Positions 1-64,000 of a stretch of 64,000 bases of DNA are shown here, one piece after another. This DNA is from Aphrocallistes beatrix. Lineage: Eukaryota > Porifera > Hexactinellida > Sceptrulophora > Aphrocallistidae. Positions within the stretch are counted from its first letter, which is position 1. Every line of letters begins with the position of its first letter. Under the pieces are notes generated by a model that was given only the letters and a program-made list of their open reading frames with translations, was not told the DNA's origin and made no database searches. The translations under genes were made by a program, and so were the position numbers. The stretch is from the NCBI GenBank assembly GCA_963281255.1, contig OY725491.1:5258857-5322856 (forward strand). The letters are read 5' to 3'.

Positions 1-23
1 AATTTAAATATATAAAATCATAC

Positions 24-509
24 CTCATCAGTGAATAGAACAATATGTCTCTGTGCATTTGTCCGAAATGGGTAGTATCTCAGCACGTAATCAATTCCAA
101 CATAGCCATCTTCTTGTGAACCGGAACTTGAATAAGTCCCCAATGCAGTGTATAACTCACTGGGAGTGCCCCAGTACCCTGATGTTCCTACATATACCCT
201 GGCAGCATATGTGGAAAAAATGGTGAGGCCATATCTAAGAGAAAAATCGTGTAAATAGATCTGAAACTTAATTAAAATACTACGTATAGTTATAAATTGA
301 TACTCGCCTGTTAATGCATGTTTTACCATTTTCGGGCAATTCACTAGATAGATTTCTAATATTGCGTAGTTCAGTATTCATGGAGCCAGTTCTATCCACT
401 AAAAAGACCATATCAACACAGCTACTCTTTACATTTGGCATAATGTTGTTCCATCTTGTGTAATAGCCATTTGTAGGAATTTTCTTCGAGGCATATGTGT
501 ATGTAGTAT
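24..509 (-). CDS. Gene A VWA2, first two exons (308-509, 24-234)
   Basis: Exon 308-509 encodes a linker and the metal site CVDMVFLVDRTGSM (DxTxS, intact), ending TCINR. Its donor is CAG|GCGAGT, a GC donor that recurs in gene B. Exon 24-234 encodes YGLTIFSTYAARVYVG, a WGTPSEL helix start, EDGYVGIDYVLRYY and IVLFTDE. Its length is 211 bases, as needed to keep the 804-base VWA2 module in frame; the matching gene B exon is one base shorter. The third exon lies left of the window. Confidence 0.85.
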
Positions 510-2211
510 CTAAATTGTTATTTGATTTATTATTTTTGAAATAGAAATTATGAAAGTAATTTTGGATTGATAATTATAGAAATAGTTACCTTCAGGATCA
601 CACTTTATTCCTTGTAAAATACTCTGAGAAAACAGTAAAAATGCCTGAGTAGAACAAAATGAGGAAGTAGGTATATCAAAATAACTCAAATCGAAACTTG
701 TTCCATTGGTATTCCAGGCCAACTTCACGTAGTCTAGGAAATTATCTTCATGTCCTGTTCCAACTGAGTAACTAACATCCGATGTAATGTCTAAATCGTT
801 GCTACAACTAGAATCTGAATAGTTTCCAAATCCGATTTGATCGTAGAATGTCATTCCAACTAGTCGATATCTACTTTGTTCGTTGGTATCTCCGTAGTAT
901 TGAATTCCATTGGTAAACACGCTTAGAGTTATGTTGTTCGTAGTTAGAAGTAGGAGAGTGTTTTCGTAGGTATATTGCTGTGTTGAAGCGATTGGAAGGC
1001 GAGACTAAAATATTAATTTTCAATGATATTTTCCTGTTAAAATTAAGTTATTTCATTTAAAATAGTCCTGCGTACAATATGGGACTTATTATATGCTTAT
1101 TTATTATATCTAAAGAAGATTATGTTTCATTTGATAATTGCACTATTGCATCATTGCCATAGTGTATAGAATGCTATGAACTAATTCCTTTTACCTGGTC
1201 TGTGATTAGTACTAATCTTCGTTCAACTTCGTCTCTGAAGGTGTAGGTTTCTACAATTTTTTGGATACCAGCATACGCATCTAGATGTCCAGATGTTGAT
1301 GAGCTGGGAAGAGAACTGAGAGACTGGAGATAAGAATCGAATTCTGTTGCAGTACCAAAATACAAAGTCCCGTTAATTTGAATGGGTGTTGTTGTTGCAT
1401 TAGTTGATCCGTATACTGTTAAACCGTACCTAAGAGCAAATTGTCAAGTATTTCATTGCAAAAGCTTTAATTTATTTCGGAATTATTCTCTTCCATTCAG
1501 CAACTCAAGTTACATCCTTAGAGGAAACTAGATCTAGTAGTATGCTCTATTTAAAGATTACTCAGAATTAAAATAAATGGGAGTGGCAGTAATGTTTGAA
1601 TAATTACTATTCCTTTCTAGATTCATCTATGAAAGCAATAATTATGAATGTTAAATGTTAAGGCGGATCTGTTACAGGACTTTAACCTCTTGGGGGAGGG
1701 GAATAAACAAGATATTGGTGATTTTACATCATTAAGATCTAATTATGCAGAGTGAATCTTAACTTAATTCTCACAATCCATTATAAAGTGAGATCAGAAA
1801 TTTGGTTTAAAAAAGACCTATGCACCCGAAATTTAATAAATTTAGTTTTAAAATACAAGATTTTGTCGTATAAAGCAGGACTTTAGCTTATTAGATTGTT
1901 ACCTATTAATGCAGGTACCAGAGAAATCAGACAGGTTCGCTGCTAGAGTAATCAAATTGTTCAGTTCAGAGTTGATTGATCCACTAATATCAACCAAGAA
2001 CACCAGATCGTGGCAGTTCTGACCTCTAATAATACACTGATCCGCATTGCTGGTTGTAGTGAATTGAGAGAAAGGAGATGAATTTGTTCCAATCAAAGAA
2101 ACTAAAAATGATATAAATTTTGAAATGTGTTGTTAATCTATATTTGTAGTGCATTAGTAATATACCTATGATGAAGATGCAATGTGTAAGAAACACATTA
2201 TGAGAGATCAT
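24..2211 (-). CDS. Gene A: VWA-repeat adhesion GPCR, 5' part only
   Basis: Visible exons, in order of transcription, are 2166-2211, 1903-2101, 1195-1429, 590-1004, 308-509 and 24-234; the gene runs off the left edge. They encode a signal peptide, all of VWA1 and two of the three VWA2 exons. The domain order and near-identity to gene B (36,113 downward) imply that the rest is a VWA/Ig/FN3 ectodomain followed by a seven-helix receptor, but that part is not in the window. All visible exons are open and in frame across junctions. Introns are GT-AG except the one after 308-509, whose donor reads GC. The likely role is a cell-surface adhesion receptor; this is inferred from the paralog. Confidence 0.85.
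590..1004 (-). CDS. Gene A VWA1 third exon (odd-type)
   Basis: The exon encodes the C-terminal half of VWA1: a helix and the strand ITLSVFTNGI, then RLVGMTF, GFGNYSDSS, DYVKLAWNTNG, SFDLSYF, and a cysteine-flanked end (FCSTQ ... GIKCD). The Cys-containing end is shared by VWA1, 3, 5 and 7 and absent from the even-numbered ones. The donor is in phase 1. The exon matches gene B 34497-34911 base for base in length. Confidence 0.85.
1195..2101 (-). CDS. Gene A VWA1 (exons 1903-2101, 1195-1429) and start of its third exon
   Basis: Exon 1903-2101 gives the first VWA strand and the metal site, DLVFLVDISGSI, a full DxSxS MIDAS motif, and ends in CINR. Exon 1195-1429 continues with YGLTVYGS, the helix around HLDAYAGIQKIV and the strand LVLITDQ, which supplies the second Asp expected near the metal. 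The third VWA1 exon is 590-1004. The three exons are 199, 235 and 415 bases, in total 283 codons, with phases 1-2-0-1. VWA domains with an intact MIDAS usually bind a ligand through a divalent cation. Confidence 0.85.
2166..2211 (-). CDS. Gene A exon 1: start codon and signal peptide
   Basis: This 46-base coding exon starts MISHNVFLTHCIFII and ends with a GTATA donor in phase 1. With the first codons of exon 2 (VSLIGT) it makes a typical signal peptide: hydrophobic core, then small residues. The ATG is the only one that joins this core in frame to exon 2, and the same exon stands 33.9 kb away in gene B. The ectodomain should therefore be extracellular. Confidence 0.75.
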
Positions 2212-2317
2212 TGTAACCCCTCAAATCCTACTCCAATTATCTCCAATCTATCAGATTAATAATTTGGCAAATTAATGCAAATCAGTAGGAATTATAAAAT
2301 ATATTAAATAAATCTAG

Positions 2318-2325
2318 TTTATATA
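2318..2325 (-). promoter_or_regulatory. Candidate TATA box of gene A
   Basis: TATATAAA on the minus strand lies about 107 bases upstream of the gene A start codon. The same octamer, at the same distance, lies upstream of gene B (36220-36227). Position and conservation fit a core promoter, but the flanks are conserved as well because the duplication is recent, so this is weak evidence. Confidence 0.35.
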
Positions 2326-2439
2326 GTACCTATTTAACCAAAGCAGATATAATATTGTTTAAGGTTGAAACTACGATAGAAAGTCTCAAATTCATGAATA
2401 AATTATAGCATTAAGAGTGATGCCTCAAAAGTGTATAAC

Positions 2440-2458
2440 AAGCAGATTAAGATATAAT
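2440..2458. repeat. Possible remnant of a Helitron insertion site
   Basis: Here the left copy reads TATAACAAGCAGATTAAGATATAATTGG in outline: the flank, the first five bases of the Helitron end (CAAGC), about 12 unrelated bases, then the flank again. The right copy has the 2.4 kb Helitron nest at exactly this place. Helitrons do not normally excise, so the small piece could be a deletion relic of the same insertion. Chance similarity over five bases is not excluded. Confidence 0.35.
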
Positions 2459-3341
2459 TGGCTAGAGTCAGTAACCAAATGAAACAGATAAGATTGTATA
2501 ACTAAGAACGTCCTATGATCAATATCTGATCCAGAACAAAAAGTCAGCAGAAGAGTCATAATTTAATTAGAAACTTTATTCTAAAGGTTCAAGGTTAGAC
2601 ATCCTGTACATTTACCAGATTTTCAGGTGTACATAACGTCCCTCCCAATATTCTAAGTTCATCATTGATCTGTCCTTGTAATCAAATATGTCTGATCTCT
2701 TTGTAACTTAATGTTAGATTTTTGAATAGAATTTGTGCCAGTGCACAAACAGAGCGAATACGTAATAGAAGTAGTAGTATTACAATATTAGATATCCTAT
2801 TGAACTAAAAAATGTAGTGAGTTTTTAAATCAATGATAAAGACCACATACATTTTATGCATACATTAACATTTGGCTGCGAAAACATTTTGATCGTGGAT
2901 CCTCGCATAAACTAATCCATATTTTGTAGTCACATTTGTACAACCATACTTGCAAAATTTTAGCTTCGTAGATTATTCATTTATTGCATTGACTCTAGGT
3001 TTGGAAACACCGATACTACGGGAGTCAAAGTATCCTCATTTCTCTATTTTGTTTGTGATAAGCTATTATTAATGGGGATTTATTAAACTACATTATTCAA
3101 ATCGACAATTGAATCCCCAAGTGAAAACAAATGGAACAAAAGAAAATAAATACTGCGTATTCAAAATTGAATCAATGAATTTTTTTACAAACATCTACTT
3201 GATGATTCAGGTATACAACTTCTAGTGTTTGGAGTGCAACCTCGATTATTCAAACTCGTTCGGGCAATCGGGGAGTTGAAAGCTAGTTTCTAGCTTATTT
3301 TTGAGATTTTTTTACTTTATGTAACTATTGTAAACAAAATA

Positions 3342-3523
3342 CAGTAGAACTCGGTTAGTACGTACTCGGGTTATCATAAGACATACTTCAGCTTATACGT
3401 ACTCATTTCTCTGCACCGAAATTCATTTAATACTAGAAATATCAACTCGATTAGAACGTATTTACAGATAGCACGTGCTTTTTTCCGCTTCCCGAAGGGG
3501 TATGTCTTATCCAAGTTCTACTG
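3342..3523. mobile_element. pogo/Tigger-like MITE (ancestral to the duplication)
   Basis: The ends are inverted repeats, CAGTAGAACTCGGTTAG at the left and CCAAGTTCTACTG at the right, each flanked by TA, as expected of Tc1/mariner-pogo elements. The body has internal copies of the end (CAACTCGATTAGAACG). A copy at the same place in the other flank (39605-39781) shows that insertion preceded the duplication. No coding capacity. Confidence 0.65.
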
Positions 3524-3879
3524 TAAAACAAGAAAACCCTAAATCCCATATCAACCGATTTTTTTGAATAATATAAGAGACTAGCTTTAAACGGTTCACA
3601 TAGGGCTTTAGAGGTATAGATTTCGAATTTCATATTTTCGAATATATATGATAAATTATTAGTTTATTTCTGTTTACGATAGATACATAAAAGAAACAAA
3701 TTTTTAAATGTAATATAAACTAGCTTTTACCCATTTTGCTGTTGTAGATCACAAATACGATACCAAATATCGTATTTGCGATCTTAAATACGATACCAAA
3801 TATCGTATTTTCGATCTTAAATTGAATTATTTTTTTAATGTTACGGAAGATGTGGACTATTAGAAGATTCCGAATGAGT

Positions 3880-3901
3880 AACATCTCTCGCGAGAGATGT
3901 T
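3880..3901. promoter_or_regulatory. 22-bp perfect palindrome with TCTCGCGAGA core
   Basis: AACATCTCTCGCGAGAGATGTT is its own reverse complement. The core TCTCGCGAGA is known from vertebrate promoters as a conserved CGCG element. It lies about 1.7 kb upstream of gene A, and the same 22 bases lie at 40104-40125 upstream of gene B. A regulatory role is inference; it could be part of an old transposon. Confidence 0.3.
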
Positions 3902-4386
3902 GCTACTAGTCAATATATAGTTGATTTTTTTAAGGTGTGAAAATATGTATATACATATGTTAAAAACTCATAAAATACTTTAGATTACCACTTTCAAAGT
4001 ACGAAAATGGGAATCTACATATTTAAACATCCTATTTAGCTCAAAATAAAACTTTTTAGTATAAGAGTTGTGGCATAGCGTAACTGTGAGGGAAGAGGTG
4101 TTGGATTTGAAGATTTCTGCATTATATTAAGCTTGAATAGTCCCGGTGGTAGATTTCTAATATCGAAATTGAAAGAATATTGCAAACATTGTGTCCAAAA
4201 TTTTAATACGTGTATATAGAAGTTAATATTTCGGTCCAGTAGCAGCCACTCGGAATAGGCTAGCAGCTTTTTTGTTTCTTTGACTCTATACGTAGAGCAT
4301 CTCGTCACAACCTATGATGCGATTGTCTTCCTATCAATTAATATTTTATGAATACTGCGCAACTTACGAGTGGATTTTAATGGTAA

Positions 4387-4560
4387 CAAGTGCGCTTTGC
4401 TTGCCTGCGCTGCGCGGCTGGCGGATACTTTGTGTCCACTGGCGGCGGCCTCTGGGCGCCAAGGCTCACATTGATTAATTATAGGGTAGATAATATCTCT
4501 AAATGCTTCTGTTATAATCAATATCACTCGAAAAATCACAAAACTTGTCAATTTTTCACT
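4387..4560 (-). mobile_element. Helitron family 1, 3'-end fragment
   Basis: Read on the minus strand the sequence ends in the family terminus, with the GGCGGATACTTTGTGTCCAC hairpin region, then GCGCAG and CACTTG. On the plus strand it begins CAAGTGCGCTTTGCTTGC and continues with family body sequence (TTATAATCAATATCACTCG). The 5' end is not found before 5,583. The paralogous copy at 40,630-40,800 shows that the fragment predates the gene duplication. Confidence 0.6.
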
Positions 4561-5582
4561 TTTTGATGCGAATTTGGTTCAATTATAATAAAATTGACTT
4601 CAGCTTCCAGGGGTTTTCCCCTTAGACCCCATTGAGGGGCTTACAGCCCCCCAATACGAAATATCCTAGATCCCCTCCTGCTCTCGCGGAGGATATTGAC
4701 TATCCAATAACATCTTCCAATAGCACACATCTTCCAAACACATGTACAATTCATTCATAAAGTGAGCAAATTTAAAGTGAGCAAAATGGATTAGTAAAGA
4801 ATATTTGGCTCCTGTAGAGACTACTAAATTTGTTGACACTCCTAGGTGCAATGCGACTCTGCAAACAAACAAGTATGCGACGCGCTTGTACAAGAATATC
4901 TAAAATTCGAAATATCCATCTGCTATCAGAAAAGTCTTTAGGGCACACACTGATTGCACTTTGTTGGCACATAGCTGATTGTTTCTTAGCTCATGTGCTT
5001 TACAGTATATCTGAAATATTGGGTGTAAATAAAACCTATGACGAAAGTAAGTGAGAATATTCAGTAAAGTCCACACTTAGTCCTATCGAACCTTACAAGT
5101 ATAAGACATTAGTTGATTCAATATGGTTTTTTGATTCAATATTACTTTAATACCTAAATCAATCGTTACAAATCATTAAGGACCATTTTCTAGCCCAAAT
5201 TATTACAAAATGTAGTTAAACTAAATCTTCAAAATATATACAAATTTCCTAAAAACTCTGAAATGTTGCAAAATAATCAACATTTTCCCAGATTAAACCT
5301 AAAACTACGTCATTCAGGAATGCGAAAATCTTTCCATGAGTAAATTTAATTCATACACAATATACTTACATAGAAAAAATCAAAAAGTTAAGATTCACAC
5401 ATGAGCACACTAATTGAGCAAATAGTCTAGTAATAGTAAGTAGAGTATCAAATAATAAAGTACCAGTATACATAGTATCAAAAGAGGGTTATTAGCATAA
5501 ACATTGTTTATAATAAATTCAGAGAGGTTTGAATCAAAAAACGATAATATCCATAAGTACAAGGAGAAATAATCTCATCTGC

Positions 5583-5926
5583 TTATACTTCGCAGGAATT
5601 ATTTTTTTCGATCCAAGTCACTGTGGATGGCTCTTCTTCAGGTTTCGATTCCCCTATCTCTTGATAGACCTCTTGAGGCATTTCTTCTTTTTTTATCCCA
5701 TATACAGGGTTTTTAAATCCACAAGTTTTGGCTGTATCATCCGCGACATGTCCGTAAATAGGTGGAAGTTCAGTATCCGACGGAGTAGGGAATGCATCAC
5801 AAGTCATATTGCCAGAAGTGGCGTATGGGTTGATGGTAATTCCCTTCGTTTCCATTAGACCTATTCCGGACTTGAAATCTTCAATTTCAGCTAAACGTAA
5901 ATAATACATAATCATATCTGAATCCA
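5583..5926 (-). CDS. Gene B C-terminal cytoplasmic tail exon
   Basis: The last coding exon (114 codons and the stop) is acidic, Pro-rich and has many Tyr: MYYLRL, INPYATSG, PPIYGHV, FKNPVYG and EVYQEI, ending NNSCEV. NPVY is an NPxY motif, of the kind bound by PTB domains or endocytic adaptors; YQEI resembles SH2-binding sites. The stop and exon length are the same in gene C. Binding partners are inference only. Confidence 0.82.
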
Positions 5927-8900
5927 CTATAAACTACAAGTAGCAGTGCTTATTATATATATACATTAATCGAGTTTTAATAGTAAGGATTTTCACGCTC
6001 TTAAACACTTTCTGGCTTAAGACCATACGCCTAAAGGAGCGACTCGAGCTTCTAGATTATCCTTTGAGATTAATTACTCTCAGTAAAGGATTAGTGTTTG
6101 AAATAAACAGTGTTAAAATGTGTTTTAAGCAGACAAAATTCATAGAAGAAGGAATAGCCTTAAATTTGTTGGCAAAGAAGAGATAATTATTCAATAGAAA
6201 CATTTTTTCATTCCAAATTATCATTGGATTAAACAAATGGATTTCACGTTTCAGAAACTTCTTTGAATTCAAGATATAAAACTGTCCTTTGATGAATTGC
6301 AAAAGGTAATAGAGCCCATGCACTCATTATTGGCATTTAATTCTCCTGAAATTGAGGGACAAAGAAAAATTTTAGAACACATTTGGATTGAAAGGAAAGA
6401 GAATCAATTCTTGAAAATACCATTGAACCATTTACACACTGCAATAAAGACCTAATGCAAGCGCTTGGGGATTTCGCGGTTTTGGGCTTTCAATCATTAA
6501 AACGCTAGAGTTTAGAAAAACTTCAATCCCGAAATTACTAGCGATTTAGGAATCAATCCAGTGATTTAGAAAACCCCAACAGACATTTGAAGGAAATAAT
6601 AAAAAAATAGAGCAAATATGTATTTTTGTAAAATTTCAACCCATACATCAAACTTTCCGGTAAAACCAAACTGGGGATGGATTGAGTTTAAAATTTTGAA
6701 AATTTTAATGCTGATATATTTCTGCGTCGCTATGAAACCCAATTTGATAAATTGATGCTATATCGTGAATACTGCCATAGCATCGATAGGCAATATGTTA
6801 CTTTTCATTCAGTATTACGTACAGTAGATATAGGATATAGTAGTGATAATTTGACCAAAAGCAACGCAAAAATATATCACCATTTCATTAAAAATTTCGT
6901 TAGATTTCAAATCAATTCATCCCCGAGTTCAATTTACCAGAAAGTTTGATGTAAATAATGCCTCAAAGTACGTTTAAAACAGTTCAGAAATGAACAATTT
7001 GGAACGAAATATAGGCTATTGCGCAACAGGATTATGACTAATCATGATTTTCTCAACGGATTTGCATAGTTTGATATCATGCTTATATGCTTATAATACA
7101 TTATTAAGGTCTATTATGCATGGATAATACTTTATATGTTGTATATATATATTCGATGGCCTTGCATTAATCGATGGTCACTCGTCGAGTCTTCTCGAAG
7201 TTAGTGAATAGGTCATTTATATAACGTAGGTCACGAATAACGTTACTATATTGTATGGTAATTATTAATTTACTCTGAAACATGAATATTTGAAAACAGC
7301 TGAATCTTTCTGATTGAAGCATTCTATTAACGATCCTTTCTAAATTATTTGATATCAATTGATATCACTTTGTGTCACCTTTTGTGTCGCTATAGTAAAT
7401 ATAAATCTAATATAAACTAGATATAATTTGATCAACTTACCATAAATAACTTCACCCCCTGGATTCTTTGCCATTGAATTTTCAAATACTAAATTTTCAG
7501 GACCAAATTTAGTAGCGTCATCGTAAGCTCGGTTTTCAATGACATCTCTTAGTGGAACTTCTCTCTGAAAAACGTCAGTCTCATCCTGTTTTCTGGTTAT
7601 TAATAATATGACCTGCCTGTTTCTGATAACAATGACAAAGAAGAATACGATTCCCATCAAATCATTCAAGAGTACAAACCCCCATTCAATCAAGCCAATC
7701 CACTGATATGCCACTTCGAAATGACGCAATGAAGCGTAGAAAAGAAGGAATATCCATGGTACGATTAGGAAGCAGCTAAATACTCCAGTGCTAACTAATA
7801 TGTGTTTGATGTGTTCTCGTTGCTTTTCGCTCTCAATTCGCTTTTTGACAGACATAAACCTGAAAGAGGACACTACAGCCAACAAAATGGTCACAATAGA
7901 TAGAACAAATACAGGCCCAATGAGACCAACCACGACGAATTGCTTAATGGAAGGGAAGCAGTGCTTAGTGTTATCAATATACTCGTCTAGCTTTAATGCG
8001 ACTGTAATCACGGGGAATATCAGTGGGACTGTCCATGCGATTATAATGAGGTAAGGATATACTTTTCTTCTTTTGTTGATACCTAGCGAATTGAGAAGTT
8101 TTAAAATACGTAATAAAGTATATATACTGCTATGCAGGGGCGGATACAGGGTTTAGACTCAGGGGGGGGGGCAAAAGCGAGCGAATGTAATGGGGGGTCT
8201 GAGGGGAACCCCCCAGAAAAAATTTTTAACTTTAGGTGGTCAAATATCACTGTACAGCAATTCTTATCAAATCTCATACGGGATTTGAATTTCCTTCCTG
8301 TAACCTGATTACCACTTTGTACTTCGCGCCAATTCATCACAAGCGTTAAATCGGATTTCAATACTCATTTTAGTAGTGAAGAAAGCACTGAAATACAACT
8401 AGAAATATAAAAAGAACACGACTAAAACAAAAATTCAAACCTTCTTGGACTACTACTATGGGCAAACTTTGAGATGACGTTTTCAATGTTTACACGGATG
8501 TCCTTATTACAAAAAATGAGAGCAAGACTAGAAAGTCGCTCTTCAACCATAGTAGACCTCAAGTACGTTTTAAGTTTTCACCTCAATCGAATCTAAATGG
8601 AAACTCGAAGCTAATGTTGGAGTATTTGTCTCAAATAAAGGAATAATTGTTACACTTATGGGTTAATGTAAATCAGATCTGATGAAATTGTTGCAGTGCA
8701 AACGCGAGATTGGTGTACACGCGTGTACACCAATCTCGCGTTTGCACTGCAACAAAATCATTAAACACGGAATAATTGAATTGAAGAAAGAAGTATCTTA
8801 GTAGATATCATTGGAATTGAGAAAATAAACTCATATAATTGAGGGCTAAAGTTCACAAATCTGGGGGGCTAGGCCCAAATAGCTCCCCCGTAGATCAATT

Positions 8901-11900
8901 CGTAAAATTTTCAGGGGGGGCCATGGCCCCCCTGGACCCCCCCTGTATCCGCCCTGCTGCCATGACCTACTGTATATAAGGCCTCACAATAAATTGCGGG
9001 TTTGAGACTAGGGATGGGGTAGAAGAGGGTTGAACTAATACATGAGGCACCTAAAATCATTAGCAAGCAGAATAGCAGAATAAAGCTTAGGAATGTATTA
9101 CCAGCATATGTAAGTATGGTGTCAAAGTACCTATATTCGTCGTTAAAATTTAGATTAGTCGCCATATGGTTGCGCAATAGGTTATAATTGTGACAGATTT
9201 AGTGATTTTCAGAGGTCGTTTAAGGGCACTTCTAAGCATTTTTGATATTTTGCATAAAGCTGAGATGTGAATGGGTTGATCTCTAACTTACCATAGTTCA
9301 GTTTATATAAAATGTAGATGCCAAATAAGAGACACCATGTGAAGACTGTAATCCAAGAATAATGAATGATCCCAGCCAATATTTTACAGAACCAATCGGG
9401 GAAAATATCAGCCCGAATTCCATACAGCGCAAATATCCCATTCGCAATCAGCAATGCCAGTGCGAGATTGAAATACAGTATGTTGATTTCTACTTTGAAG
9501 AATCCCTTTCTGCTTGAGAATATAAAGAGGAGCAAAGACAGGATGAGAAATACGATTGAGATGAAAGACAGCACGTAACTAATGATAGACAGATAAAGAT
9601 CCCAATCTACAACTACTGTTGTTGCGGTTGGGGTATCGAATATAGCAAAACTTGTAAAGTGATTCGTCTCCAATTCGGTCATATTCTCTGAAATGACGTT
9701 TGTGAGAATTCCGCTTTTAACCCAAGCATTTCCTCTCAGGTAAGTTCCTGACTGGATTGAGGAACGTCTTGCATGAGTTGGAAGAGAGATAGTAGCCTAA
9801 ATGTAAATTATAATATTTTCTGAATTTGAAATGAAATACAAATGCTTAAGAATGCAATATTTTACAAATATATCTTGTGATTCAGTAAAGATAATATATA
9901 GCCTACTCTAATAATGCTTCACAATAGAATAACTAAGGATTCGGTAATAGCTGAATGGATTAATCCGCGATTAGCCTATAATCGTTAACCATGCAGAATA
10001 AGGGGGAGCCTGCACATGTCAGAATTTGGAGTTATAATTTTGTCAGAATATCTAGTTCTGCACATGTCAGAATAGGCTATTATAGAGTTCTGCACTCAAT
10101 CACCTCGTCACGAAATTAAAAATGCCACTTTCAGACTCAAATGGACACTATTCCGAACATAAAATGCCTCTTTCCACACTTTTATTTCACATATTACTCT
10201 CGAAACTGCTCACTTTCGCTCCTCCATTCTTTCTAAAAAGAAATAAAATGCCACTCAACCACCCTCCCACGAAACTAGAGTAGAACTTGACTCTCATTCT
10301 AACAAAGTCATAACTCGATACAACTGATTCTGACATGTGCAGAACTCTAGAAAACCGATTCTGACATGTGCAGAACTCTATAATAGACGATTCTGACAAG
10401 TGCAGAACTACAGTGGAATTTGCTTATTAGGAACTCCCTTATTAGCAATATTGCTCTATTAGTAGCCAATCTTCAGGTCCCAGGTGAAGATCTTGTGTTA
10501 ACTCTGTTCCCTTATTAGCAACCATTTTATGAGCAAAACTCGAGTTGCTAATAAGCGAATTCCACTTAGAGGCGTAGCTAGGGTGCGGCACATGGGGCCT
10601 AGGCCGCAACCTCAAAGGCTGTGCCCACTAAAATCTCACAAATTAGTATTGGGTGCCGCAACCCTCTCACGGAATTGCCGCACCCTTAAATTGTGCTGGC
10701 TACGCCTTTGATTGTAACTATTGTTAAACTCTAAATAAAAACACAAATTTTCATGTTCTTACTGGCTCCAAGCCTGAGGAACTTCGGATAAAATGTATTG
10801 CAATTTTATTTGGGCATGTCTAATTTCCGGGACGGGACGGCATCCAGGCTAGGTATCTTAACCCGTCCCGTCCCGGAGATTAGGCCTCTTTACCCATCCC
10901 GTCCCGGAGATTGGGCATGCCCTTTTATTATTTTGTTTTCAACACTTGTGTAAACCAAGAAACTCAGTTGTATCTTCAAATCGGTAAATTATAGATCTCA
11001 AATATACCATTTAATATAGCTACAAATTTACAGAACTCACATCTTTAGATAATGATACATTCGTTAAAATACTTGGTATGTCAACAATCACAATACTCGA
11101 GGCGTGTTTAGTACCACTTCTTTCTCGATTGGGTACTGCTGAATCCAAATTCAAGATTGCCACAAATATCTAAAAGAAAGAATACTAAAATATATCTTAT
11201 ACAGGCGATTATAATGTTTATTGTAATGGATAACTATTCATACCTTAACATTAATTTGGCCATCTGCTAATCCCACCAAGGTATCTCTAGAAATCTTCAC
11301 ACTCTCCATAACAGTATCCGCTACATCGATGGGCAAAGAGAGTTCTTTTGGTTGGTCTTTGATTGGAAGGTTTACTCCAAATACTTTGGCATATTTTGAG
11401 TTGATAATAACAGTTTCTTGCGTTGAATCGTTCAGTAAATGAGTGTTTCCTAAGTTCCGGCTGACCTTTCCAATTGTTCTCAACGTGACAGTTAAAGCAT
11501 CTGATGCAAGGGAAATTGTGCCCTATGAAAGAATTATAGAATTCAATTAATCTTTCAAATGCAAATATGCACATCATTAATAAAGTATTAATTTAAATAC
11601 GTTATTTAAGGCTTCAGGAGAGAGAATCGGAGTGTCAACACCAGCATCAAGTTCAGTGTCTTTAACAGCGATTACGCCAGCAGTATTCACAATCCTCTCC
11701 GCATCGTCAAGTGGTAAGGCAGTGTCGTTATCAGTTATTTTGTCTAAGAGCACTTCATTCACGTCAGCTGCTTTATCTAGGGTGTCTCTTGTCTTCTTTG
11801 TATCCTCAGGGGGGGCATTGTCCGTGTTTGGAAGTGCTAGTCTTATGGTGTCTGCAACTTCTCCAGCCTCTTCTGGATTGAATCCAGCTACCTCAATCTC

Positions 11901-14900
11901 GTTCTTAAGATCATCCAGTGCACTGTCTGAATCCACAGCTCTGATGATGATTTGAAAAGATCTACTTTCAAAGCCTGCCCTGTTTTCTGCTTTACAAACG
12001 AAGACTATGTCATTCGTGACATTTCTGACAGTTATGAAAAGGATCGGACCATCAGTGACAGCTTCATTTTCAGAATTGTACCAGCGGATGGTTGGTAGGG
12101 GATAACCGCTAGCTGTGCAGCTGATGGTTCTGTTGTAATTGAGAGACAAATCTTCTGTTAGAGTTTTATTGGAATCTGGGTCTGTTATTTTTGGGACGGA
12201 ATCTAGAGTATAATATTGCAATATAAGATATCTCAGTGTGTTATATCTCTATGAAAGATGAACTAATAAGTGATCTCAAGATTATCGTAGAAAGTACTAT
12301 AACTCACCTTGTGGATTAGTTACAACTTCTAAGTCAACATTTTCTCCATTCCCAAACACATTACTAGCATATATCCTGATTAGATAGGGAGTCTGAGATT
12401 TGAGATTTGAAAATGTATGTTGATAACTCTCACGCTCATCTACTAGAACGGTTATGCTCTGTAAACTGTTTATGTTTTCTCCATACTTCAGAGTAAATGT
12501 GGATATGGTGCTGTCTGGATATAGAAGAAGTGGAGGATTCCATGATACCGTTATAGTACTTGAGCTCTTACTCACAACTGTCAAAGTTCGAACTAATCCA
12601 GGAACTATTAAAGTGTAAAGATGACATTTTGTATGGAAGAACGTTAGTTATATACCAAATTTAAATAATTCAGAACCAGAAATAGGGAGGATTTCAACCT
12701 ACCTAGTTCTTTCGTATAATGATATTGGGGTAAACTGGCTACTCCTAGACCAGCAGTATTTTTTGCTTTAATCTCTATAGAATAGTTCGTCTCCTTTTCA
12801 AGGTTTCTCAAAGTATAATAGTGTAGCTTAGATTGAGGATAATCCGTAGAGCCTAACTCAATTTCGACATTCACCACAACATCATCACCTGATGCTTTCT
12901 GATACGATATGGTGTAGCCATTTATAATTCCATTCTGATTGATGGCAGTTGGAGGGTACCAGGAGATGTTAACCGATGTTGAAGAGACAGTAGTTATGCG
13001 TATAGATTCAGGTGGGGAAGATGGACCTAAGAGCAGTTAAATTTCAAATATATGATACGATTTAAAAACTGGCATAGCTTACTACATATAAGACCTGTTG
13101 CGTGGTATTCTGAGGCACCGTGGTATTCTGAGGTAACACCAATCCTGTGATCATGATGCGATCATTTACATAGTTCTAATTTAGACAATGACTTTCCATT
13201 TGAGTAGTGATACTTGTATGTTTTCCCTGCTCTAAATAGTGTATTGTGCTTCATGACCTGGAATGCTTATTGAATAATATGTTTATTCGTCTCATTATTC
13301 AGGACATACAATACAAATAGAAAAAAATCTGTGAGTACTGTTGCGTGGTATTTCGAGATCGTAGTATTAACTAACCATGGATTAACTAGTACCGTGGTAT
13401 TTTGAGATATACCGTAGTATTCTGAGATTTTGTTTCGCTTACTCAAATGGCCTTGTGGTTCAATCGGTTTCATCGTAACCTGATAACCACCGCCACCAAA
13501 TTGTGGAACATGACAAAATTTGATGGTACGCAACACAATTTACTATGGTAGAACCCCATATGGACCATGGATCAATTATATTTTAATAATTTATAGTCCA
13601 TATGGAGTTTTACCATAGTAAATTGTGTCGCGTGCCACTAAATTGCGTCGCGTGCCATCAAATTTTGTCATGTGCCACAATAAAACCGATTGAACCACAA
13701 GGCCATTTGAGTAAGTCAAACAAAATCTCAGAATGCTACGATATCTCAAAATATTACGATCTCAAGATATCACGGTACTAAATCATCCATGGTCTATTAA
13801 TACTAGGATCTCTAAATATGATGGATACCCATCTCGAAGTACCACGCAACAGTACTCACAGATTTTTTTTCTATTTGTATTGTATGTCCTGAATAATGAG
13901 ACGAATAAACATATTATTTAATAAGCATTCCAGGTCATGAAGCACAATACACTATTTAGAGCAGGGAAAACATACAAGTATCACTACTCAAATGGAAAGT
14001 CATTGTCTAAATTAGAACTATGTAAATGATTGCATCATGATCACAGGATTGGTGTTACCTCAGAATACCACGGTGCCTCAGAATACCACGCAAGATGAAT
14101 ACCACGCAAGATGAATATCCATGGTTAATTTGACTAGTGCCTCAAAATACCATGGTGCCTCAGAATACCACGCAACAGACCTCACAGTAACTTGCGGATT
14201 CTGGACTAGGGATGCGATATAAGACGGTTGAACTAATACTGGAACTGCCTTAATAGTCCAGGATCAATCGATAAAAATAAATTAAAACCCAAAAAATTCC
14301 GAATAAGACCAAAATAATAGCTCGCTATACTTACTCAACTGCCGTCTAAGCTGCTCATAGCGTAATTACTATATAACAACCAGAGATATATACTTTCACT
14401 TTCAGTTTATAGTAGACGTTTATTTTGAATCGACCTGAAAAATGTTTTTACGAAATTTCAAAAAACGATTTTATGTTTTGACAAGGGCTATCTCATAATC
14501 CATAGGTTTTAGCTGGTATTATCAAGGTATAGGAAACTTCTTTTCCAGCATTTTTTAATCACTAAAACTAAGTTCTAACAGTTATAAAAAAAGTCACAGT
14601 ATTCCAACGGACCGCTAAATGGAGAAAGTTTGTCCGTCTTGCGTAATTATTTAGACATAATTTTTGAATAGATTGTCTGATTTGGAAATATCGAGTCCTA
14701 CTTAACATATATCCTTATTATTACAACCCGATTAATGTTTGTATATATATATATAGTGGAACCTGTATATAACGGCCACCCAAGGGAATGTACAAAATTG
14801 ACCGTTATACACAGGTGGCCGTTATATACAGGTAATTGTCTTAATTCTCAAAAGGTATCAACGTAGTGAAATAAATATAAGTTTTTAGAAATCTATTACT

Positions 14901-15189
14901 TGAAGTAATATGATGAAACTTGTTTATCGTTCGTAACAGGTCCTGTCATAAACACATACAAAGGTGAAAAAGGTGATGGTCGTTATAGATAGGTGACAAT
15001 TATAGACAGATAGTGGCCGTTATACACAGTTTTGGGTCAGTAAGAGACTGCAAATAGGTGGCCGCTGGCCGCGTTGAGCAGGTGACCGCTATACACAGGG
15101 TCAATATTATGGAATTTCGGACGGGATTGTTCAATGGTGACCGCTATAGACAGGTGACCGTTATACAGAGTGGCCGTTATAGCAGGTTC

Positions 15190-15235
<46 letters not shown>

Positions 15236-18200
15236 CCAGGACAAAAGTATTCGACCACTACAATATGGGCCATTCAAATAATACAAAATTGTGTCTATTT
15301 ATGATGGATTATACAATCGAACTGTGAGCAATATTGCACATTTGATTCCATATTCGTATTCTACGAATTCGAATTACCTATTGTAGCAGCTTTCAACTCA
15401 ATAGATTGTCAACAAGGTTGTAAATTCTCAGCCTGTGGCACCATGAGCCACTTAGCCCAAGTCGCCACCATTATACATGATGGAGATGAATAGCACATGG
15501 TGGGATATATTGAAAATTATCAACTATTTGCGTCGTTAATTAAATTGAAAGTACTATAATGGGTAAGTCGAATACGTAGATTGCGAATATGAAATCAAAT
15601 TTACAATATCTCTTACAGTTCGAATGCATATTCCTTAACAAATAGACACAGTTTAGTATTATTTGTATGGCCAATATTGTGGTGGTCGAATACTTTTGTC
15701 CTGGTAGTGTATATATATGCATACAGTCGACTCCGCTTAATAGGGCCACATCGGTCAGAGTACATTTTGCCCCGGTTAAGCGGAGGACCCTATTTTGTGT
15801 TTACTTTATATATATTTATTGTAAACAAATCTAACAAATGATTTCTCATATAGCCCCGAAAATATGATATTCTAAATTTACATCCCTGAAAACTCCATGT
15901 GAACGTGAACCGTTGGAAGCTAGTCTCTAGCCAATTTTTGTCAGTTGTTTACTTCATGCATCTAGTATAAACAAATTCAAACAAATAATTTCGGAAGCAC
16001 ATATGGGTGTTAAATATTGATACTTTCACTGAAGTATTTCAAATTTATCTACTTCATGAATGTATTGAAAGCAAAAAGACGTCCATATAGGATAGATTAT
16101 ACGAATTTGGAATATATACCCCTAAAAACACCATTGAAACTTTGGAATTTAGTTTCTAGCATTTTTTTAAAATTCATCAAATGGTGTAAATATGTATATA
16201 AAGGTGTAAAATATACACATATTTTAATGCTATATACTTAATAAAATAGAGACATCTATATAGGTTATTGCTTGTAAATATTAATAACGAATGCTTGTAA
16301 TAAAGCAATACTTTAGTAACTCACTTTGCTGTAATGTCCTTGCAGTTAATATCTCAGTTTGATTACTGTCGAAATGCGTCACTGCTGTTATATACACACT
16401 GTACTGGGTATATGGAGTCAAATTGATCAGTAATACCCGTGTAGTGCTTGGACCTGTTGTTACAGACTTCATGCTAGTGTCAAAAGGATCACCACTATAG
16501 AAAACTGTGTATGTGAATAGACTTGCTAAGCTTGAGATAGGAGGACTCCATTCAACATGGATTGAGGTGGAACTTTGTACAGTCAGAATGGCATTTACTG
16601 GAGGTCCATGCTCAGCTAAATAATTTATATTAGTTAAATAACTTGTTATACTTAAATCATTGAAACATCTATTTTCGTTTACTTTGAATGTTAAGAGAGT
16701 TGACTGCAGAATCTCCTCCAATAGAATTATTGGCTAAACAGACGTAAGCTAGAGATTCTGCATCGATGTTAGACAGGAACAGATTAGCTTTGATGGATAT
16801 TGCATTGTCTTCTGAGAATCGCTGTCCGCCTACTATCAAGCTGATGGAGACATTGGGCACATTGTTAGTGGTACAGCTCACTTCTATATTCCCACCCTTC
16901 ACTTCTGAGTTTGTGGAGCTGATTTTGAGAGGTACTATGGGAGAGATATTAATTGACAAACAGTATACCATTAATCATATATCGAATACAAATTATTTTC
17001 TAATGGATGCTTGAAGAATTTAATGTGAATTAATAACAGAAAATAACGCCGAAAAACATTTAAAAGTCTAATGTTTACCATAGGTCCCCCAGCTATACAT
17101 CAAACTCTGGAATAATCTCAAAGTTCTCAACAGATTATCGGTGCTGGATGTGAAATATGTCAAATCAAATGCTAGTCCACCAGTTTTCCACGCCAAATCC
17201 ACGTAGTTATTGTGTTGGTTGCTTGATCTTGTGCTGACAGTCACAGGTGAATAAGAGTCTATAAACTGTTCAACATTGCCTGTTGTTCGAAATCCCACAT
17301 AACTCTCAGATACAACTGCTGTAGCAACCATTCTAGTATTGGTAGATCCAGCTCTGTAGAAATAGTCCGCATCTGTGAAAACGCTGAGAATGAAACCATC
17401 CTCTCCTAGTCTTGGAAGAAGGGATGACTTTGTCAAGGAAGAATTCACTATGCTCCTGGGCTATATGATAAGAGTTCTAACAATAAAGGTTAAGCAGAAT
17501 ATGTCAAAAAAGGATGTACGCAAATAATAAAATCTCAAAAAATCATCCTATAGAATTTGGTGGGAGTTTAGTGCACAGTAAGAATTCACTAAAGATTGTT
17601 ATAATACCTCATCTGTGAAGAGAACAATATGTTTGCGTATATCAGCATCCTCTCTGAAATTATACTCTCTCAATATCGCATCTATTCCAACATAACCATC
17701 TTCTGTTGCACCTCCTATACTGAATGATGATGTATGCAGTTGATCAGCTGTTCCGAATTTAGCATTGCCTCCACCAATGTTGAAGATGATAGCAGTTGAC
17801 TCAAATGAAACGAGACCATACCTAAAATGGATGTAGATTTTGATAACATTCCTAAATACGTCTATCCTACCATTATAATCCATAACGCACGAAAAATCAC
17901 CAAATTTGTCAATAATAAAATTTTGATGAGTAATGATGACGTCATAACAAAGTGATGAGTCATCATTTTAAAATTATACTTGTATCATATGTGAGGCATG
18001 TTAGTATACAGATTCTATTAAAATTTCAGCCTTCTATCTCCTATAATGGCTGAGTTATGCTCGAATAACTGTATTGCTTAACTATTTAAAATGTGACAAT
18101 GACGTCATAATTCCATGATGAGTCGACATTTCTCTGAGCTCCGAACTTACTGGAGCCATAGTCAAAAGACTTCCACATGCCAAAAATCAGCTTTCTTTGC

Positions 18201-21200
18201 CAGGCAGTTTCTTCAATCAAATATTTATATATATATATATATATATACACAAGCACGCTTCGCTTGCTTGCGCTGCGCGGCTGGCGGACACTTTGTGTCC
18301 GCTGGAGGCGCCTTACGGGCTCCTGTGGTCACCATTCATTAATTTATGGGAGATAACATCTCTAAATATGTCTGCGAGTTTTAATAGTAAGGATATTTCT
18401 TTTAACTTGTCTAATTGGAATGTTAAACAATTGATTGTACCCTCCACTAAAATATCCCATCTTACTATTAAATTACGTCCATTAGATGCAATATATAGTA
18501 TATGAAGATAAATCATCAAAATTTCGTTATGATGTACAAGCAACCCTCGCCGTTCGCGAGTTTGCCATTTGCGGTTTCGAATATTCGCGGAAAACTTTTT
18601 GAGTCTTGTTTTGCTATTCGCGGTTTTCGTTACTTTCTTCAGTAGTTTCATGGGCTACCATACGTCCATAGCCTTATACATATCTACAATTTAGGTTTAG
18701 TCCTAAAGGCTAGACTTTACTATTTAGGTATGGTACTCAGGTTTGCTACTAGAGATCTATATCAGTTCATTTATTACTACTATTTCACTTGTGCCAGTGT
18801 TTGTATCAGTATTACAGCTCAACTATTGAATCAATAACGTATTTAGCAAACTGTATTTAGCGTCGTTTTTATAATCTAGGAACATAACCCCACTATTCTC
18901 ATTGTACTAACGTCTTGCCGTTCGCGATTTTGCCATTCGCGACAATTCTCAGGAACGTAACCCCTTCGAACGGCGTGGGATACCTGTATTGATACGATAT
19001 TATATTTAATAATATTCACATGAGTTTAAATAGATTCATTTACTCATGCGAGTATACATACCGGTTATTGCAATTTGTACTATTATCTGGTAGATACTGT
19101 GCAAGATTAGAAATAGCAGCGAGATGACTGATCATTGAATCAGATCTATCAATAAGGAACACCATATCCACACATTCTGACTGCATCTGAGGTTTAATAT
19201 CTGTCCATTCCGAGTCTGTTGTAGATAGAATGCGTTGATCAAAATTAAATGAGAGATCTAAATAATAAGTAAATTAAAATGCAAGACCAATAGCAATAAT
19301 ATTAGGTTTTCTTTTGACATTACATTCAGCATATGTCCGAAAAAGAGAGATGTTCAGTTAAAAACTGATTAGGATGAAAACTGGCCTACCAATTAAGTAT
19401 CTTCAAATTATTTTATAAATCTACGTATATAGAAATATGATAAAGTGCCAATGATTTAACGATTTGCTAGAAAAAAAGAACTAGATTCGCAGGTCTAAAT
19501 GCTAGAGTTATAATTCATTAGTCCCAAACCTCTGGGTGAAGACCTTACCAGTATTATCGAAAATCAACAGAATATCTATTCTGATTCTTAATTCATTTAT
19601 GTCAACTTTCTTATGTGAGGTCGTGTTTTAGTCTCCGATTGCCATAAAAAATCAAGCAACGTAACATATTAGGGTGAAGGAGATTTGAGAATAACATTCA
19701 GCAATCAGACCTTCGGTTTGCAGAATTAGTGACGAAAAGGACGAAAACGTTTCTCATTGACTATCTAACAAGAATTTTAAATAGATATACATGTTTAGAT
19801 CATCTAATTTTATGATACATTACCTCCTCAAATGGAGAAATTAGGTTAACTGTGTTAGACAGCGGGGTAACGGGTTCAAATCCCTAGTTTAGGTACATGC
19901 AAAAAATGATGACCCTTTTTAACCGTTTTGATATGAAAATTATAAGCATTAGACTAATTTTCGATGATAAAATTGGTCCCACAGACCATTATTCTATGGA
20001 AAATTGGTTCATGGCAGGACCAATTTTCCCACGGACCAAAATTTTGTGACAGGACAAAGTATTCCACCTTAAGCTCTCTCACAATCTCAAATCTCACACT
20101 AGCTTCTGGTAATGGGTGTTAAATCCAGAACAATCTAAATCTACTCGTATTACCATGTGTGAAATGAATAATTAACAAAAATAGTATGTCATAGTGAAAT
20201 CTGCAACTGCTGAAGTTGCTAAAATTGTGTACTTTATGCGTCAAAAATGATAAAGATGCATTCATATATCCTGGGTGATAGCTTGTTTGGACTTTCAAAG
20301 GTGTTTCAATGTGTTGCGAAGTGTCGGATCAAAGATCGTATAGTAACTTCGTCTGACGATAAACATTTAACACCTTCTGTCCAACTTTCATTTTTTAGGC
20401 ATCTATGGTCTTCCCCAAAACCCGTTATTCAGGAAAAATATACTTACTTAAGTAAATAGGGAAGTACTCATTTCAGAAGTTGGCCACTATAGTATAGTAG
20501 TCGGCGAAGTAAAAATTAATTATATATACGTATACCAAATACTATCTGAGTATAATGGAATTTAAACATAATCAAAAATGGGAAAATTATGTCCGACACC
20601 GTGCGAAAGGTTACTATTACTTAAAGAAAAAGTTAGAAAGTTTTGTATATAAATTAGAAAAATTTCAGTTGAGTATTGTGCGAAATTTGGACTTAGACAA
20701 ATTTATAGTTACACATCACATTAAATACCATATATGTCTCAATGAGGTAAAATAATGACTTCATTTTAGTAGATAAATTACGAAAAAAATTTTAAAGTAT
20801 GATTTTTGAGCACATACAGAGAGTAGAATAACTAAAGTAAATGATCAAAGGATTGATGAATATTTTTTGTATACACTTACATATAGTATAATCTAAAATT
20901 CACATAGTTAATTGGTATATCTTGAAAGGATTGGAACAAGGTTTTTCAGTTAGCTTAGTATACTCGTTCTTACATACCTGTAAATTGACATGGAACATCT
21001 TGGATGACAGCAAACTCGAACAGTTTTGCGATAAGATGTGGGAGATATGATGTGTTGGATTGATGGAAATATGTCATGTCGAAGGCAGAGCCTTTCGTAT
21101 CCCAAGCCAAGAAGACATAACTGTGATATTATTAGCAGAAGATGCAAGGAAGTAGGGAGTTGATACAACTGTAAGATCTGAATCATTGATTGTGGATGAG

Positions 21201-24200
21201 AAATTCCCAAATCCAATGTTATTAAAGAACTTCATTCCGATGAGTCTGTTTTGGGATGCTTGGTTGTGATATCGGATAACACCCAAGTATGAGACAACAG
21301 AGAGAGTTATGTTGTTGGAAAGTAGAAGAGATAGTGTGTTCTCGTAGGTGTATTTCAGTGTAGAACTGCTAGGCTGCCGTATCTACGTAAAATAATTTAA
21401 ACAAAGCTGTAAAGGAAATGTTTGAAAAGACTATAAAATTAATCATAACAAGCGCGCTTCGCTTGCTTGCGCTGCGCGGCTGGCGGCCACTTTGTGGCCT
21501 CCGGAGGTTCCCTTCAATCGCCTGGAGTCACATTGGTCAATTATAAGGGAGATATCATCTCTGAATATGTCTGTCCTACTGTTATAATCGATATCACTCG
21601 AAAAATCACCAAATTTAACAATTTAAAATTTTTTTGATGTGTATGATAACGTAATCACAGAGTGATGAGTCATCATTTTTTGATGATAGTCGCATCATAT
21701 GTGAGATATGTTAGTATACAGATTCTATTAAAATTTCAGCCCTCTATCTCCTATAATGGCTGAGTTATGCTCGAATAACTGTATTGCTTAACTTTTAAAA
21801 ATGTGACAATGAAGTCATAATTCCATGATGAGTCGACATTTTGCTCTGAGCTCAGAACTTACTGGAGCATAGCCAAAAGACTCCTATATGCCAAAAATCA
21901 GCTTTCTGCTCTCTGCAGTTTCTTCAATCAATTCGTTACAGATATTTATATATATACACAAACATTAATCGAGTTTTAATAGTAAGGATTAAAAATTTAA
22001 TATTCTCAAAAAAGATTTTCTTAAATGGATAAAGGGACAAAAGAAAGGGACTTTTGATTGACAGACTAGAATTAAAATATTTGCAGATGACTACGAAATG
22101 GCAAAGCAATATACAAGTATTACCTCATCTGCAAATAGAACAATTTTCCTCTGTACTCCATCTCTGAACTCATAGGTCGTGACAGCGTCATGTATAGCAG
22201 GATATGCGTCTTCAGGACTAAAGCCTATTGTATTGTCTAAGCCTCTAGAGTTTAGAATGACTGACTTGAGTTGAGTGGGTGTACCGTACAAAGAATTGCT
22301 TGTAAGATTCAGTATTTTAGTATAATTCTGTAACTCAAATATCACAAAACCGTATCTAAAATGAAATTATTGTAAAATAGAACAATAAAAATTCTGATTG
22401 TTAAATTGTCATGAAATAAATAGAATGGATCCAGCACAAACCAATAAAAATGTTACTGACCGATAGTGAATTATCAAGGTGTGTAAATATGATTATTTTA
22501 TTAATTAATTCGTATTGAGATTCTGCATAATCAAATGCCCTATACTTGTTAAGATCCAGAAATAAATAGACAGTACATATCTAAATCATTAAGAGATCAT
22601 ATATGCGATATTTGATAGAAAAAGATCGAATTGTTAGATTTCACAGAATATGGATGGACGTTTTACATCGACGATACCATGAGGGCGTCTCTCAAATATG
22701 CAATTTTAATTAAAGCAATTGAAGTGAAATTAACCCCAGAATTTTAACTTAAGAAAATCTTGATTTCCGTTTTAAGTAGTTATCATGCTATGCATTTGGA
22801 ATGTAATCATTGGACAATATCCAGTTACCTGTTGTTACATGCACCACTATTCTCAGGAAGATTACCAGCTAGTTCAGCGATCCGATTCAACTCATTATTT
22901 ATGGAAGCCGAAATATCCACAATGAATATCAGATCTACACAATTCGTAATCTCGAATGTGTTACATGGGCGACCAGCTTTCGGTAAGTAAGCGAACTGTG
23001 AGAAAGGAGAGGGAATTGGTTCTAGAAGAAGAAATTTAGAAATGTAATGACAGAATTCGGATATTATATAGCTACATTTCTCATCGACTATATGAATATG
23101 TAGAATAGTTTAGTTGAAACAAATACCTTTTATTGTAAACTTTCCTACTTTGCTATCTCCGCCGTTAGAATTGTTTGCTAAACAAATGAACTGATTAGTG
23201 CCAGGAGATAATTCGGTGAGATCAAGAGTTAGAGAGATGGAATTCGTCTCAGTCTGAGTGTAGGCAATGCCTTCTATTATGAGAGTTAGTGTAGCGTGAG
23301 GGACACTGTTGATGCCACAAGTAAATACGTAAGGTGATGGACTGCTGTAAGTTCCTTTAAACTCAAAAGATAGTGTTGTGATTTCGAGTGGAGCTAAAGG
23401 TCGGAAGATTCCATAAAGTTCCTGGAGACTCGTCTCAATTAAGCGATTGTCCCGATTAAGTGCAGTTGACTGTATTTTGTTTCAAATGATTTTGAATTAA
23501 TTTTCAAAATTTTAGAAACTTCTTATTTGTATTTAATCATCGCAAAATTGAGGGAATTATAATACAATTTTTTTTGGATTCGTTATAAAGTGAACTTATA
23601 TATACCTGGATTTCCCCAAATGTACATCAAACTATTGAAAGAGTTTCGAATGCTAAAGTAATAGTAGCTGGATCCATAGTAATCAAGGTTGAAAGCGACA
23701 CCTCCAGTTTGCCATGCCATATCTACATAATTTTCATACGTATTGTTGTTGGAGATGACATATTGCACAGGTGACAATGCATTAATGATTGAGCGAACAA
23801 TTCCTGTGTAACCGAACCCAACTAAAGTCTGTTTAACCCTCGTAGCGGCCAGTATAACTGCACTTGATGATCCGAATGAAGAGTAGTCTCCAGCATTGGT
23901 TATCACACTGAGTATAATACCATTGGATTGTAATGCAGATAGAATTGAAGATTTTGTGTAGCGAGATTGTACAATGCTTCGTGGCTACATAAATAACATA
24001 TCCAGACATTGAATTAATAAAAAATGAAATATCGAAGCATCAGTTGGGCAATTCTAGATTAAAGAGTAGGTATTGATTTCTAAATATATTTAATTTACCT
24101 TATCAGTTAGTAGCACAATTGACTTCACTACATCTGTTCTGAAAGGATAATTATCTATGATGTATTGGATCCCAACAAATCCATCTTCAGTGCCTCCATA

Positions 24201-27200
24201 GAAAGAGCTAGGTATCAGATTGTAGAGGATGTTGGAAGGGAAGAAGTAACCGTTTCTCTCTGCACTACTGCTACTAGAAATGTGGGCAGAAGCATTTCTC
24301 TCAAAAGTCGTTAATCCGTATCTGTAGAGAAATGAAAATAAATAATTTAGAATTGAAATAACTCATTTTAATTCTAACAATGACCTATTTTGCTTTGATA
24401 AGGCAAAGAGCTTACAACCTAAATCAAATACCTTTCAGTTACTATAGTTCGAAGGATGTATGTTTTGAAATTTTGCTAAATTTCAAAACAGAAATCCTCA
24501 GAACGATCAATAATTTATGCCGCACCCTTATCGCATCCTGGCTGTACCTAGAAAATTCCTGCTCTAGGAAATTAATATTTGTGTACGGAATATTCTGAGA
24601 ATCATATATTAATCAAAAAGAAAGTTCACCATGGTTAATATTAATACCTAAATTGCTGAATTTAAATGATTGCATTATATTATAAAAAAGGAGCGCTTCG
24701 CTTGCTTGCGCTGCGCGGCTTGTTATTCAGTGGGCACTTGGAGATATCAGGGAAACAATACGTCGCTTTCTTGTTCTCTACAAAGTATACTGAATTGCCA
24801 TTTGTCTGCAGTTACTTTCATGAGATCTGAACTCTTGCAAAAAATATCATTTCTTAATAAATAGAATTTACTTCGTATTAAGTAAACTAATCCTGAATGC
24901 AAAGGTCAATTTGAATCCACAAAGTTCATATTATTAAAGATTATTATACTTGAATAATCAACCAATTTCAATCCATGTCGTTAACAACAATTATCGTGTG
25001 TTATATGCTATGAGCAATCAATTTGATCATAAAATAACTTGTAACAGTCAAATTATAGACTCAAAATAACTGTATTCAATCATTTATATTTTGTATAGAA
25101 AAGGTGTGAAAAACTGTTTTTCATTTTTTTTGTAGAAGTGTGAAAATTTTGCTTAGATCTTGGAACTTAATCGTAGTCATTTCATTTGACATTCTACATG
25201 CCAATTTTCATATCTCTACGACTTGCCAATTCTTCAATCAATTCAGACAAACATACCCAAAAAATGCTAGCGTTTAAATATATAAGACAAGTGAGCTTCG
25301 CTTACTTGAGCTGCGCAGCTTGTGGACACTGTGAACTCGCAGAGTCGCCCTGCGGGCACCTGGAGTTACTCAATCTAGCCTATTTTGGAATTTTTTTAAA
25401 TTTATATAAATATTGTAAACAAAGGCTAACATAATTACGCATACCGATCTGAAAATATAATATTCGAATTCTACACCCCTAAAAACCCTATGTCAACTTT
25501 TGGAAGCTAGTCTCTTGCATAATTTTGCAATTTGTTTACTTTATATATATGTCATGGGGAAACTTCAAATCTGGGGGAATTTGAAGTTTCCCCATGACAT
25601 ATATATAAAGTAAACAAAGGTAAACAAAGAATTCATCACATCGATCTGAAAATATAATATTCGAAATCAACACCCCTAAAAATCCCATATCACCCGTTGG
25701 AAGCTAGTCTGACGCATAACTTTCAAAATTCGTCAAAGGTGTGAAAATATGCATATAAAGGTGTGAAAAATTGTTTTTCATTTTTTTTTGTAGAGGTGTG
25801 AAAATTTCCCTAGATCTTAGAACTTAATCGTAGTCATATCATTTGACATCGCGAGGTGTGAAGATTTCGCTTAGATCTTCGAAATTAATCATAGACTCAT
25901 TATTATTTACCTGTGTGGCAAATTTCACATTTCTTGCACCTGCCAGTTCCTCAATCAACAAAAAGAAAATTGCGTTTTAATATATAAGACACATAAAATG
26001 TCTTGATATTTAGATACAATATATTTGCCTTAAAATTTGTTTTCTCCATATTCAAATTACTCACTTTATAAGCTTTCAAATTAATTACTCTCCTTCAAGA
26101 TCAAGTAGTTTCTGCAATTGCTACCCTATGGTACATATCACGAGTTTTCACCATTGTATATGATGGCATTGGTAAAACGAAGCGGCACAGTTCGAAATTG
26201 TTCAACCTTGTGGCAAAGTAATCGAGTTAAATGATTATAAGTGAGCAATTAATATGTGGAGAATTCGAAGTTGAAGTGCATCTCTTACAACTTAAGTCCC
26301 TATAACCCGCTAAATATACTAGTATTATAACTATTTGTATAGAAAATTTTGGGGAGTACGAATACTTTTGTCTAGGCAATATTTCTTATTCCGATTAAAA
26401 TACTTGCAATATGTATAATAGCATCAAATTTAAAATTTTACAATTTGTTACAGTATTCAACACGAAAATACTAGTATAGAATGTATAGTAATTTAGAAGT
26501 TGCATCACTTTACTTTTTTATTTTTTTTCTCAAAAATACTACAGTAGCCTTTGAAGTAAAAAGTACAAATTAAGAAAAAATAAATTAATCAGATTAGTAT
26601 GAAAATAATACATACTTGTTGCTGCATCCAACTCCATTATTGGGAAGATTGTTGGCAAGAGATCTGAAGCTACTCCTGTAACTGCTCATAGAACCAGTTC
26701 TATCGAGGAGGAACACCATGTCAACACAGCTGCTCTGAACTTGTGGTTGAATATCCTGCCATTGGATGTATGTGGGGAATTGAGTCCGTGTGGTAAATGC
26801 GTAATCAACAACTAGAAGGAATTTATAGTGTTTAGTTACAATGATAGACTAAGGATTTTGCCAAACTTTTCTCGGGTTTAGCCATTTGGGCGGGGAGCCC
26901 ATTAACATGCAGAGTCTACCATAAATGTCAAATTTAGGCCAACATTAAACATTAAACGTTAGCTTTTATTTTTATTTTATAGTAGTTTTAAAATTCAACA
27001 TTTCATCAAGAAACATTAATTGTCGAGTTTAAAATACTTGCCAACTCACTTGTTAGAGTACAAGGGAAGTTCTGAATGATTCCAAACTGGAATATGTCAT
27101 CGAGTAGTGTAGAGCAGAAGGAGTTTCCAGATTCTTCAAAATATTCCAAATCAAAAGAACTGCCATTAGATCTCCAAGCTAGTTCGACATAATCCCGATG

Positions 27201-30200
27201 CATCCTCGAATTAGAGACATTGTATTCTGCACTGGGCACAACGCCTAAATTCCCATTCAACTGTGCGCAACTTGAAGAGTAGTTACCAATCCCTGTTCTC
27301 GAGTTATAGTGCATCCCAATCAATCTGTTGCTAGAATCTCCATAGTAGTAGTGATAACTGTCTGCATTCGAAATGGTATTGAGAGTAATTCCATTTGTCA
27401 AGAGGAGCTGTAGTATGTTGGAAAATGTCAGGTTATGTGATGAAGAATCATTCTCTCTTGCCTAAATATAAAGTCGATTAAGTTGCAAGTTCAAATGTAA
27501 ATAACCATGAAAAATACGGCTAAATGATTTTTAATCTGATAATTTTTGTGCAAAAAACTAGTTGTGTAATAATGCAACATTCAATCAAGTGGATGATTCA
27601 ACCAAATATATCTACCTCATCTGCAATTAAGATAATCTTCTTCTGCACATCACTTCTGAATGAGTACTCCTTAATAACGCTAGCTATCGCCTCATATCCG
27701 TCCTTAGGACCAGTTCCTGAACTATTTGCAGCGGCCTTCTGACTCATAATAGTGCTGCTTAGCTGAGAAGGAGATCCGAACTTGAATCCACTGTTGGTTA
27801 TCGAGATAGTTTGAGAAAGGCTTGAAGTTCCATACACTGTAAGACCATATCTAGAGAGCATTCATGAATAAATCAAGAAAACATCAAGTGTCCTATGTGA
27901 TGAGACTTTCGCTCATTTTTTAGGTAGCCACAATGTTCTACAAAGCATTCGTTAAACCATGTCCCACAAGGCCTGTGGGGGGCCTGTGGGGGAAATATTT
28001 GTAGCCTCCCACCAATTTATAATTATTGTGCAAAATATCTTCTGACGACTCAGAAATTCGTACCCTTTTATGCTCATGAGCCAATTAAAGTTTTTCTTAC
28101 CTGTTAGTACAGCCAGATGCAGTTGTAGGAAGAGATGCAGCTAGAGAGCTGATTCTATCGATAAGTGTACTGGAGTAACCAGACATGTCAATGACAAATG
28201 TTGCATCAATGCAATGACGAGATTCTAGTGCTACTGATTTACAATGGATTCTGTCATCTGGAATGTAGGTGAATTGTGAGTACTGCTGATAAATACCTGA
28301 TGAGTCTAAAGGAGACAACTTTTGATTTAAACCACGCATATTTCATTTCAGGTTTGAAGATAATCATCAAAATTAGCAGAAATTGCAGGATATGATATAA
28401 TAGAAGTCTTTTACTCTACTAGGCTAGTATCAATGCCGTATTCACTAGGTGTGAAGTGGTCCGGTTGAGATTAAATTGGTCGGGTTGAAGCCGAACTAAT
28501 AAGACCGGTAAATACGGATCTGAGTATGCAAAGATCGAAATTAGACATTCTATAATTGAGAATACTCACCAGGGACTGTATAAATACCGAGTGTTTGATC
28601 TCCTCCTATAGAATTGTTCGCCACACAAATAAAGTTGTAAGAACCAGGATGAGGATAAGGATAGTCAGAAGTTAGAGATTGTTCTATCTGGTTCGTGTCA
28701 TACTCGGAAAACCATTTCCCGTCCACAAACATGCTCATGTTACTGACAGCTGAGGAGCTAGCCTCACACATGAATTTGTGCTCGAGCAATCCCGTCTGTG
28801 TAGTGATAGCAGTGGATTTGATAGCTGTCACAAGGACTGGGGCTGGAGGATAAGGAGAATTCATCAAACATGTATACAGTAGTATGCTAATATTCTGAAT
28901 TGAAAGTAATACTCACCATAGACTGACGAAATAGAAGAATTGGGTCTTCCACCCCAACTAAACATGAGTTTATTGAAGACAGCAGAGGTGCGAGTTCTGA
29001 GACTGGAATAGCTGTAGTAGCCTAGATCAAAAGCGACGCCACCAGTTTCCCAGGCTAGATCTACATAGTTTGTGTGTATATTCGAGTTCACTTCGAGAGT
29101 CAGAATGGGAGATACAGCGTCGATTATCTCAGAACTATCGTTTGTATTTGCAAATCCAATTGTTGTGTTGGAGATCTCTATTCCTGCTAGAAAGTAGGTG
29201 CGAGCTCCGTTTTGAAGGAAGTAGAAATCGTCTCCATTGGTGACGACACTTAGATTGATACCATACTGTGTTAGCTGATTCAGTACACTCAGAGTTGTGA
29301 TAGAAGAGACCACAATCGATCTTGGCTACATGGAATTGAAATATAGCAAATAAATGATAGAATAAATAACCCAAATAATAATATCCAGCACCACAAACTA
29401 CTAACCTCGTCTGTGAACAGTACGATGTGTTTCTGTGCATTACTTCTGAATGAACTAAGGTAGTTCTGAATAACATAGTCAATTGCTGCTAGTCCATCTT
29501 CTGTGGCTCCGGTTTGAGAGATTGGGAACTGAGATGCAAGCTGACTTGGAGTACCAAACAATCTACTTCCTCCTCCGACATAATAACGAATAGAGGAACT
29601 GTGAAATAATGTCAATCCGTACCTAGAAGAGAATAGCTAACAATATACTATTAATTAATATATAGATATTGATCATTTTATGTACGGACTATTTCACAAA
29701 ATTAATATAATGTATTATGATGAATTTCCTTACCAACAAAGTTGCAACCGAATACAGTCAACTCTCGTTATATCGAAGTCGAAGGGACCCTTATTTCCAT
29801 TTCGATATAAGCGGAATTCGATATAACGAAGCTGATACAAGTTGATACATTATTTCGGTATAAGCGGAGTTCAGGTTTCGCCGTCAATCGCGGTTAATGG
29901 TTAAGAAAATCTTGGATCGGTTAGCCGATCTGCTTTATTTTCTAAATTTTCAGACTAATTTCATTGTTTTTCGATGAAGATTCATGAATATTACTTTTAA
30001 AATTTTGTTATTACAATATTATTACAATTTTCTAACCATATAGTATATTTCGAGACCACTGAAGATTGGAAAATTTTCAATATCAGGCTCAATATTAGTC
30101 GACAAATCCATATTTATACTAATTAATATTGACATCGGTTAACCGGTTAACCGCCCTGGAGGAAACCAAAATAACCGACCCCGAATATCGGTTAACCAAC

Positions 30201-33200
30201 CCTAGCCCTGCTATGGATGAACTCACATATTGTCACATGAATCTCCTCTGGTAGGAAGATTTGATGCGACATTGCTAATGCTTGTATAATATGAGTTCAT
30301 TGATCCAGTCCTATCGACTAGGAAGACCATGTCTACACAGTTGGAGAAAGCTTGTGGATTGATGTCTTTCCATTGCTTGTATGCAAGAGTTGAGATTATA
30401 TCACTGTAGGAGAATATCTGACCTAAAGAGAAGGTAAATAGCTGAACACTTGAAACTACAGCAAACATATGTGGTAAAAATAGAACACAAAACAGTGGAG
30501 ATTAATGTGATCTTATAACTTACCAGAGAAATCACACTTAGCTTCTGTGAATATACCAAAAAGAAAAGTTTTCGAGAACAAAGAAGGGCAGTAATCAGCT
30601 GATTTCAGATAGTTTAGATCAAATCCTGCTCCATTCGTGCTCCAAGCTAGTTCAATGTAACTGACGTAGATATCCGAATTTGAAATGGAATATTGGGAGT
30701 TTAGAACTGTTTTCATCTCTGAAGAAGAATCGCAATTGGTAGAAACGAATGTTCCAAATCCAATTCGACTATTATAGTTCATCCCAATGAGTTGTTGATA
30801 GTTGGTGCTAGGAGTCGAGTAATAGTAATCAGCTCCGTTGGATACAATACTGAGGGAGATGTCGCTCTGTAACAGTGAAAGGAGAGTATTCTCATAGTTG
30901 TACCGCTCTGTTGCAACGACTATCTCTCGATCCTAAAAGAAAATTTATTTACAATCAACATTAATATAGCTGGAAAGTATATACAGTATTTGTTGTTGGA
31001 ATTTATTAAGGCAAATGTGATATATGACTGAGAAATTCATCAAATGGATTGTTAGCAAATTCTATGATATTTAGTTCAAATTGAATATGGAATCCTGGAC
31101 TATGATTAAATTAACCAATAATGATGACTCCATAAAGAATTTCGCCACTAAAATGTGTAGACATCAAAAAATGTTCAGAAGTTATTACCTTTTAGATTTC
31201 ACTGCATATTTCTAATCAGGGTAGGTTTGAAAGATATATTATCAATTAAATAATATTTAGACAACCAAGCGAATTAATGAAGTTAATTAATGGATTGTTT
31301 TTACTCCTTTTTTAATCAAATGAGAATCACTGATCTTTTTTTCCCAAATAATCAGATAGATGCACAATCTTAAGCATTTCGGACCTCTATAAAAATATTT
31401 TGCAGGTTTTTGCTTAGGTTAATGTAGAAACTATTCCATATAAATATCTTAACAATTAAAACAGTTCAGAAAATTAGGTTTAAACTCACATCATCAGCAA
31501 ACAAGACCATTCTTTTCTTTACATCACTTCTGAACTCATATGAATCTAGGGCTTGGTGGATACCTCCATATCCATCTTCATTTCCTGCACCAAACACCAT
31601 ACTGATGTTGAGATTCTGTTGTATCGCATTACTCAACTGCTGAGGATTCCCAAAATAAGAATTTGAAGAGACATTTACAGTGATTGCATTGGTTGCAAGT
31701 CCATAGATTGTGAGACCATATCTAAACCAAACAATTTCAATCGCTGATATTTGTATGTGTAGAAGTTCGCAGATATCATAAAAAATCCATTATGATCACT
31801 AATTATTACAATATTTTAAACAATGGGAACTAAATTCATCAAAGGGAATTGCTTACCTGTTAGTACAGTTATTGGTGGTATTTGGCAGTGTTGAAATTAA
31901 TTCCATTATTCTCGCACTTGCATTGCCAATGGAAGACCTGAACTCCATTATGAAAACAAGATCTACACAATCTGTCAGTTCTAGGTTCCCACAGGTATTC
32001 TCCTCTACTTGTAGATTTGAATCTCCAAATTGCTGGAATGGATAGATGGGCATTTCTATACAAAATGTATGCAATTATTCAATGAAGATAAGGAATAAAT
32101 TTCCTTATCTTCATAAAGTAGAATAATGAAGTGATATCAAATTCATACCTGGAACCACGAATGTCCCTAGCCACACATTCCCTCTGTAGGTGTTGTTTGC
32201 AAGACATAGGAAGTTATAAGTCCCTGGTATAGTCGTCCAAAATCGTACTGTTGCAGAGATGTAGCCAGATCCTGGTTGAGAATACCGTCTCCCATTGATG
32301 ATGAGTGAGACCGTAGTGTTTGTGATGTTATTAGTTTCGCATGTAAATATGTAGTAAGGGACATTGTTTCTTATCCCAATTACTGATGCGTTGATCGATA
32401 GAAGTTGATAATTTTCTAGAAAATTATTTTTGTTCAAAAATACCAAATCAAGACTAAATCCTCAATAGTTATATATTACATAGGCTTAAAATATGTGTAA
32501 TTATATAGTAGGAGTAGATAATGATTAACTAAGTTGCAATTTTCATCCAATTGAGTCTAATACTCTCTATTTTTGAATCTTAATAGTGGCTATAATATTT
32601 TTATTTTCTGCTCATCTATGTTTACTCTAGTCGTTTGTGATCCACCACTCATCCGCAATCTTCCCACTCTTCCCACACCCTATAAGATCAACCTTTGTCG
32701 ATCTTTGATCAACCGATTGAGAAATTTTGCAATATTACATATGAACTAGCCAAGTTGTATTCCTACTAAATATTTTATGCCAGTCTTTCCCAAAAAAAGC
32801 TCCCCGGTGTTTATTCCTTTAACCGACGTTAAACTCCCGGTTCTTATTCAGGTCGGGCGTTTATTCAGGGAATGACGGTTTTAACTAAAATGAAGGGTTT
32901 TGGTTTGATATTATTAAAAAAGAGCATGATTTGCAAGATTTAATTTGTACGCACTCCTAACTCCAATTCAAATCACGGTAGTCATAAATTCATTAAGTGA
33001 GAACAGAAGAAGTACCTAGGATGTAGACATCATATTCAAACCCTCAAAGTTGGTTCAAGTCCTGAAGTTTGTTCAAGCCTGGCACTTATTCAAGTCAAGA
33101 CACTAGTTTTATGCAATTTGTATTCCTGGCCCTTGGCGTTAATTCGGTGAAAGACAGTATGTTTAGGCATCAATTTAATTTAAAGATGTTTTATTGAGTG

Positions 33201-36113
33201 TCAGCCTACGTATTGAAACGATAGTCGATTCCTTAGTAACAATGCCACAAAGTTTTGAAAATTGGATTGAAAAGGAAATAAGTCAAATAAAATTAATATA
33301 TTTACTAAATAAGCATAATCTTCGAAGCTGTAAATTATTGAACTCACCATTTATTGCAGAGTAAGAAAACATGATTTTATTGAATATGGCTGAGTTTTTG
33401 ACATAGTTAGCAGTGGATAGATAGAAGTCAAGATTGAATGCAATTCCTCCTGTATTCCAGGCAAGTTCAACATAATTGGTATGTGCATTTGAATTGCTGA
33501 TGCTGTTGTATACTGGTGTGTACGCGTCTACTACTGTTGGTTCGATCAGAGATCTCTCATTAAAACCGATCATTAAATTTGAATACTGAACAGCTGCATG
33601 GATGGAGGAAGTAGAGATAGATGAAATTCGGTAGTTGAAATATTCTGCATTGGTTACAACACTAAGGAAGGCTAAATTCGCTTCTAGTCTCAGTAGAATT
33701 CCAGAAGTAGTGAGAGAAGATGTCACTACTGACCTTGACTATTGAAGAATCCTCGTAAATTCTTGTAAACAATTACAATAACTTACAATTAAAAGTACTC
33801 TAGTACACATTATTAAACAATACAACAAAAACACAACTATAGTTTAGGTGAGAATTTTTCAGTATTCTACTTTAGGTTGTGTACAAAACACTTAATGTAG
33901 AAATAACGGAATGCAACTATATAATAATCATACCTCATCAGTGAATAGAACAATATGTCTCTGTGCATTTGTCCGAAATGGGTAGTATCTCAGCACGTGA
34001 TCAATTCCAACATAGCCATCTTCATGTTCATCGGAACTTGAATAGGTCCCCAATGCAGTGTATAACTCACTGGGAGTGCCCAGTACCCTGATGTTCCTAC
34101 ATACACCCTGGCAGCATATGTGGAAAAAATGGTGAGGCCATATCTAAGAGAAAAATCGTTAAATTCACTTGGACCTGAATTAAAATACTACGTACAGTTA
34201 TAAATTGGTACTCGCCTGTTAATGCATGTTTCACCATTTTCAGGCAATTCACTAGATAAGTTTCTAATATTTCCCAGTTCAGTATTCATGGAGTCAGTTC
34301 TATCTACTAAAAAGACCATATCAACACAGCTACTCTTTCCATTTGGCATAATGTTGTTCCATCTTGTGTAATAGCCATTTGTAGGAATGTTCTTTGAAGC
34401 ATATGTGTATGTAGTATCTAAATTGTTATTCAATTTATTACTTTAAAATAGAAACTATGAAGGTAAGTATTAACTAATAATTATAGAAATAGTTACCTTC
34501 AGGATCACACTTTATTCCTTGCAAAATACTCTGAGAAAACAGTGAAAATGCCTGAGTAGAACAAAATGAGTAAGTAGGTATATCAAAATAACTCAAATCG
34601 AAACTTGTTCCATTGGTATTCCAGGCCAACTTCACGTAGTCTAGGAAACTATCTTCTTGTCCTGCTCCAACTGAGTAACTAACATCTGATGTAATGTCTA
34701 AATCGTTGCTACAGCTAGAATCTGAATAGTTTCCAAATCCGATTTGATCGTTGAATGTCATTCCAACTAGTCGATATCTACTTTGTTCGTTGGTATCTCC
34801 GTAGTATTGAATTCCATTGGTAAACACGCTTAGAGTTATACTGTTCGTAGTTAGAAGTAGGAGAGTGTTTTCGTAGGTGTATTGCTGTGTTGAAGCGATT
34901 GGAAGGCGAGACTAAAATATTAATTTTCAGTGATATTTTTCCTGTTAAAGTTACGTTATTTCATTTAAAATAGTTTTGCGTACAATATGGGACTTATTAT
35001 ATGCTTATTTATTATATCTAAAGAAGATTATGTTTCATTTGATAATTGCACCATTGCATCATTGCCATAGTGTATAGAATGCTATGAACTAGTTCCTTTT
35101 ACCTGGTCTGTGATTAAGACTAATCTTCGTTCAACTTCGTCTCTGAAGGTGTAGGTGTCTACAATTTTGTGGATACCAGCATACGCATCTAGATGTCCAG
35201 ATGTTGATGAGCTGGGAAGGGAACTGAGAGACTGGAGATAAGAATCGAATTCTGTTGCAGTACCAAAATACAAAGTCCCATTAATTTGAATGGGTGTTAT
35301 TGTTGCATTAGTTGATCCATATACTGTTAAACCGTACCTAAGAGCAAATTCTCAAGTATTTCATTGCAAAAGCATAATTTATTTCGGAATTATTCTCTTC
35401 CATTCAGCGACCCAAGTTCCTCCCTAGAGGAAACTAGATCTAGTAGTATGTTTTATTTAAATATTACTCAGAATTAAAATAAATGGGAGTGGCAGTAATG
35501 TTTGAATAATTACTATTCCTTTCTAGATTCATCTATGAAAGCAATAATTATGAATGGTAAATGTTAAGGCGGATCTGTCACAAGACTTTAACCTTTGGGG
35601 GAGGGGAATAAACAAGATATTGGTGATTTTACATCATGAAGATCTAATTATGCAGAGTGAATCTTAAATTCATTCCCACAATCCATCATAAAGTGAGATC
35701 AGAAATTTGGTTTTAAAAAGACCTATGTACCCGAAATTTAATAAATTATGTTTTAAATACAAGATTTTGTCGTATAAAGCAGGACTTTAGCTTATTAAAA
35801 TATTACCTATTAATGCAGGTACCAGAGAAATCAGACAGGTTCGCTGCTAGAGTAATCAAATTGTTCAGTTCAGAGTTGATTGATCCACTAATATCAACCA
35901 AGAACACCAGATCGTGGCAGTTCTGACCTCTGATAATACACTGATCCGCATTGCTGGTTGTAGTGAATTGAGAGAAAGGAGATGAATTTGTTCCAATCAA
36001 AGAAACTAAAAATGATAAATTTAGAATTTAATTGTCAATCTATATTTGTAGTGCATTAGTAATATACCTATGATGAAGATGCAATGTGTAAGAAACACAT
36101 GATGAGAGATCAT
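5583..36113 (-). CDS. Gene B: (VWA-VWA-Ig)x4 - FN3x3 - Ig - GAIN - 7TM adhesion GPCR, with two frameshifts
   Basis: Exons, 5' to 3': 36068-36113; 35807-36005, 35103-35337, 34497-34911; 34216-34417, 33934-34143, 33348-33738; 32149-32415; 31857-32055, 31490-31721, 30524-30932; 30227-30422, 29406-29622, 28917-29325; 28570-28842; 28101-28305, 27616-27850, 27050-27461; 26616-26811, 24099-24321, 23606-23984; 23127-23393; 22829-23021, 22124-22355, 20978-21382; 19062-19257, 17608-17821, 17079-17460; 16683-16934; 16325-16615; 12703-13026; 12308-12604; 11601-12202; 11244-11522; 11041-11169; 9292-9796; 7441-8082; 5583-5926. That is 38 exons and about 3,700 codons. Against genes A and C the gene lacks one base in 33934-34143 and seven in 20978-21382; each breaks the frame. 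Either B is becoming a pseudogene or the assembly has errors there. The role of an intact version would be an extracellular-ligand or cell-contact receptor at the plasma membrane. Confidence 0.85.
5927..7440. other. Last intron of gene B
   Basis: No gene. Just upstream of the tail exon is an isolated Helitron 5' terminus (5953-5989) where gene C has about 370 bases of other sequence (42195-42565). The stretch at about 7010-7100 (around TTGCGCAACAGGATTATGAC) belongs to a low-copy repeat also seen at 9096-9190 and, inverted, at 54990-55100. Short open frames here have no recognisable content. Confidence 0.5.
5953..5989 (-). mobile_element. Isolated Helitron family 1 5' terminus
   Basis: ATTAATCGAGTTTTAATAGTAAGGA followed by T is the reverse complement of the family 5' end TCCTTACTATTAAAACTCG. 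Only about 37 bases are recognisable, preceded by a TATATA run. Its 3' partner could in principle be the end at 4387, which would enclose the tail exon, but the right paralog has no 5' end at this place, so two unrelated fragments are more likely. Confidence 0.5.
7441..8082 (-). CDS. Gene B transmembrane helices 4-7 and start of the tail
   Basis: The 642-base exon encodes TM4 (YLIIIAWTVPLIFPVITVAL), the second extracellular loop with its Cys (TKHCFPS), TM5 (FVVVGLIGPVFVLSIVTILL), a basic loop (SVKKRIESEKQREHIKH), TM6 (ILVSTGVFSCFLIVPWIFLL), TM7 (WGFVLLNDLMGIVFFFVIVI) and the start of the cytoplasmic tail. The TM7 LND-LMG pattern fits adhesion GPCRs. In the tail this copy reads ENRAYDD, where gene C has ENPAYGD (an NPxY motif). 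Confidence 0.88.
8137..8956. mobile_element. hAT-type non-autonomous element in a gene B intron
   Basis: Ends are inverted repeats CAGGGGCGGATACAGGG and CCCTGTATCCGCCCTG, flanked by 8-base duplications CTGCTATG/CTGCCATG (one mismatch). Element length, CAGGG ends and 8-base duplication fit hAT. It has no transposase frame. Its middle carries a 68-bp perfect palindrome. Gene C lacks it (intron 44102-44220 is only 119 bases), so it came after the duplication or was lost there. Confidence 0.8.
8688..8755. repeat. 68-bp perfect palindrome inside the hAT element
   Basis: Two 34-base arms with no spacer: the left arm begins TTGTTGCAGTGCAAACGC, and the centre is GTACACGCGTGTAC. Every base pairs. Such a sequence extrudes as a cruciform and is normally unstable. 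Confidence 0.9.
8964..9190. repeat. Low-copy repeat X
   Basis: Begins near TATATAAGGCCTCACA and ends near TTGCGCAATAGG. Related pieces lie at 14183-14250 and 47396-47478 (plus) and 54990-55195 (inverted). At 47396 and 55195 two pieces face each other as inverted ends of a larger nested structure, so X is probably the terminal repeat of a DNA transposon. Confidence 0.45.
9292..9796 (-). CDS. Gene B GPS and transmembrane helices 1-3
   Basis: The 505-base exon opens with the end of the GAIN domain and a GPS-like site NHFTSFAIF: His, a hydrophobic residue, then Thr, as required for autoproteolysis, but none of the four cysteines usual in a GPS is present. Then come TM1 (LYLSIISYVLSFISIVFLIL), TM2 (ILYFNLALALLIANGIFALY) and TM3 (FCKILAGIIHYSWITVFTWC) with the conserved extracellular Cys of TM3. 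This pattern fits class B2/adhesion GPCRs. Same length in gene C. Confidence 0.85.
10005..10409. mobile_element. Small inverted-repeat element with CTGCACATGTCAGAAT ends
   Basis: The left part has CTGCACATGTCAGAAT at 10010 and 10070; the right part has the reverse form ATTCTGACATGTGCAG at least three times (10320-10400). Subterminal direct and inverted copies of one 16-mer are typical of MITEs. Absent from gene C in the homologous intron. No coding capacity. Confidence 0.55.
10411..10566. mobile_element. pogo/Tigger-like MITE
   Basis: CAGTGGAATTTGCTTATTAG at the left and CTAATAAGCGAATTCCACT in the right half form inverted ends, each flanked by TA. Internal TTATTAGCAA repeats. Not present in gene C. 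Confidence 0.65.
10569..10706. mobile_element. Small MITE with AGGCGTAGC ends
   Basis: The stretch starts GAGGCGTAGCTAGGG and ends GGCTACGCCT. Inner parts TGCGGCA and TGCCGCA face each other. Length about 140 bases, no frame. Likely a hAT-like MITE; the target duplication is not clear to me. Confidence 0.45.
10811..10922. mobile_element. GGGCATGCC fold-back MITE, copy in gene B
   Basis: Starts TGGGCATGTCTAATTTCCGG and ends GAGATTGGGCATGCCC; CCCGTCCCGTCCCGGAGATTAGG occurs inside in part twice. The same family is at 44952-45070 and 54599-54653. In gene C the homologous site is empty (ATTGTAACTTTATTATTTTG), so this is a post-duplication insertion. Confidence 0.6.
11041..11522 (-). CDS. Gene B GAIN subdomain B (two exons)
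   Basis: Exons 11244-11522 (279 bases) and 11041-11169 (129 bases), both phase 0, encode a beta-rich stretch (TISLASDALTVTLRTIG, VIINSKYAKVFGVNLP, INVK; then IFVAILNLDSAV, SSIVIVDIPSI). Position just before the GPS and the strand pattern fit GAIN subdomain B. Lengths equal those in gene C (45551-45829, 45348-45476). Confidence 0.7.
11601..12202 (-). CDS. Gene B membrane-proximal Ig and GAIN subdomain A
   Basis: The 602-base exon encodes an I-set-like Ig (TISCTASGYPLPTIRWYNSE, IVFVCKAENRAG), then about 110 residues rich in Asp, Glu, Ala and Leu (SALDDLKNEIEVAGF, EEAGEVADTIRLAL, DDAERIVNTAGV). That helical stretch before a beta-rich part and a GPS is what GAIN subdomain A looks like. The assignment of subdomain A rests on position and helix pattern rather than a signature motif. 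Phase 1 at start, 0 at end. Confidence 0.75.
12308..12604 (-). CDS. Gene B FN3-5 (third FN3 of this copy)
   Basis: A 297-base exon with TITVSWNPPLLLYPDS, FTLKYGEN, FSNLKSQTPYLIRIYASN and a linker ending TNPQ. Typical FN3. It is directly followed by the exon with the membrane-proximal Ig and the first half of the GAIN domain. Confidence 0.85.
12703..13026 (-). CDS. Gene B FN3-4 (second FN3 of this copy)
   Basis: A 324-base exon with SVNISWYPPTAINQNGIING, YTISYQK and LRNLEKETNYSIEIKAKNTAG, the usual FN3 Trp, Tyr and L..L...T.Y marks. In gene C two more FN3 exons lie before its counterpart (47016-47339); in gene B the 3.3 kb between this exon and FN3-1 is only transposon sequence. Confidence 0.85.
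13097..14176. mobile_element. 1,080-bp fold-back element (GTTGCGTGGTATT ends)
   Basis: Two arms of roughly 370-490 bases are inverted copies of each other around a centre near 13,590. The ends are GTTGCGTGGTATTCTGAGG and GAATACCACGCAAC, with AGACCT on both sides as target duplication. A second, inner inverted repeat lies at about 13510-13690. The right arm has extra copies of GAATACCACGCAAGAT. Gene C has an empty site (47,395 onward). No transposase frame. Confidence 0.8.
14250..14712. mobile_element. Remnant of fold-back element FB1 in gene B
   Basis: Begins AGTCCAGGATCAATCG like the FB1 left end in gene C (47,480) but then passes almost at once into the internal segment and right arm (GGACCGCTAAATGGAG, TATCGAGTCCTACTT). 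Most of the left arm is missing. Its last bases, TCGAGTCCTACTTAACAT, are the empty counterpart of the MULE insertion site in gene C. Confidence 0.6.
14754..15194. mobile_element. pogo-like MITE with repeated GACCGTTATACACAGG
   Basis: Ends TAGTGGAACCTGTATATAAC and, inverted, TAGTCGAACCTGCTATAAC. The body is largely made of copies of (T)GGCCGTTATAnACAGGT in both subterminal zones. Non-coding. Confidence 0.6.
15233..15706. mobile_element. Tc1-like MITE
   Basis: CCAGGACAAAAGTATTCGAC at the left and its inverted form GTCGAATACTTTTGTCCTGG at the right; the pattern resembles Tc1-like terminal repeats. Related pieces lie at about 26000-26386 and from 63793 to the right edge. Confidence 0.65.
16325..16615 (-). 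CDS. Gene B FN3-1
   Basis: A 291-base phase 1-1 exon encoding one fibronectin III domain: SIHVEWSPPISS (B-strand Trp), YTVFYSG (C strand), LINLTPYTQYSVYITAVT (the L..LTPYT.Y motif) and ILTARTLQ. Close to gene C 58828-59118. Confidence 0.85.
16683..16934 (-). CDS. Gene B Ig4
   Basis: A 252-base symmetric exon. IEVSCTTNNVPNVSISLIVG and AYVCLANNSIGGDSAVNS give the two Ig cysteines. It ends the fourth VWA-VWA-Ig block and precedes the FN3 region. Same length in gene C (59188-59439). Confidence 0.8.
17079..19257 (-). CDS. Gene B VWA8 (three exons)
   Basis: Exons 19062-19257, 17608-17821 and 17079-17460 (792 bases). Metal site CVDMVFLIDRSDSM; YGLVSFESTAIIFN, FGTADQL, TEDGYVGIDAILREY, IVLFTDE; LSVFTDADYFYRAG, YVDLAWKTGGLAFDLTYF, MYSWGTYG. 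Exons one and two are each six bases shorter than in gene C, in frame. The intron at 17822-19061 holds Helitron pieces and a pogo-like MITE that gene C lacks (75 bases there). Confidence 0.85.
17840..18249 (-). mobile_element. Helitron family 1 body, both ends missing
   Basis: Shares with the full copy at 21449-21988 the order ACGTCTATCCTACC, CGAAAAATCACCAAATTTGTC, GATGAGTCATCATTTT, GTATACAGATTCTATTAAAA, CAGTTTCTTCAATCAA and a TATATA run. It lacks the hairpin end and is directly followed by another family member. Confidence 0.65.
18250..18393 (-). mobile_element. 144-bp minimal Helitron family 1 derivative
   Basis: Has the 3' hairpin end (CAAGCACGCTTCGCTTGC ... GGCGGACACTTTGTGTCCGC) and the outermost 5' end (GAGTTTTAATAGTAAGGA, then T) with almost all of the body deleted. 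Both termini are kept, which is what replication would need. Confidence 0.65.
18537..18986. mobile_element. pogo-like MITE in a gene B intron
   Basis: Left end CAAGCAACCCTCGCCGTTCG and right end CGAACGGCGTGGGATACCTG are imperfect inverted repeats flanked by TA. CCGTTCGCGA and GCCATTCGCGA occur near both ends. No frame. Absent from gene C. Confidence 0.6.
19258..20977. other. Expanded intron of gene B between VWA7 and VWA8
   Basis: The intron is 1.7 kb here and 78 bases in gene C, so nearly all of it is inserted. I recognise only a tRNA-like B box (GGTTCAAATCC, 19873-19883), possibly from a decayed SINE, and inverted copies of AAATTGGTC(C) at about 19970-20040. A 66-codon open frame at 20555-20755 (Lys-rich, no known motif) cannot be assigned. 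Confidence 0.4.
20978..23021 (-). CDS. Gene B VWA7 (three exons, 7-base deletion in the last)
   Basis: Exons 22829-23021, 22124-22355 and 20978-21382. Metal site CVDLIFIVDISASI is intact; second exon has YGTPTQLKSVI, PEDAYPAIHDAV and IVLFADE. The third exon is 405 bases against 412 in gene C: around 21,120-21,145 gene B lacks seven bases after the FLASS motif, so the YVSLAWDTKG part falls out of frame, although its sequence is still readable in another frame. The even spread of other changes suggests a real event rather than a base-calling slip. Confidence 0.85.
21449..21988 (-). mobile_element. Helitron family 1, full-length non-autonomous copy (540 bp)
   Basis: On the minus strand: TCCTTACTATTAAAACTCG at the 5' end, AT-rich body, then near the 3' end a hairpin (CCGGAGGCCACAAAGTGGCC) and the terminus GCAAGCGAAGCGCGCTTG. 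The host bases are A before and T after, the Helitron preference, with no target duplication. No helicase frame, so it would depend on a partner. It lies in an intron of gene B and is absent from the gene C intron. Confidence 0.8.
23127..23393 (-). CDS. Gene B Ig3
   Basis: A 267-base symmetric exon encodes YVFTCGINSVPHATLTLIIEG and QFICLANNSNGGDSKVG in outline: an Ig-like domain with both core cysteines. Same length and near-identical sequence as gene C 62081-62347. Confidence 0.8.
23606..26811 (-). CDS. Gene B VWA6 (three exons)
   Basis: Exons 26616-26811, 24099-24321 and 23606-23984 (798 bases, 266 codons). Metal site CVDMVFLLDRTGSM; then YGLTTFERNASAHIS, TEDGFVGIQYIID, IVLLTDK; then LSVITNAGDYSSFG, YVDMAWQTGGVAFNLDYY and the even-type end MYIWGNPG. 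A 2.3 kb intron (24322-26615), filled with Helitron and Tc1-like sequence, separates its first two exons. The acceptor of the last exon is a normal TAG here, unlike in gene C. Confidence 0.85.
25288..25990 (-). mobile_element. Helitron family 2 copy
   Basis: Plus-strand start CAAGTGAGCTTCGCTTAC with the terminal region GCTGCGCAGCTTGTGGACAC and GTCGCCCTGCGGGCACC; plus-strand end GCGTTTTAATATATAAGA, i.e. TCTTATATATTAAAACGC at the 5' end. The preceding copy ends with the same GTTTAAATATATAAGA. Related bodies are at about 15790-16300 and 58269-58620. Family limits are less sure than for family 1. Confidence 0.55.
25531..25618. repeat. 40-bp perfect inverted repeat with 8-base spacer
   Basis: Left arm begins TTTGTTTACTTTATATATAT and ends GGGGAAACTTCAAAT; the spacer is CTGGGGGA; the right arm is the exact reverse complement. 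It lies in the Helitron family 2 copy of a gene B intron and would form a strong hairpin in the transcript. Confidence 0.9.
27050..28305 (-). CDS. Gene B VWA5 (three exons, altered MIDAS)
   Basis: Exons 28101-28305, 27616-27850 and 27050-27461 (852 bases, 284 codons). The first reads CIDATFVIDMSGYSS: Asp and first Ser are kept, but the last Ser of DxSxS is Tyr. The second exon has YGLTVYGTSSLS, FGSPSQL, DGYEAIASVIKEY and IILIADE. The third has RLIGMHYNSRTGIGNYSSS, DYVELAWRSNGSSFDLEYF and the odd-type Cys pair FCSTL/FPCT. Metal binding is doubtful. Confidence 0.82.
28570..28842 (-). CDS. Gene B Ig2
   Basis: A 273-base symmetric exon encodes an Ig-like domain with KFMCEASSSAVSNMSMFVDG and NFICVANNSIGGDQTLG. 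The paired cysteines and the ANNSIGGD turn match the other block Ig domains. It closes the second VWA-VWA-Ig block. Confidence 0.8.
28917..30422 (-). CDS. Gene B VWA4 (three exons)
   Basis: Exons 30227-30422, 29406-29622 and 28917-29325 (822 bases, 274 codons). Intact metal site CVDMVFLVDRTGSM; second exon with FGTPSQLASQF, TEDGLAAIDYVIQNY and IVLFTDE; third exon with LSVVTNGDDFYFLQNG, YVDLAWETGGVAFDLGYY and the even-type end LMFSWGG. The donors after the first and third exons are GTGAGT. No frame breaks seen. Confidence 0.85.
29755..30220. mobile_element. pogo-like end and fold-back remnant in a gene B intron
   Basis: CAGTCAACTCTCGTTATATCG at 29755, preceded by TA, is a pogo-like terminus followed by inverted TTCGATATAAGCGGAATTCG. 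From about 29880 to 30210 the sequence is rich in CGGTTAACCG-type palindromes and ends AACCAACCCTAGCCCTG, like a hAT end. Limits of both elements are unclear. Confidence 0.4.
30524..32055 (-). CDS. Gene B VWA3 (three exons, degenerate MIDAS)
   Basis: Exons 31857-32055, 31490-31721 and 30524-30932 (840 bases). The first reads CVDLVFIMEFRSSI: the metal-binding Asp is Glu and the first Ser/Thr is Arg, so the DxSxS motif is lost. The remaining fold marks are present (YGLTIYGLATNA, EDGYGGIHQAL, MVLFADD, LIGMNYNSRIGFG, YIELAWSTNGAGFDLNYL). The odd-type cysteines are DYCPSLF and EAKCD. A structural rather than metal-dependent role is likely. Confidence 0.82.
30933..31489. other. Gene B VWA3 intron without recognised content
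   Basis: AT-rich, 557 bases; I see no repeats with paired ends and no open frame of note. Confidence 0.5.
32149..32415 (-). CDS. Gene B Ig1
   Basis: A single phase 1-1 exon of 267 bases encodes an Ig-like domain: FTCETNNITNTTVSLIING for the B-C strands and NFLCLANNTYRGN for the F strand, the two cysteines at the usual spacing. This ...C.ANNS..GG... pattern recurs in all four block Ig domains. Symmetric phases let the exon be gained or lost without frame change. Confidence 0.8.
32790..33180. repeat. Repeat region with GTTTATTC units in a gene B intron
   Basis: CCGGTGTTTATTCC, CGGTTCTTATTCAGG, GGGCGTTTATTCAGGG near the left and CACTTATTCAAG, GGCGTTAATTCGG near the right suggest a degenerate transposon end with repeated units. 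Family not recognised. Confidence 0.35.
33348..34417 (-). CDS. Gene B VWA2 (three exons, frameshift in the middle one)
   Basis: Exons 34216-34417, 33934-34143 and 33348-33738. The metal site is CVDMVFLVDRTDSM. The middle exon has 210 bases where gene A has 211: the run CCCC of gene A (around 170) is CCC here (around 34,080), so the frame is lost after GYW. The sum of 803 bases is not a multiple of three, unlike the other VWA modules. The third exon is open: FLSVVTNAEYFNYR, YVELAWNTGGIAFNLDFY, FSYSAINGE. A homopolymer sequencing error is an alternative. The intron after the first exon has a GC donor, as in gene A. Confidence 0.85.
34497..36005 (-). CDS. Gene B VWA1 (three exons)
   Basis: Exons 35807-36005, 35103-35337 and 34497-34911 (849 bases, 283 codons). 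The MIDAS is DISGSI. The second exon ends LVLITDQ. The third contains RLVGMTFNDQIGFGN, DYVKLAWNTNG and the odd-type Cys pair (FCSTQ, IKCD). The module is nearly identical to gene A VWA1, including exon lengths. Confidence 0.88.
36068..36113 (-). CDS. Gene B exon 1: start codon and signal peptide
   Basis: The exon encodes MISHHVFLTHCIFII and joins VSLIGT in exon 2 (phase 1). It differs from gene A in one residue. The hydrophobic stretch and following small residues mark a secretory signal, consistent with an ectodomain. Confidence 0.75.
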
Positions 36114-36219
36114 TGTAACCCCACAAATCCTACTCCGATTATCTCTAATCTATCAGGTTAATAATTTGGCAAATTGATGCAAATCAGTAGGAATTATAAA
36201 ATATATTAAATACATCTGG

Positions 36220-36227
36220 TTTATATA
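36220..36227 (-). promoter_or_regulatory. Candidate TATA box of gene B
   Basis: TATATAAA on the minus strand about 107 bases upstream of the start codon at 36113, at the same place as in gene A. Confidence 0.35.
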
Positions 36228-36910
36228 GTACCTATTTAACCAAAGCAGATATAATATTGTTTAGAGTTGCAACTACGATAGAAAGTCTCAAATTCATGAA
36301 TAAATTATAGCATTAAAAGTAATACTTCAAAAGTGTATAACAAGCGCGCTTTGCTTGCTTGTGCTGCGCGGCTGGCGGACACTTTGTGTCCGCCGGAGAT
36401 GCCCTTTGGGCGCCTGTGGTCACCATTGATTAATTATAAGGGAAATAACATCTCTAATTACGTCTGTTCTGCTCTTATAATCGATATAGCGCGAAAAATC
36501 ACCTAATTTATCAATTGTTAAAATTTTGATGAGTAATGATGATGTCATAACAAAGTGATGAGTCATCATTTTTTGATGATGGATGAATTATATGTGAGGT
36601 ATGTAAGTATACAGATTTTATTAAAATTTCAGCCTTTGGTTGGGAACCGCTGGTATAGTATATACGTATATGTACACACTACACACTACACAGTCAGTCT
36701 GTCACATAGATAACTATAATTTCACTATAACACAACAAGCATAACCGTCGTATGGAGCCAAGTAAGGCTCAGTCTAACACACGAAATTCCAAAATTTCTC
36801 TTCCGACGGTCAGTCAAACTTATTGTGAGACTTGGAGCTACGCTGTAGGTCTTTACTAACATTAAGGTAGCTACAGATAGCTGACAGGCAGAATGCGCGA
36901 GTCAGGATGA

Positions 36911-37040
36911 CAATTATGCATAATTGTTGCTTACATTTAAAACAATTATGTAAAAATGTTCATTTCACAACAATTATGCATAATTGTTATATTAGATGAA
37001 CAATTATGCATAATTGGCGACAATTATGCATAATTGTTGA
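36911..37040. repeat. Cluster of CAATTATGCATAATTG palindromes
   Basis: The 16-bp palindrome CAATTATGCATAATTG, or the same short by a base or two, occurs four times (near 36912, 36971, 37001, 37020), spaced unevenly at about 20-60 bases, plus a degenerate fifth. The core ATGCATAAT also recurs in the ends of the adjacent element. Confidence 0.75.
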
Positions 37041-37644
37041 TTTCGCAAATTTGTTCTAACATATATATATATATATATGTTATGGGCAATATGAGAAATT
37101 GGTCATTTTGCATAATGCCTAGGCAATATGCATAATGCTATTTTCTGAGTCAATATGCATAATGTCCAGACAATATGCATGATGCTTTTCTCATTGGACA
37201 ATATACGAAATACAATTTTCCATACGCATTATACAAATTTTCTTGTTGTCAGCATTATTTTACTAAACAAAGATACTTATTTATTGATCAGAGGTTAAAT
37301 TTAATATAAGCCTATTTCTACTAATAAATTTTTAACAATTTTGTGAATTGAGTCATAACCTATGATTGAGTAGCATTTCATTATCATTCTCTCATTATTG
37401 TTTGCGTTATCATCATGCGAAGTGCCTGATACATGGAAATATTTCAATGACCCTATTTCTAAATATGTTTAGCATGTTAGGGTAAATCACTAGCCGTTAA
37501 CTATTAAATACGTATATCGTGTAGTTGAAATTCACTGTAATGTTTTAAATAATAACTATAGTTAAGCGGGAAGTAAACTTGATGCGGGCGGTGGAGCAGA
37601 GATAAGTTTCTAATAATAGTTAATGATGGCCTAATCGTATCCAT

Positions 37645-38392
37645 CAGGGTTGCCGTGGGAATGGGAATCTGTGGGCATTCCCATGGGTATTCCCATATGG
37701 GATGGGAATGGGAATGACTTTAAGCCAGTGTTTCTCAAACTAATTTAGCACACCGCACCCTAATCAAGATTTACTGTCCACATCGCCCCCTCCCCTTACT
37801 CAGATCCGTAAGCCATCAACAGTGTAATTATTGTATTAATTAGTCACGGGAAACCATTGACTGTGTGATTATTGTACTTTCTAGCCTAACAACTACAATG
37901 AATGTTGAAATTTGTTTCAAAGATTGACCATCAATATTCTGGAATACACATTTTTTTTGTTCAAATGTCGTAGATGTATTGCTAACAAAACACATTAGCC
38001 CCCCCAGCGCCCCCTTACATTATAGCGCCCCCCAACAACCTTTCAGCGCCCCCTGGGGGCTCTACGGCCCACTTTGAGAATCACTGCTTTAAGCCCATGG
38101 GTATTCCCACATGTGGGTTCTGTGGGGTTTTCTATGGGTTTTTGTGGGGTTTCCTGTGGGTTTTTGTGTGTGTTTGTGTGTGTTTTTCTGCGGGTTTTAG
38201 CTGGTTTCTGTGGGTTTACTTTTGGTATATGCAGGAATCTGTCGGGATTCAGTGTGAAATCCTACTTAGGCCTATATAATATCATTGTAAACATAATCTT
38301 GTAATCTATTATTATATTAGTGGGTATTCCCAGAAATCCTGTGGGAATGGGATGGGGATGGGTATTGAAATTCCATTCCCACGGCAACCCTG
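37645..38392. mobile_element. hAT-type MITE (CAGGGTTGCCGTGGG ends), interrupted
   Basis: Ends CAGGGTTGCCGTGGGAATGG and CCATTCCCACGGCAACCCTG are inverted; the 8-base duplication GTATCCAT is exact on both sides (37637-37644, 38393-38400). The interior is rich in GTGGGTATTCCCA. Another hAT sits inside at 37726-38086. The Gly/Phe-rich frames here come from this repeat and are not proteins. Confidence 0.85.
37726..38086. mobile_element. hAT-type MITE (CAGTGTTTCTCAAAC ends)
   Basis: 361 bases with inverted ends CAGTGTTTCTCAAACT and TTTGAGAATCACTG and an exact 8-base duplication CTTTAAGC (37718-37725, 38087-38094). It is inserted in the other hAT MITE and so is younger. The ends resemble widespread hAT (Charlie-like) termini. 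Confidence 0.88.
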
Positions 38393-39604
38393 GTATCCAT
38401 TCATTCATAATTTTTTGCTAAGAGCAAGACCAATGTTTGAACAAGTGGAATTGTGTCGACCGGTGTTATGTAACTAGCGGCAGAGAATTCAATCAAAAAA
38501 GCGACCGAAATCAAAGGGTTCGCTATGCATATTGTCTCTGGACATTATGTATATTGTCCAATGAGAGAAGATTTATGCATATTGTCTGGACATTATGCAT
38601 ATTGACCTCAGAAAATAGCATTATGCATATTGCCTAGGTATTATGCAAAATGGTCAATTTCTCATATTGCCCATAACATATACATTAATCGAGTTTTAAT
38701 AGTAAGGATTATTGGCTAGTCAGTAACTAATTAACCAGACAAGAGATTGCAAAACTAAGAACATCCTATGATCAATATCTGATCCAGAACAAAAAGTCAG
38801 CAGAAGAGTCATAATTTAATTAGAAACTTTATTCTAAAGGTTCAAGTTTATGATAGACATCCTGTATATTTACCAGATTTTCAGGTGTACATAACGTCCC
38901 TCCCAATATTCTAAGTTCGTCATTGATCTGTCCTTTTAATCAAATATGTCTGATCTCTTTGTAACTTAATATATTAGATTTTTGACTGGAATTTGTGTCA
39001 GTGCACAAACAGAGCGAATACGTAATAGAAGTGGTATTACAATATTAGATATCATATTGAATTAAAAATTGTAGTGAGTTTTTAAAATCAATGATAAATA
39101 TCACATACATTTTATGCATACATTAACATTTGACTGCGAAAACATTTTGATCGTGGATCCTCGTATAAACTAATCCATATTTTGTAGTCACATTTGTACA
39201 ACCATACTTGCTAAATTTTAGCTTCGTAGATTATTTGTTTTATTGCATTGACTCTAGGTTTGGAAACACTGATACTACGGGAGTCAAAGTATCTTCATTT
39301 CTCTATTTTGTTTGTGATTAGATATTATTAATGGGGATTTATTAAACTACATCATTCAAATCGACAATTGAATCCCCAAGTGAAAACAAATGGAACAAAA
39401 GAAAATAAATACTTCGTATTCAAAATTGAATCATCGAATTTTTTTACAAACATCTACTTGATGTTTTTATTCAGGTATACAACTTCTAGTGTTTGGAGTG
39501 CAACCTCGATTATCCGAACTCATTCGGGCAATCGGGGAGTTGAAAGCTAGTTTCTAGCATACCTTTGAGATATTTTACTTCATGTAACTATGGTAAACAA
39601 AATA

Positions 39605-39781
39605 CAGTAGAACTCGGTTAGTACGTACTCGGGATAAGACATACTTCGGCTTATACGTACTCATTTCTCTGCACCGAAATTCATTTAATACTATAAATAT
39701 CAACTCGGTTAGAACGTACTTACGGATAGCATGTGCTTCTTTCCGCTTCCCGGAGGGGTATGTCTTATCCGAGTTCTACTG
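39605..39781. mobile_element. pogo/Tigger-like MITE, right paralog
   Basis: Same ends, position and body as 3342-3523 in the other intergenic copy, with small differences including a short deletion near 39,632. Confidence 0.65.
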
Positions 39782-40103
39782 TAAAACAAAAAAAAACTAA
39801 ACCCCATATCAACCGATTTTTTGAATAATATAAGAGACTAGCTTTAAACGGTTCACATAGGGCTTTAGAGGTATAGATTTCGAATTTCATATTTTCGAAT
39901 ATATATGATAAATTATTAGTTTATTTCTGTTTACGATAGATACATAAAAGAAACAAATTTTTAAATGTAATATAAACTAGCTTTTACCCATTTTGTTGTT
40001 GTAGATCACAAATACGATACCAAATATCGTATTTGCGATCTTAAATTAAATTATTTTTTTAATGTTACGGAAGATGTGGACTATTAGAAGATTCCGAATG
40101 AGT

Positions 40104-40125
40104 AACATCTCTCGCGAGAGATGTT
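40104..40125. promoter_or_regulatory. 22-bp palindrome with TCTCGCGAGA core, right paralog
   Basis: Identical over all 22 bases to 3880-3901, about 4 kb upstream of gene B because of the Helitron nest between it and the start codon. Confidence 0.3.
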
Positions 40126-40629
40126 GCTACTAGTCAATATATAGTTGATTTTTTTCAAAAGGTGTGAAAATATGTATATACATATGTTAAAAACTCATAA
40201 AATACTTAGATTACCACTTTCAAAGTGCGAAAATGGGAATCTACATATTTAAATATCCTATATTAACCGTTGAGAACTCGCTTTTAGCTCAAAATAAAAC
40301 TTTTTAGTATAAGAGTTGCGACATAGCGTAACTGTAGCATAGGGAAGAGGTGTTGGATTTGAAGATTTCTGCATTATATTAAGCTTGAACAGTCCCGGTG
40401 GTAGATTTCCAATATCGAAATTGAAAGAATATTGCAAACATTGTCCAAAATTTTAATACGTGTATATAGAAGTTAATATTTCGGTCCAGTAGCAGCCACT
40501 CGGAATAGGCTAACAGCTTTTTTGTTTCTTTGACTCTATACGTAGAGCATCTCGTCACAACCTATGATGCGATTGTCTTCTTATCAATTAATATTTTATG
40601 AATACTACGCAACTTACGAGCGGATTTTA

Positions 40630-40800
40630 ATGATAACAAGTGCGCTTTGCTTGCTTGCGCTGCGCGGCTGGCGGATACTTTGTGTCCACTGGCGGCGGCC
40701 TTTGGGCGCCAAGGCTCACTTTGATTAATTATAGGGTAGATAATATCTCTAAATGCTTCTGTTATAATCAATATCGCTCGAAAAATCACAAAACTTGTCA
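40630..40800 (-). mobile_element. Helitron family 1, 3'-end fragment, right paralog
   Basis: Counterpart of 4387-4560: CAAGTGCGCTTTGCTTGC, hairpin region GGCGGATACTTTGTGTCC, body to TTGTCAATTTTTCAC. No 5' end follows within the intergenic region. Confidence 0.6.
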
Positions 40801-41824
40801 ATTTTTCACTTTTTGATGCGAATTTGGTTCAATTATAATAAAATTGACTTCAGCTTCCAGGGGTTTTCCCCTTAGACCGCATTGAGGGGCTTACAGCCCC
40901 CCAATAAGAAATATCCTAGATCCCCTCCTGCTCTCGCGGAGGATATTGACTATCCAACAACATCTTCCAATAGCACACATCTTCCAAACACATGTACAAT
41001 TCATTCATAAAGTGAGCAAATTTGAAATGGATTAGTAAAGTATATTTGGCTCCTGTAGAGACTACTAAATTTGTTGACACTCCTAGGCGCAATGCGACTC
41101 TGCAAACAAACAAGTATGCGACGCGCTTGTATAAGAAGATCTAAAATTCGAAATATCCATCTGCTATCAGAAAAGTCTTTAGGGCACACACTGATTGCAC
41201 TTTGTTTGCACATAGCTGATTGTTTCTTAGCTCATGTGCTTTACAGTATATCTGAAATATTGGGTGTAAATAAAACCTATGACGAAAGTAAGTGAGAATA
41301 TTCAGTAAAGTCCACACTTAGTCCTATCGAACCTTACAAGTATAAGACATTAGTTGATTCAATATGGTTTTTTCAGACTTTACTACCTAAATCAATCGTT
41401 ACAAATCATTAAGGACCATTTTCTAGCCCAAATTATTACAAAATGTAGTTAAACTTAAATCTTCAAAATATATACAAATTTCCTATAAACTCTGAAATGT
41501 TGCAAAATAATCAACATTTTCCCAGATTAAACCTAAAACTACTTCATTCAGGAATGCGAAAATCTTTCCATGAGCAAATTTAATTCATACACAATATAGT
41601 ACTTAGTACATAGAAAAAATCAAAAAGTTAAGATTCACACATGAGCACACTAATCACTGAGCAAATAATCTAGTAATAGTAGAGTATCAAATAACATAGT
41701 ACTAGTATACATAGTATCAAAAGAGGGTTGTTAGCATAAACATTACTTATAATAAATTGAGAGAGGTTTGGATCAAAAAACGATGATATCCATAAGTAGT
41801 ACAAGGAGAAATAATCTTATCTGC

Positions 41825-42168
41825 TTATACTTCGCAGGAATTATTTTTTTCGATCCAAGTTGCTGTGGATGGCTCTTCTTCAGGTTTCGATTCCCCTATC
41901 TCTTGATAGACCTCTTGAGGCATTTCTTCGCTTCTCATCCCATATACAGGGTTTTTAAATCCACATGTTTTGGGTGTATCATCCGCGACCTGTTCATAAA
42001 TAGGTGGAAGTTCAGTTTCCGACGGAGTAGGGAATGCATCACAAGTCATATTGCCACAAGTGGCGTATGGGTTGTTGGCAATTCCCTTTGTTTCCATTAG
42101 ACCTATTTCGGACTTGAAATCTCCAATTTCAGCTAAACGTAAATAATACATGATCATATCTGAATCCA
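41825..42168 (-). CDS. Gene C C-terminal cytoplasmic tail exon
   Basis: 114 codons and a stop. Motifs: NPYATCG, PPIYEQV, FKNPVYG, EVYQEIGE, end NNSCEV. Most Tyr are kept relative to gene B while flanking residues vary (YGHV/YEQV, YGIKK/YGMRS). Confidence 0.82.
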
Positions 42169-45100
42169 CTATAAACTACAAGTAGCAGTGCTTATCATAG
42201 CTCTAAATCATTAGTTATACTTAGATGGATAAATTTTGTGAATAATTATCTGAACACAAGTAAAAATCAGCTTAATGAAAACGGGTAAAAAGGCCCAGAG
42301 TAAAAATTGGCATGATTAATGGGATTTTTCTACGTACGTATATACGTGCATATAGTGGTGTAGCTAGTAATTTCATTTGGCGGGGGCACCAAATAGTATC
42401 AGATTCTAGATGGTTATTATGAAGCTTTATAAAATGTGGTGGAAATCAATCAAGGTATACAACCCTCCAGCGATACACTCCTAGTTTCAAACTCATACAT
42501 ATTTATAAGCCTAAATGTTTAAATAACATTATAATATAGGGTCAATTGGGTAATAATCTAAATTTTCACGCTCCTAAACACTTTCAGGCTTAAAACCATA
42601 CGCCTAAAGGAGCGTCTCGAGCTTCTAGATAATCCCTTGAGATCAATTACTCTTAGTAAAGGATTAGTGTTTGAAATAAACAGTGTTTTAAAAAAGTGTT
42701 TTAAGCAGACAAAATTCATAGAAGAATGATTAAATCTGAATTTGTTGGCAAGGAAGAGGTATTTAATAAAAACTTTTTTCTTTCCAAATTATCATTAAAC
42801 AAACTCATTATTGGCATTTAATTCTCCTGAAATTGAGGTACAATGGAAAGTTTTAGAACAAATTTGGATTGAAAGGAAAGAGAACCAATTCTTGAAAATG
42901 CCATCGAACCATTTGCACTCTGCAATAAAGACCTAAAGCAGGAAGCGCGCTTGGGGATCCGCGGTTCTGGGGCTCCAATCCCTAAAACGCTAGAGTTTAG
43001 AAAAACTTAAATCCCGAAATTACTAGCGATTTACGAATCAATCTAGTGATTTAGAAACCCCCAACAGACATTTGAGGGAAATAATAAAAAGATGGAGCAA
43101 CAGCTTGCAAATATGCATTTTTGTAAATTTTCAACCGATTTCTTTGTGGAAGCTTATCTCAGCTAGTTACCATGCTATCTTGATGCTGAATCGAGATAGG
43201 AGACCGTTTTTGAGAGTAATGGCGTTTAAAAGTTAAAGTCTCGTCAATTTGCAGGAGAAAATCATGATTAGTCATCATCCTGTTGCGCAATGAGCTATAT
43301 TTTTAATTTCCGTTATTAATTTCCTCCGAAACATGAATTTTTCGATCCTTTCTAAAGTTATTTGATATCAATTGATATCACTTTGTGTTACATTTTGTAT
43401 CGCTATATACATAGTAAATATAAATCTAATATAAACTAGATACATTTTCAACAACTTACCATAAATTGCTTCATCTCCTGGATTCTTCGCCAATGAATTC
43501 TCAAATTCTAAATTTTCAGGATCAAAATTTGTCGCGTCACCGTAAGCTGGGTTTTCAATGACATCTCTTCGTGGAACTTCTCTCTGAAAAACCTCAGTCT
43601 CATCTTGTTTTCTCCATGTTAATAATATGACCTGCCTGTTTCTGATAACAATGACAAAGAAGAATACGATTCCCATCAAATCATTTAAGAGTACAAACAC
43701 CCATTCAATCAAGTCAATCCACTGATATGCCACTTCGAAATGACCCAATAGAGCGTAGACAATAAGGAATATCCATGGTACGATTAGGAAGCAGCTAAAT
43801 ACTCCAGTGCTAACTAATATGTGTTTGATGTGTTCTCGTTGCTTTTCGCTCTCAATTCGCTTTTTGACAGACATAAACTTGAAAGAAAACACTACAGCCA
43901 ACAAAATGGTCACAATGGATAGAATCAATACAGGCCCAACGAGACCAACCACGACGAATTGCTTAATGGAAGGGAAGCAGTGCTCAGTGTTATCAATATA
44001 CTCGTCTAGCTTTAATGCGACTGTAATCACGGGGAATATCAGTGGGACTGTCCATGCAATTATAATGAGGTAGGGATAGACTTTTCTTCCTTTGTTGATA
44101 CCTAAAGAATTGAGAAGTTTTAAAATAGGGAAAGAAGTATATATATTGCATTTAATTTCCTTGGAACAGAATTCTATTTTAAAGTAGGTTTTAAGGAGTT
44201 ATCCCCCAAACCTAACTTACCACAGTTCAGTTTGTATAAAATGTAGATGCCAAATAAGAGACACCATGTGAAGACTGTAATCCAAGAATAATGAATGATA
44301 CCAGCCAATATTTTACAGAACCAATCAGGAAAAATATCAGCCCGAATCCCATACAGAGCAAATATCCCATTCGCAAATAGCAATGCTAATGCGAGATTGA
44401 AATACAGTATATTGATTTCTACTTTGAAGAATCCTTTTCTGCTTGAGAATATAAACAAGAGTAAAGACAGGATGAGGAATACGATTGAGATGAAAGACAG
44501 CACGTAACTAATGATAGACAGATAAAAATCCCAATCTATGACTACTATTGTTGCGGTTGGGGTATCGAATATAGCAAAACTTGTGAAGTGATTCGTCTCC
44601 AATTCGGTAATATTCTCTGAAATGACGTTTGTGAGAATTCCGCTTTTAACCCAAGCATTTCCTCTCAGGTAAGTTCCTGACTGGATTGAGGAAGGTCTTG
44701 CACGAGTTGGAAGAGAGATCGTAGCCTAAATGTAAATTATAATATTTTCTGAATTTGAAATGAAATACAAATGCTTAAGAACGCAATATTTTACAAATAC
44801 ACTTTGTGATTCAGTAAGGATGATCCTTTTAAATCCAGGTACACTACTCTTGCAATTTAGTAACCTCATAAAAGTAAACACTATGCAAACCAGTAAATAT
44901 TAAAGTAACGCTGAACATTAGACAATGCATATTTACTATTGCAACTATAGTTGGGCATGCCTAATTTCCGGGATGGGACGGCATCCCATCCCCGAAATTA
45001 GGCATCTTAACCCGTCCTGTTCCCGGAAATTAGGCATCTTAACCCGTCCCGTCCGGGAAATTTGGCAGCTCCTATAGTTAAACTCTAAATAAACACACAA

Positions 45101-48100
45101 TTTTTCATGTTCATACTGGCCAAGCCTGAAGAGGCCGTTCCATCAAGGTATATCATCAAGACATATCCATACAATAGACATGAGTGATGCTGAATATATA
45201 ATACTTCGACTAAAATGTATTGTAACTTTATTATTTTGTTTACAATACTCGTGCAAACCAAGAAACTATCCCAGTTGTATCTTCAAATCGGTAAATTATA
45301 GATCTCAAATATACCATTTAAAATAGCTACAAATTTACAGAACTCACATCTTTAGATAATGATACATTCGTTAAAATACTTGGTATGTTAACAATCACGA
45401 TACTCGAGGCGTGTTTAGTACCACTTCCTTCTTGATTGAGTACTGCTGAATCCAAATTCAAGATTGCCACAAATATCTAAAAGAATGAATACTAAAATAT
45501 GTCCTATACAGGCGATTATAATGTTTATTGCGATGGATAACTAATCATACCTTAACATTAATTTGGCCATCTGCTAATCCCACCAAGGTATCTTTAGAAA
45601 TCTTCACACTCTCCATAACAGTATCCGCTACATTGATAGGCAAAGAGAGCTCTTCTGGTTGGTCTTTGATTGGAAGATTTACTCCATATATTTTGGCATA
45701 TTTTGACTTGATAATAACAGTTTCTTTGGTTGAATCGTTCTGTAAATGAGTGTTTCCTAAGTTCCGGCTGACCTTTCCAATTGTTCTTAACGTGACAGTT
45801 AAAGCATCTGATGCAAGGGAAATTGTGCCCTATGAAAGAATAATATAATTTAACCAATCTTTCAAATGCAAATATGTGCATAATATAATAAAGTATTAAT
45901 TTAAATACGTTATTCAAGGCTTCAGGAGAGAGAATCGGAGTGTCAACACCAGCATCAAGTTCAGTGTCTTTAACAGCGATTTCGCCAGCAGTATTCACAA
46001 TCCTCTCCGCATCGTCAAGTGGTAAGGCAGTGTCGTTGTCAGTTATTTTGTCTAAGAGCACTTCATTCACGCCAGCTGCTTTATCTAGGGTGTCTCTTGT
46101 CTTGTTTGTATCTTCAGGGGGGACATTGTCTGTTTTTGGAAGTGCTAGTCTTATGGTGTCTGCAACTTCTCCAGCCTCTTCTGGATTGAATCCAGCTACA
46201 TCGATCTCGTCCTTAAGGTCATCTAGTGCACTGTCGGGATCCGCAACTCTGATGGCGATTTGAATTGATCTACTCACAAAACCGACCCTGTTTTCTGCTT
46301 TACAAACGAAAACTATGTCATTCGTGACATTTCTGACAGTTATGAAAAGGATCGGACCATCAGTGACAGCTTCATTTTCAGAATTGTACCAGCGGATGGT
46401 TGGTAGGGGATAACCGCTAGCTGTGCAGGTGATGGTCCTGTTGTAATTGAGAGACAAGTCTTCTGTTAGAGTTTTATTGGAATCTGGGTCAGTTATTTGT
46501 GGGACGGAATCTAGAGTATAATATTGCAATATATTCAAGAATTCTCAATGTGATATCTCTCTATTAAAGATAAACTAATGAATGAAATATCAAGATTACT
46601 GTAGAGAGTCTTCAACTCACCTTGTGGATTAGTTGCAACTTCTAAGTCAACATTTTCTCCATTTCCAAACACATTACTAGCATATATCCTGATTAGATAG
46701 GGTGTCTGAGGCTTGAGATTTGAAAATGTATGTTGATAACTCTCACGCTCATCTACTAAAACTGTCATGCTTTGTAAACTGTCTATGTTTTCTCCATACT
46801 CCAGAGTAAATGTAGATATGGTACTGTCTGGATATAGAAGAAGTGGAGGATTCCATGATACTGTTATAGTACTTGAGCTCTTACTCACAACTGTCAAAGT
46901 TCGAACTAATCCAGGAACTATTAAAGTGTAAAGATGACATTTTGTATGGAAGAACGTTAGTTATATACCAAATTTAAATAATTCAGAACCAGAAATAGGG
47001 AGGATTTCAACCTACCTAGTTCTTTCGTATAATGATATTGGGGTAAACTGGGTACTCCAAAACCAGCAGTATTTTTTGCTTTAATCTCTATAGAATAGTT
47101 CGTCTCCTTTTCAAGGTTTCTCAAAGTATAATAGTGTAGCTCAGATTGAGGATACTCCGTAGAGTCTGAGTCAATTTCAACAGTCATCACAGCATCATCA
47201 CCTGATGCTTTCTGATACAATATGGTGTAGCCATTTATAATTCCATTTTGATTGGTGGCAGTTGGAGGGTACCAGGAGATGTTAATTGATGTTGAAGAGA
47301 CAGTAGTTATGCGTATAGATTCAGGTGGGGAAGATGGACCTAAGAGCAGTAAAATTTCAAATATATGATACGTTTTAAGAACTTGCTTAGCTTACTACAT
47401 ATAAGGCTTGACATAAACTTGCGGATTCAGGACTAGGGATGCGGTATAAGACGGTTGAACTAATACAGGAACTGCCTCAATAGTCCTGGATCAATCGAAA
47501 AAAAATACATTAAAACCCAAAAATTCCGAACAAGACCAAAATATCAGTAAGTTGGTCAAGAGCATCCTTGAAAACACATCAAAAGTCCAAGAAAGTCTAA
47601 GTTTCGGTAGACAAATTTTTGACTCCCGATGTCCGAAAATCCGATTCTTGATACAATTATCTTTGGAATTGTTTAGAATTGGTAATATTAACGAATTAGA
47701 GATATTATATCCTAATAAAATGTCAAGTAGGACTCGATATATACATAGAAGAAAAGATTTTCCAAATCGGACAATCCGTCAAAAGTTATAACCAAATGAT
47801 TACGCAACACGGACAAAATTTCCCCATTTAGCGGTCCGTTGAAATACTGTAACTTTAAAACTATCCTGTTAGAGCTTAGCTTTAGTGATTAAAAAATGCT
47901 GAAGTTTCCTATATCTTGATAATGCCATATTTAGAGCTAAAACTATGGATTATAAAATAGCCCTAGCCAAAAGAGAAAATCGCATTTTTTTTGAAATTTC
48001 TCAAAAAGGATTTTGAATCGATTCAAAATAAACGTCTAAGGTTCAAAATGTACTGTGGCGTTTTATAATCGATGTTAAAGCTCTTTATTATTGATTTTAA

Positions 48101-51100
48101 AGAATAATAACCATACTTTTCTTGAATATATGATATCATTTTCGAACAATATTAACAAGAATAGCTCGCTGTACTTTCTCAACTGCAGTCTATGCTGCTT
48201 ATAGCGCAATTACTATCTAACAGCCAGAGATCTAGTACTTTCACTTTCAGTTTATGGTAAACATTTATTTTGAATCGATTCTGAAAAATCTTTTTTGCGA
48301 AATCTCAGAAAAATAGCGATTTTCTGTTTTGGGCTATAATCCAAAGGTTTTGGCTTTAAATATGGTATTATCAAGGTATAGGAAACTTCTTTTCCAGCAT
48401 TTTTTTAATCACTAAAGCTAAGCTCTAACAGTTATAGTTGGTTATAGTATTTTAACGGACCGCTAAATGGGGAAATTTTGTCCGTATTGTGTAATTATTT
48501 GGTTATAATTTTGGAACAGATTGTTCGATTTGGAAAATCTTTTTTTCTATATATATATCGAGTCCTATTTGGAGCTATTAAAATCGACGAGGCGCATGCG
48601 CCTCACCGACGAGGCGCATGCGCTTCACCGACGAGGCGCATGCGCCTCAACGACGAGGCGCATGCGTCTGAGATTTTAAAACTATTCAAGAATTAATAGA
48701 CTTTTCTTTGTAAATACTACAAATTTAATTCTTATTCTAACATTTACGATAATACTTTATAGAATTGTATTATTAATGGCAGAAGGAGCTTCTTCATTCT
48801 TAGAAGTGGATCCGCTAAAAAACGTAAAATTGATGATCCCGAAGCTAAATTACCGACACAGATGCAGCCTCTAAATTTTCCAATCAATACTACTATCTTT
48901 AAACAAGAACAGTGTAATACAAGCAGGGGTGTAGTGTTCAAATTTCTTTTGGAGGAGCGCTTATAAAAGAATATAATATATTCTTTTATAAGCGCTCCCC
49001 CAAATGAAATCTTTTCGCTTTTTCGGACATATGAAGAGAGGCTTAGAGAGCTATGTCGCGCGAAAACGTTGCAAAACGTGTAATTGTCCCGCTTTTTCAG
49101 CCTACAGGTATAATACAAATATACGATGTCCCGTGATATAACTCAATGTCCCGCTAAAAGTACTACTTATGTCCCGTTATTTTGCATGCAGAGGTTGGCA
49201 TGTATGCTTTCAGTACATTATAAAACAGTCGACTCCTCAATCCATTCTTGCCAAACGATTCTATAGGTAATAACAATCGTCAAGTTAAAGTGAGGGAGCA
49301 CCGATCCCCCTTAAATTTGTAGTGGGGGAGCGCTGCTCCCCCCCCGCTCCCCCTACACTACACCCCTGAATACAAGTTAATTTTCCATTTCAGTGTTGCC
49401 ATATGAGTTGTTTGACATGTTCATGTCACATACCTTCAAATTTTCATGCCTAATTCATGCCATAAAACATTAAATGTTCATGCAAAATTCATGCCAAGTG
49501 TGAAAAGTTCAAAGTTCTTGCCATGCTCATACCAGAAGTAGAAAGATATTATCATCCAAATTATATTTCAAGTTATCAAAAATACACCAGTGCATGAAAT
49601 TCTGATTGATATAAACATAATATGGATACTCAAGTTTTAGTTGAGGTCATTTATCAATATAAACCCGTTTGACATTGATAAGATGAAACGATAATGAATT
49701 CATAAAATGACAATTCACCTAACTGAAAAAGTTCATGCTAAGTTCATGCCAAGTTCTGGTTCATGCCATTTTCATGCCACAACTCAAAAGTTCATGAAAA
49801 TGGTCAAATCTATGAACTTTGTTCATGATATGGTTACACTGATTCATTTAATGAAGTCAACTCGGTCAAAGGTAATTAGTACTGATCAAACAATGACATA
49901 TCATTCACAGATGATCTAACAGAGATATTAGAATTGGTCACCAACAGGGTTGGTAGATTTAATCCACCCCTGGGGTAAATCCAGGTTTAAACCGGGTTGG
50001 GCAAAACCCCCTTTTGTGGGTTAAGCCTCATTATTATAAGCGAATCAACTTTATCAGGTCATATCCATTTTAGTATAACCTAGAGGATCAATATTCTGTC
50101 AATATCTAATTAACAATGTAGTTACTACCATAATAATTGGAATTCTTAAAAATCTAAGAATAAATAGGAATTCATAGAATTTATAATCATTTCAGATGTT
50201 TCAGCGAAAACTAAATATAATGCCTGACTATTTAATGAGGGTTTTTCTATACAGCAACCTAGGTTGCTACATAGAACACCTCGAGCAACCTAGATTGCTA
50301 GAAATGTGCTAGCAACCTAGGTTACTCTGTGCTTAGTATGTAGCAGCCTATGAGAAATAGTATTACCGCTTTATTCATAGATTAATATTATTATTATTAA
50401 TCGGTATGCCGTTGTTTTTTTTCATTAAATTTTCAAAAGTTCTAATCCTTACACCAAAAGGAAGGACCATTGCAGGAAGTTTTTACGCGAAATATGTACT
50501 GTCACAAGTAGTTGATCATTATAAAAAGGTAAGACCAAGGACGGGAGTACGTGGAATAAAATTATTTCATGATAATGCCCCAGCCCATAATTCAAAGGTT
50601 GCCAAGTCTAAACATGCTGAATATGGGATAGAAGTCCTTCCTCACCCACCATACAGTCCAGACCTAGCTCTCTGCGACTTCTGGCTGTTTCAAAAGCTAA
50701 AAGATCATTTGCGAGGGAATAGATTCCGCGATCGGAGTGACCTACGAACCTCGATTTTTCAGTATCTCAAACACCTACCCCAAGAAATGTACATAGAAGC
50801 ATTTTACTCATGGATGGCAAGGTTACAAAAGTGTATAAATGTAGATAAGGAGTACTTTGAACAATTATAATTACTTTAATACTGGTTCTTCATTTCAACT
50901 AGAAAAAATTATCATGGGATTAGAACTTTTCGATTGCCCCTCGTAATATACAATTATTCCATTCTGACATGATTCCTTGATGTTCAAGTGCGCTGTACAA
51001 TGAATTAAGAAGTGCATGTGTGCAGCATGTATGTTATATATACAGTATATGTGTAAGTCTGCGCGCGCGTATATATGTATACATTTATGTATTATTAAAT

Positions 51101-54100
51101 GCGTTTCATGGGCTAATCGAAAAAGATGAGTTTTCAAGAGACTTTTAAAGATAGTAATGGATTGAGCATTCCGGATGTAGGCAGGCAGGTTATTCCATTA
51201 AATAAAATTTATTATATTCAACATTAGTGAAAATAGCAAGTATCATATTTTCTAGCATTGATGAGTTCAAGGTTGGAATTTAACCCGGATTAAAAAGGTT
51301 TAACCCAACCCACTTGGCTAAACCCGGTTTAAACCGGATTGAACTGGATTTTTGATATTATCCTTTGGTTGGGTCTCAATTATGTTAAATAATATAGCTA
51401 TCACTGTCAGTGTCAGAATACATTTCTTAAAACTGTCAACTCTACATATAATTAATGATAGTCAAGCACTCAAGGACAGACATAGTACACAGTCCACGCT
51501 ATAGGGGCATGTGGGAGCTATAATCTCCCTGCACGCAGTCACCAAGTCTAAATGTACTGCACTCCTGAAGGTAGCCAATGATATCCTCTTCTACAAGAAC
51601 CAAAAACACGTCACATTTCTCGTCCTCTTGGATCTCAGCTATGTATTTGACACTGCTGACCATTCTATCCTAATAACATGCCTTCTTACACATTTCGGGA
51701 TTTGTGACACTTCTCCCGGTTCAAATAATATCTCTATGGCAGAACCCAATCCATTTCCATCCGTGGTTCAAATTCACTCGACACTCCCGTTAAATACAGC
51801 ATTCCCGCTCCCCTAAGGTTCCTGCCTTGGTACCCTTCTCTTCACTCTTTATACCAGCTCGCTCTTTGATATCATTAGGTCTCACCTCCTCGACATGAAC
51901 TGCTATGCCGATGATATTCAAATTTATCATTCTTTTAAACCCAATTCTTTACTCTGAGAAATCTGCTCTCACTGTCATCCAATCCTGTGTCTCTAATCTC
52001 CGTTCTAGGTTTCTTAACAACAAGCTGCTCAGCAATGACCAAAACTGAGTTCCTCGTCATCGGTATCCGTCAACAAATCTCAAATTTCTACATTGATAGC
52101 ATCTCTGTTAGCAATTCTCCAATCTTGCCATCCAAATAAGTAAAATTGGGTACCTGGTTCGACAACAACCTATTGATATCTTTCCTAGATCCGTAAAGTT
52201 GTTTCTTCATGCTTCTATTTCATCTAGAATATCCATCGAATCAGGAAGTATCTCTCCAGTAAACCATGCTAAACTATCGTTGAACTCCTTGTACTAGTAA
52301 CTTCTCATCTTTACAATAGCAACAATCTTTTACATGGTTCTCCCTGGTTGCTCAGGTCTCGACTCCAACGTGTTGCAGCAAGGCTTATTCACAACTCATC
52401 AAGAACTACTCCATCGTCTCTTCTTCATATTAAATCCCTCTACTGGCTGCCTGTAAAACATCGCATTACATTCAAAATCATCATTTATGGAATACAGACA
52501 ATTCGTGACAGGACAATTCATGACAAGATTATTCATGACAAATACCAATCTAATGTCATTATGAATCTAAAATATACTGTGATTGTAAAACACGAATAAA
52601 ACAAAATAAGTGATTATGATGTTTTTTAATATTAGAGAGGTACAAGTAACAAGAATATAATAAATTATAATGATGATAAATGGAAATAATAATTCAAATA
52701 ATGATGACCATGATGATATTATGAAGATTATAATATTGATTAATAAACATGATGAAGGGTTACATGAACTAACTACAAAATCCAAATCTGTATGCAATTC
52801 CTTTCAAAAAGTCCATCTTCGGGCGAGTCAAATAACCGTCTACAGGCCCGGCGGAAGTAACTTTTCATTGGTCCAGCCATAGCGAAAGTTGGTCCGGCCA
52901 AAAGCAAATTTGCATATGAAAATAAGCCATAATGGCATAAAATTGGTCCGGCCAAAGCCGGACCAGTTCCGCCGGCCCTAGTCTATCAGGTTTTTCAAAG
53001 CCCTCTCCTTATCCGTATAACATTTTCTTTTTGGAGGATTTCTCCCGCTTATATAAAATGCATGTTTAATTTCAGTCAATCCTTGTTCCTTTTTTAAAAA
53101 ATCAATAAATTTCCATATCGAAGGATGTTGACAATACATTAAATTATTAAATCCTCGATGCCAAGCTTTTTTTATATAGTGTAATAAAGAATTCGTTTAT
53201 ATTCGTACTATACTCCAAGGATTCATATTTAAAACAAGGAGATTGTTTATATTCATCACTGTGCATACACAATCATTATGGTCATTATGGTTGTCACGAA
53301 TTGTCTCTGTCACGAATTGTCTCTGTCACGAATTGTCCTGTCGCGAATTGTCCGTCACGAATTGTCCTGCACGAATTGTCTGTATTCCATCATTTATATA
53401 TGTTCATTCTCTTAAAAAGTTTATAGATTTAAAGTTTCATTGTACAGCGCACTTGAACATATCAGCATGGAATAATTGTATATTATTACGTATTATTATT
53501 ATCATATACCTTAAAGTAAGAAGAAAATTTAATGAAATAAATTAACGGCATACCGATTAATAATAATATTAATCTATGAATAAAAGCGGTAATACTATTT
53601 CTCATAGGTTGCTACATACTAAGCACAGAGTAACCTAGGTTGCTACCACATTTCTAGCAATCTAGGTTGCTCGAGGTGTTCTATGTAGCAACGTAGGTTA
53701 CTGTATAGAAAAACCCTCATTAAATAGTCAGGCATTATAGTCAGTTTTCGTTGAAACATCTGAAATAATTATAAATTCTATGAATTCCTATTTATTCTTA
53801 GATTTTTAAGAATTCCAATTATTATAAGTTGATTCGCTTATAATAATGAGGCTTAACTCACAAAAGGGGGTTTTGCCCAACCTGGTTTAAACCTGGATTT
53901 AACCCAGGGGTGGATTAAATCTACCAACCCTGTTGGTGACCAATTCTAATATCTCGAATGATATGTCATTGTTCGATCAGTACTAATTACCTTTGACCGA
54001 GTTGACTTCATCAAATGAATTATTAACTTGTATTACACTGTTCTTGTTTAAAGATGTAACAGTATTGATTGGAAAATCTGTGTTAGTAATTTAGCTTCGG

Positions 54101-57100
54101 GATCATCAATTTTACGTTTTTTAGTGGATCCACTTCTAAGAATGAAGAAGCTCCTTCTGCCATTAATGATACAATTCTATAAATTATTATAGTAAATGTT
54201 AGAATAAGAATTAAATTTGTAGTATTTACAAAGAAAAGCCTATTAATTCTTGAATAGCATTAAAATCTCAGGCGCATGCGCCTCGTCGGTGAAGCGCATG
54301 CGCCTCGTAGCTGAGGCGCATGCGCCTCGTCGATTTTAATATATGCCTATTTGACATTTATTAGCATATAATATCTCTAATTAGTTAATATCACCAATTC
54401 TAAACAATTCCAAAGAGAATTGTATCAAGAATCGGATTTTCGGACATCGAGGGTCAAAAAATTATCTTCCGAAACTTAAAATTATCTTCCGGGACTTTTG
54501 ATGTGTTTTCAAGGATGCTTTTGACTAACTTCAATGAAATTTTGGTCTTGTTCGGAATTTTCTTTGGGGTTTTCGTCGATTACTCCTGGACTGAAAAGGT
54601 GCCTAATTTACGGGACGGAATGCCGTCCCGTCCCATAAATTAGGCATGCCCAAATTAACAAATGTGACAAATACGTTAAATTGTCTAATAACTTGTAAAT
54701 CATTGGATTTAAATGTGGATATTACTTGTATATTATCGCTTAATAGAAAGTAGTCTATTCGTTATCAAAATGATTTAAATTTGAATGTCTAGTTTTTGCT
54801 GTTTTCAGGATATAACCCCAACTGACCAAAATGCGTTTCCATAGCAACGCTGGAGTGTAGCAACATTCCATGAATGAAATATCCAAGTGTTTCGCATCAA
54901 ACTATTACACCTAGATTCCCTACGAAAAACCTCATATTAAAAACACTCAGAAGTGTCCTCAAACCAGCTCACTAAATTTGTCAAAAATATTGCCCATTGC
55001 GCAATCATATGATGACTAATCTAAATTTTAACAACGGATATGGGTACTTTGATACCATATTTATATATGCTGGTAATACATTCCTAAGCTCTATTCTTCG
55101 TAGTTAATAATTTAAGGCAGCTCCTGTATTACTTCAACCATCCTCTACCGCATCTCTAGTTCAAAATCTGCTACTGTGAGGCCTTATATGCTATGGAACT
55201 AGCTTACTCGATGCACACAGGATAATGCGAAAATGCTACTACAAACGTCTATCTCTCTTTCTAGCTAAGGTTATTCATTGAACTCACTTGCTGGCAAGGT
55301 ATCAACTGCAACCTCATCACTAGAGGCACTAGTCCCATTTATATTAACAGCCTCCACTGCAATGTTATACTGATTGTGTTCTTCAAGCTGTTGCAGTAGC
55401 ATGCTATTCCTATCATGAGCTGGATAGACTGGAATTTGGATTGTGAATTCTTCAATACTCCTTTCTGTATCGAATTGAACTCCTCTAAAGTATATTCGGT
55501 AACCTGTTATGATACCGTTTTGTGCACCGATAGGAGGAGGATCCCAATATACTTGAATTGTTGTAGAGCTTTCGGTTTCAAGTGTCACATTTCGTGGTGG
55601 TTGGCTGGGAGCTGTGAATTAAGAAAATTAATCGAAATAATCCTTACTATTAAAACTCGATTAATGTGTGTATGTATATATATATATATATATATATATC
55701 TTTAACGAATTTATTGAAGAAACTGCCTGGCGCAGAAAGCTGATCTTTGGCATGTGGGAGTCTTTTGGCTATGGCTCCACTAAGTTCTGAGCTCAGAGCA
55801 AAATGTCGACCCATCATGGAATTATGACGTCATTGTCACATTTTTAAAAGTTAAGCAATACAGTTATTCGGGCATAACTCAGTCATTATAGGAGATAGAA
55901 TGCTGAAATTTTAATAGAATATGTATACTAACATATCTCACATATGATGTAACTATTATAAAAAAAGATGACTCATCGCTTTATTATGACGTTATCATTA
56001 CTCATCAAAAATTTTAAAATTGACAAATTTGGTGATTCTTTCGAGTGATATCGATTATAACAGTAGGACAGGCATATTTAGAGATGATATCTCCCTTATA
56101 ATTAACCAATGTGGCTCCAGGCGACCGAAGGGAGCCTCCGGCGGACACAAAGTGTCCGCCAGCCGCGCAGCGCAAGCAAGCGAAGCGCGCTTGTGCTTAA
56201 TAAAATTACAATAAATGCTATTTATCTATAATTGTTAAACGCCTGATTGTTTGTTCTCATATTAATAAGCAATGTGGCATCTTATTTTTCCTCTTAGTAT
56301 TATTGACGCATTTTTATCTTCAAAAAATTATGCATATGTCAAAATGTTTGTTCTCTAACTTCTTTATTTATAATATATTACCTGCTCCCAGTGTTCTTTC
56401 AGTAACTGAGATCTGAGGACTTCTGCCTTCATCATTCCTTGCAACAATTGTAACATTGTATAAATTGTATGGATTCAAATCGCTCAAAGTGTATTCGCTT
56501 CTCGTGGTAAGTGGATACTCTGCATCTCCAACAACTGAGACAGTTATTTGCATCAACACAGTGCCAGCATCAGATAGACCATCAGTAGGACAGGAGAGCG
56601 TATAGCTTCTAATAGGCCCGTTCTGGTGAATGGGTGGGGGGGGACTCCATTGGATAAGGAGAGAAGTAGAGTTTAGTGCTATTGCATTTGCTTCCTCAGG
56701 TCCAGCAGTAGGAGCTACATAATGAAGCATGAAATACTTGGTATTTATAATAATACAAGCACGTTTCATTCACTTGCGCTGCTCGGTCTGAAGACTCTTT
56801 GTGTCCGTCTCAGTTGCCTCGCAATATCCTTCCAAAATTTGATGTTCCAAAATATATTCTCATGCTACAAACCGTTATTAGTTTCTAACTCTTTCTAAAA
56901 TCTAATATCTGGGACATAATTATTTTTAATGATTAACAACCACTGTTTATCATAGTGGCAAACAATGGATTACTATTGAGAGAAGCCAAATATAGAAATT
57001 CTACACATTAGACGAATTTTGAAAAATATGCACGAGACAAGAATCTAACGGATTTTTAGGGATGCGATCTCGAATATCATATTTTCAAAATGCATTATAA

Positions 57101-60100
57101 ATTTTTATCTACTTTTGTTCAGAATAGATACATAAAGTGAGCAAATTCCTAAAATATTCCATTGACTATCAACTGTTGAAAATTGTTTTTAAGGGTATAG
57201 ATTTCGAATTTTTTATTTTCGAAATTATATGATAAATTATTTGTTTTCATTTGTTTACAGTTGACATACTGCATAGTAAACAAATTCTAAAAATGAGCGA
57301 GAGACTAGCTTTCAATTGACTTGTGGCTTTTAGGGGTGTACGTAGATTCCAATTATCGTATTTTCGATCTTTTATTTATAATTCTTTTGCTTACAATACA
57401 TCCATCCATAAAGTGGAAAAATTTGAAATGTATTAGTGAAAATAACAATATTTATCAACTATGGGGCTTCTGAATTTGTTTCATTCCCTAGACATTTTTA
57501 AGACCTTCCTCATTAATTTTGTCTTCCTGCCGCTTCGAAGGCTTTTCTTTAGCAATATATTTAGTTTGTTTTACTTCTACAAACCCCTATTCTTGCTTCA
57601 ATGTCTTTAAATATCGCAAAATATTTGAATGACAACACCCGACAGCCGCATTACATGCTGTAAATCAATTATTGGTCCATTTTGCAAAATTACTTTCCAA
57701 GTTCTATACACTTCCTAATCCTATCAGTAGGGCATTAATCGATCCTCAAAAAAGGTTCTTCATGATCTAGATCTAGATTCCGATCCTAACTTATAAAAGG
57801 ATCTTCGATCCGATTACAATCCCCAAAATATCCTTTCAATAATAGTCAGAGGACTATCGTTTTTAGTACAGCTCCTGGAAGGAGATGCCTTATGGTATGG
57901 ACGGCATGCAATGTCCGTCCGTCTGCGGCAGCCTGGGGCGTACTTAGTGCTTAAGTTAGTATTCAAACCATAAAAGCATTAAAAAATATATTTAATCAAC
58001 AAAAATTTCAACACTTTCACCTCCAAATTGGGGATTAAAAAGAAAAAGAATCGGATCGAATTCAGTAAAAGCTTTGATCCGATCCAGATCCCGATTCTAC
58101 TTTAAAAAAAGGATCGTCGATCCAATCCCGATCCTCAAAAAAAGGATCGCGATCCGGATCTTTCGATCATGGATCGAAAGATCTTAATGCCCTACCATCA
58201 GGCATTATCAACAATAACTATTACCTAGGCTCAATAGAATAATAGGAAAATTGAAGGATATACAGTACAAGCGCTTCGCTTGCTTGCGCTCCGCGGCTTG
58301 CGGAAACTTTGTGTCTGCAGAGTCGCCCTACGGGCGACTGGAGTTACTCAATCTAGCGTATTGTGGAAATTTGTGTTTACTTTATATATTTATTGTAAAC
58401 AAAACTTAACAAATAATTTCTTATATAGACCCGAAAATATAATATTCTAAATTCACATCCCTGAAAACCTCATGTAAACGTGAATCGTTAGAAGCGAGTC
58501 TCTAGCCTATTTTTCATAATTCATCAAATGGTGTAAATATGTGTATAAAGGTGTGAAAATATACACATATTTTAATGCTATATACTTAATAAAATAGAGA
58601 CATCTATATAGGTTATTGATTTTAAATATTAATAACGATGACAGTCTATCGTAGTGTCGCACAATGATTTCTACAATGTATCAAGAGTGTGAAGCCATAT
58701 GTATTGTACAGAAAAAGTGTGGTCCATTTTTTGTAGAAGTGTGAAAATGTATAGATCTTAAACTAAATCGTAGACTCATTATTTGTCACCTACATGCTTG
58801 CAATAAAGTAATACTTTAGAATCTCACCTTGCTGTAATGTCCTTGCAGTTAATATCTCAGTTTGATTACTGTCAAAATGCGTCACTGCAGTTATATACAC
58901 ACTGTACAGGGTATATGGAGTCAAATTGATCAGTAATACCCGTGTAGTGCTTGGACCTGTTGTTACAGACTTCATGCTAGTGTCAAAAGGATCACCACTA
59001 TAGAAAACTGTGTATGTGAATAGACTTGCTAAGCTTGAGATAGGAGGACTCCATTCAACATGGATTGAGGTGGAATTTTGTACAGTCAGAGTGGCATTCA
59101 CTGGAGGTCCATGCTCAACTAAAGAATTTATATTAGGTAAATAATTTGTTACACTTAATTCATTGAAACATGTCTATTTTCATTTACTTTGAATGTTAAG
59201 CGAGTTGACTGCAGAATCTCCCCCAATAGAATTATTGGCTAAACAGACGTAAGCTAGAGATTCTGTATCGATGTTAGATAGAGACAGATTAGCTTTGATG
59301 GATATTGCATTGTCTTCTGAGAAGCGCTGTCTGCCTACTATCAAGCTGATGGAGACATTGGGCACATTGTTAGTGGTACAGCTCACTTCTATATTCCCAC
59401 CCTTCACTTCTGAGTTTATGGAGCTGATTTTCAGAGGTACTATGGGAGAGATACAATATTAATTAACAAATAGTATACCATTAATCTTATATCGAATACA
59501 AATTATTTCGAATGGATGTTTGAAAAATTCAACGTGAATTAATAGCAGAAAATAACGTCGAAAAACATTTAAAAAGTATATTGTTTACCATAGGTCCCCC
59601 AGCTATACATCAAATTCTGGAATAGTCTCGCAGTTCTCAACAGATTTGTGGTGCTGGATGTGAAATATGTTAAATCAAATGCTAGTCCTCCAGTTTTCCA
59701 CGCCAATTCCACGTAGCTATCGTGTGGGTTGCTTGATCTTGTGCTGACAGTCACAGGTGAATATGCGTCTATAAACTGTTGAACATTGCCTCTTGTTCGA
59801 AATCCCACATAACTCTCAGATACAACTGCTGTAGCAACCATTCTAGTAATGGTAGATCCAACTCTGTAGAAATAGTTCGCATCTGTGACAACGCTGAGAA
59901 TGAAACCATTTTCTCCCAGTCTTGGAAGAAGGGATGACTTTGTCAAGGAAGAATTCACTATACTCCTGGGCTATATGATAAGAGTTCTAACAATAAAGGT
60001 TAAGTAGAATGTGTCAAAAAAGAATTTAAGTAAATAAATAAAACATCCCAAATAATCATCCATTTAGAATTTGATGGGAGTTTAGTGCACAGTAAGAATT

Positions 60101-63100
60101 TACTATAAAGATTGTTATAATACCTCATCTGTGAAGAGAATAATATGTTTGCGTATATTAGCATCCTCTCTGAAGTTATACTCTCTCAATATCGCATCTA
60201 TTCCAACATAACCATCTTCTGTAGCACCGCTTAAACTGAATGATGACAGCACTGTATACAGTTGATCAGCTGTTCCGAATTTAGCATTGCCTCCACCAAT
60301 GTTGGAGATTATAGCAGTTGACTCAAATGAAACGAGACCATACCTGAATTTAAAAGACAGAATATGTTACGCTGCTAACATTTTGGGATCTATACACTAT
60401 GGTATTCTATTCACTTACCGGTTGAAACAATTTGTGCCATTCTCTGGTAGATATTGTGCTAGGTTTTTGATAACATTCAGGTAGCCGCTCATTGAACCAG
60501 TTCTATCAACAAGGAACACCATATCCACACATTCTGACTGCATCTGAGGTATAATATCTATCCATCTCGAGTAAAGGTTTGTTGTAGACAGGTAACGTTG
60601 ATCAAAATTAAATGAGAGATCTAAATAAAACGTATAAATAATACGTATATAGCCACATCAAGGTATTCGTAATTTGTTGCAGTGTTTATATACAATACCT
60701 GTAAATTGACATGGAACATCTTGGATAACAGCAAACTCAAATATTATCGCAATAAGATGAGGGAAATATGGTGTGTTGGATTGATGGAAATATGTCATAT
60801 CGAAGGCAGAGCCTTTTGTATCCCAAGCCAAGGAGACATAGCTATGATAGATATTATTTGTAACAGAAGATGCAAGGAAGTAGGGAGTTGATACAACTGT
60901 GAGATCTGAATCATTGATTGTGGATGAGAAATTCCCAAATCCAATGTTATTAAAGAACTTCATTCCGATGAGTCTGTTTTGGGATGCTTTGTTGTGATAT
61001 CGGATGGTTCCCAAGTATGAGACAACAGAGAGAGTTATGTCGTTGGAAAGTAGAAGATATATTGTGTTCTCGTAGGTGTATTTCAGTGTAGAATTGTCAG
61101 GTTGACGTCTCTATAAGAATTTAAGCTGTAAATGAAAAATGTTTGGAAAGACGATAAGATTAATCATGAATGTATGAGTTACAAGAAATATCCGAAGCGA
61201 GTAAATGGATTCAAAAATTTGATATTCTAAAAAAAGAATTTCTTAACTGCTCGAAAAGATTTTTATAGATGGACTAGAATGATATCTATATATTTGCGGA
61301 TGACAAATTACCTCATCTGCAAACAGAACAATTTTCCTCTGTACTCCATCTCTGAACTCATAGGTCGTGACAGCGTCATGTATAGCAGGATATGCGTCTT
61401 CAGGACCATAGCCTATTGTGTTGTCTAAGCCTCTAGAGTTCAGAATGACTGACTTGAGCTGAGTGGGTGTACCGTACAAAGAATTGCTTGTAAGGTTCAG
61501 TATTTTAGAGTAATTCTGAACTCCAAATATCACAAAACCGTATCTAAAAGGAAATTATTGTAAAATAGAACAAGAAAAATTCAAATTATCAGAAAATTTC
61601 AATTATTTAAATAGAAATTCCTCTTGATTTTTTCACAAATATGCAATTTTAATCAAACTATTTGAAGTAAAATTAACCTTAAATTAACCAAGTTTTCAAC
61701 TTAAAAATATCTTATATGTTTCAATTTTAAGTAGTTATCATGTATATATTTGGAATACAATCATTGGACAATATCCAGTTACCTGTTGTTGCATGCACCA
61801 CTATTCTCTGGAAGATTACCAGCTAGTTCAGCGATCCGATTCAACTCAGTATTTATAGAAGCCGAAATATCCACAATGAATATCAGGTCTGCACAATTCG
61901 TAATGTCGAATGTGTTGCATGGGCGACCAGCTTTTGGTAAGTAAGCGAACTGTGAGAAAGGAGAGGGAATTGGTTCTAGAAGAAGAAAATTAGAAATGCA
62001 AAAACAGAATTCGGATATTATATAGCTACATTTCTCATAGACTAAATGAATATGTAGAATAGTTTAGTTGAAACAAATACCTTTTATTGTAAACTCTCCT
62101 ACTTTGCTATCTCCGCCATTAGAATTGTTTGCTAAACAGATGAACTGATAAGTGCCAGGAGATAATTCGGTGAGATCAAGAGTTTGGGAGATGGAATTCG
62201 TCTCAGTCTGAGCGTAGGCAATGCCTTCTATTATGAGAGTTAGTGTAGCGTGAGGGACACTGTTGATACCACAAGTAAATTCGTAAGGTGATGGACTGCT
62301 GTAAGTCCCTTTAAACTCAAATGATAGTGTTGTGATTTCGAGTGGTGCTAAAGGTGGAAAGATTCCATAAAGTTCCTGGAGACTTGTCTCAATTAAGCGA
62401 TTTTCCCGATTAAGCGCAGTTGACTGTATTTTGAATGAATTTTCAAAATCTTAGAAACTTCATATGTGTATTTAATCATCGCAAAATTGAAAAAGAAAAT
62501 TATAAAACAATTTTTTTTGTATTCGTTATAAAGTGAACTTATATATACCTGGATTTCCCCAAATGTACATCAAACTGTTGAAAGAGTTTCTAATGCTAGA
62601 GTAATAGTAGCTGGATCTATAGTAGTCCAGGTTGAAAGCGACACCTCCAGTTTGCCACGCCACATCTACATAATTTTCATGCGTATTGTTGTTGGAGATG
62701 ACATATTGCACAGGTGACAATGTATCAATGATTGAGCGAACAATTCCTGTGTAACCGAACCCAACTAAAGTCTGTTTAACCTTCGTAGCGGCCAGTATAA
62801 CTGCACTTGATGATCCGAATGAAGAGTAGTCTCCAGCATTGGTTATCACACTGAGTATAATACCATTGGATTGTAATGCAGATAGAATTGAAGATTTTGT
62901 GAAGCGAGATTGTACAATGCTTCGTGGCCACATAAATACATATCCGGACATTGAATTAATAAAAAATGAAATATCGATGAATCAGTTTGGCAATTCTAGA
63001 TTAAAGAGTATGTAATGATTTCTAAATATATTATTGTAATTACCTCATCAGTTAGTAGCACAATTGACTTCACTACATCTGTTCTGAAAGGATAATTATC

Positions 63101-63266
63101 TATGATGTATTGGATTCCAACAAATCCATCTTCAGTGCCTCCAGAGAAAGAGCTAGGTATCAGATTGTAGAGGATGTTGGAAGGGAAGAAGTAACCATTT
63201 CTCTCTGCACTACTGCTGCTAGAGATGTAGGCAGAAGCAGTTCTCTCAAAAGTAGTTAATCCGTAT
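41825..63266 (-). CDS. Gene C: VWA/Ig/FN3 adhesion GPCR, 3' part
   Basis: Visible exons, 5' to 3': 63044-63266, 62549-62927; 62081-62347; 61783-61975, 61312-61543, 60699-61110; 60419-60620, 60124-60343, 59589-59970; 59188-59439; 58828-59118; 56382-56714; 55288-55611; 47016-47339; 46621-46917; 45909-46510; 45551-45829; 45348-45476; 44221-44725; 43460-44101; 41825-42168. The 5' part lies right of the window. It has five FN3 exons where gene B has three. All visible exons are open. One acceptor (exon 62549-62927) reads GG instead of AG. The intron between FN3-3 and FN3-4 is 7.9 kb because of nested transposons. Confidence 0.87.
42169..43459. other. Last intron of gene C
   Basis: No gene. Aligns with 5927-7440 in parts (CACGCTCCTAAACACTTTC, GAAATTACTAGCGATTTA). 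The 370 bases at 42195-42565 have no match in gene B. Confidence 0.45.
43460..44101 (-). CDS. Gene C transmembrane helices 4-7 and start of the tail
   Basis: TM4, second loop Cys (TEHCFPS), TM5 (VVVGLVGPVLILSIVTILLA), TM6 (VFSCFLIVPWIFLIVYALLG), TM7 (WVFVLLNDLMGIVFFFVIVI), then a tail with ENPAYGDA, an NPxY motif absent from gene B. 642 bases, open throughout. Confidence 0.88.
44221..44725 (-). CDS. Gene C GPS and transmembrane helices 1-3
   Basis: GPS-like NHFTSFAIF without the usual cysteines; TM1 FYLSIISYVLSFISIVFLIL; TM2 YFNLALALLFANGIFALYG; TM3 FCKILAGIIHYSWITVFTWC. 505 bases, as in gene B. The following intron is only 119 bases here. Confidence 0.85.
44952..45070. mobile_element. GGGCATGCC fold-back MITE, copy in gene C
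   Basis: TGGGCATGCCTAATTTCCGG at the left and GAAATTTGGCAGCTC at the right, with GGCATCTTAACCCGTCC twice inside. CTATAG(TT) is repeated on both sides, as a target duplication. Gene B has an empty site here (GTAACTATTGTTAAACTC) but its own copy about 100 bases away. Confidence 0.6.
45348..46510 (-). CDS. Gene C membrane-proximal Ig and GAIN domain (three exons)
   Basis: Exons 45909-46510, 45551-45829 and 45348-45476. The first encodes the Ig (TITCTASGYPLPTIRWYNSE, IVFVCKAENRVG) and the acidic helical part (EEAGEVADTIRLALPKT); the other two encode the beta-rich subdomain before the GPS. All three lengths match gene B, so the membrane-proximal part is under constraint or the split is recent. 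Confidence 0.75.
46621..47339 (-). CDS. Gene C FN3-4 and FN3-5 (two exons)
   Basis: Exons 47016-47339 (YTILYQKASGDDAVM, LRNLEKETNYSIEIKAKN) and 46621-46917 (TITVSWNPPLLLYPDS, FSNLKPQTPYLIRIYASN). Both phase 1-1, 324 and 297 bases, equal in length to gene B 12703-13026 and 12308-12604. Confidence 0.85.
48590..48672. repeat. Tandem GAGGCGCATGCGCCTC palindromes at the MULE left end
   Basis: Four units of about 21 bases, CGACGAGGCGCATGCGCCTCA with small changes; each has a 16-bp palindrome and CpG sites. Three matching units lie at about 54272-54335 in the right end. Confidence 0.85.
48924..49368. mobile_element. hAT-type MITE in the MULE left end
   Basis: Ends CAGGGGTGTAGTG and CACTACACCCCTG; exact 8-base duplication AATACAAG (48916-48923, 49369-49376). 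An inner inverted repeat GAGCGCTTATAAAAGAATAT lies around 48955-48998. The right MULE arm lacks it and reads straight through. Confidence 0.88.
49391..49841. mobile_element. Second hAT-type MITE in the MULE left end
   Basis: Ends CAGTGTTGCCATATG and GATATGGTTACACTG (imperfect inverted repeats); flanks TTCCATTT/ATTCATTT differ at one or two bases. The interior is made of GTTCATGCCA-type short repeats. Missing from the right arm. Confidence 0.7.
50435..50930 (+). mobile_element. mariner element, internal-deletion copy
   Basis: AAAAGTTCTAATCC at the left and GGATTAGAACTTTT at the right form the ends. Only the C-terminal part of the transposase is kept. The right MULE arm has no insertion here, so it came after the MULE. 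I do not see a clear TA duplication. Confidence 0.75.
50451..50870 (+). pseudogene. mariner transposase C-terminal fragment
   Basis: The frame (open from 50406) contains KLFHDNAPAHNS with the second catalytic Asp, and PHPPYSPDLALCDFWLFQ with the third Asp 35 residues on, the DD34D spacing of mariner. It ends normally at a stop after YFEQL. The N-terminal DNA-binding part and first Asp are gone, so it cannot act alone. Confidence 0.88.
51496..52600 (+). pseudogene. LINE relic (CR1/L2/Jockey-like reverse transcriptase)
   Basis: Pieces in three frames: CTALLKVANDILFYKNQKHV with LLDLSYVFDTADHSIL (51511-51700), then GTLLFTLYTSSLFDIIRSHL and NCYADDIQIYHSF with the catalytic YADD (51904-51915), then RLQRVAARLIHNSS and LYWLPVKHRITFKI (52360-52480), the usual C-terminal motif of these clades. 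Frameshifts and stops separate the pieces; the endonuclease is absent. It ends in GACAATTCGTGACAG-like repeats. Confidence 0.85.
52843..52980. mobile_element. Small MITE with AGGCCCGGCGGAA ends
   Basis: CAGGCCCGGCGGAAG at the left and TTCCGCCGGCCCTA at the right; GTCTA is repeated on both sides (52838-52842, 52981-52985). Inner GGTCCGGCCAAA(A/G) repeats. No frame. Confidence 0.65.
52981..53172 (-). pseudogene. MULE transposase C-terminal fragment
   Basis: Minus strand reads KAWHRGFNNLMYCQHPSIWK, FIDF, then after one frameshift LKKEQGLTEIKHAFYISGRN and PPKRKCYTDKERALKNLID. The W-H..F..L.....HPSIWKFI..L..EQ..TE..  pattern is known from the C-terminal region of MULE/FLYWCH-linked transposases. 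It is the only coding trace that may belong to the surrounding long-ended transposon. Confidence 0.65.
53291..53386. repeat. Short tandem repeat of TCACGAATTGTC(TCTG)
   Basis: Six imperfect units of 13-16 bases. The reverse form (GACAATTCGTGACAG) ends the LINE relic at about 52497-52545, so this is probably the 3' tail of a second LINE copy in the opposite direction. Confidence 0.6.
54599..54653. mobile_element. GGGCATGCC fold-back MITE, third copy (short)
   Basis: GTGCCTAATTTACGGGACGG and CCGTCCCATAAATTAGGCAT face each other around GAATGCCGTCC: a near-perfect hairpin of about 55 bases in gene C's long intron. Confidence 0.6.
55288..55611 (-). CDS. Gene C FN3-3 (absent from gene B)
   Basis: 324-base exon: TIQVYWDPPPIGAQNGIITG, YRIYFRG, LLQQLEEHNQYNIAVEAVN, VAVDTLPAS. 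FN3 by the same marks. A full Helitron lies between it and FN3-2, in the intron. Confidence 0.83.
55641..56193 (+). mobile_element. Helitron family 1, full-length non-autonomous copy (553 bp)
   Basis: Starts TCCTTACTATTAAAACTCG after an A; ends with perfect hairpin GGCGGACACAAAGTGTCCGCC, then GCAAGCGAAGCGCGCTTG before a T. Same order of body motifs as 21449-21988, opposite direction. A TA microsatellite follows the 5' end. It sits in the gene C intron between FN3-3 and FN3-2. Confidence 0.82.
56382..56714 (-). CDS. Gene C FN3-2 (absent from gene B)
   Basis: 333-base phase 1-1 exon: SLLIQWSPPPPIHQNGPIRS, YTLSCPTDG, LSDLNPYNLYNVTIVARNDEG, VTERTLGAG. A clear FN3 domain with Trp, Tyr and the L..LNPY..Y motif. 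Loss or gain leaves the frame unchanged. Confidence 0.83.
56755..58268. other. Gene C intron between FN3-1 and FN3-2, left part
   Basis: Begins with a decayed Helitron end (CAAGCACGTTTCATTCAC, about 56756). Diverged family 2-like body follows, in two or three partial copies (TAGATTTCGAATTTTTTATT and similar). GGATCG-rich inverted segments lie at about 57720-58190. No exon recognised. Confidence 0.45.
58269..58790 (-). mobile_element. Helitron family 2 copy, 5' end missing
   Basis: CAAGCGCTTCGCTTGCTTGC and GTCGCCCTACGGGCGACTGG mark the terminal region; the body (TAAACAAAACTTAACAAATA, GTGAATCGTTAGAAGCGAG) matches 15790-16290 in gene B, just upstream of the same FN3-1 exon, so insertion predates the duplication. 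Confidence 0.55.
58828..59118 (-). CDS. Gene C FN3-1
   Basis: 291-base exon; SIHVEWSPPISS, YTVFYSG, LTPYTLYSVYITAVTHF. Counterpart of gene B 16325-16615. Confidence 0.85.
59188..59439 (-). CDS. Gene C Ig4
   Basis: 252-base symmetric exon; VSCTTNNVPNVSISLIVG and YVCLANNSIGGDSAVNS give the core cysteines. Confidence 0.8.
59589..60620 (-). CDS. Gene C VWA8 (three exons)
   Basis: Exons 60419-60620, 60124-60343 and 59589-59970 (804 bases). Metal site CVDMVFLVDRTGSM; YGLVSFESTAIISN, FGTADQLYT, TEDGYVGIDAILREY; LSVVTDANYFYRVG, YVELAWKTGGLAFDLTYF, MYSWGTYG. The introns are short (75 and 153 bases), in contrast with gene B. Confidence 0.87.
60699..61975 (-). CDS. Gene C VWA7 (three exons, intact)
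   Basis: Exons 61783-61975, 61312-61543 and 60699-61110, 837 bases or 279 codons. It carries a CADLIFIVDISASI metal site, with Ala in place of the Val of gene B, then YGTPTQLKSV, EDAYPAIHDAV, IVLFADE, RLIGMKFFNNIGFGN, YVSLAWDTKGSAFDMTYF and VPCQF. It provides the undamaged reference for the seven-base loss in gene B. Confidence 0.87.
62081..62347 (-). CDS. Gene C Ig3
   Basis: 267-base symmetric exon; FTCGINSVPHATLTLIIEG and FICLANNSNGGDSKVG carry the Ig cysteine pair. Same length as in gene B. Confidence 0.8.
62549..63266 (-). CDS. Gene C VWA6, second and third exons, acceptor altered
   Basis: Exons 63044-63266 (YGLTTFERTASAYIS, EDGFVGIQYIID, IVLLTDE) and 62549-62927 (LSVITNAGDYSSFG, YVDVAWQTGGVAFNLDYY, MYIWGNPG). 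In gene B the acceptor before the third exon is ATGTAG|CCACG; here it is ATGTGG|CCACG, one base changed (plus-strand position 62928). The next AG downstream is at the eighth exon base and would shift the frame. The first VWA6 exon lies outside the window. Confidence 0.83.
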
Positions 63267-64000
63267 CTGTAGAGAAATGAAAATAAATAATTTAGTATTG
63301 AAATAACTCATTTTAATTCTAACAATGACCTATTTTGCTTTGATAAGGCAAAGGGCTTACAACCTAAATCAAATAACTTTCAGTTACTATAGTTCGAAGG
63401 ATGTATGTTTTGAAATTTTGCTAAATTTCAAAACAGAAATCCTCAGAACGATCAATAATCTATGCCGCACCTAGAAAATTCCTGCTCTAGGAAGCTAATT
63501 TTTGTGTACGAAATATTCTGAGAATCATGTATTAATCAAAAAGAAATTTCACCATGGTTAATAATAATACCTAAAATTGCTGAATTTAAATGATTGCATT
63601 ATAATATAAAATGCATAAAATGTCTTGATATTTAGCTTTAGTGTATTTTATATTTATAGGATATACCCACACACTTTTAGGGCTTCCCTCCCAAAATGAC
63701 TTAACCGAAAATGAGTCAGCAAAATTCCTAGTCCGAATAAGATATTTAAAATAATCCTATGAACTATACTTCAATATTAATCTCAAGATAAACTCCCTGG
63801 ACAAAAGTATTCATACACTCCACTATTTTCCATCCAAATTGTTATAATAGTACTAATCCATTTATGAAGTCAAAAAATTTGATCAGGAGCAACAGATACA
63901 ATAAATTTGACTTAAAATTTGTTTTCTCCATATTCAAATTACTCACTTTATAAGCTTTCAACTTAATTACTCTCCTTCAAGATCAAGTAGTTTCAGCAAT
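63267..64000. other. Gene C intron up to the right edge, with Tc1-like end
   Basis: The first 360 bases match gene B 24322-24690 closely. A Tc1-like end CCTGGACAAAAGTATTCATAC begins at about 63793 and its body continues past the edge; its partner in gene B is at 26000-26386. No exon. Confidence 0.5.

Follow-up and report, generated by a model that had tools for sequence, protein, structure and literature searches.

A candidate tandem family of adhesion-type receptor genes with repeated VWA-VWA-Ig blocks in the sponge Aphrocallistes beatrix

Does one gene of the hexactinellid sponge Aphrocallistes beatrix join eight VWA domains to a seven-transmembrane (7TM) receptor, and does it do so in tandem copies? 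A sequence-only reading of 64,000 nucleotides of contig OY725491.1 (assembly GCA_963281255.1, positions 5,258,857 to 5,322,856; the whole stretch is called the window here) had proposed three head-to-tail copies of a giant adhesion GPCR gene with a repeat unit of about 34 kb. We examined the window by self-comparison, gene modeling, profile searches and substitution analysis. The reading that we favor, with a probability of about 0.7, is that the window carries one gene in at least three tandem copies, predicted by the gene model to encode an adhesion-type GPCR roughly 3,700 residues long.

Array layout and gene model

The window is 65% A+T, and tRNA and Rfam scans of it returned no matches. 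Self-comparison reveals a repeat unit of approximately 34-36 kb, with 92-95% identity in the longer paired pieces. The repeat pairs are as follows.

6-2443, paired with 33915-36345
2454-5957, paired with 38708-42199
pieces of 7331-13092, paired with pieces of 43343-47405
pieces of 16291-24687, paired with pieces of 58794-63611

All coding frames of the gene lie on the minus strand, where three copies, designated C, A and B, are arranged head to tail. The starts of C (2211) and A (36113) are separated by 33,902 bp and the stops of A (5583) and B (41825) by 36,242 bp, and the three head-to-tail copies that had been proposed are confirmed. Only copy A is whole, running from an ATG at 36113 to a stop at 5583-5585 through 38 exons and 11,128 coding nucleotides. 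Copy B lacks its 5' part, which lies beyond the window, and extends from VWA6 exon b through the stop, while copy C comprises only the first six exons (signal peptide, V1, and exons a and b of V2), all of them open. The regular ectodomain that had been claimed for each copy is therefore seen in its full order in A, but only from VWA6 onward in B and for six exons in C.

The gene model was produced by an exon-chaining script and then adjusted manually to follow the exon pattern that recurs along the gene. In copy A, exons V1c, V2a, V2b, V2c, V8a, Ig4 and FN1 were corrected, V7c was added and a spurious 21-nt exon was removed; the first exon and the last splice were placed by hand. The resulting features are listed below.

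Copy A
36068..36113, minus: first coding exon, with ATG and signal-peptide start (MISHHVFLTHCIFII, then VSLIGTNSS of V1a); hand-placed, and the same in C
34497..36005, minus: VWA1 (exons a 35807-36005, b 35103-35337, c 34497-34911); PF00092 at 27.4 bits
33348..34417, minus: VWA2 (exons a 34216-34417, b 33934-34143, frameshifted, c 33348-33738)
32149..32415, minus: Ig1; no Pfam match
30524..32055, minus: VWA3, three exons; metal site lost
28917..30455, minus: VWA4, three exons; metal site complete
28570..28842, minus: Ig2; no Pfam match
27050..28305, minus: VWA5, three exons; metal site lost
23606..26811, minus: VWA6, three exons; metal site complete
23127..23393, minus: Ig3; no Pfam match
20978..23021, minus: VWA7; exons a and b open, c (20978-21382) frameshifted
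17079..19257, minus: VWA8, three exons; A and B unusually divergent in exon a
16683..16934, minus: Ig4; sub-threshold I-set match and model for the B counterpart
16325..16615, minus: FN1; fn3 match in the B counterpart
12308..13026, minus: FN4 (12703-13026) and FN5 (12308-12604); fn3 match in the B counterparts
11041..12202, minus: Ig5 and GAIN-like region (exons 11601-12202, 11244-11522, 11041-11169)
9292..9796, minus: exon with degenerate GPS (NHFTSFAIF) and TM1-3
7441..8082, minus: exon with TM4-7 and the start of the tail
5583..5917, minus: last exon, cytoplasmic tail to stop; acceptor hand-chosen for phase, and another small exon may precede it

Copy B (41825..63266, minus; 5' end outside the window)
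63044..63266, minus: V6b
62549..62927, minus: V6c, acceptor AG lost
62081..62347, minus: Ig3
60699..61975, minus: V7
59589..60620, minus: V8
59188..59439, minus: Ig4
58828..59118, minus: FN1
56382..56714, minus: FN2
55288..55611, minus: FN3
47016..47339, minus: FN4
46621..46917, minus: FN5
45348..46510, minus: Ig5/GAIN
43460..44725, minus: TM
41825..42159, minus: tail

Copy C
24..2211, minus: 5' part (signal peptide 2166-2211, V1 590-2101, V2a 308-509, V2b 24-234)

In copy A, 35 of the 37 junctions keep frame, and the two that do not come after exons V2b and V7c, each of which carries one short frameshift and a stop. Among the junctions listed for B, to which V6b was added separately, all 19 are in phase. 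Each VWA domain is built from three exons with entry phases 2, 1 and 0 and exit phase 2, a pattern that is constant through the eight domains, while Ig1 to Ig4 and every FN3 domain are single exons of phase 2 to 2. It is these phase-compatible junctions in A and B, together with the repeating VWA exon phases, that argue for one gene. Acceptors in A are AG at 37 of 37 junctions, and donors are GT at 36 and GC at one; since AG and GT were search requirements, only the phases count as independent support and the dinucleotides add little. A GC-AG intron follows VWA2 exon a at 34215 in A and at 307 in C, and is thus kept in both.

An ATG with a signal peptide stands directly before VWA1 in A and C, in a phase that fits V1a, and a stop directly follows the tail in A and B, so that one gene is the simplest reading of the span between them. 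The exon-chain model places the signal peptide, the long modular ectodomain and the 7TM region on one polypeptide. The chaining script scores the minus strand at 1126 (59 exons), the plus strand at 6.9 and five of five resampled sequences at 2.6-7.5. Because these same ORFs served to train the coding model, the independent support comes from the domain matches and from dN/dS.

The same exons could instead belong to two adjoining genes that were duplicated together, one for a secreted (VWA-VWA-Ig)x4-FN3 protein and the other for a separate FN3-Ig-GAIN-7TM receptor. The natural place for such a boundary is the long gap between FN1 and FN4, which measures 3.3 kb in A and 11.5 kb in B, where it contains two FN3 exons. 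A filter requiring an ATG, a hydrophobic segment and a donor in a matching phase returned four signal-peptide-like starts in the FN1-FN4 gap of A and eight in the FN3-FN4 gap of B, so a copy-specific start is possible. However, no start candidate in A has a homolog among those in B (the best match covers 11 residues, E 0.37), and the accepted start, which passes the filter in A and C, has a top hydrophobicity of 3.5 as compared with at most 3.21 for the gap candidates. In those stretches shared by the two gaps that were translated, stops interrupt each of the three frames, and a single open run, of approximately 25-30 codons, is common to both; the other stretches common to both gaps, which were partly translated, are repeats. 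In addition, the FN exons that flank the gap share the 2-to-2 phase and would be left without a start or a stop. We regard two genes as a quite improbable arrangement and retain the single-gene model below.

Several further elements were observed around the exons. A TATATAAA sequence lies approximately 115 bp upstream of the ATG of C, within a stretch (2166-2443) that is approximately 95% identical to 36068-36345 in A. An interspersed repeat family of approximately 200-560 bp, with members about 75-89% alike, occurs on both strands. The intron between exons FN3 and FN4 of B holds a large imperfect palindrome, and 22-bp tandem repeats with a common GCGCATGCGCCTC core lie near both of its ends. 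Inside the palindrome is a DDE transposase fragment, which we take to be mariner-like, and frames that look reverse-transcriptase-like by eye and gave no Pfam match.

4377-4568, 17842-18374, 21439-21991, 36337-36636, 40624-40818 and 55638-56206, both strands: interspersed repeat family
47520-54561: imperfect palindrome
47520-47731/54561-54346, 48607-48923/54332-54027, 49842-50051/54020-53826 and 50130-50434/53825-53523: palindrome arms
48585-48666 and 54272-54332: 22-bp tandem repeats
50361-50867, plus: DDE transposase fragment (DDE_3, 2.9e-8)
51505-52596: reverse-transcriptase-like frames

Domains of the predicted receptor

The predicted order of domains is a signal peptide, (VWA-VWA-Ig)x4, three (A) or five (B) FN3 domains, Ig5, a GAIN-like region, 7tm_2 and a tyrosine-rich tail. 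The eight VWA domains in strict VWA-VWA-Ig blocks are thus as had been proposed, and A follows the (VWA-VWA-Ig)x4 order exactly. Copies differ in FN3 number, as was also anticipated, exons FN2 and FN3 being present in B and absent from A. The ectodomain had been said to end in FN3, GAIN and 7TM; the FN3 and 7TM parts stand, but a fifth Ig domain between the FN3 domains and the GAIN-like region had been missed. When domains were searched against Pfam, the VWA, fn3, Ig5 and 7tm_2 calls came out above cut-off, whereas GPS and Ig1 to Ig4 were sub-threshold or absent. The scan of the V2c-V7b piece of A covered V2c to Ig2, and B stood in for A from V8a to the tail.

VWA matches above cut-off were obtained for V1, for V4 and for the B copy of V8, and PF00092 was matched in six of eight VWA domains scanned singly (E up to 0.1; best 2.1e-6), V2 and V7 of A not having been scanned whole because they are frameshifted. 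A VWA profile run against PDB chains gave no match at E 0.01. Searches of viral contigs with a VWA alignment (27 pattern matches, none confirmed) and of bacterial and archaeal contigs with a second alignment (28 pattern matches, none confirmed) were null, which says little given the viral, bacterial and archaeal make-up of these collections. The fn3 profile matched five stretches of B (Pfam, 7e-64), and Ig5 matched Ig_2, Ig_3 and I-set above cut-off.

The Ig domains of the repeated blocks are less readily assigned. Ig1 to Ig3 have no Pfam match, and Ig4 of B matched only I-set at E 0.008, below cut-off. Both cysteines are invariant in all four of these domains, which also have most of a CLANNSxGG ending in common. 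A model of Ig4, computed with Ig1 to Ig3 as alignment, reached a pLDDT of 92 and is a seven-strand sandwich. The Foldseek matches of this model include Ig domains (MAG, titin-obscurin, sDscam) as well as other beta sandwiches; the best of them, and the single one to reach E <= 0.001, comes from a glycoside hydrolase. An Ig-like fold is the likeliest reading of Ig1 to Ig4. A profile comparison did not support the idea that Ig1 to Ig4 are copies of Ig5 (probability 1.7).

The metal site of integrin I domains consists of D-x-S-x-S, T and D. Among the eight VWA domains it is complete in V4, V6 and V8 only, where T or S occupies the second place. V2 lacks the threonine and has Q (copy C) or H (copy A) instead. 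The first VWA domains of the blocks, V1, V3, V5 and V7, all lack the threonine (H, N, P and P, respectively), and V3 and V5 also lack the first motif. This pattern suggests that the repeat consists of one degenerate and one mostly metal-competent VWA domain, a point absent from the sequence-only reading. A tree likewise splits the first (V1, V3, V5, V7) from the second (V2, V4, V6, V8) VWA domains with a support of 1.000; V2 was represented in it by copy C alone (exons a and b), and V2b of A was left out of both the exon alignment and the tree. With the V1 A/C and V8 A/B pairs set aside, identity is 44-50% among second domains, 30-38% among first domains and 27-35% between the two kinds, so that the first kind is grouped mainly by the tree. 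We infer that the VWA-VWA-Ig array grew through whole-block duplication.

At the membrane end, 7tm_2 was matched at 6.1e-13 (Pfam; 49 bits, cut-off 20.6). The best PDB matches for the GPS-7TM part are ADGRL3 (7wy5, 2.1e-13) and ADGRD1 (8x9s, 4.2e-9). The ADGRL3 alignment spans the GPS tryptophan into TM7, placing NHFTSFAIF over NHLTNFAVL, and with 8jmt it reaches into the GAIN-like region. As far as sequence can tell, the assignment to the adhesion-type 7TM receptors is firm. A typical GPS has conserved cysteines and tryptophans and is the place where an adhesion GPCR cleaves itself, at H-x-T/S, into two fragments. The GPS of the present receptor is sub-threshold in Pfam (E 0.033; 15.1 bits, cut-off 22.5); it keeps one tryptophan and NHFTSF (H-x-T), and the four GPS cysteines of ADGRL3 are all absent in A and B. 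The GAIN-like region has no Pfam GAIN match and, when compared alone with the PDB, gave nothing significant, and a model of the Ig5/GAIN exon built from two sequences reached a pLDDT of 34. Thus, of the GAIN and 7TM pairing that had been proposed, the 7TM domain stands, and the putative GAIN domain is a weak call, based on its position and on a degenerate motif. The tail in both A and B contains NPVY, NPY, PPIY and four Y-x-x-hydrophobic motifs, with NPAY in B only.

Evolution and status of the copies

Copies A and B differ by a dS of 0.11 and a dN of 0.041, giving a dN/dS of 0.37 over 1901 codons in 18 exons. V7c was left out because it is frameshifted in A, and exons FN2 and FN3 lie outside the comparison for lack of a partner in A. 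By domain group, dN/dS ranges from 0.22 (Ig3, Ig4) to 0.72 (tail), with no group above 1. The highest single exons are G3 at 1.22 (one silent and four amino-acid changes) and FN4 at 0.98 (4 and 13, respectively), followed by the tail at 0.72 and V8c at 0.70. Between A and C, dN/dS is 0.28 over the signal peptide and V1 (296 codons), with a synonymous distance of 0.06. These ratios indicate that the protein has been under coding constraint. The receptor reading draws on the 7tm_2, fn3, VWA, ADGRL3 and ADGRD1 matches, on the split between first and second VWA domains and on the A/B ratio. The suggested rapid evolution of the locus is not apparent from these ratios, and diversifying selection is rejected as the overall A/B pattern, with the proviso that a pairwise test on whole exons may miss selection on a few sites. 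Exon V8a (19062-19257 in A, 60419-60620 in B) is 80% identical between the two copies, as compared with 89-93% in the flanking aligned stretches, and is an outlier with a dS of 0.45; its divergence could reflect exchange with another copy.

Damaged copies had also been anticipated, and they are present. Besides the two frameshifts of A, the acceptor of V6c in B reads GG, and none of the alternative AGs checked, two upstream and one within the 60 bases downstream, would yield an open exon in frame. This is the one lesion seen in B, which is otherwise open from V6b to the stop. The lesions in A and B are likely to be disabling, so none of the three copies is demonstrably functional. The locus might then be a decaying pseudogene cluster, in which the architecture was once real and the present copies no longer make a receptor, and the transposon remains in the introns would fit such decay. 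The dN/dS values of both comparisons argue against it, as do the openness of B save for one splice site and of C as far as it is seen; furthermore, some of the lesions could be sequencing errors. We therefore consider a pseudogene cluster somewhat unlikely, though it is the strongest competitor of a gene family that still encodes a receptor.

The extra copies could also be alleles that were placed end to end by an assembly error. The synonymous distances, 0.06 for A/C and 0.11 for A/B, are of a size that haplotypes of very diverse invertebrates can reach. Nevertheless, two FN3 exons and large inserts set the copies apart, and all of them have the same orientation in one window, making the allelic origin improbable. 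The claim regarding the architecture is independent of whether the copies are alleles or true tandem genes.

Possible function and comparison with known systems

If the receptor is made, the second VWA domain of a block, with the site complete in V4, V6 and V8, might bind its ligand via a divalent cation in the manner of integrin-type I domains, and the first VWA domain would be a structural or metal-free partner. Repetition of the blocks would confer avidity toward partners that are themselves repetitive, for example matrix, a neighboring cell or a microbe. Binding or pull could then travel along the FN3/Ig stalk and reach the GAIN-like region, which would expose or shift the tethered stretch TSFAIF and thereby switch the 7TM domain, and the tail may add phosphotyrosine signaling. 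A role of the locus in self/non-self or microbial recognition, which the sequence-only reading had put forward, is conjectural. The fuller proposal is of a lineage-specific recognition family with a multivalent, cation-dependent rod (metal-free VWA, metal-competent VWA and Ig), a disulfide-free GAIN domain and tandem birth, death and exon exchange, possibly sensing self/non-self or microbes; we put it forward as a conjecture with a small chance of being right as a whole. If the favored reading holds, the main metal-dependent adhesion module of integrins and a G-protein receptor would be combined in one chain as a regular repeat, giving multivalent cation-dependent adhesion a direct route to switch a GPCR. 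The array, whose copies differ in stalk length and damage, would be well suited to studying the assembly of adhesion GPCR ectodomains, and its cysteine-free GPS would test what a GAIN domain needs.

In hemicentin, a VWA domain adjoins Ig domains. The present ectodomain resembles integrin I domains and hemicentin in the metal-site residues (D-x-S/T-x-S, T and D) of V4, V6 and V8 and in the adjacency of VWA and Ig. To our knowledge, no adhesion protein with a VWA or I domain is joined to a 7TM receptor. The adhesion GPCRs of class B2, such as ADGRL (latrophilin) and ADGRD1, likewise combine a GPS-7TM part with a large modular ectodomain, and as compared with ADGRL3 the sponge receptor keeps H-x-T and the tethered stretch. 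It differs from ADGRL and ADGRD1 in its eight VWA domains, cysteine-free GPS and many tyrosine motifs in the tail.

In the sponge Amphimedon queenslandica, adhesion GPCRs carry Ig and FN3 modules ahead of the GPS-7TM part, and a GPS was recognized in 28 of 40 of them (Krishnan et al. 2014, PMC4302439). The use of Ig and FN3 and the occasional lack of a GPS are as observed here; the accessible text of that paper has no mention of VWA or von Willebrand, and its figure legend names EGF, fn3, GPS, HRM, Ig types, SRCR, SNARE and DUF. Choanoflagellate and filasterean adhesion GPCRs similarly combine a GAIN/7TM core with shuffled ectodomain modules, and neither term occurs in the main text of that report (PMC12716839). 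A nematode receptor carries another unusual module, a C-type lectin, on a latrophilin-like GPS-7TM part, while the VWA domains of that lectin family sit on other, non-GPCR lectins in the passages available (PMC9085898). VWA domains appear only as separate genes in the available part of PMC6208332, and a VWA-bearing adhesion GPCR is absent from the passages using both terms in PMC6278862, PMC12960093, PMC9085898, PMC11045723 and PMC10471735. No such receptor was found in the open-access literature, taken as text without figures, in which a description could escape detection; the proposal that the design is undescribed holds for that text, and a description elsewhere is possible. Taken together, the sequence points to an adhesion GPCR of a known class in which the new element would be eight VWA domains in a strict repeat.
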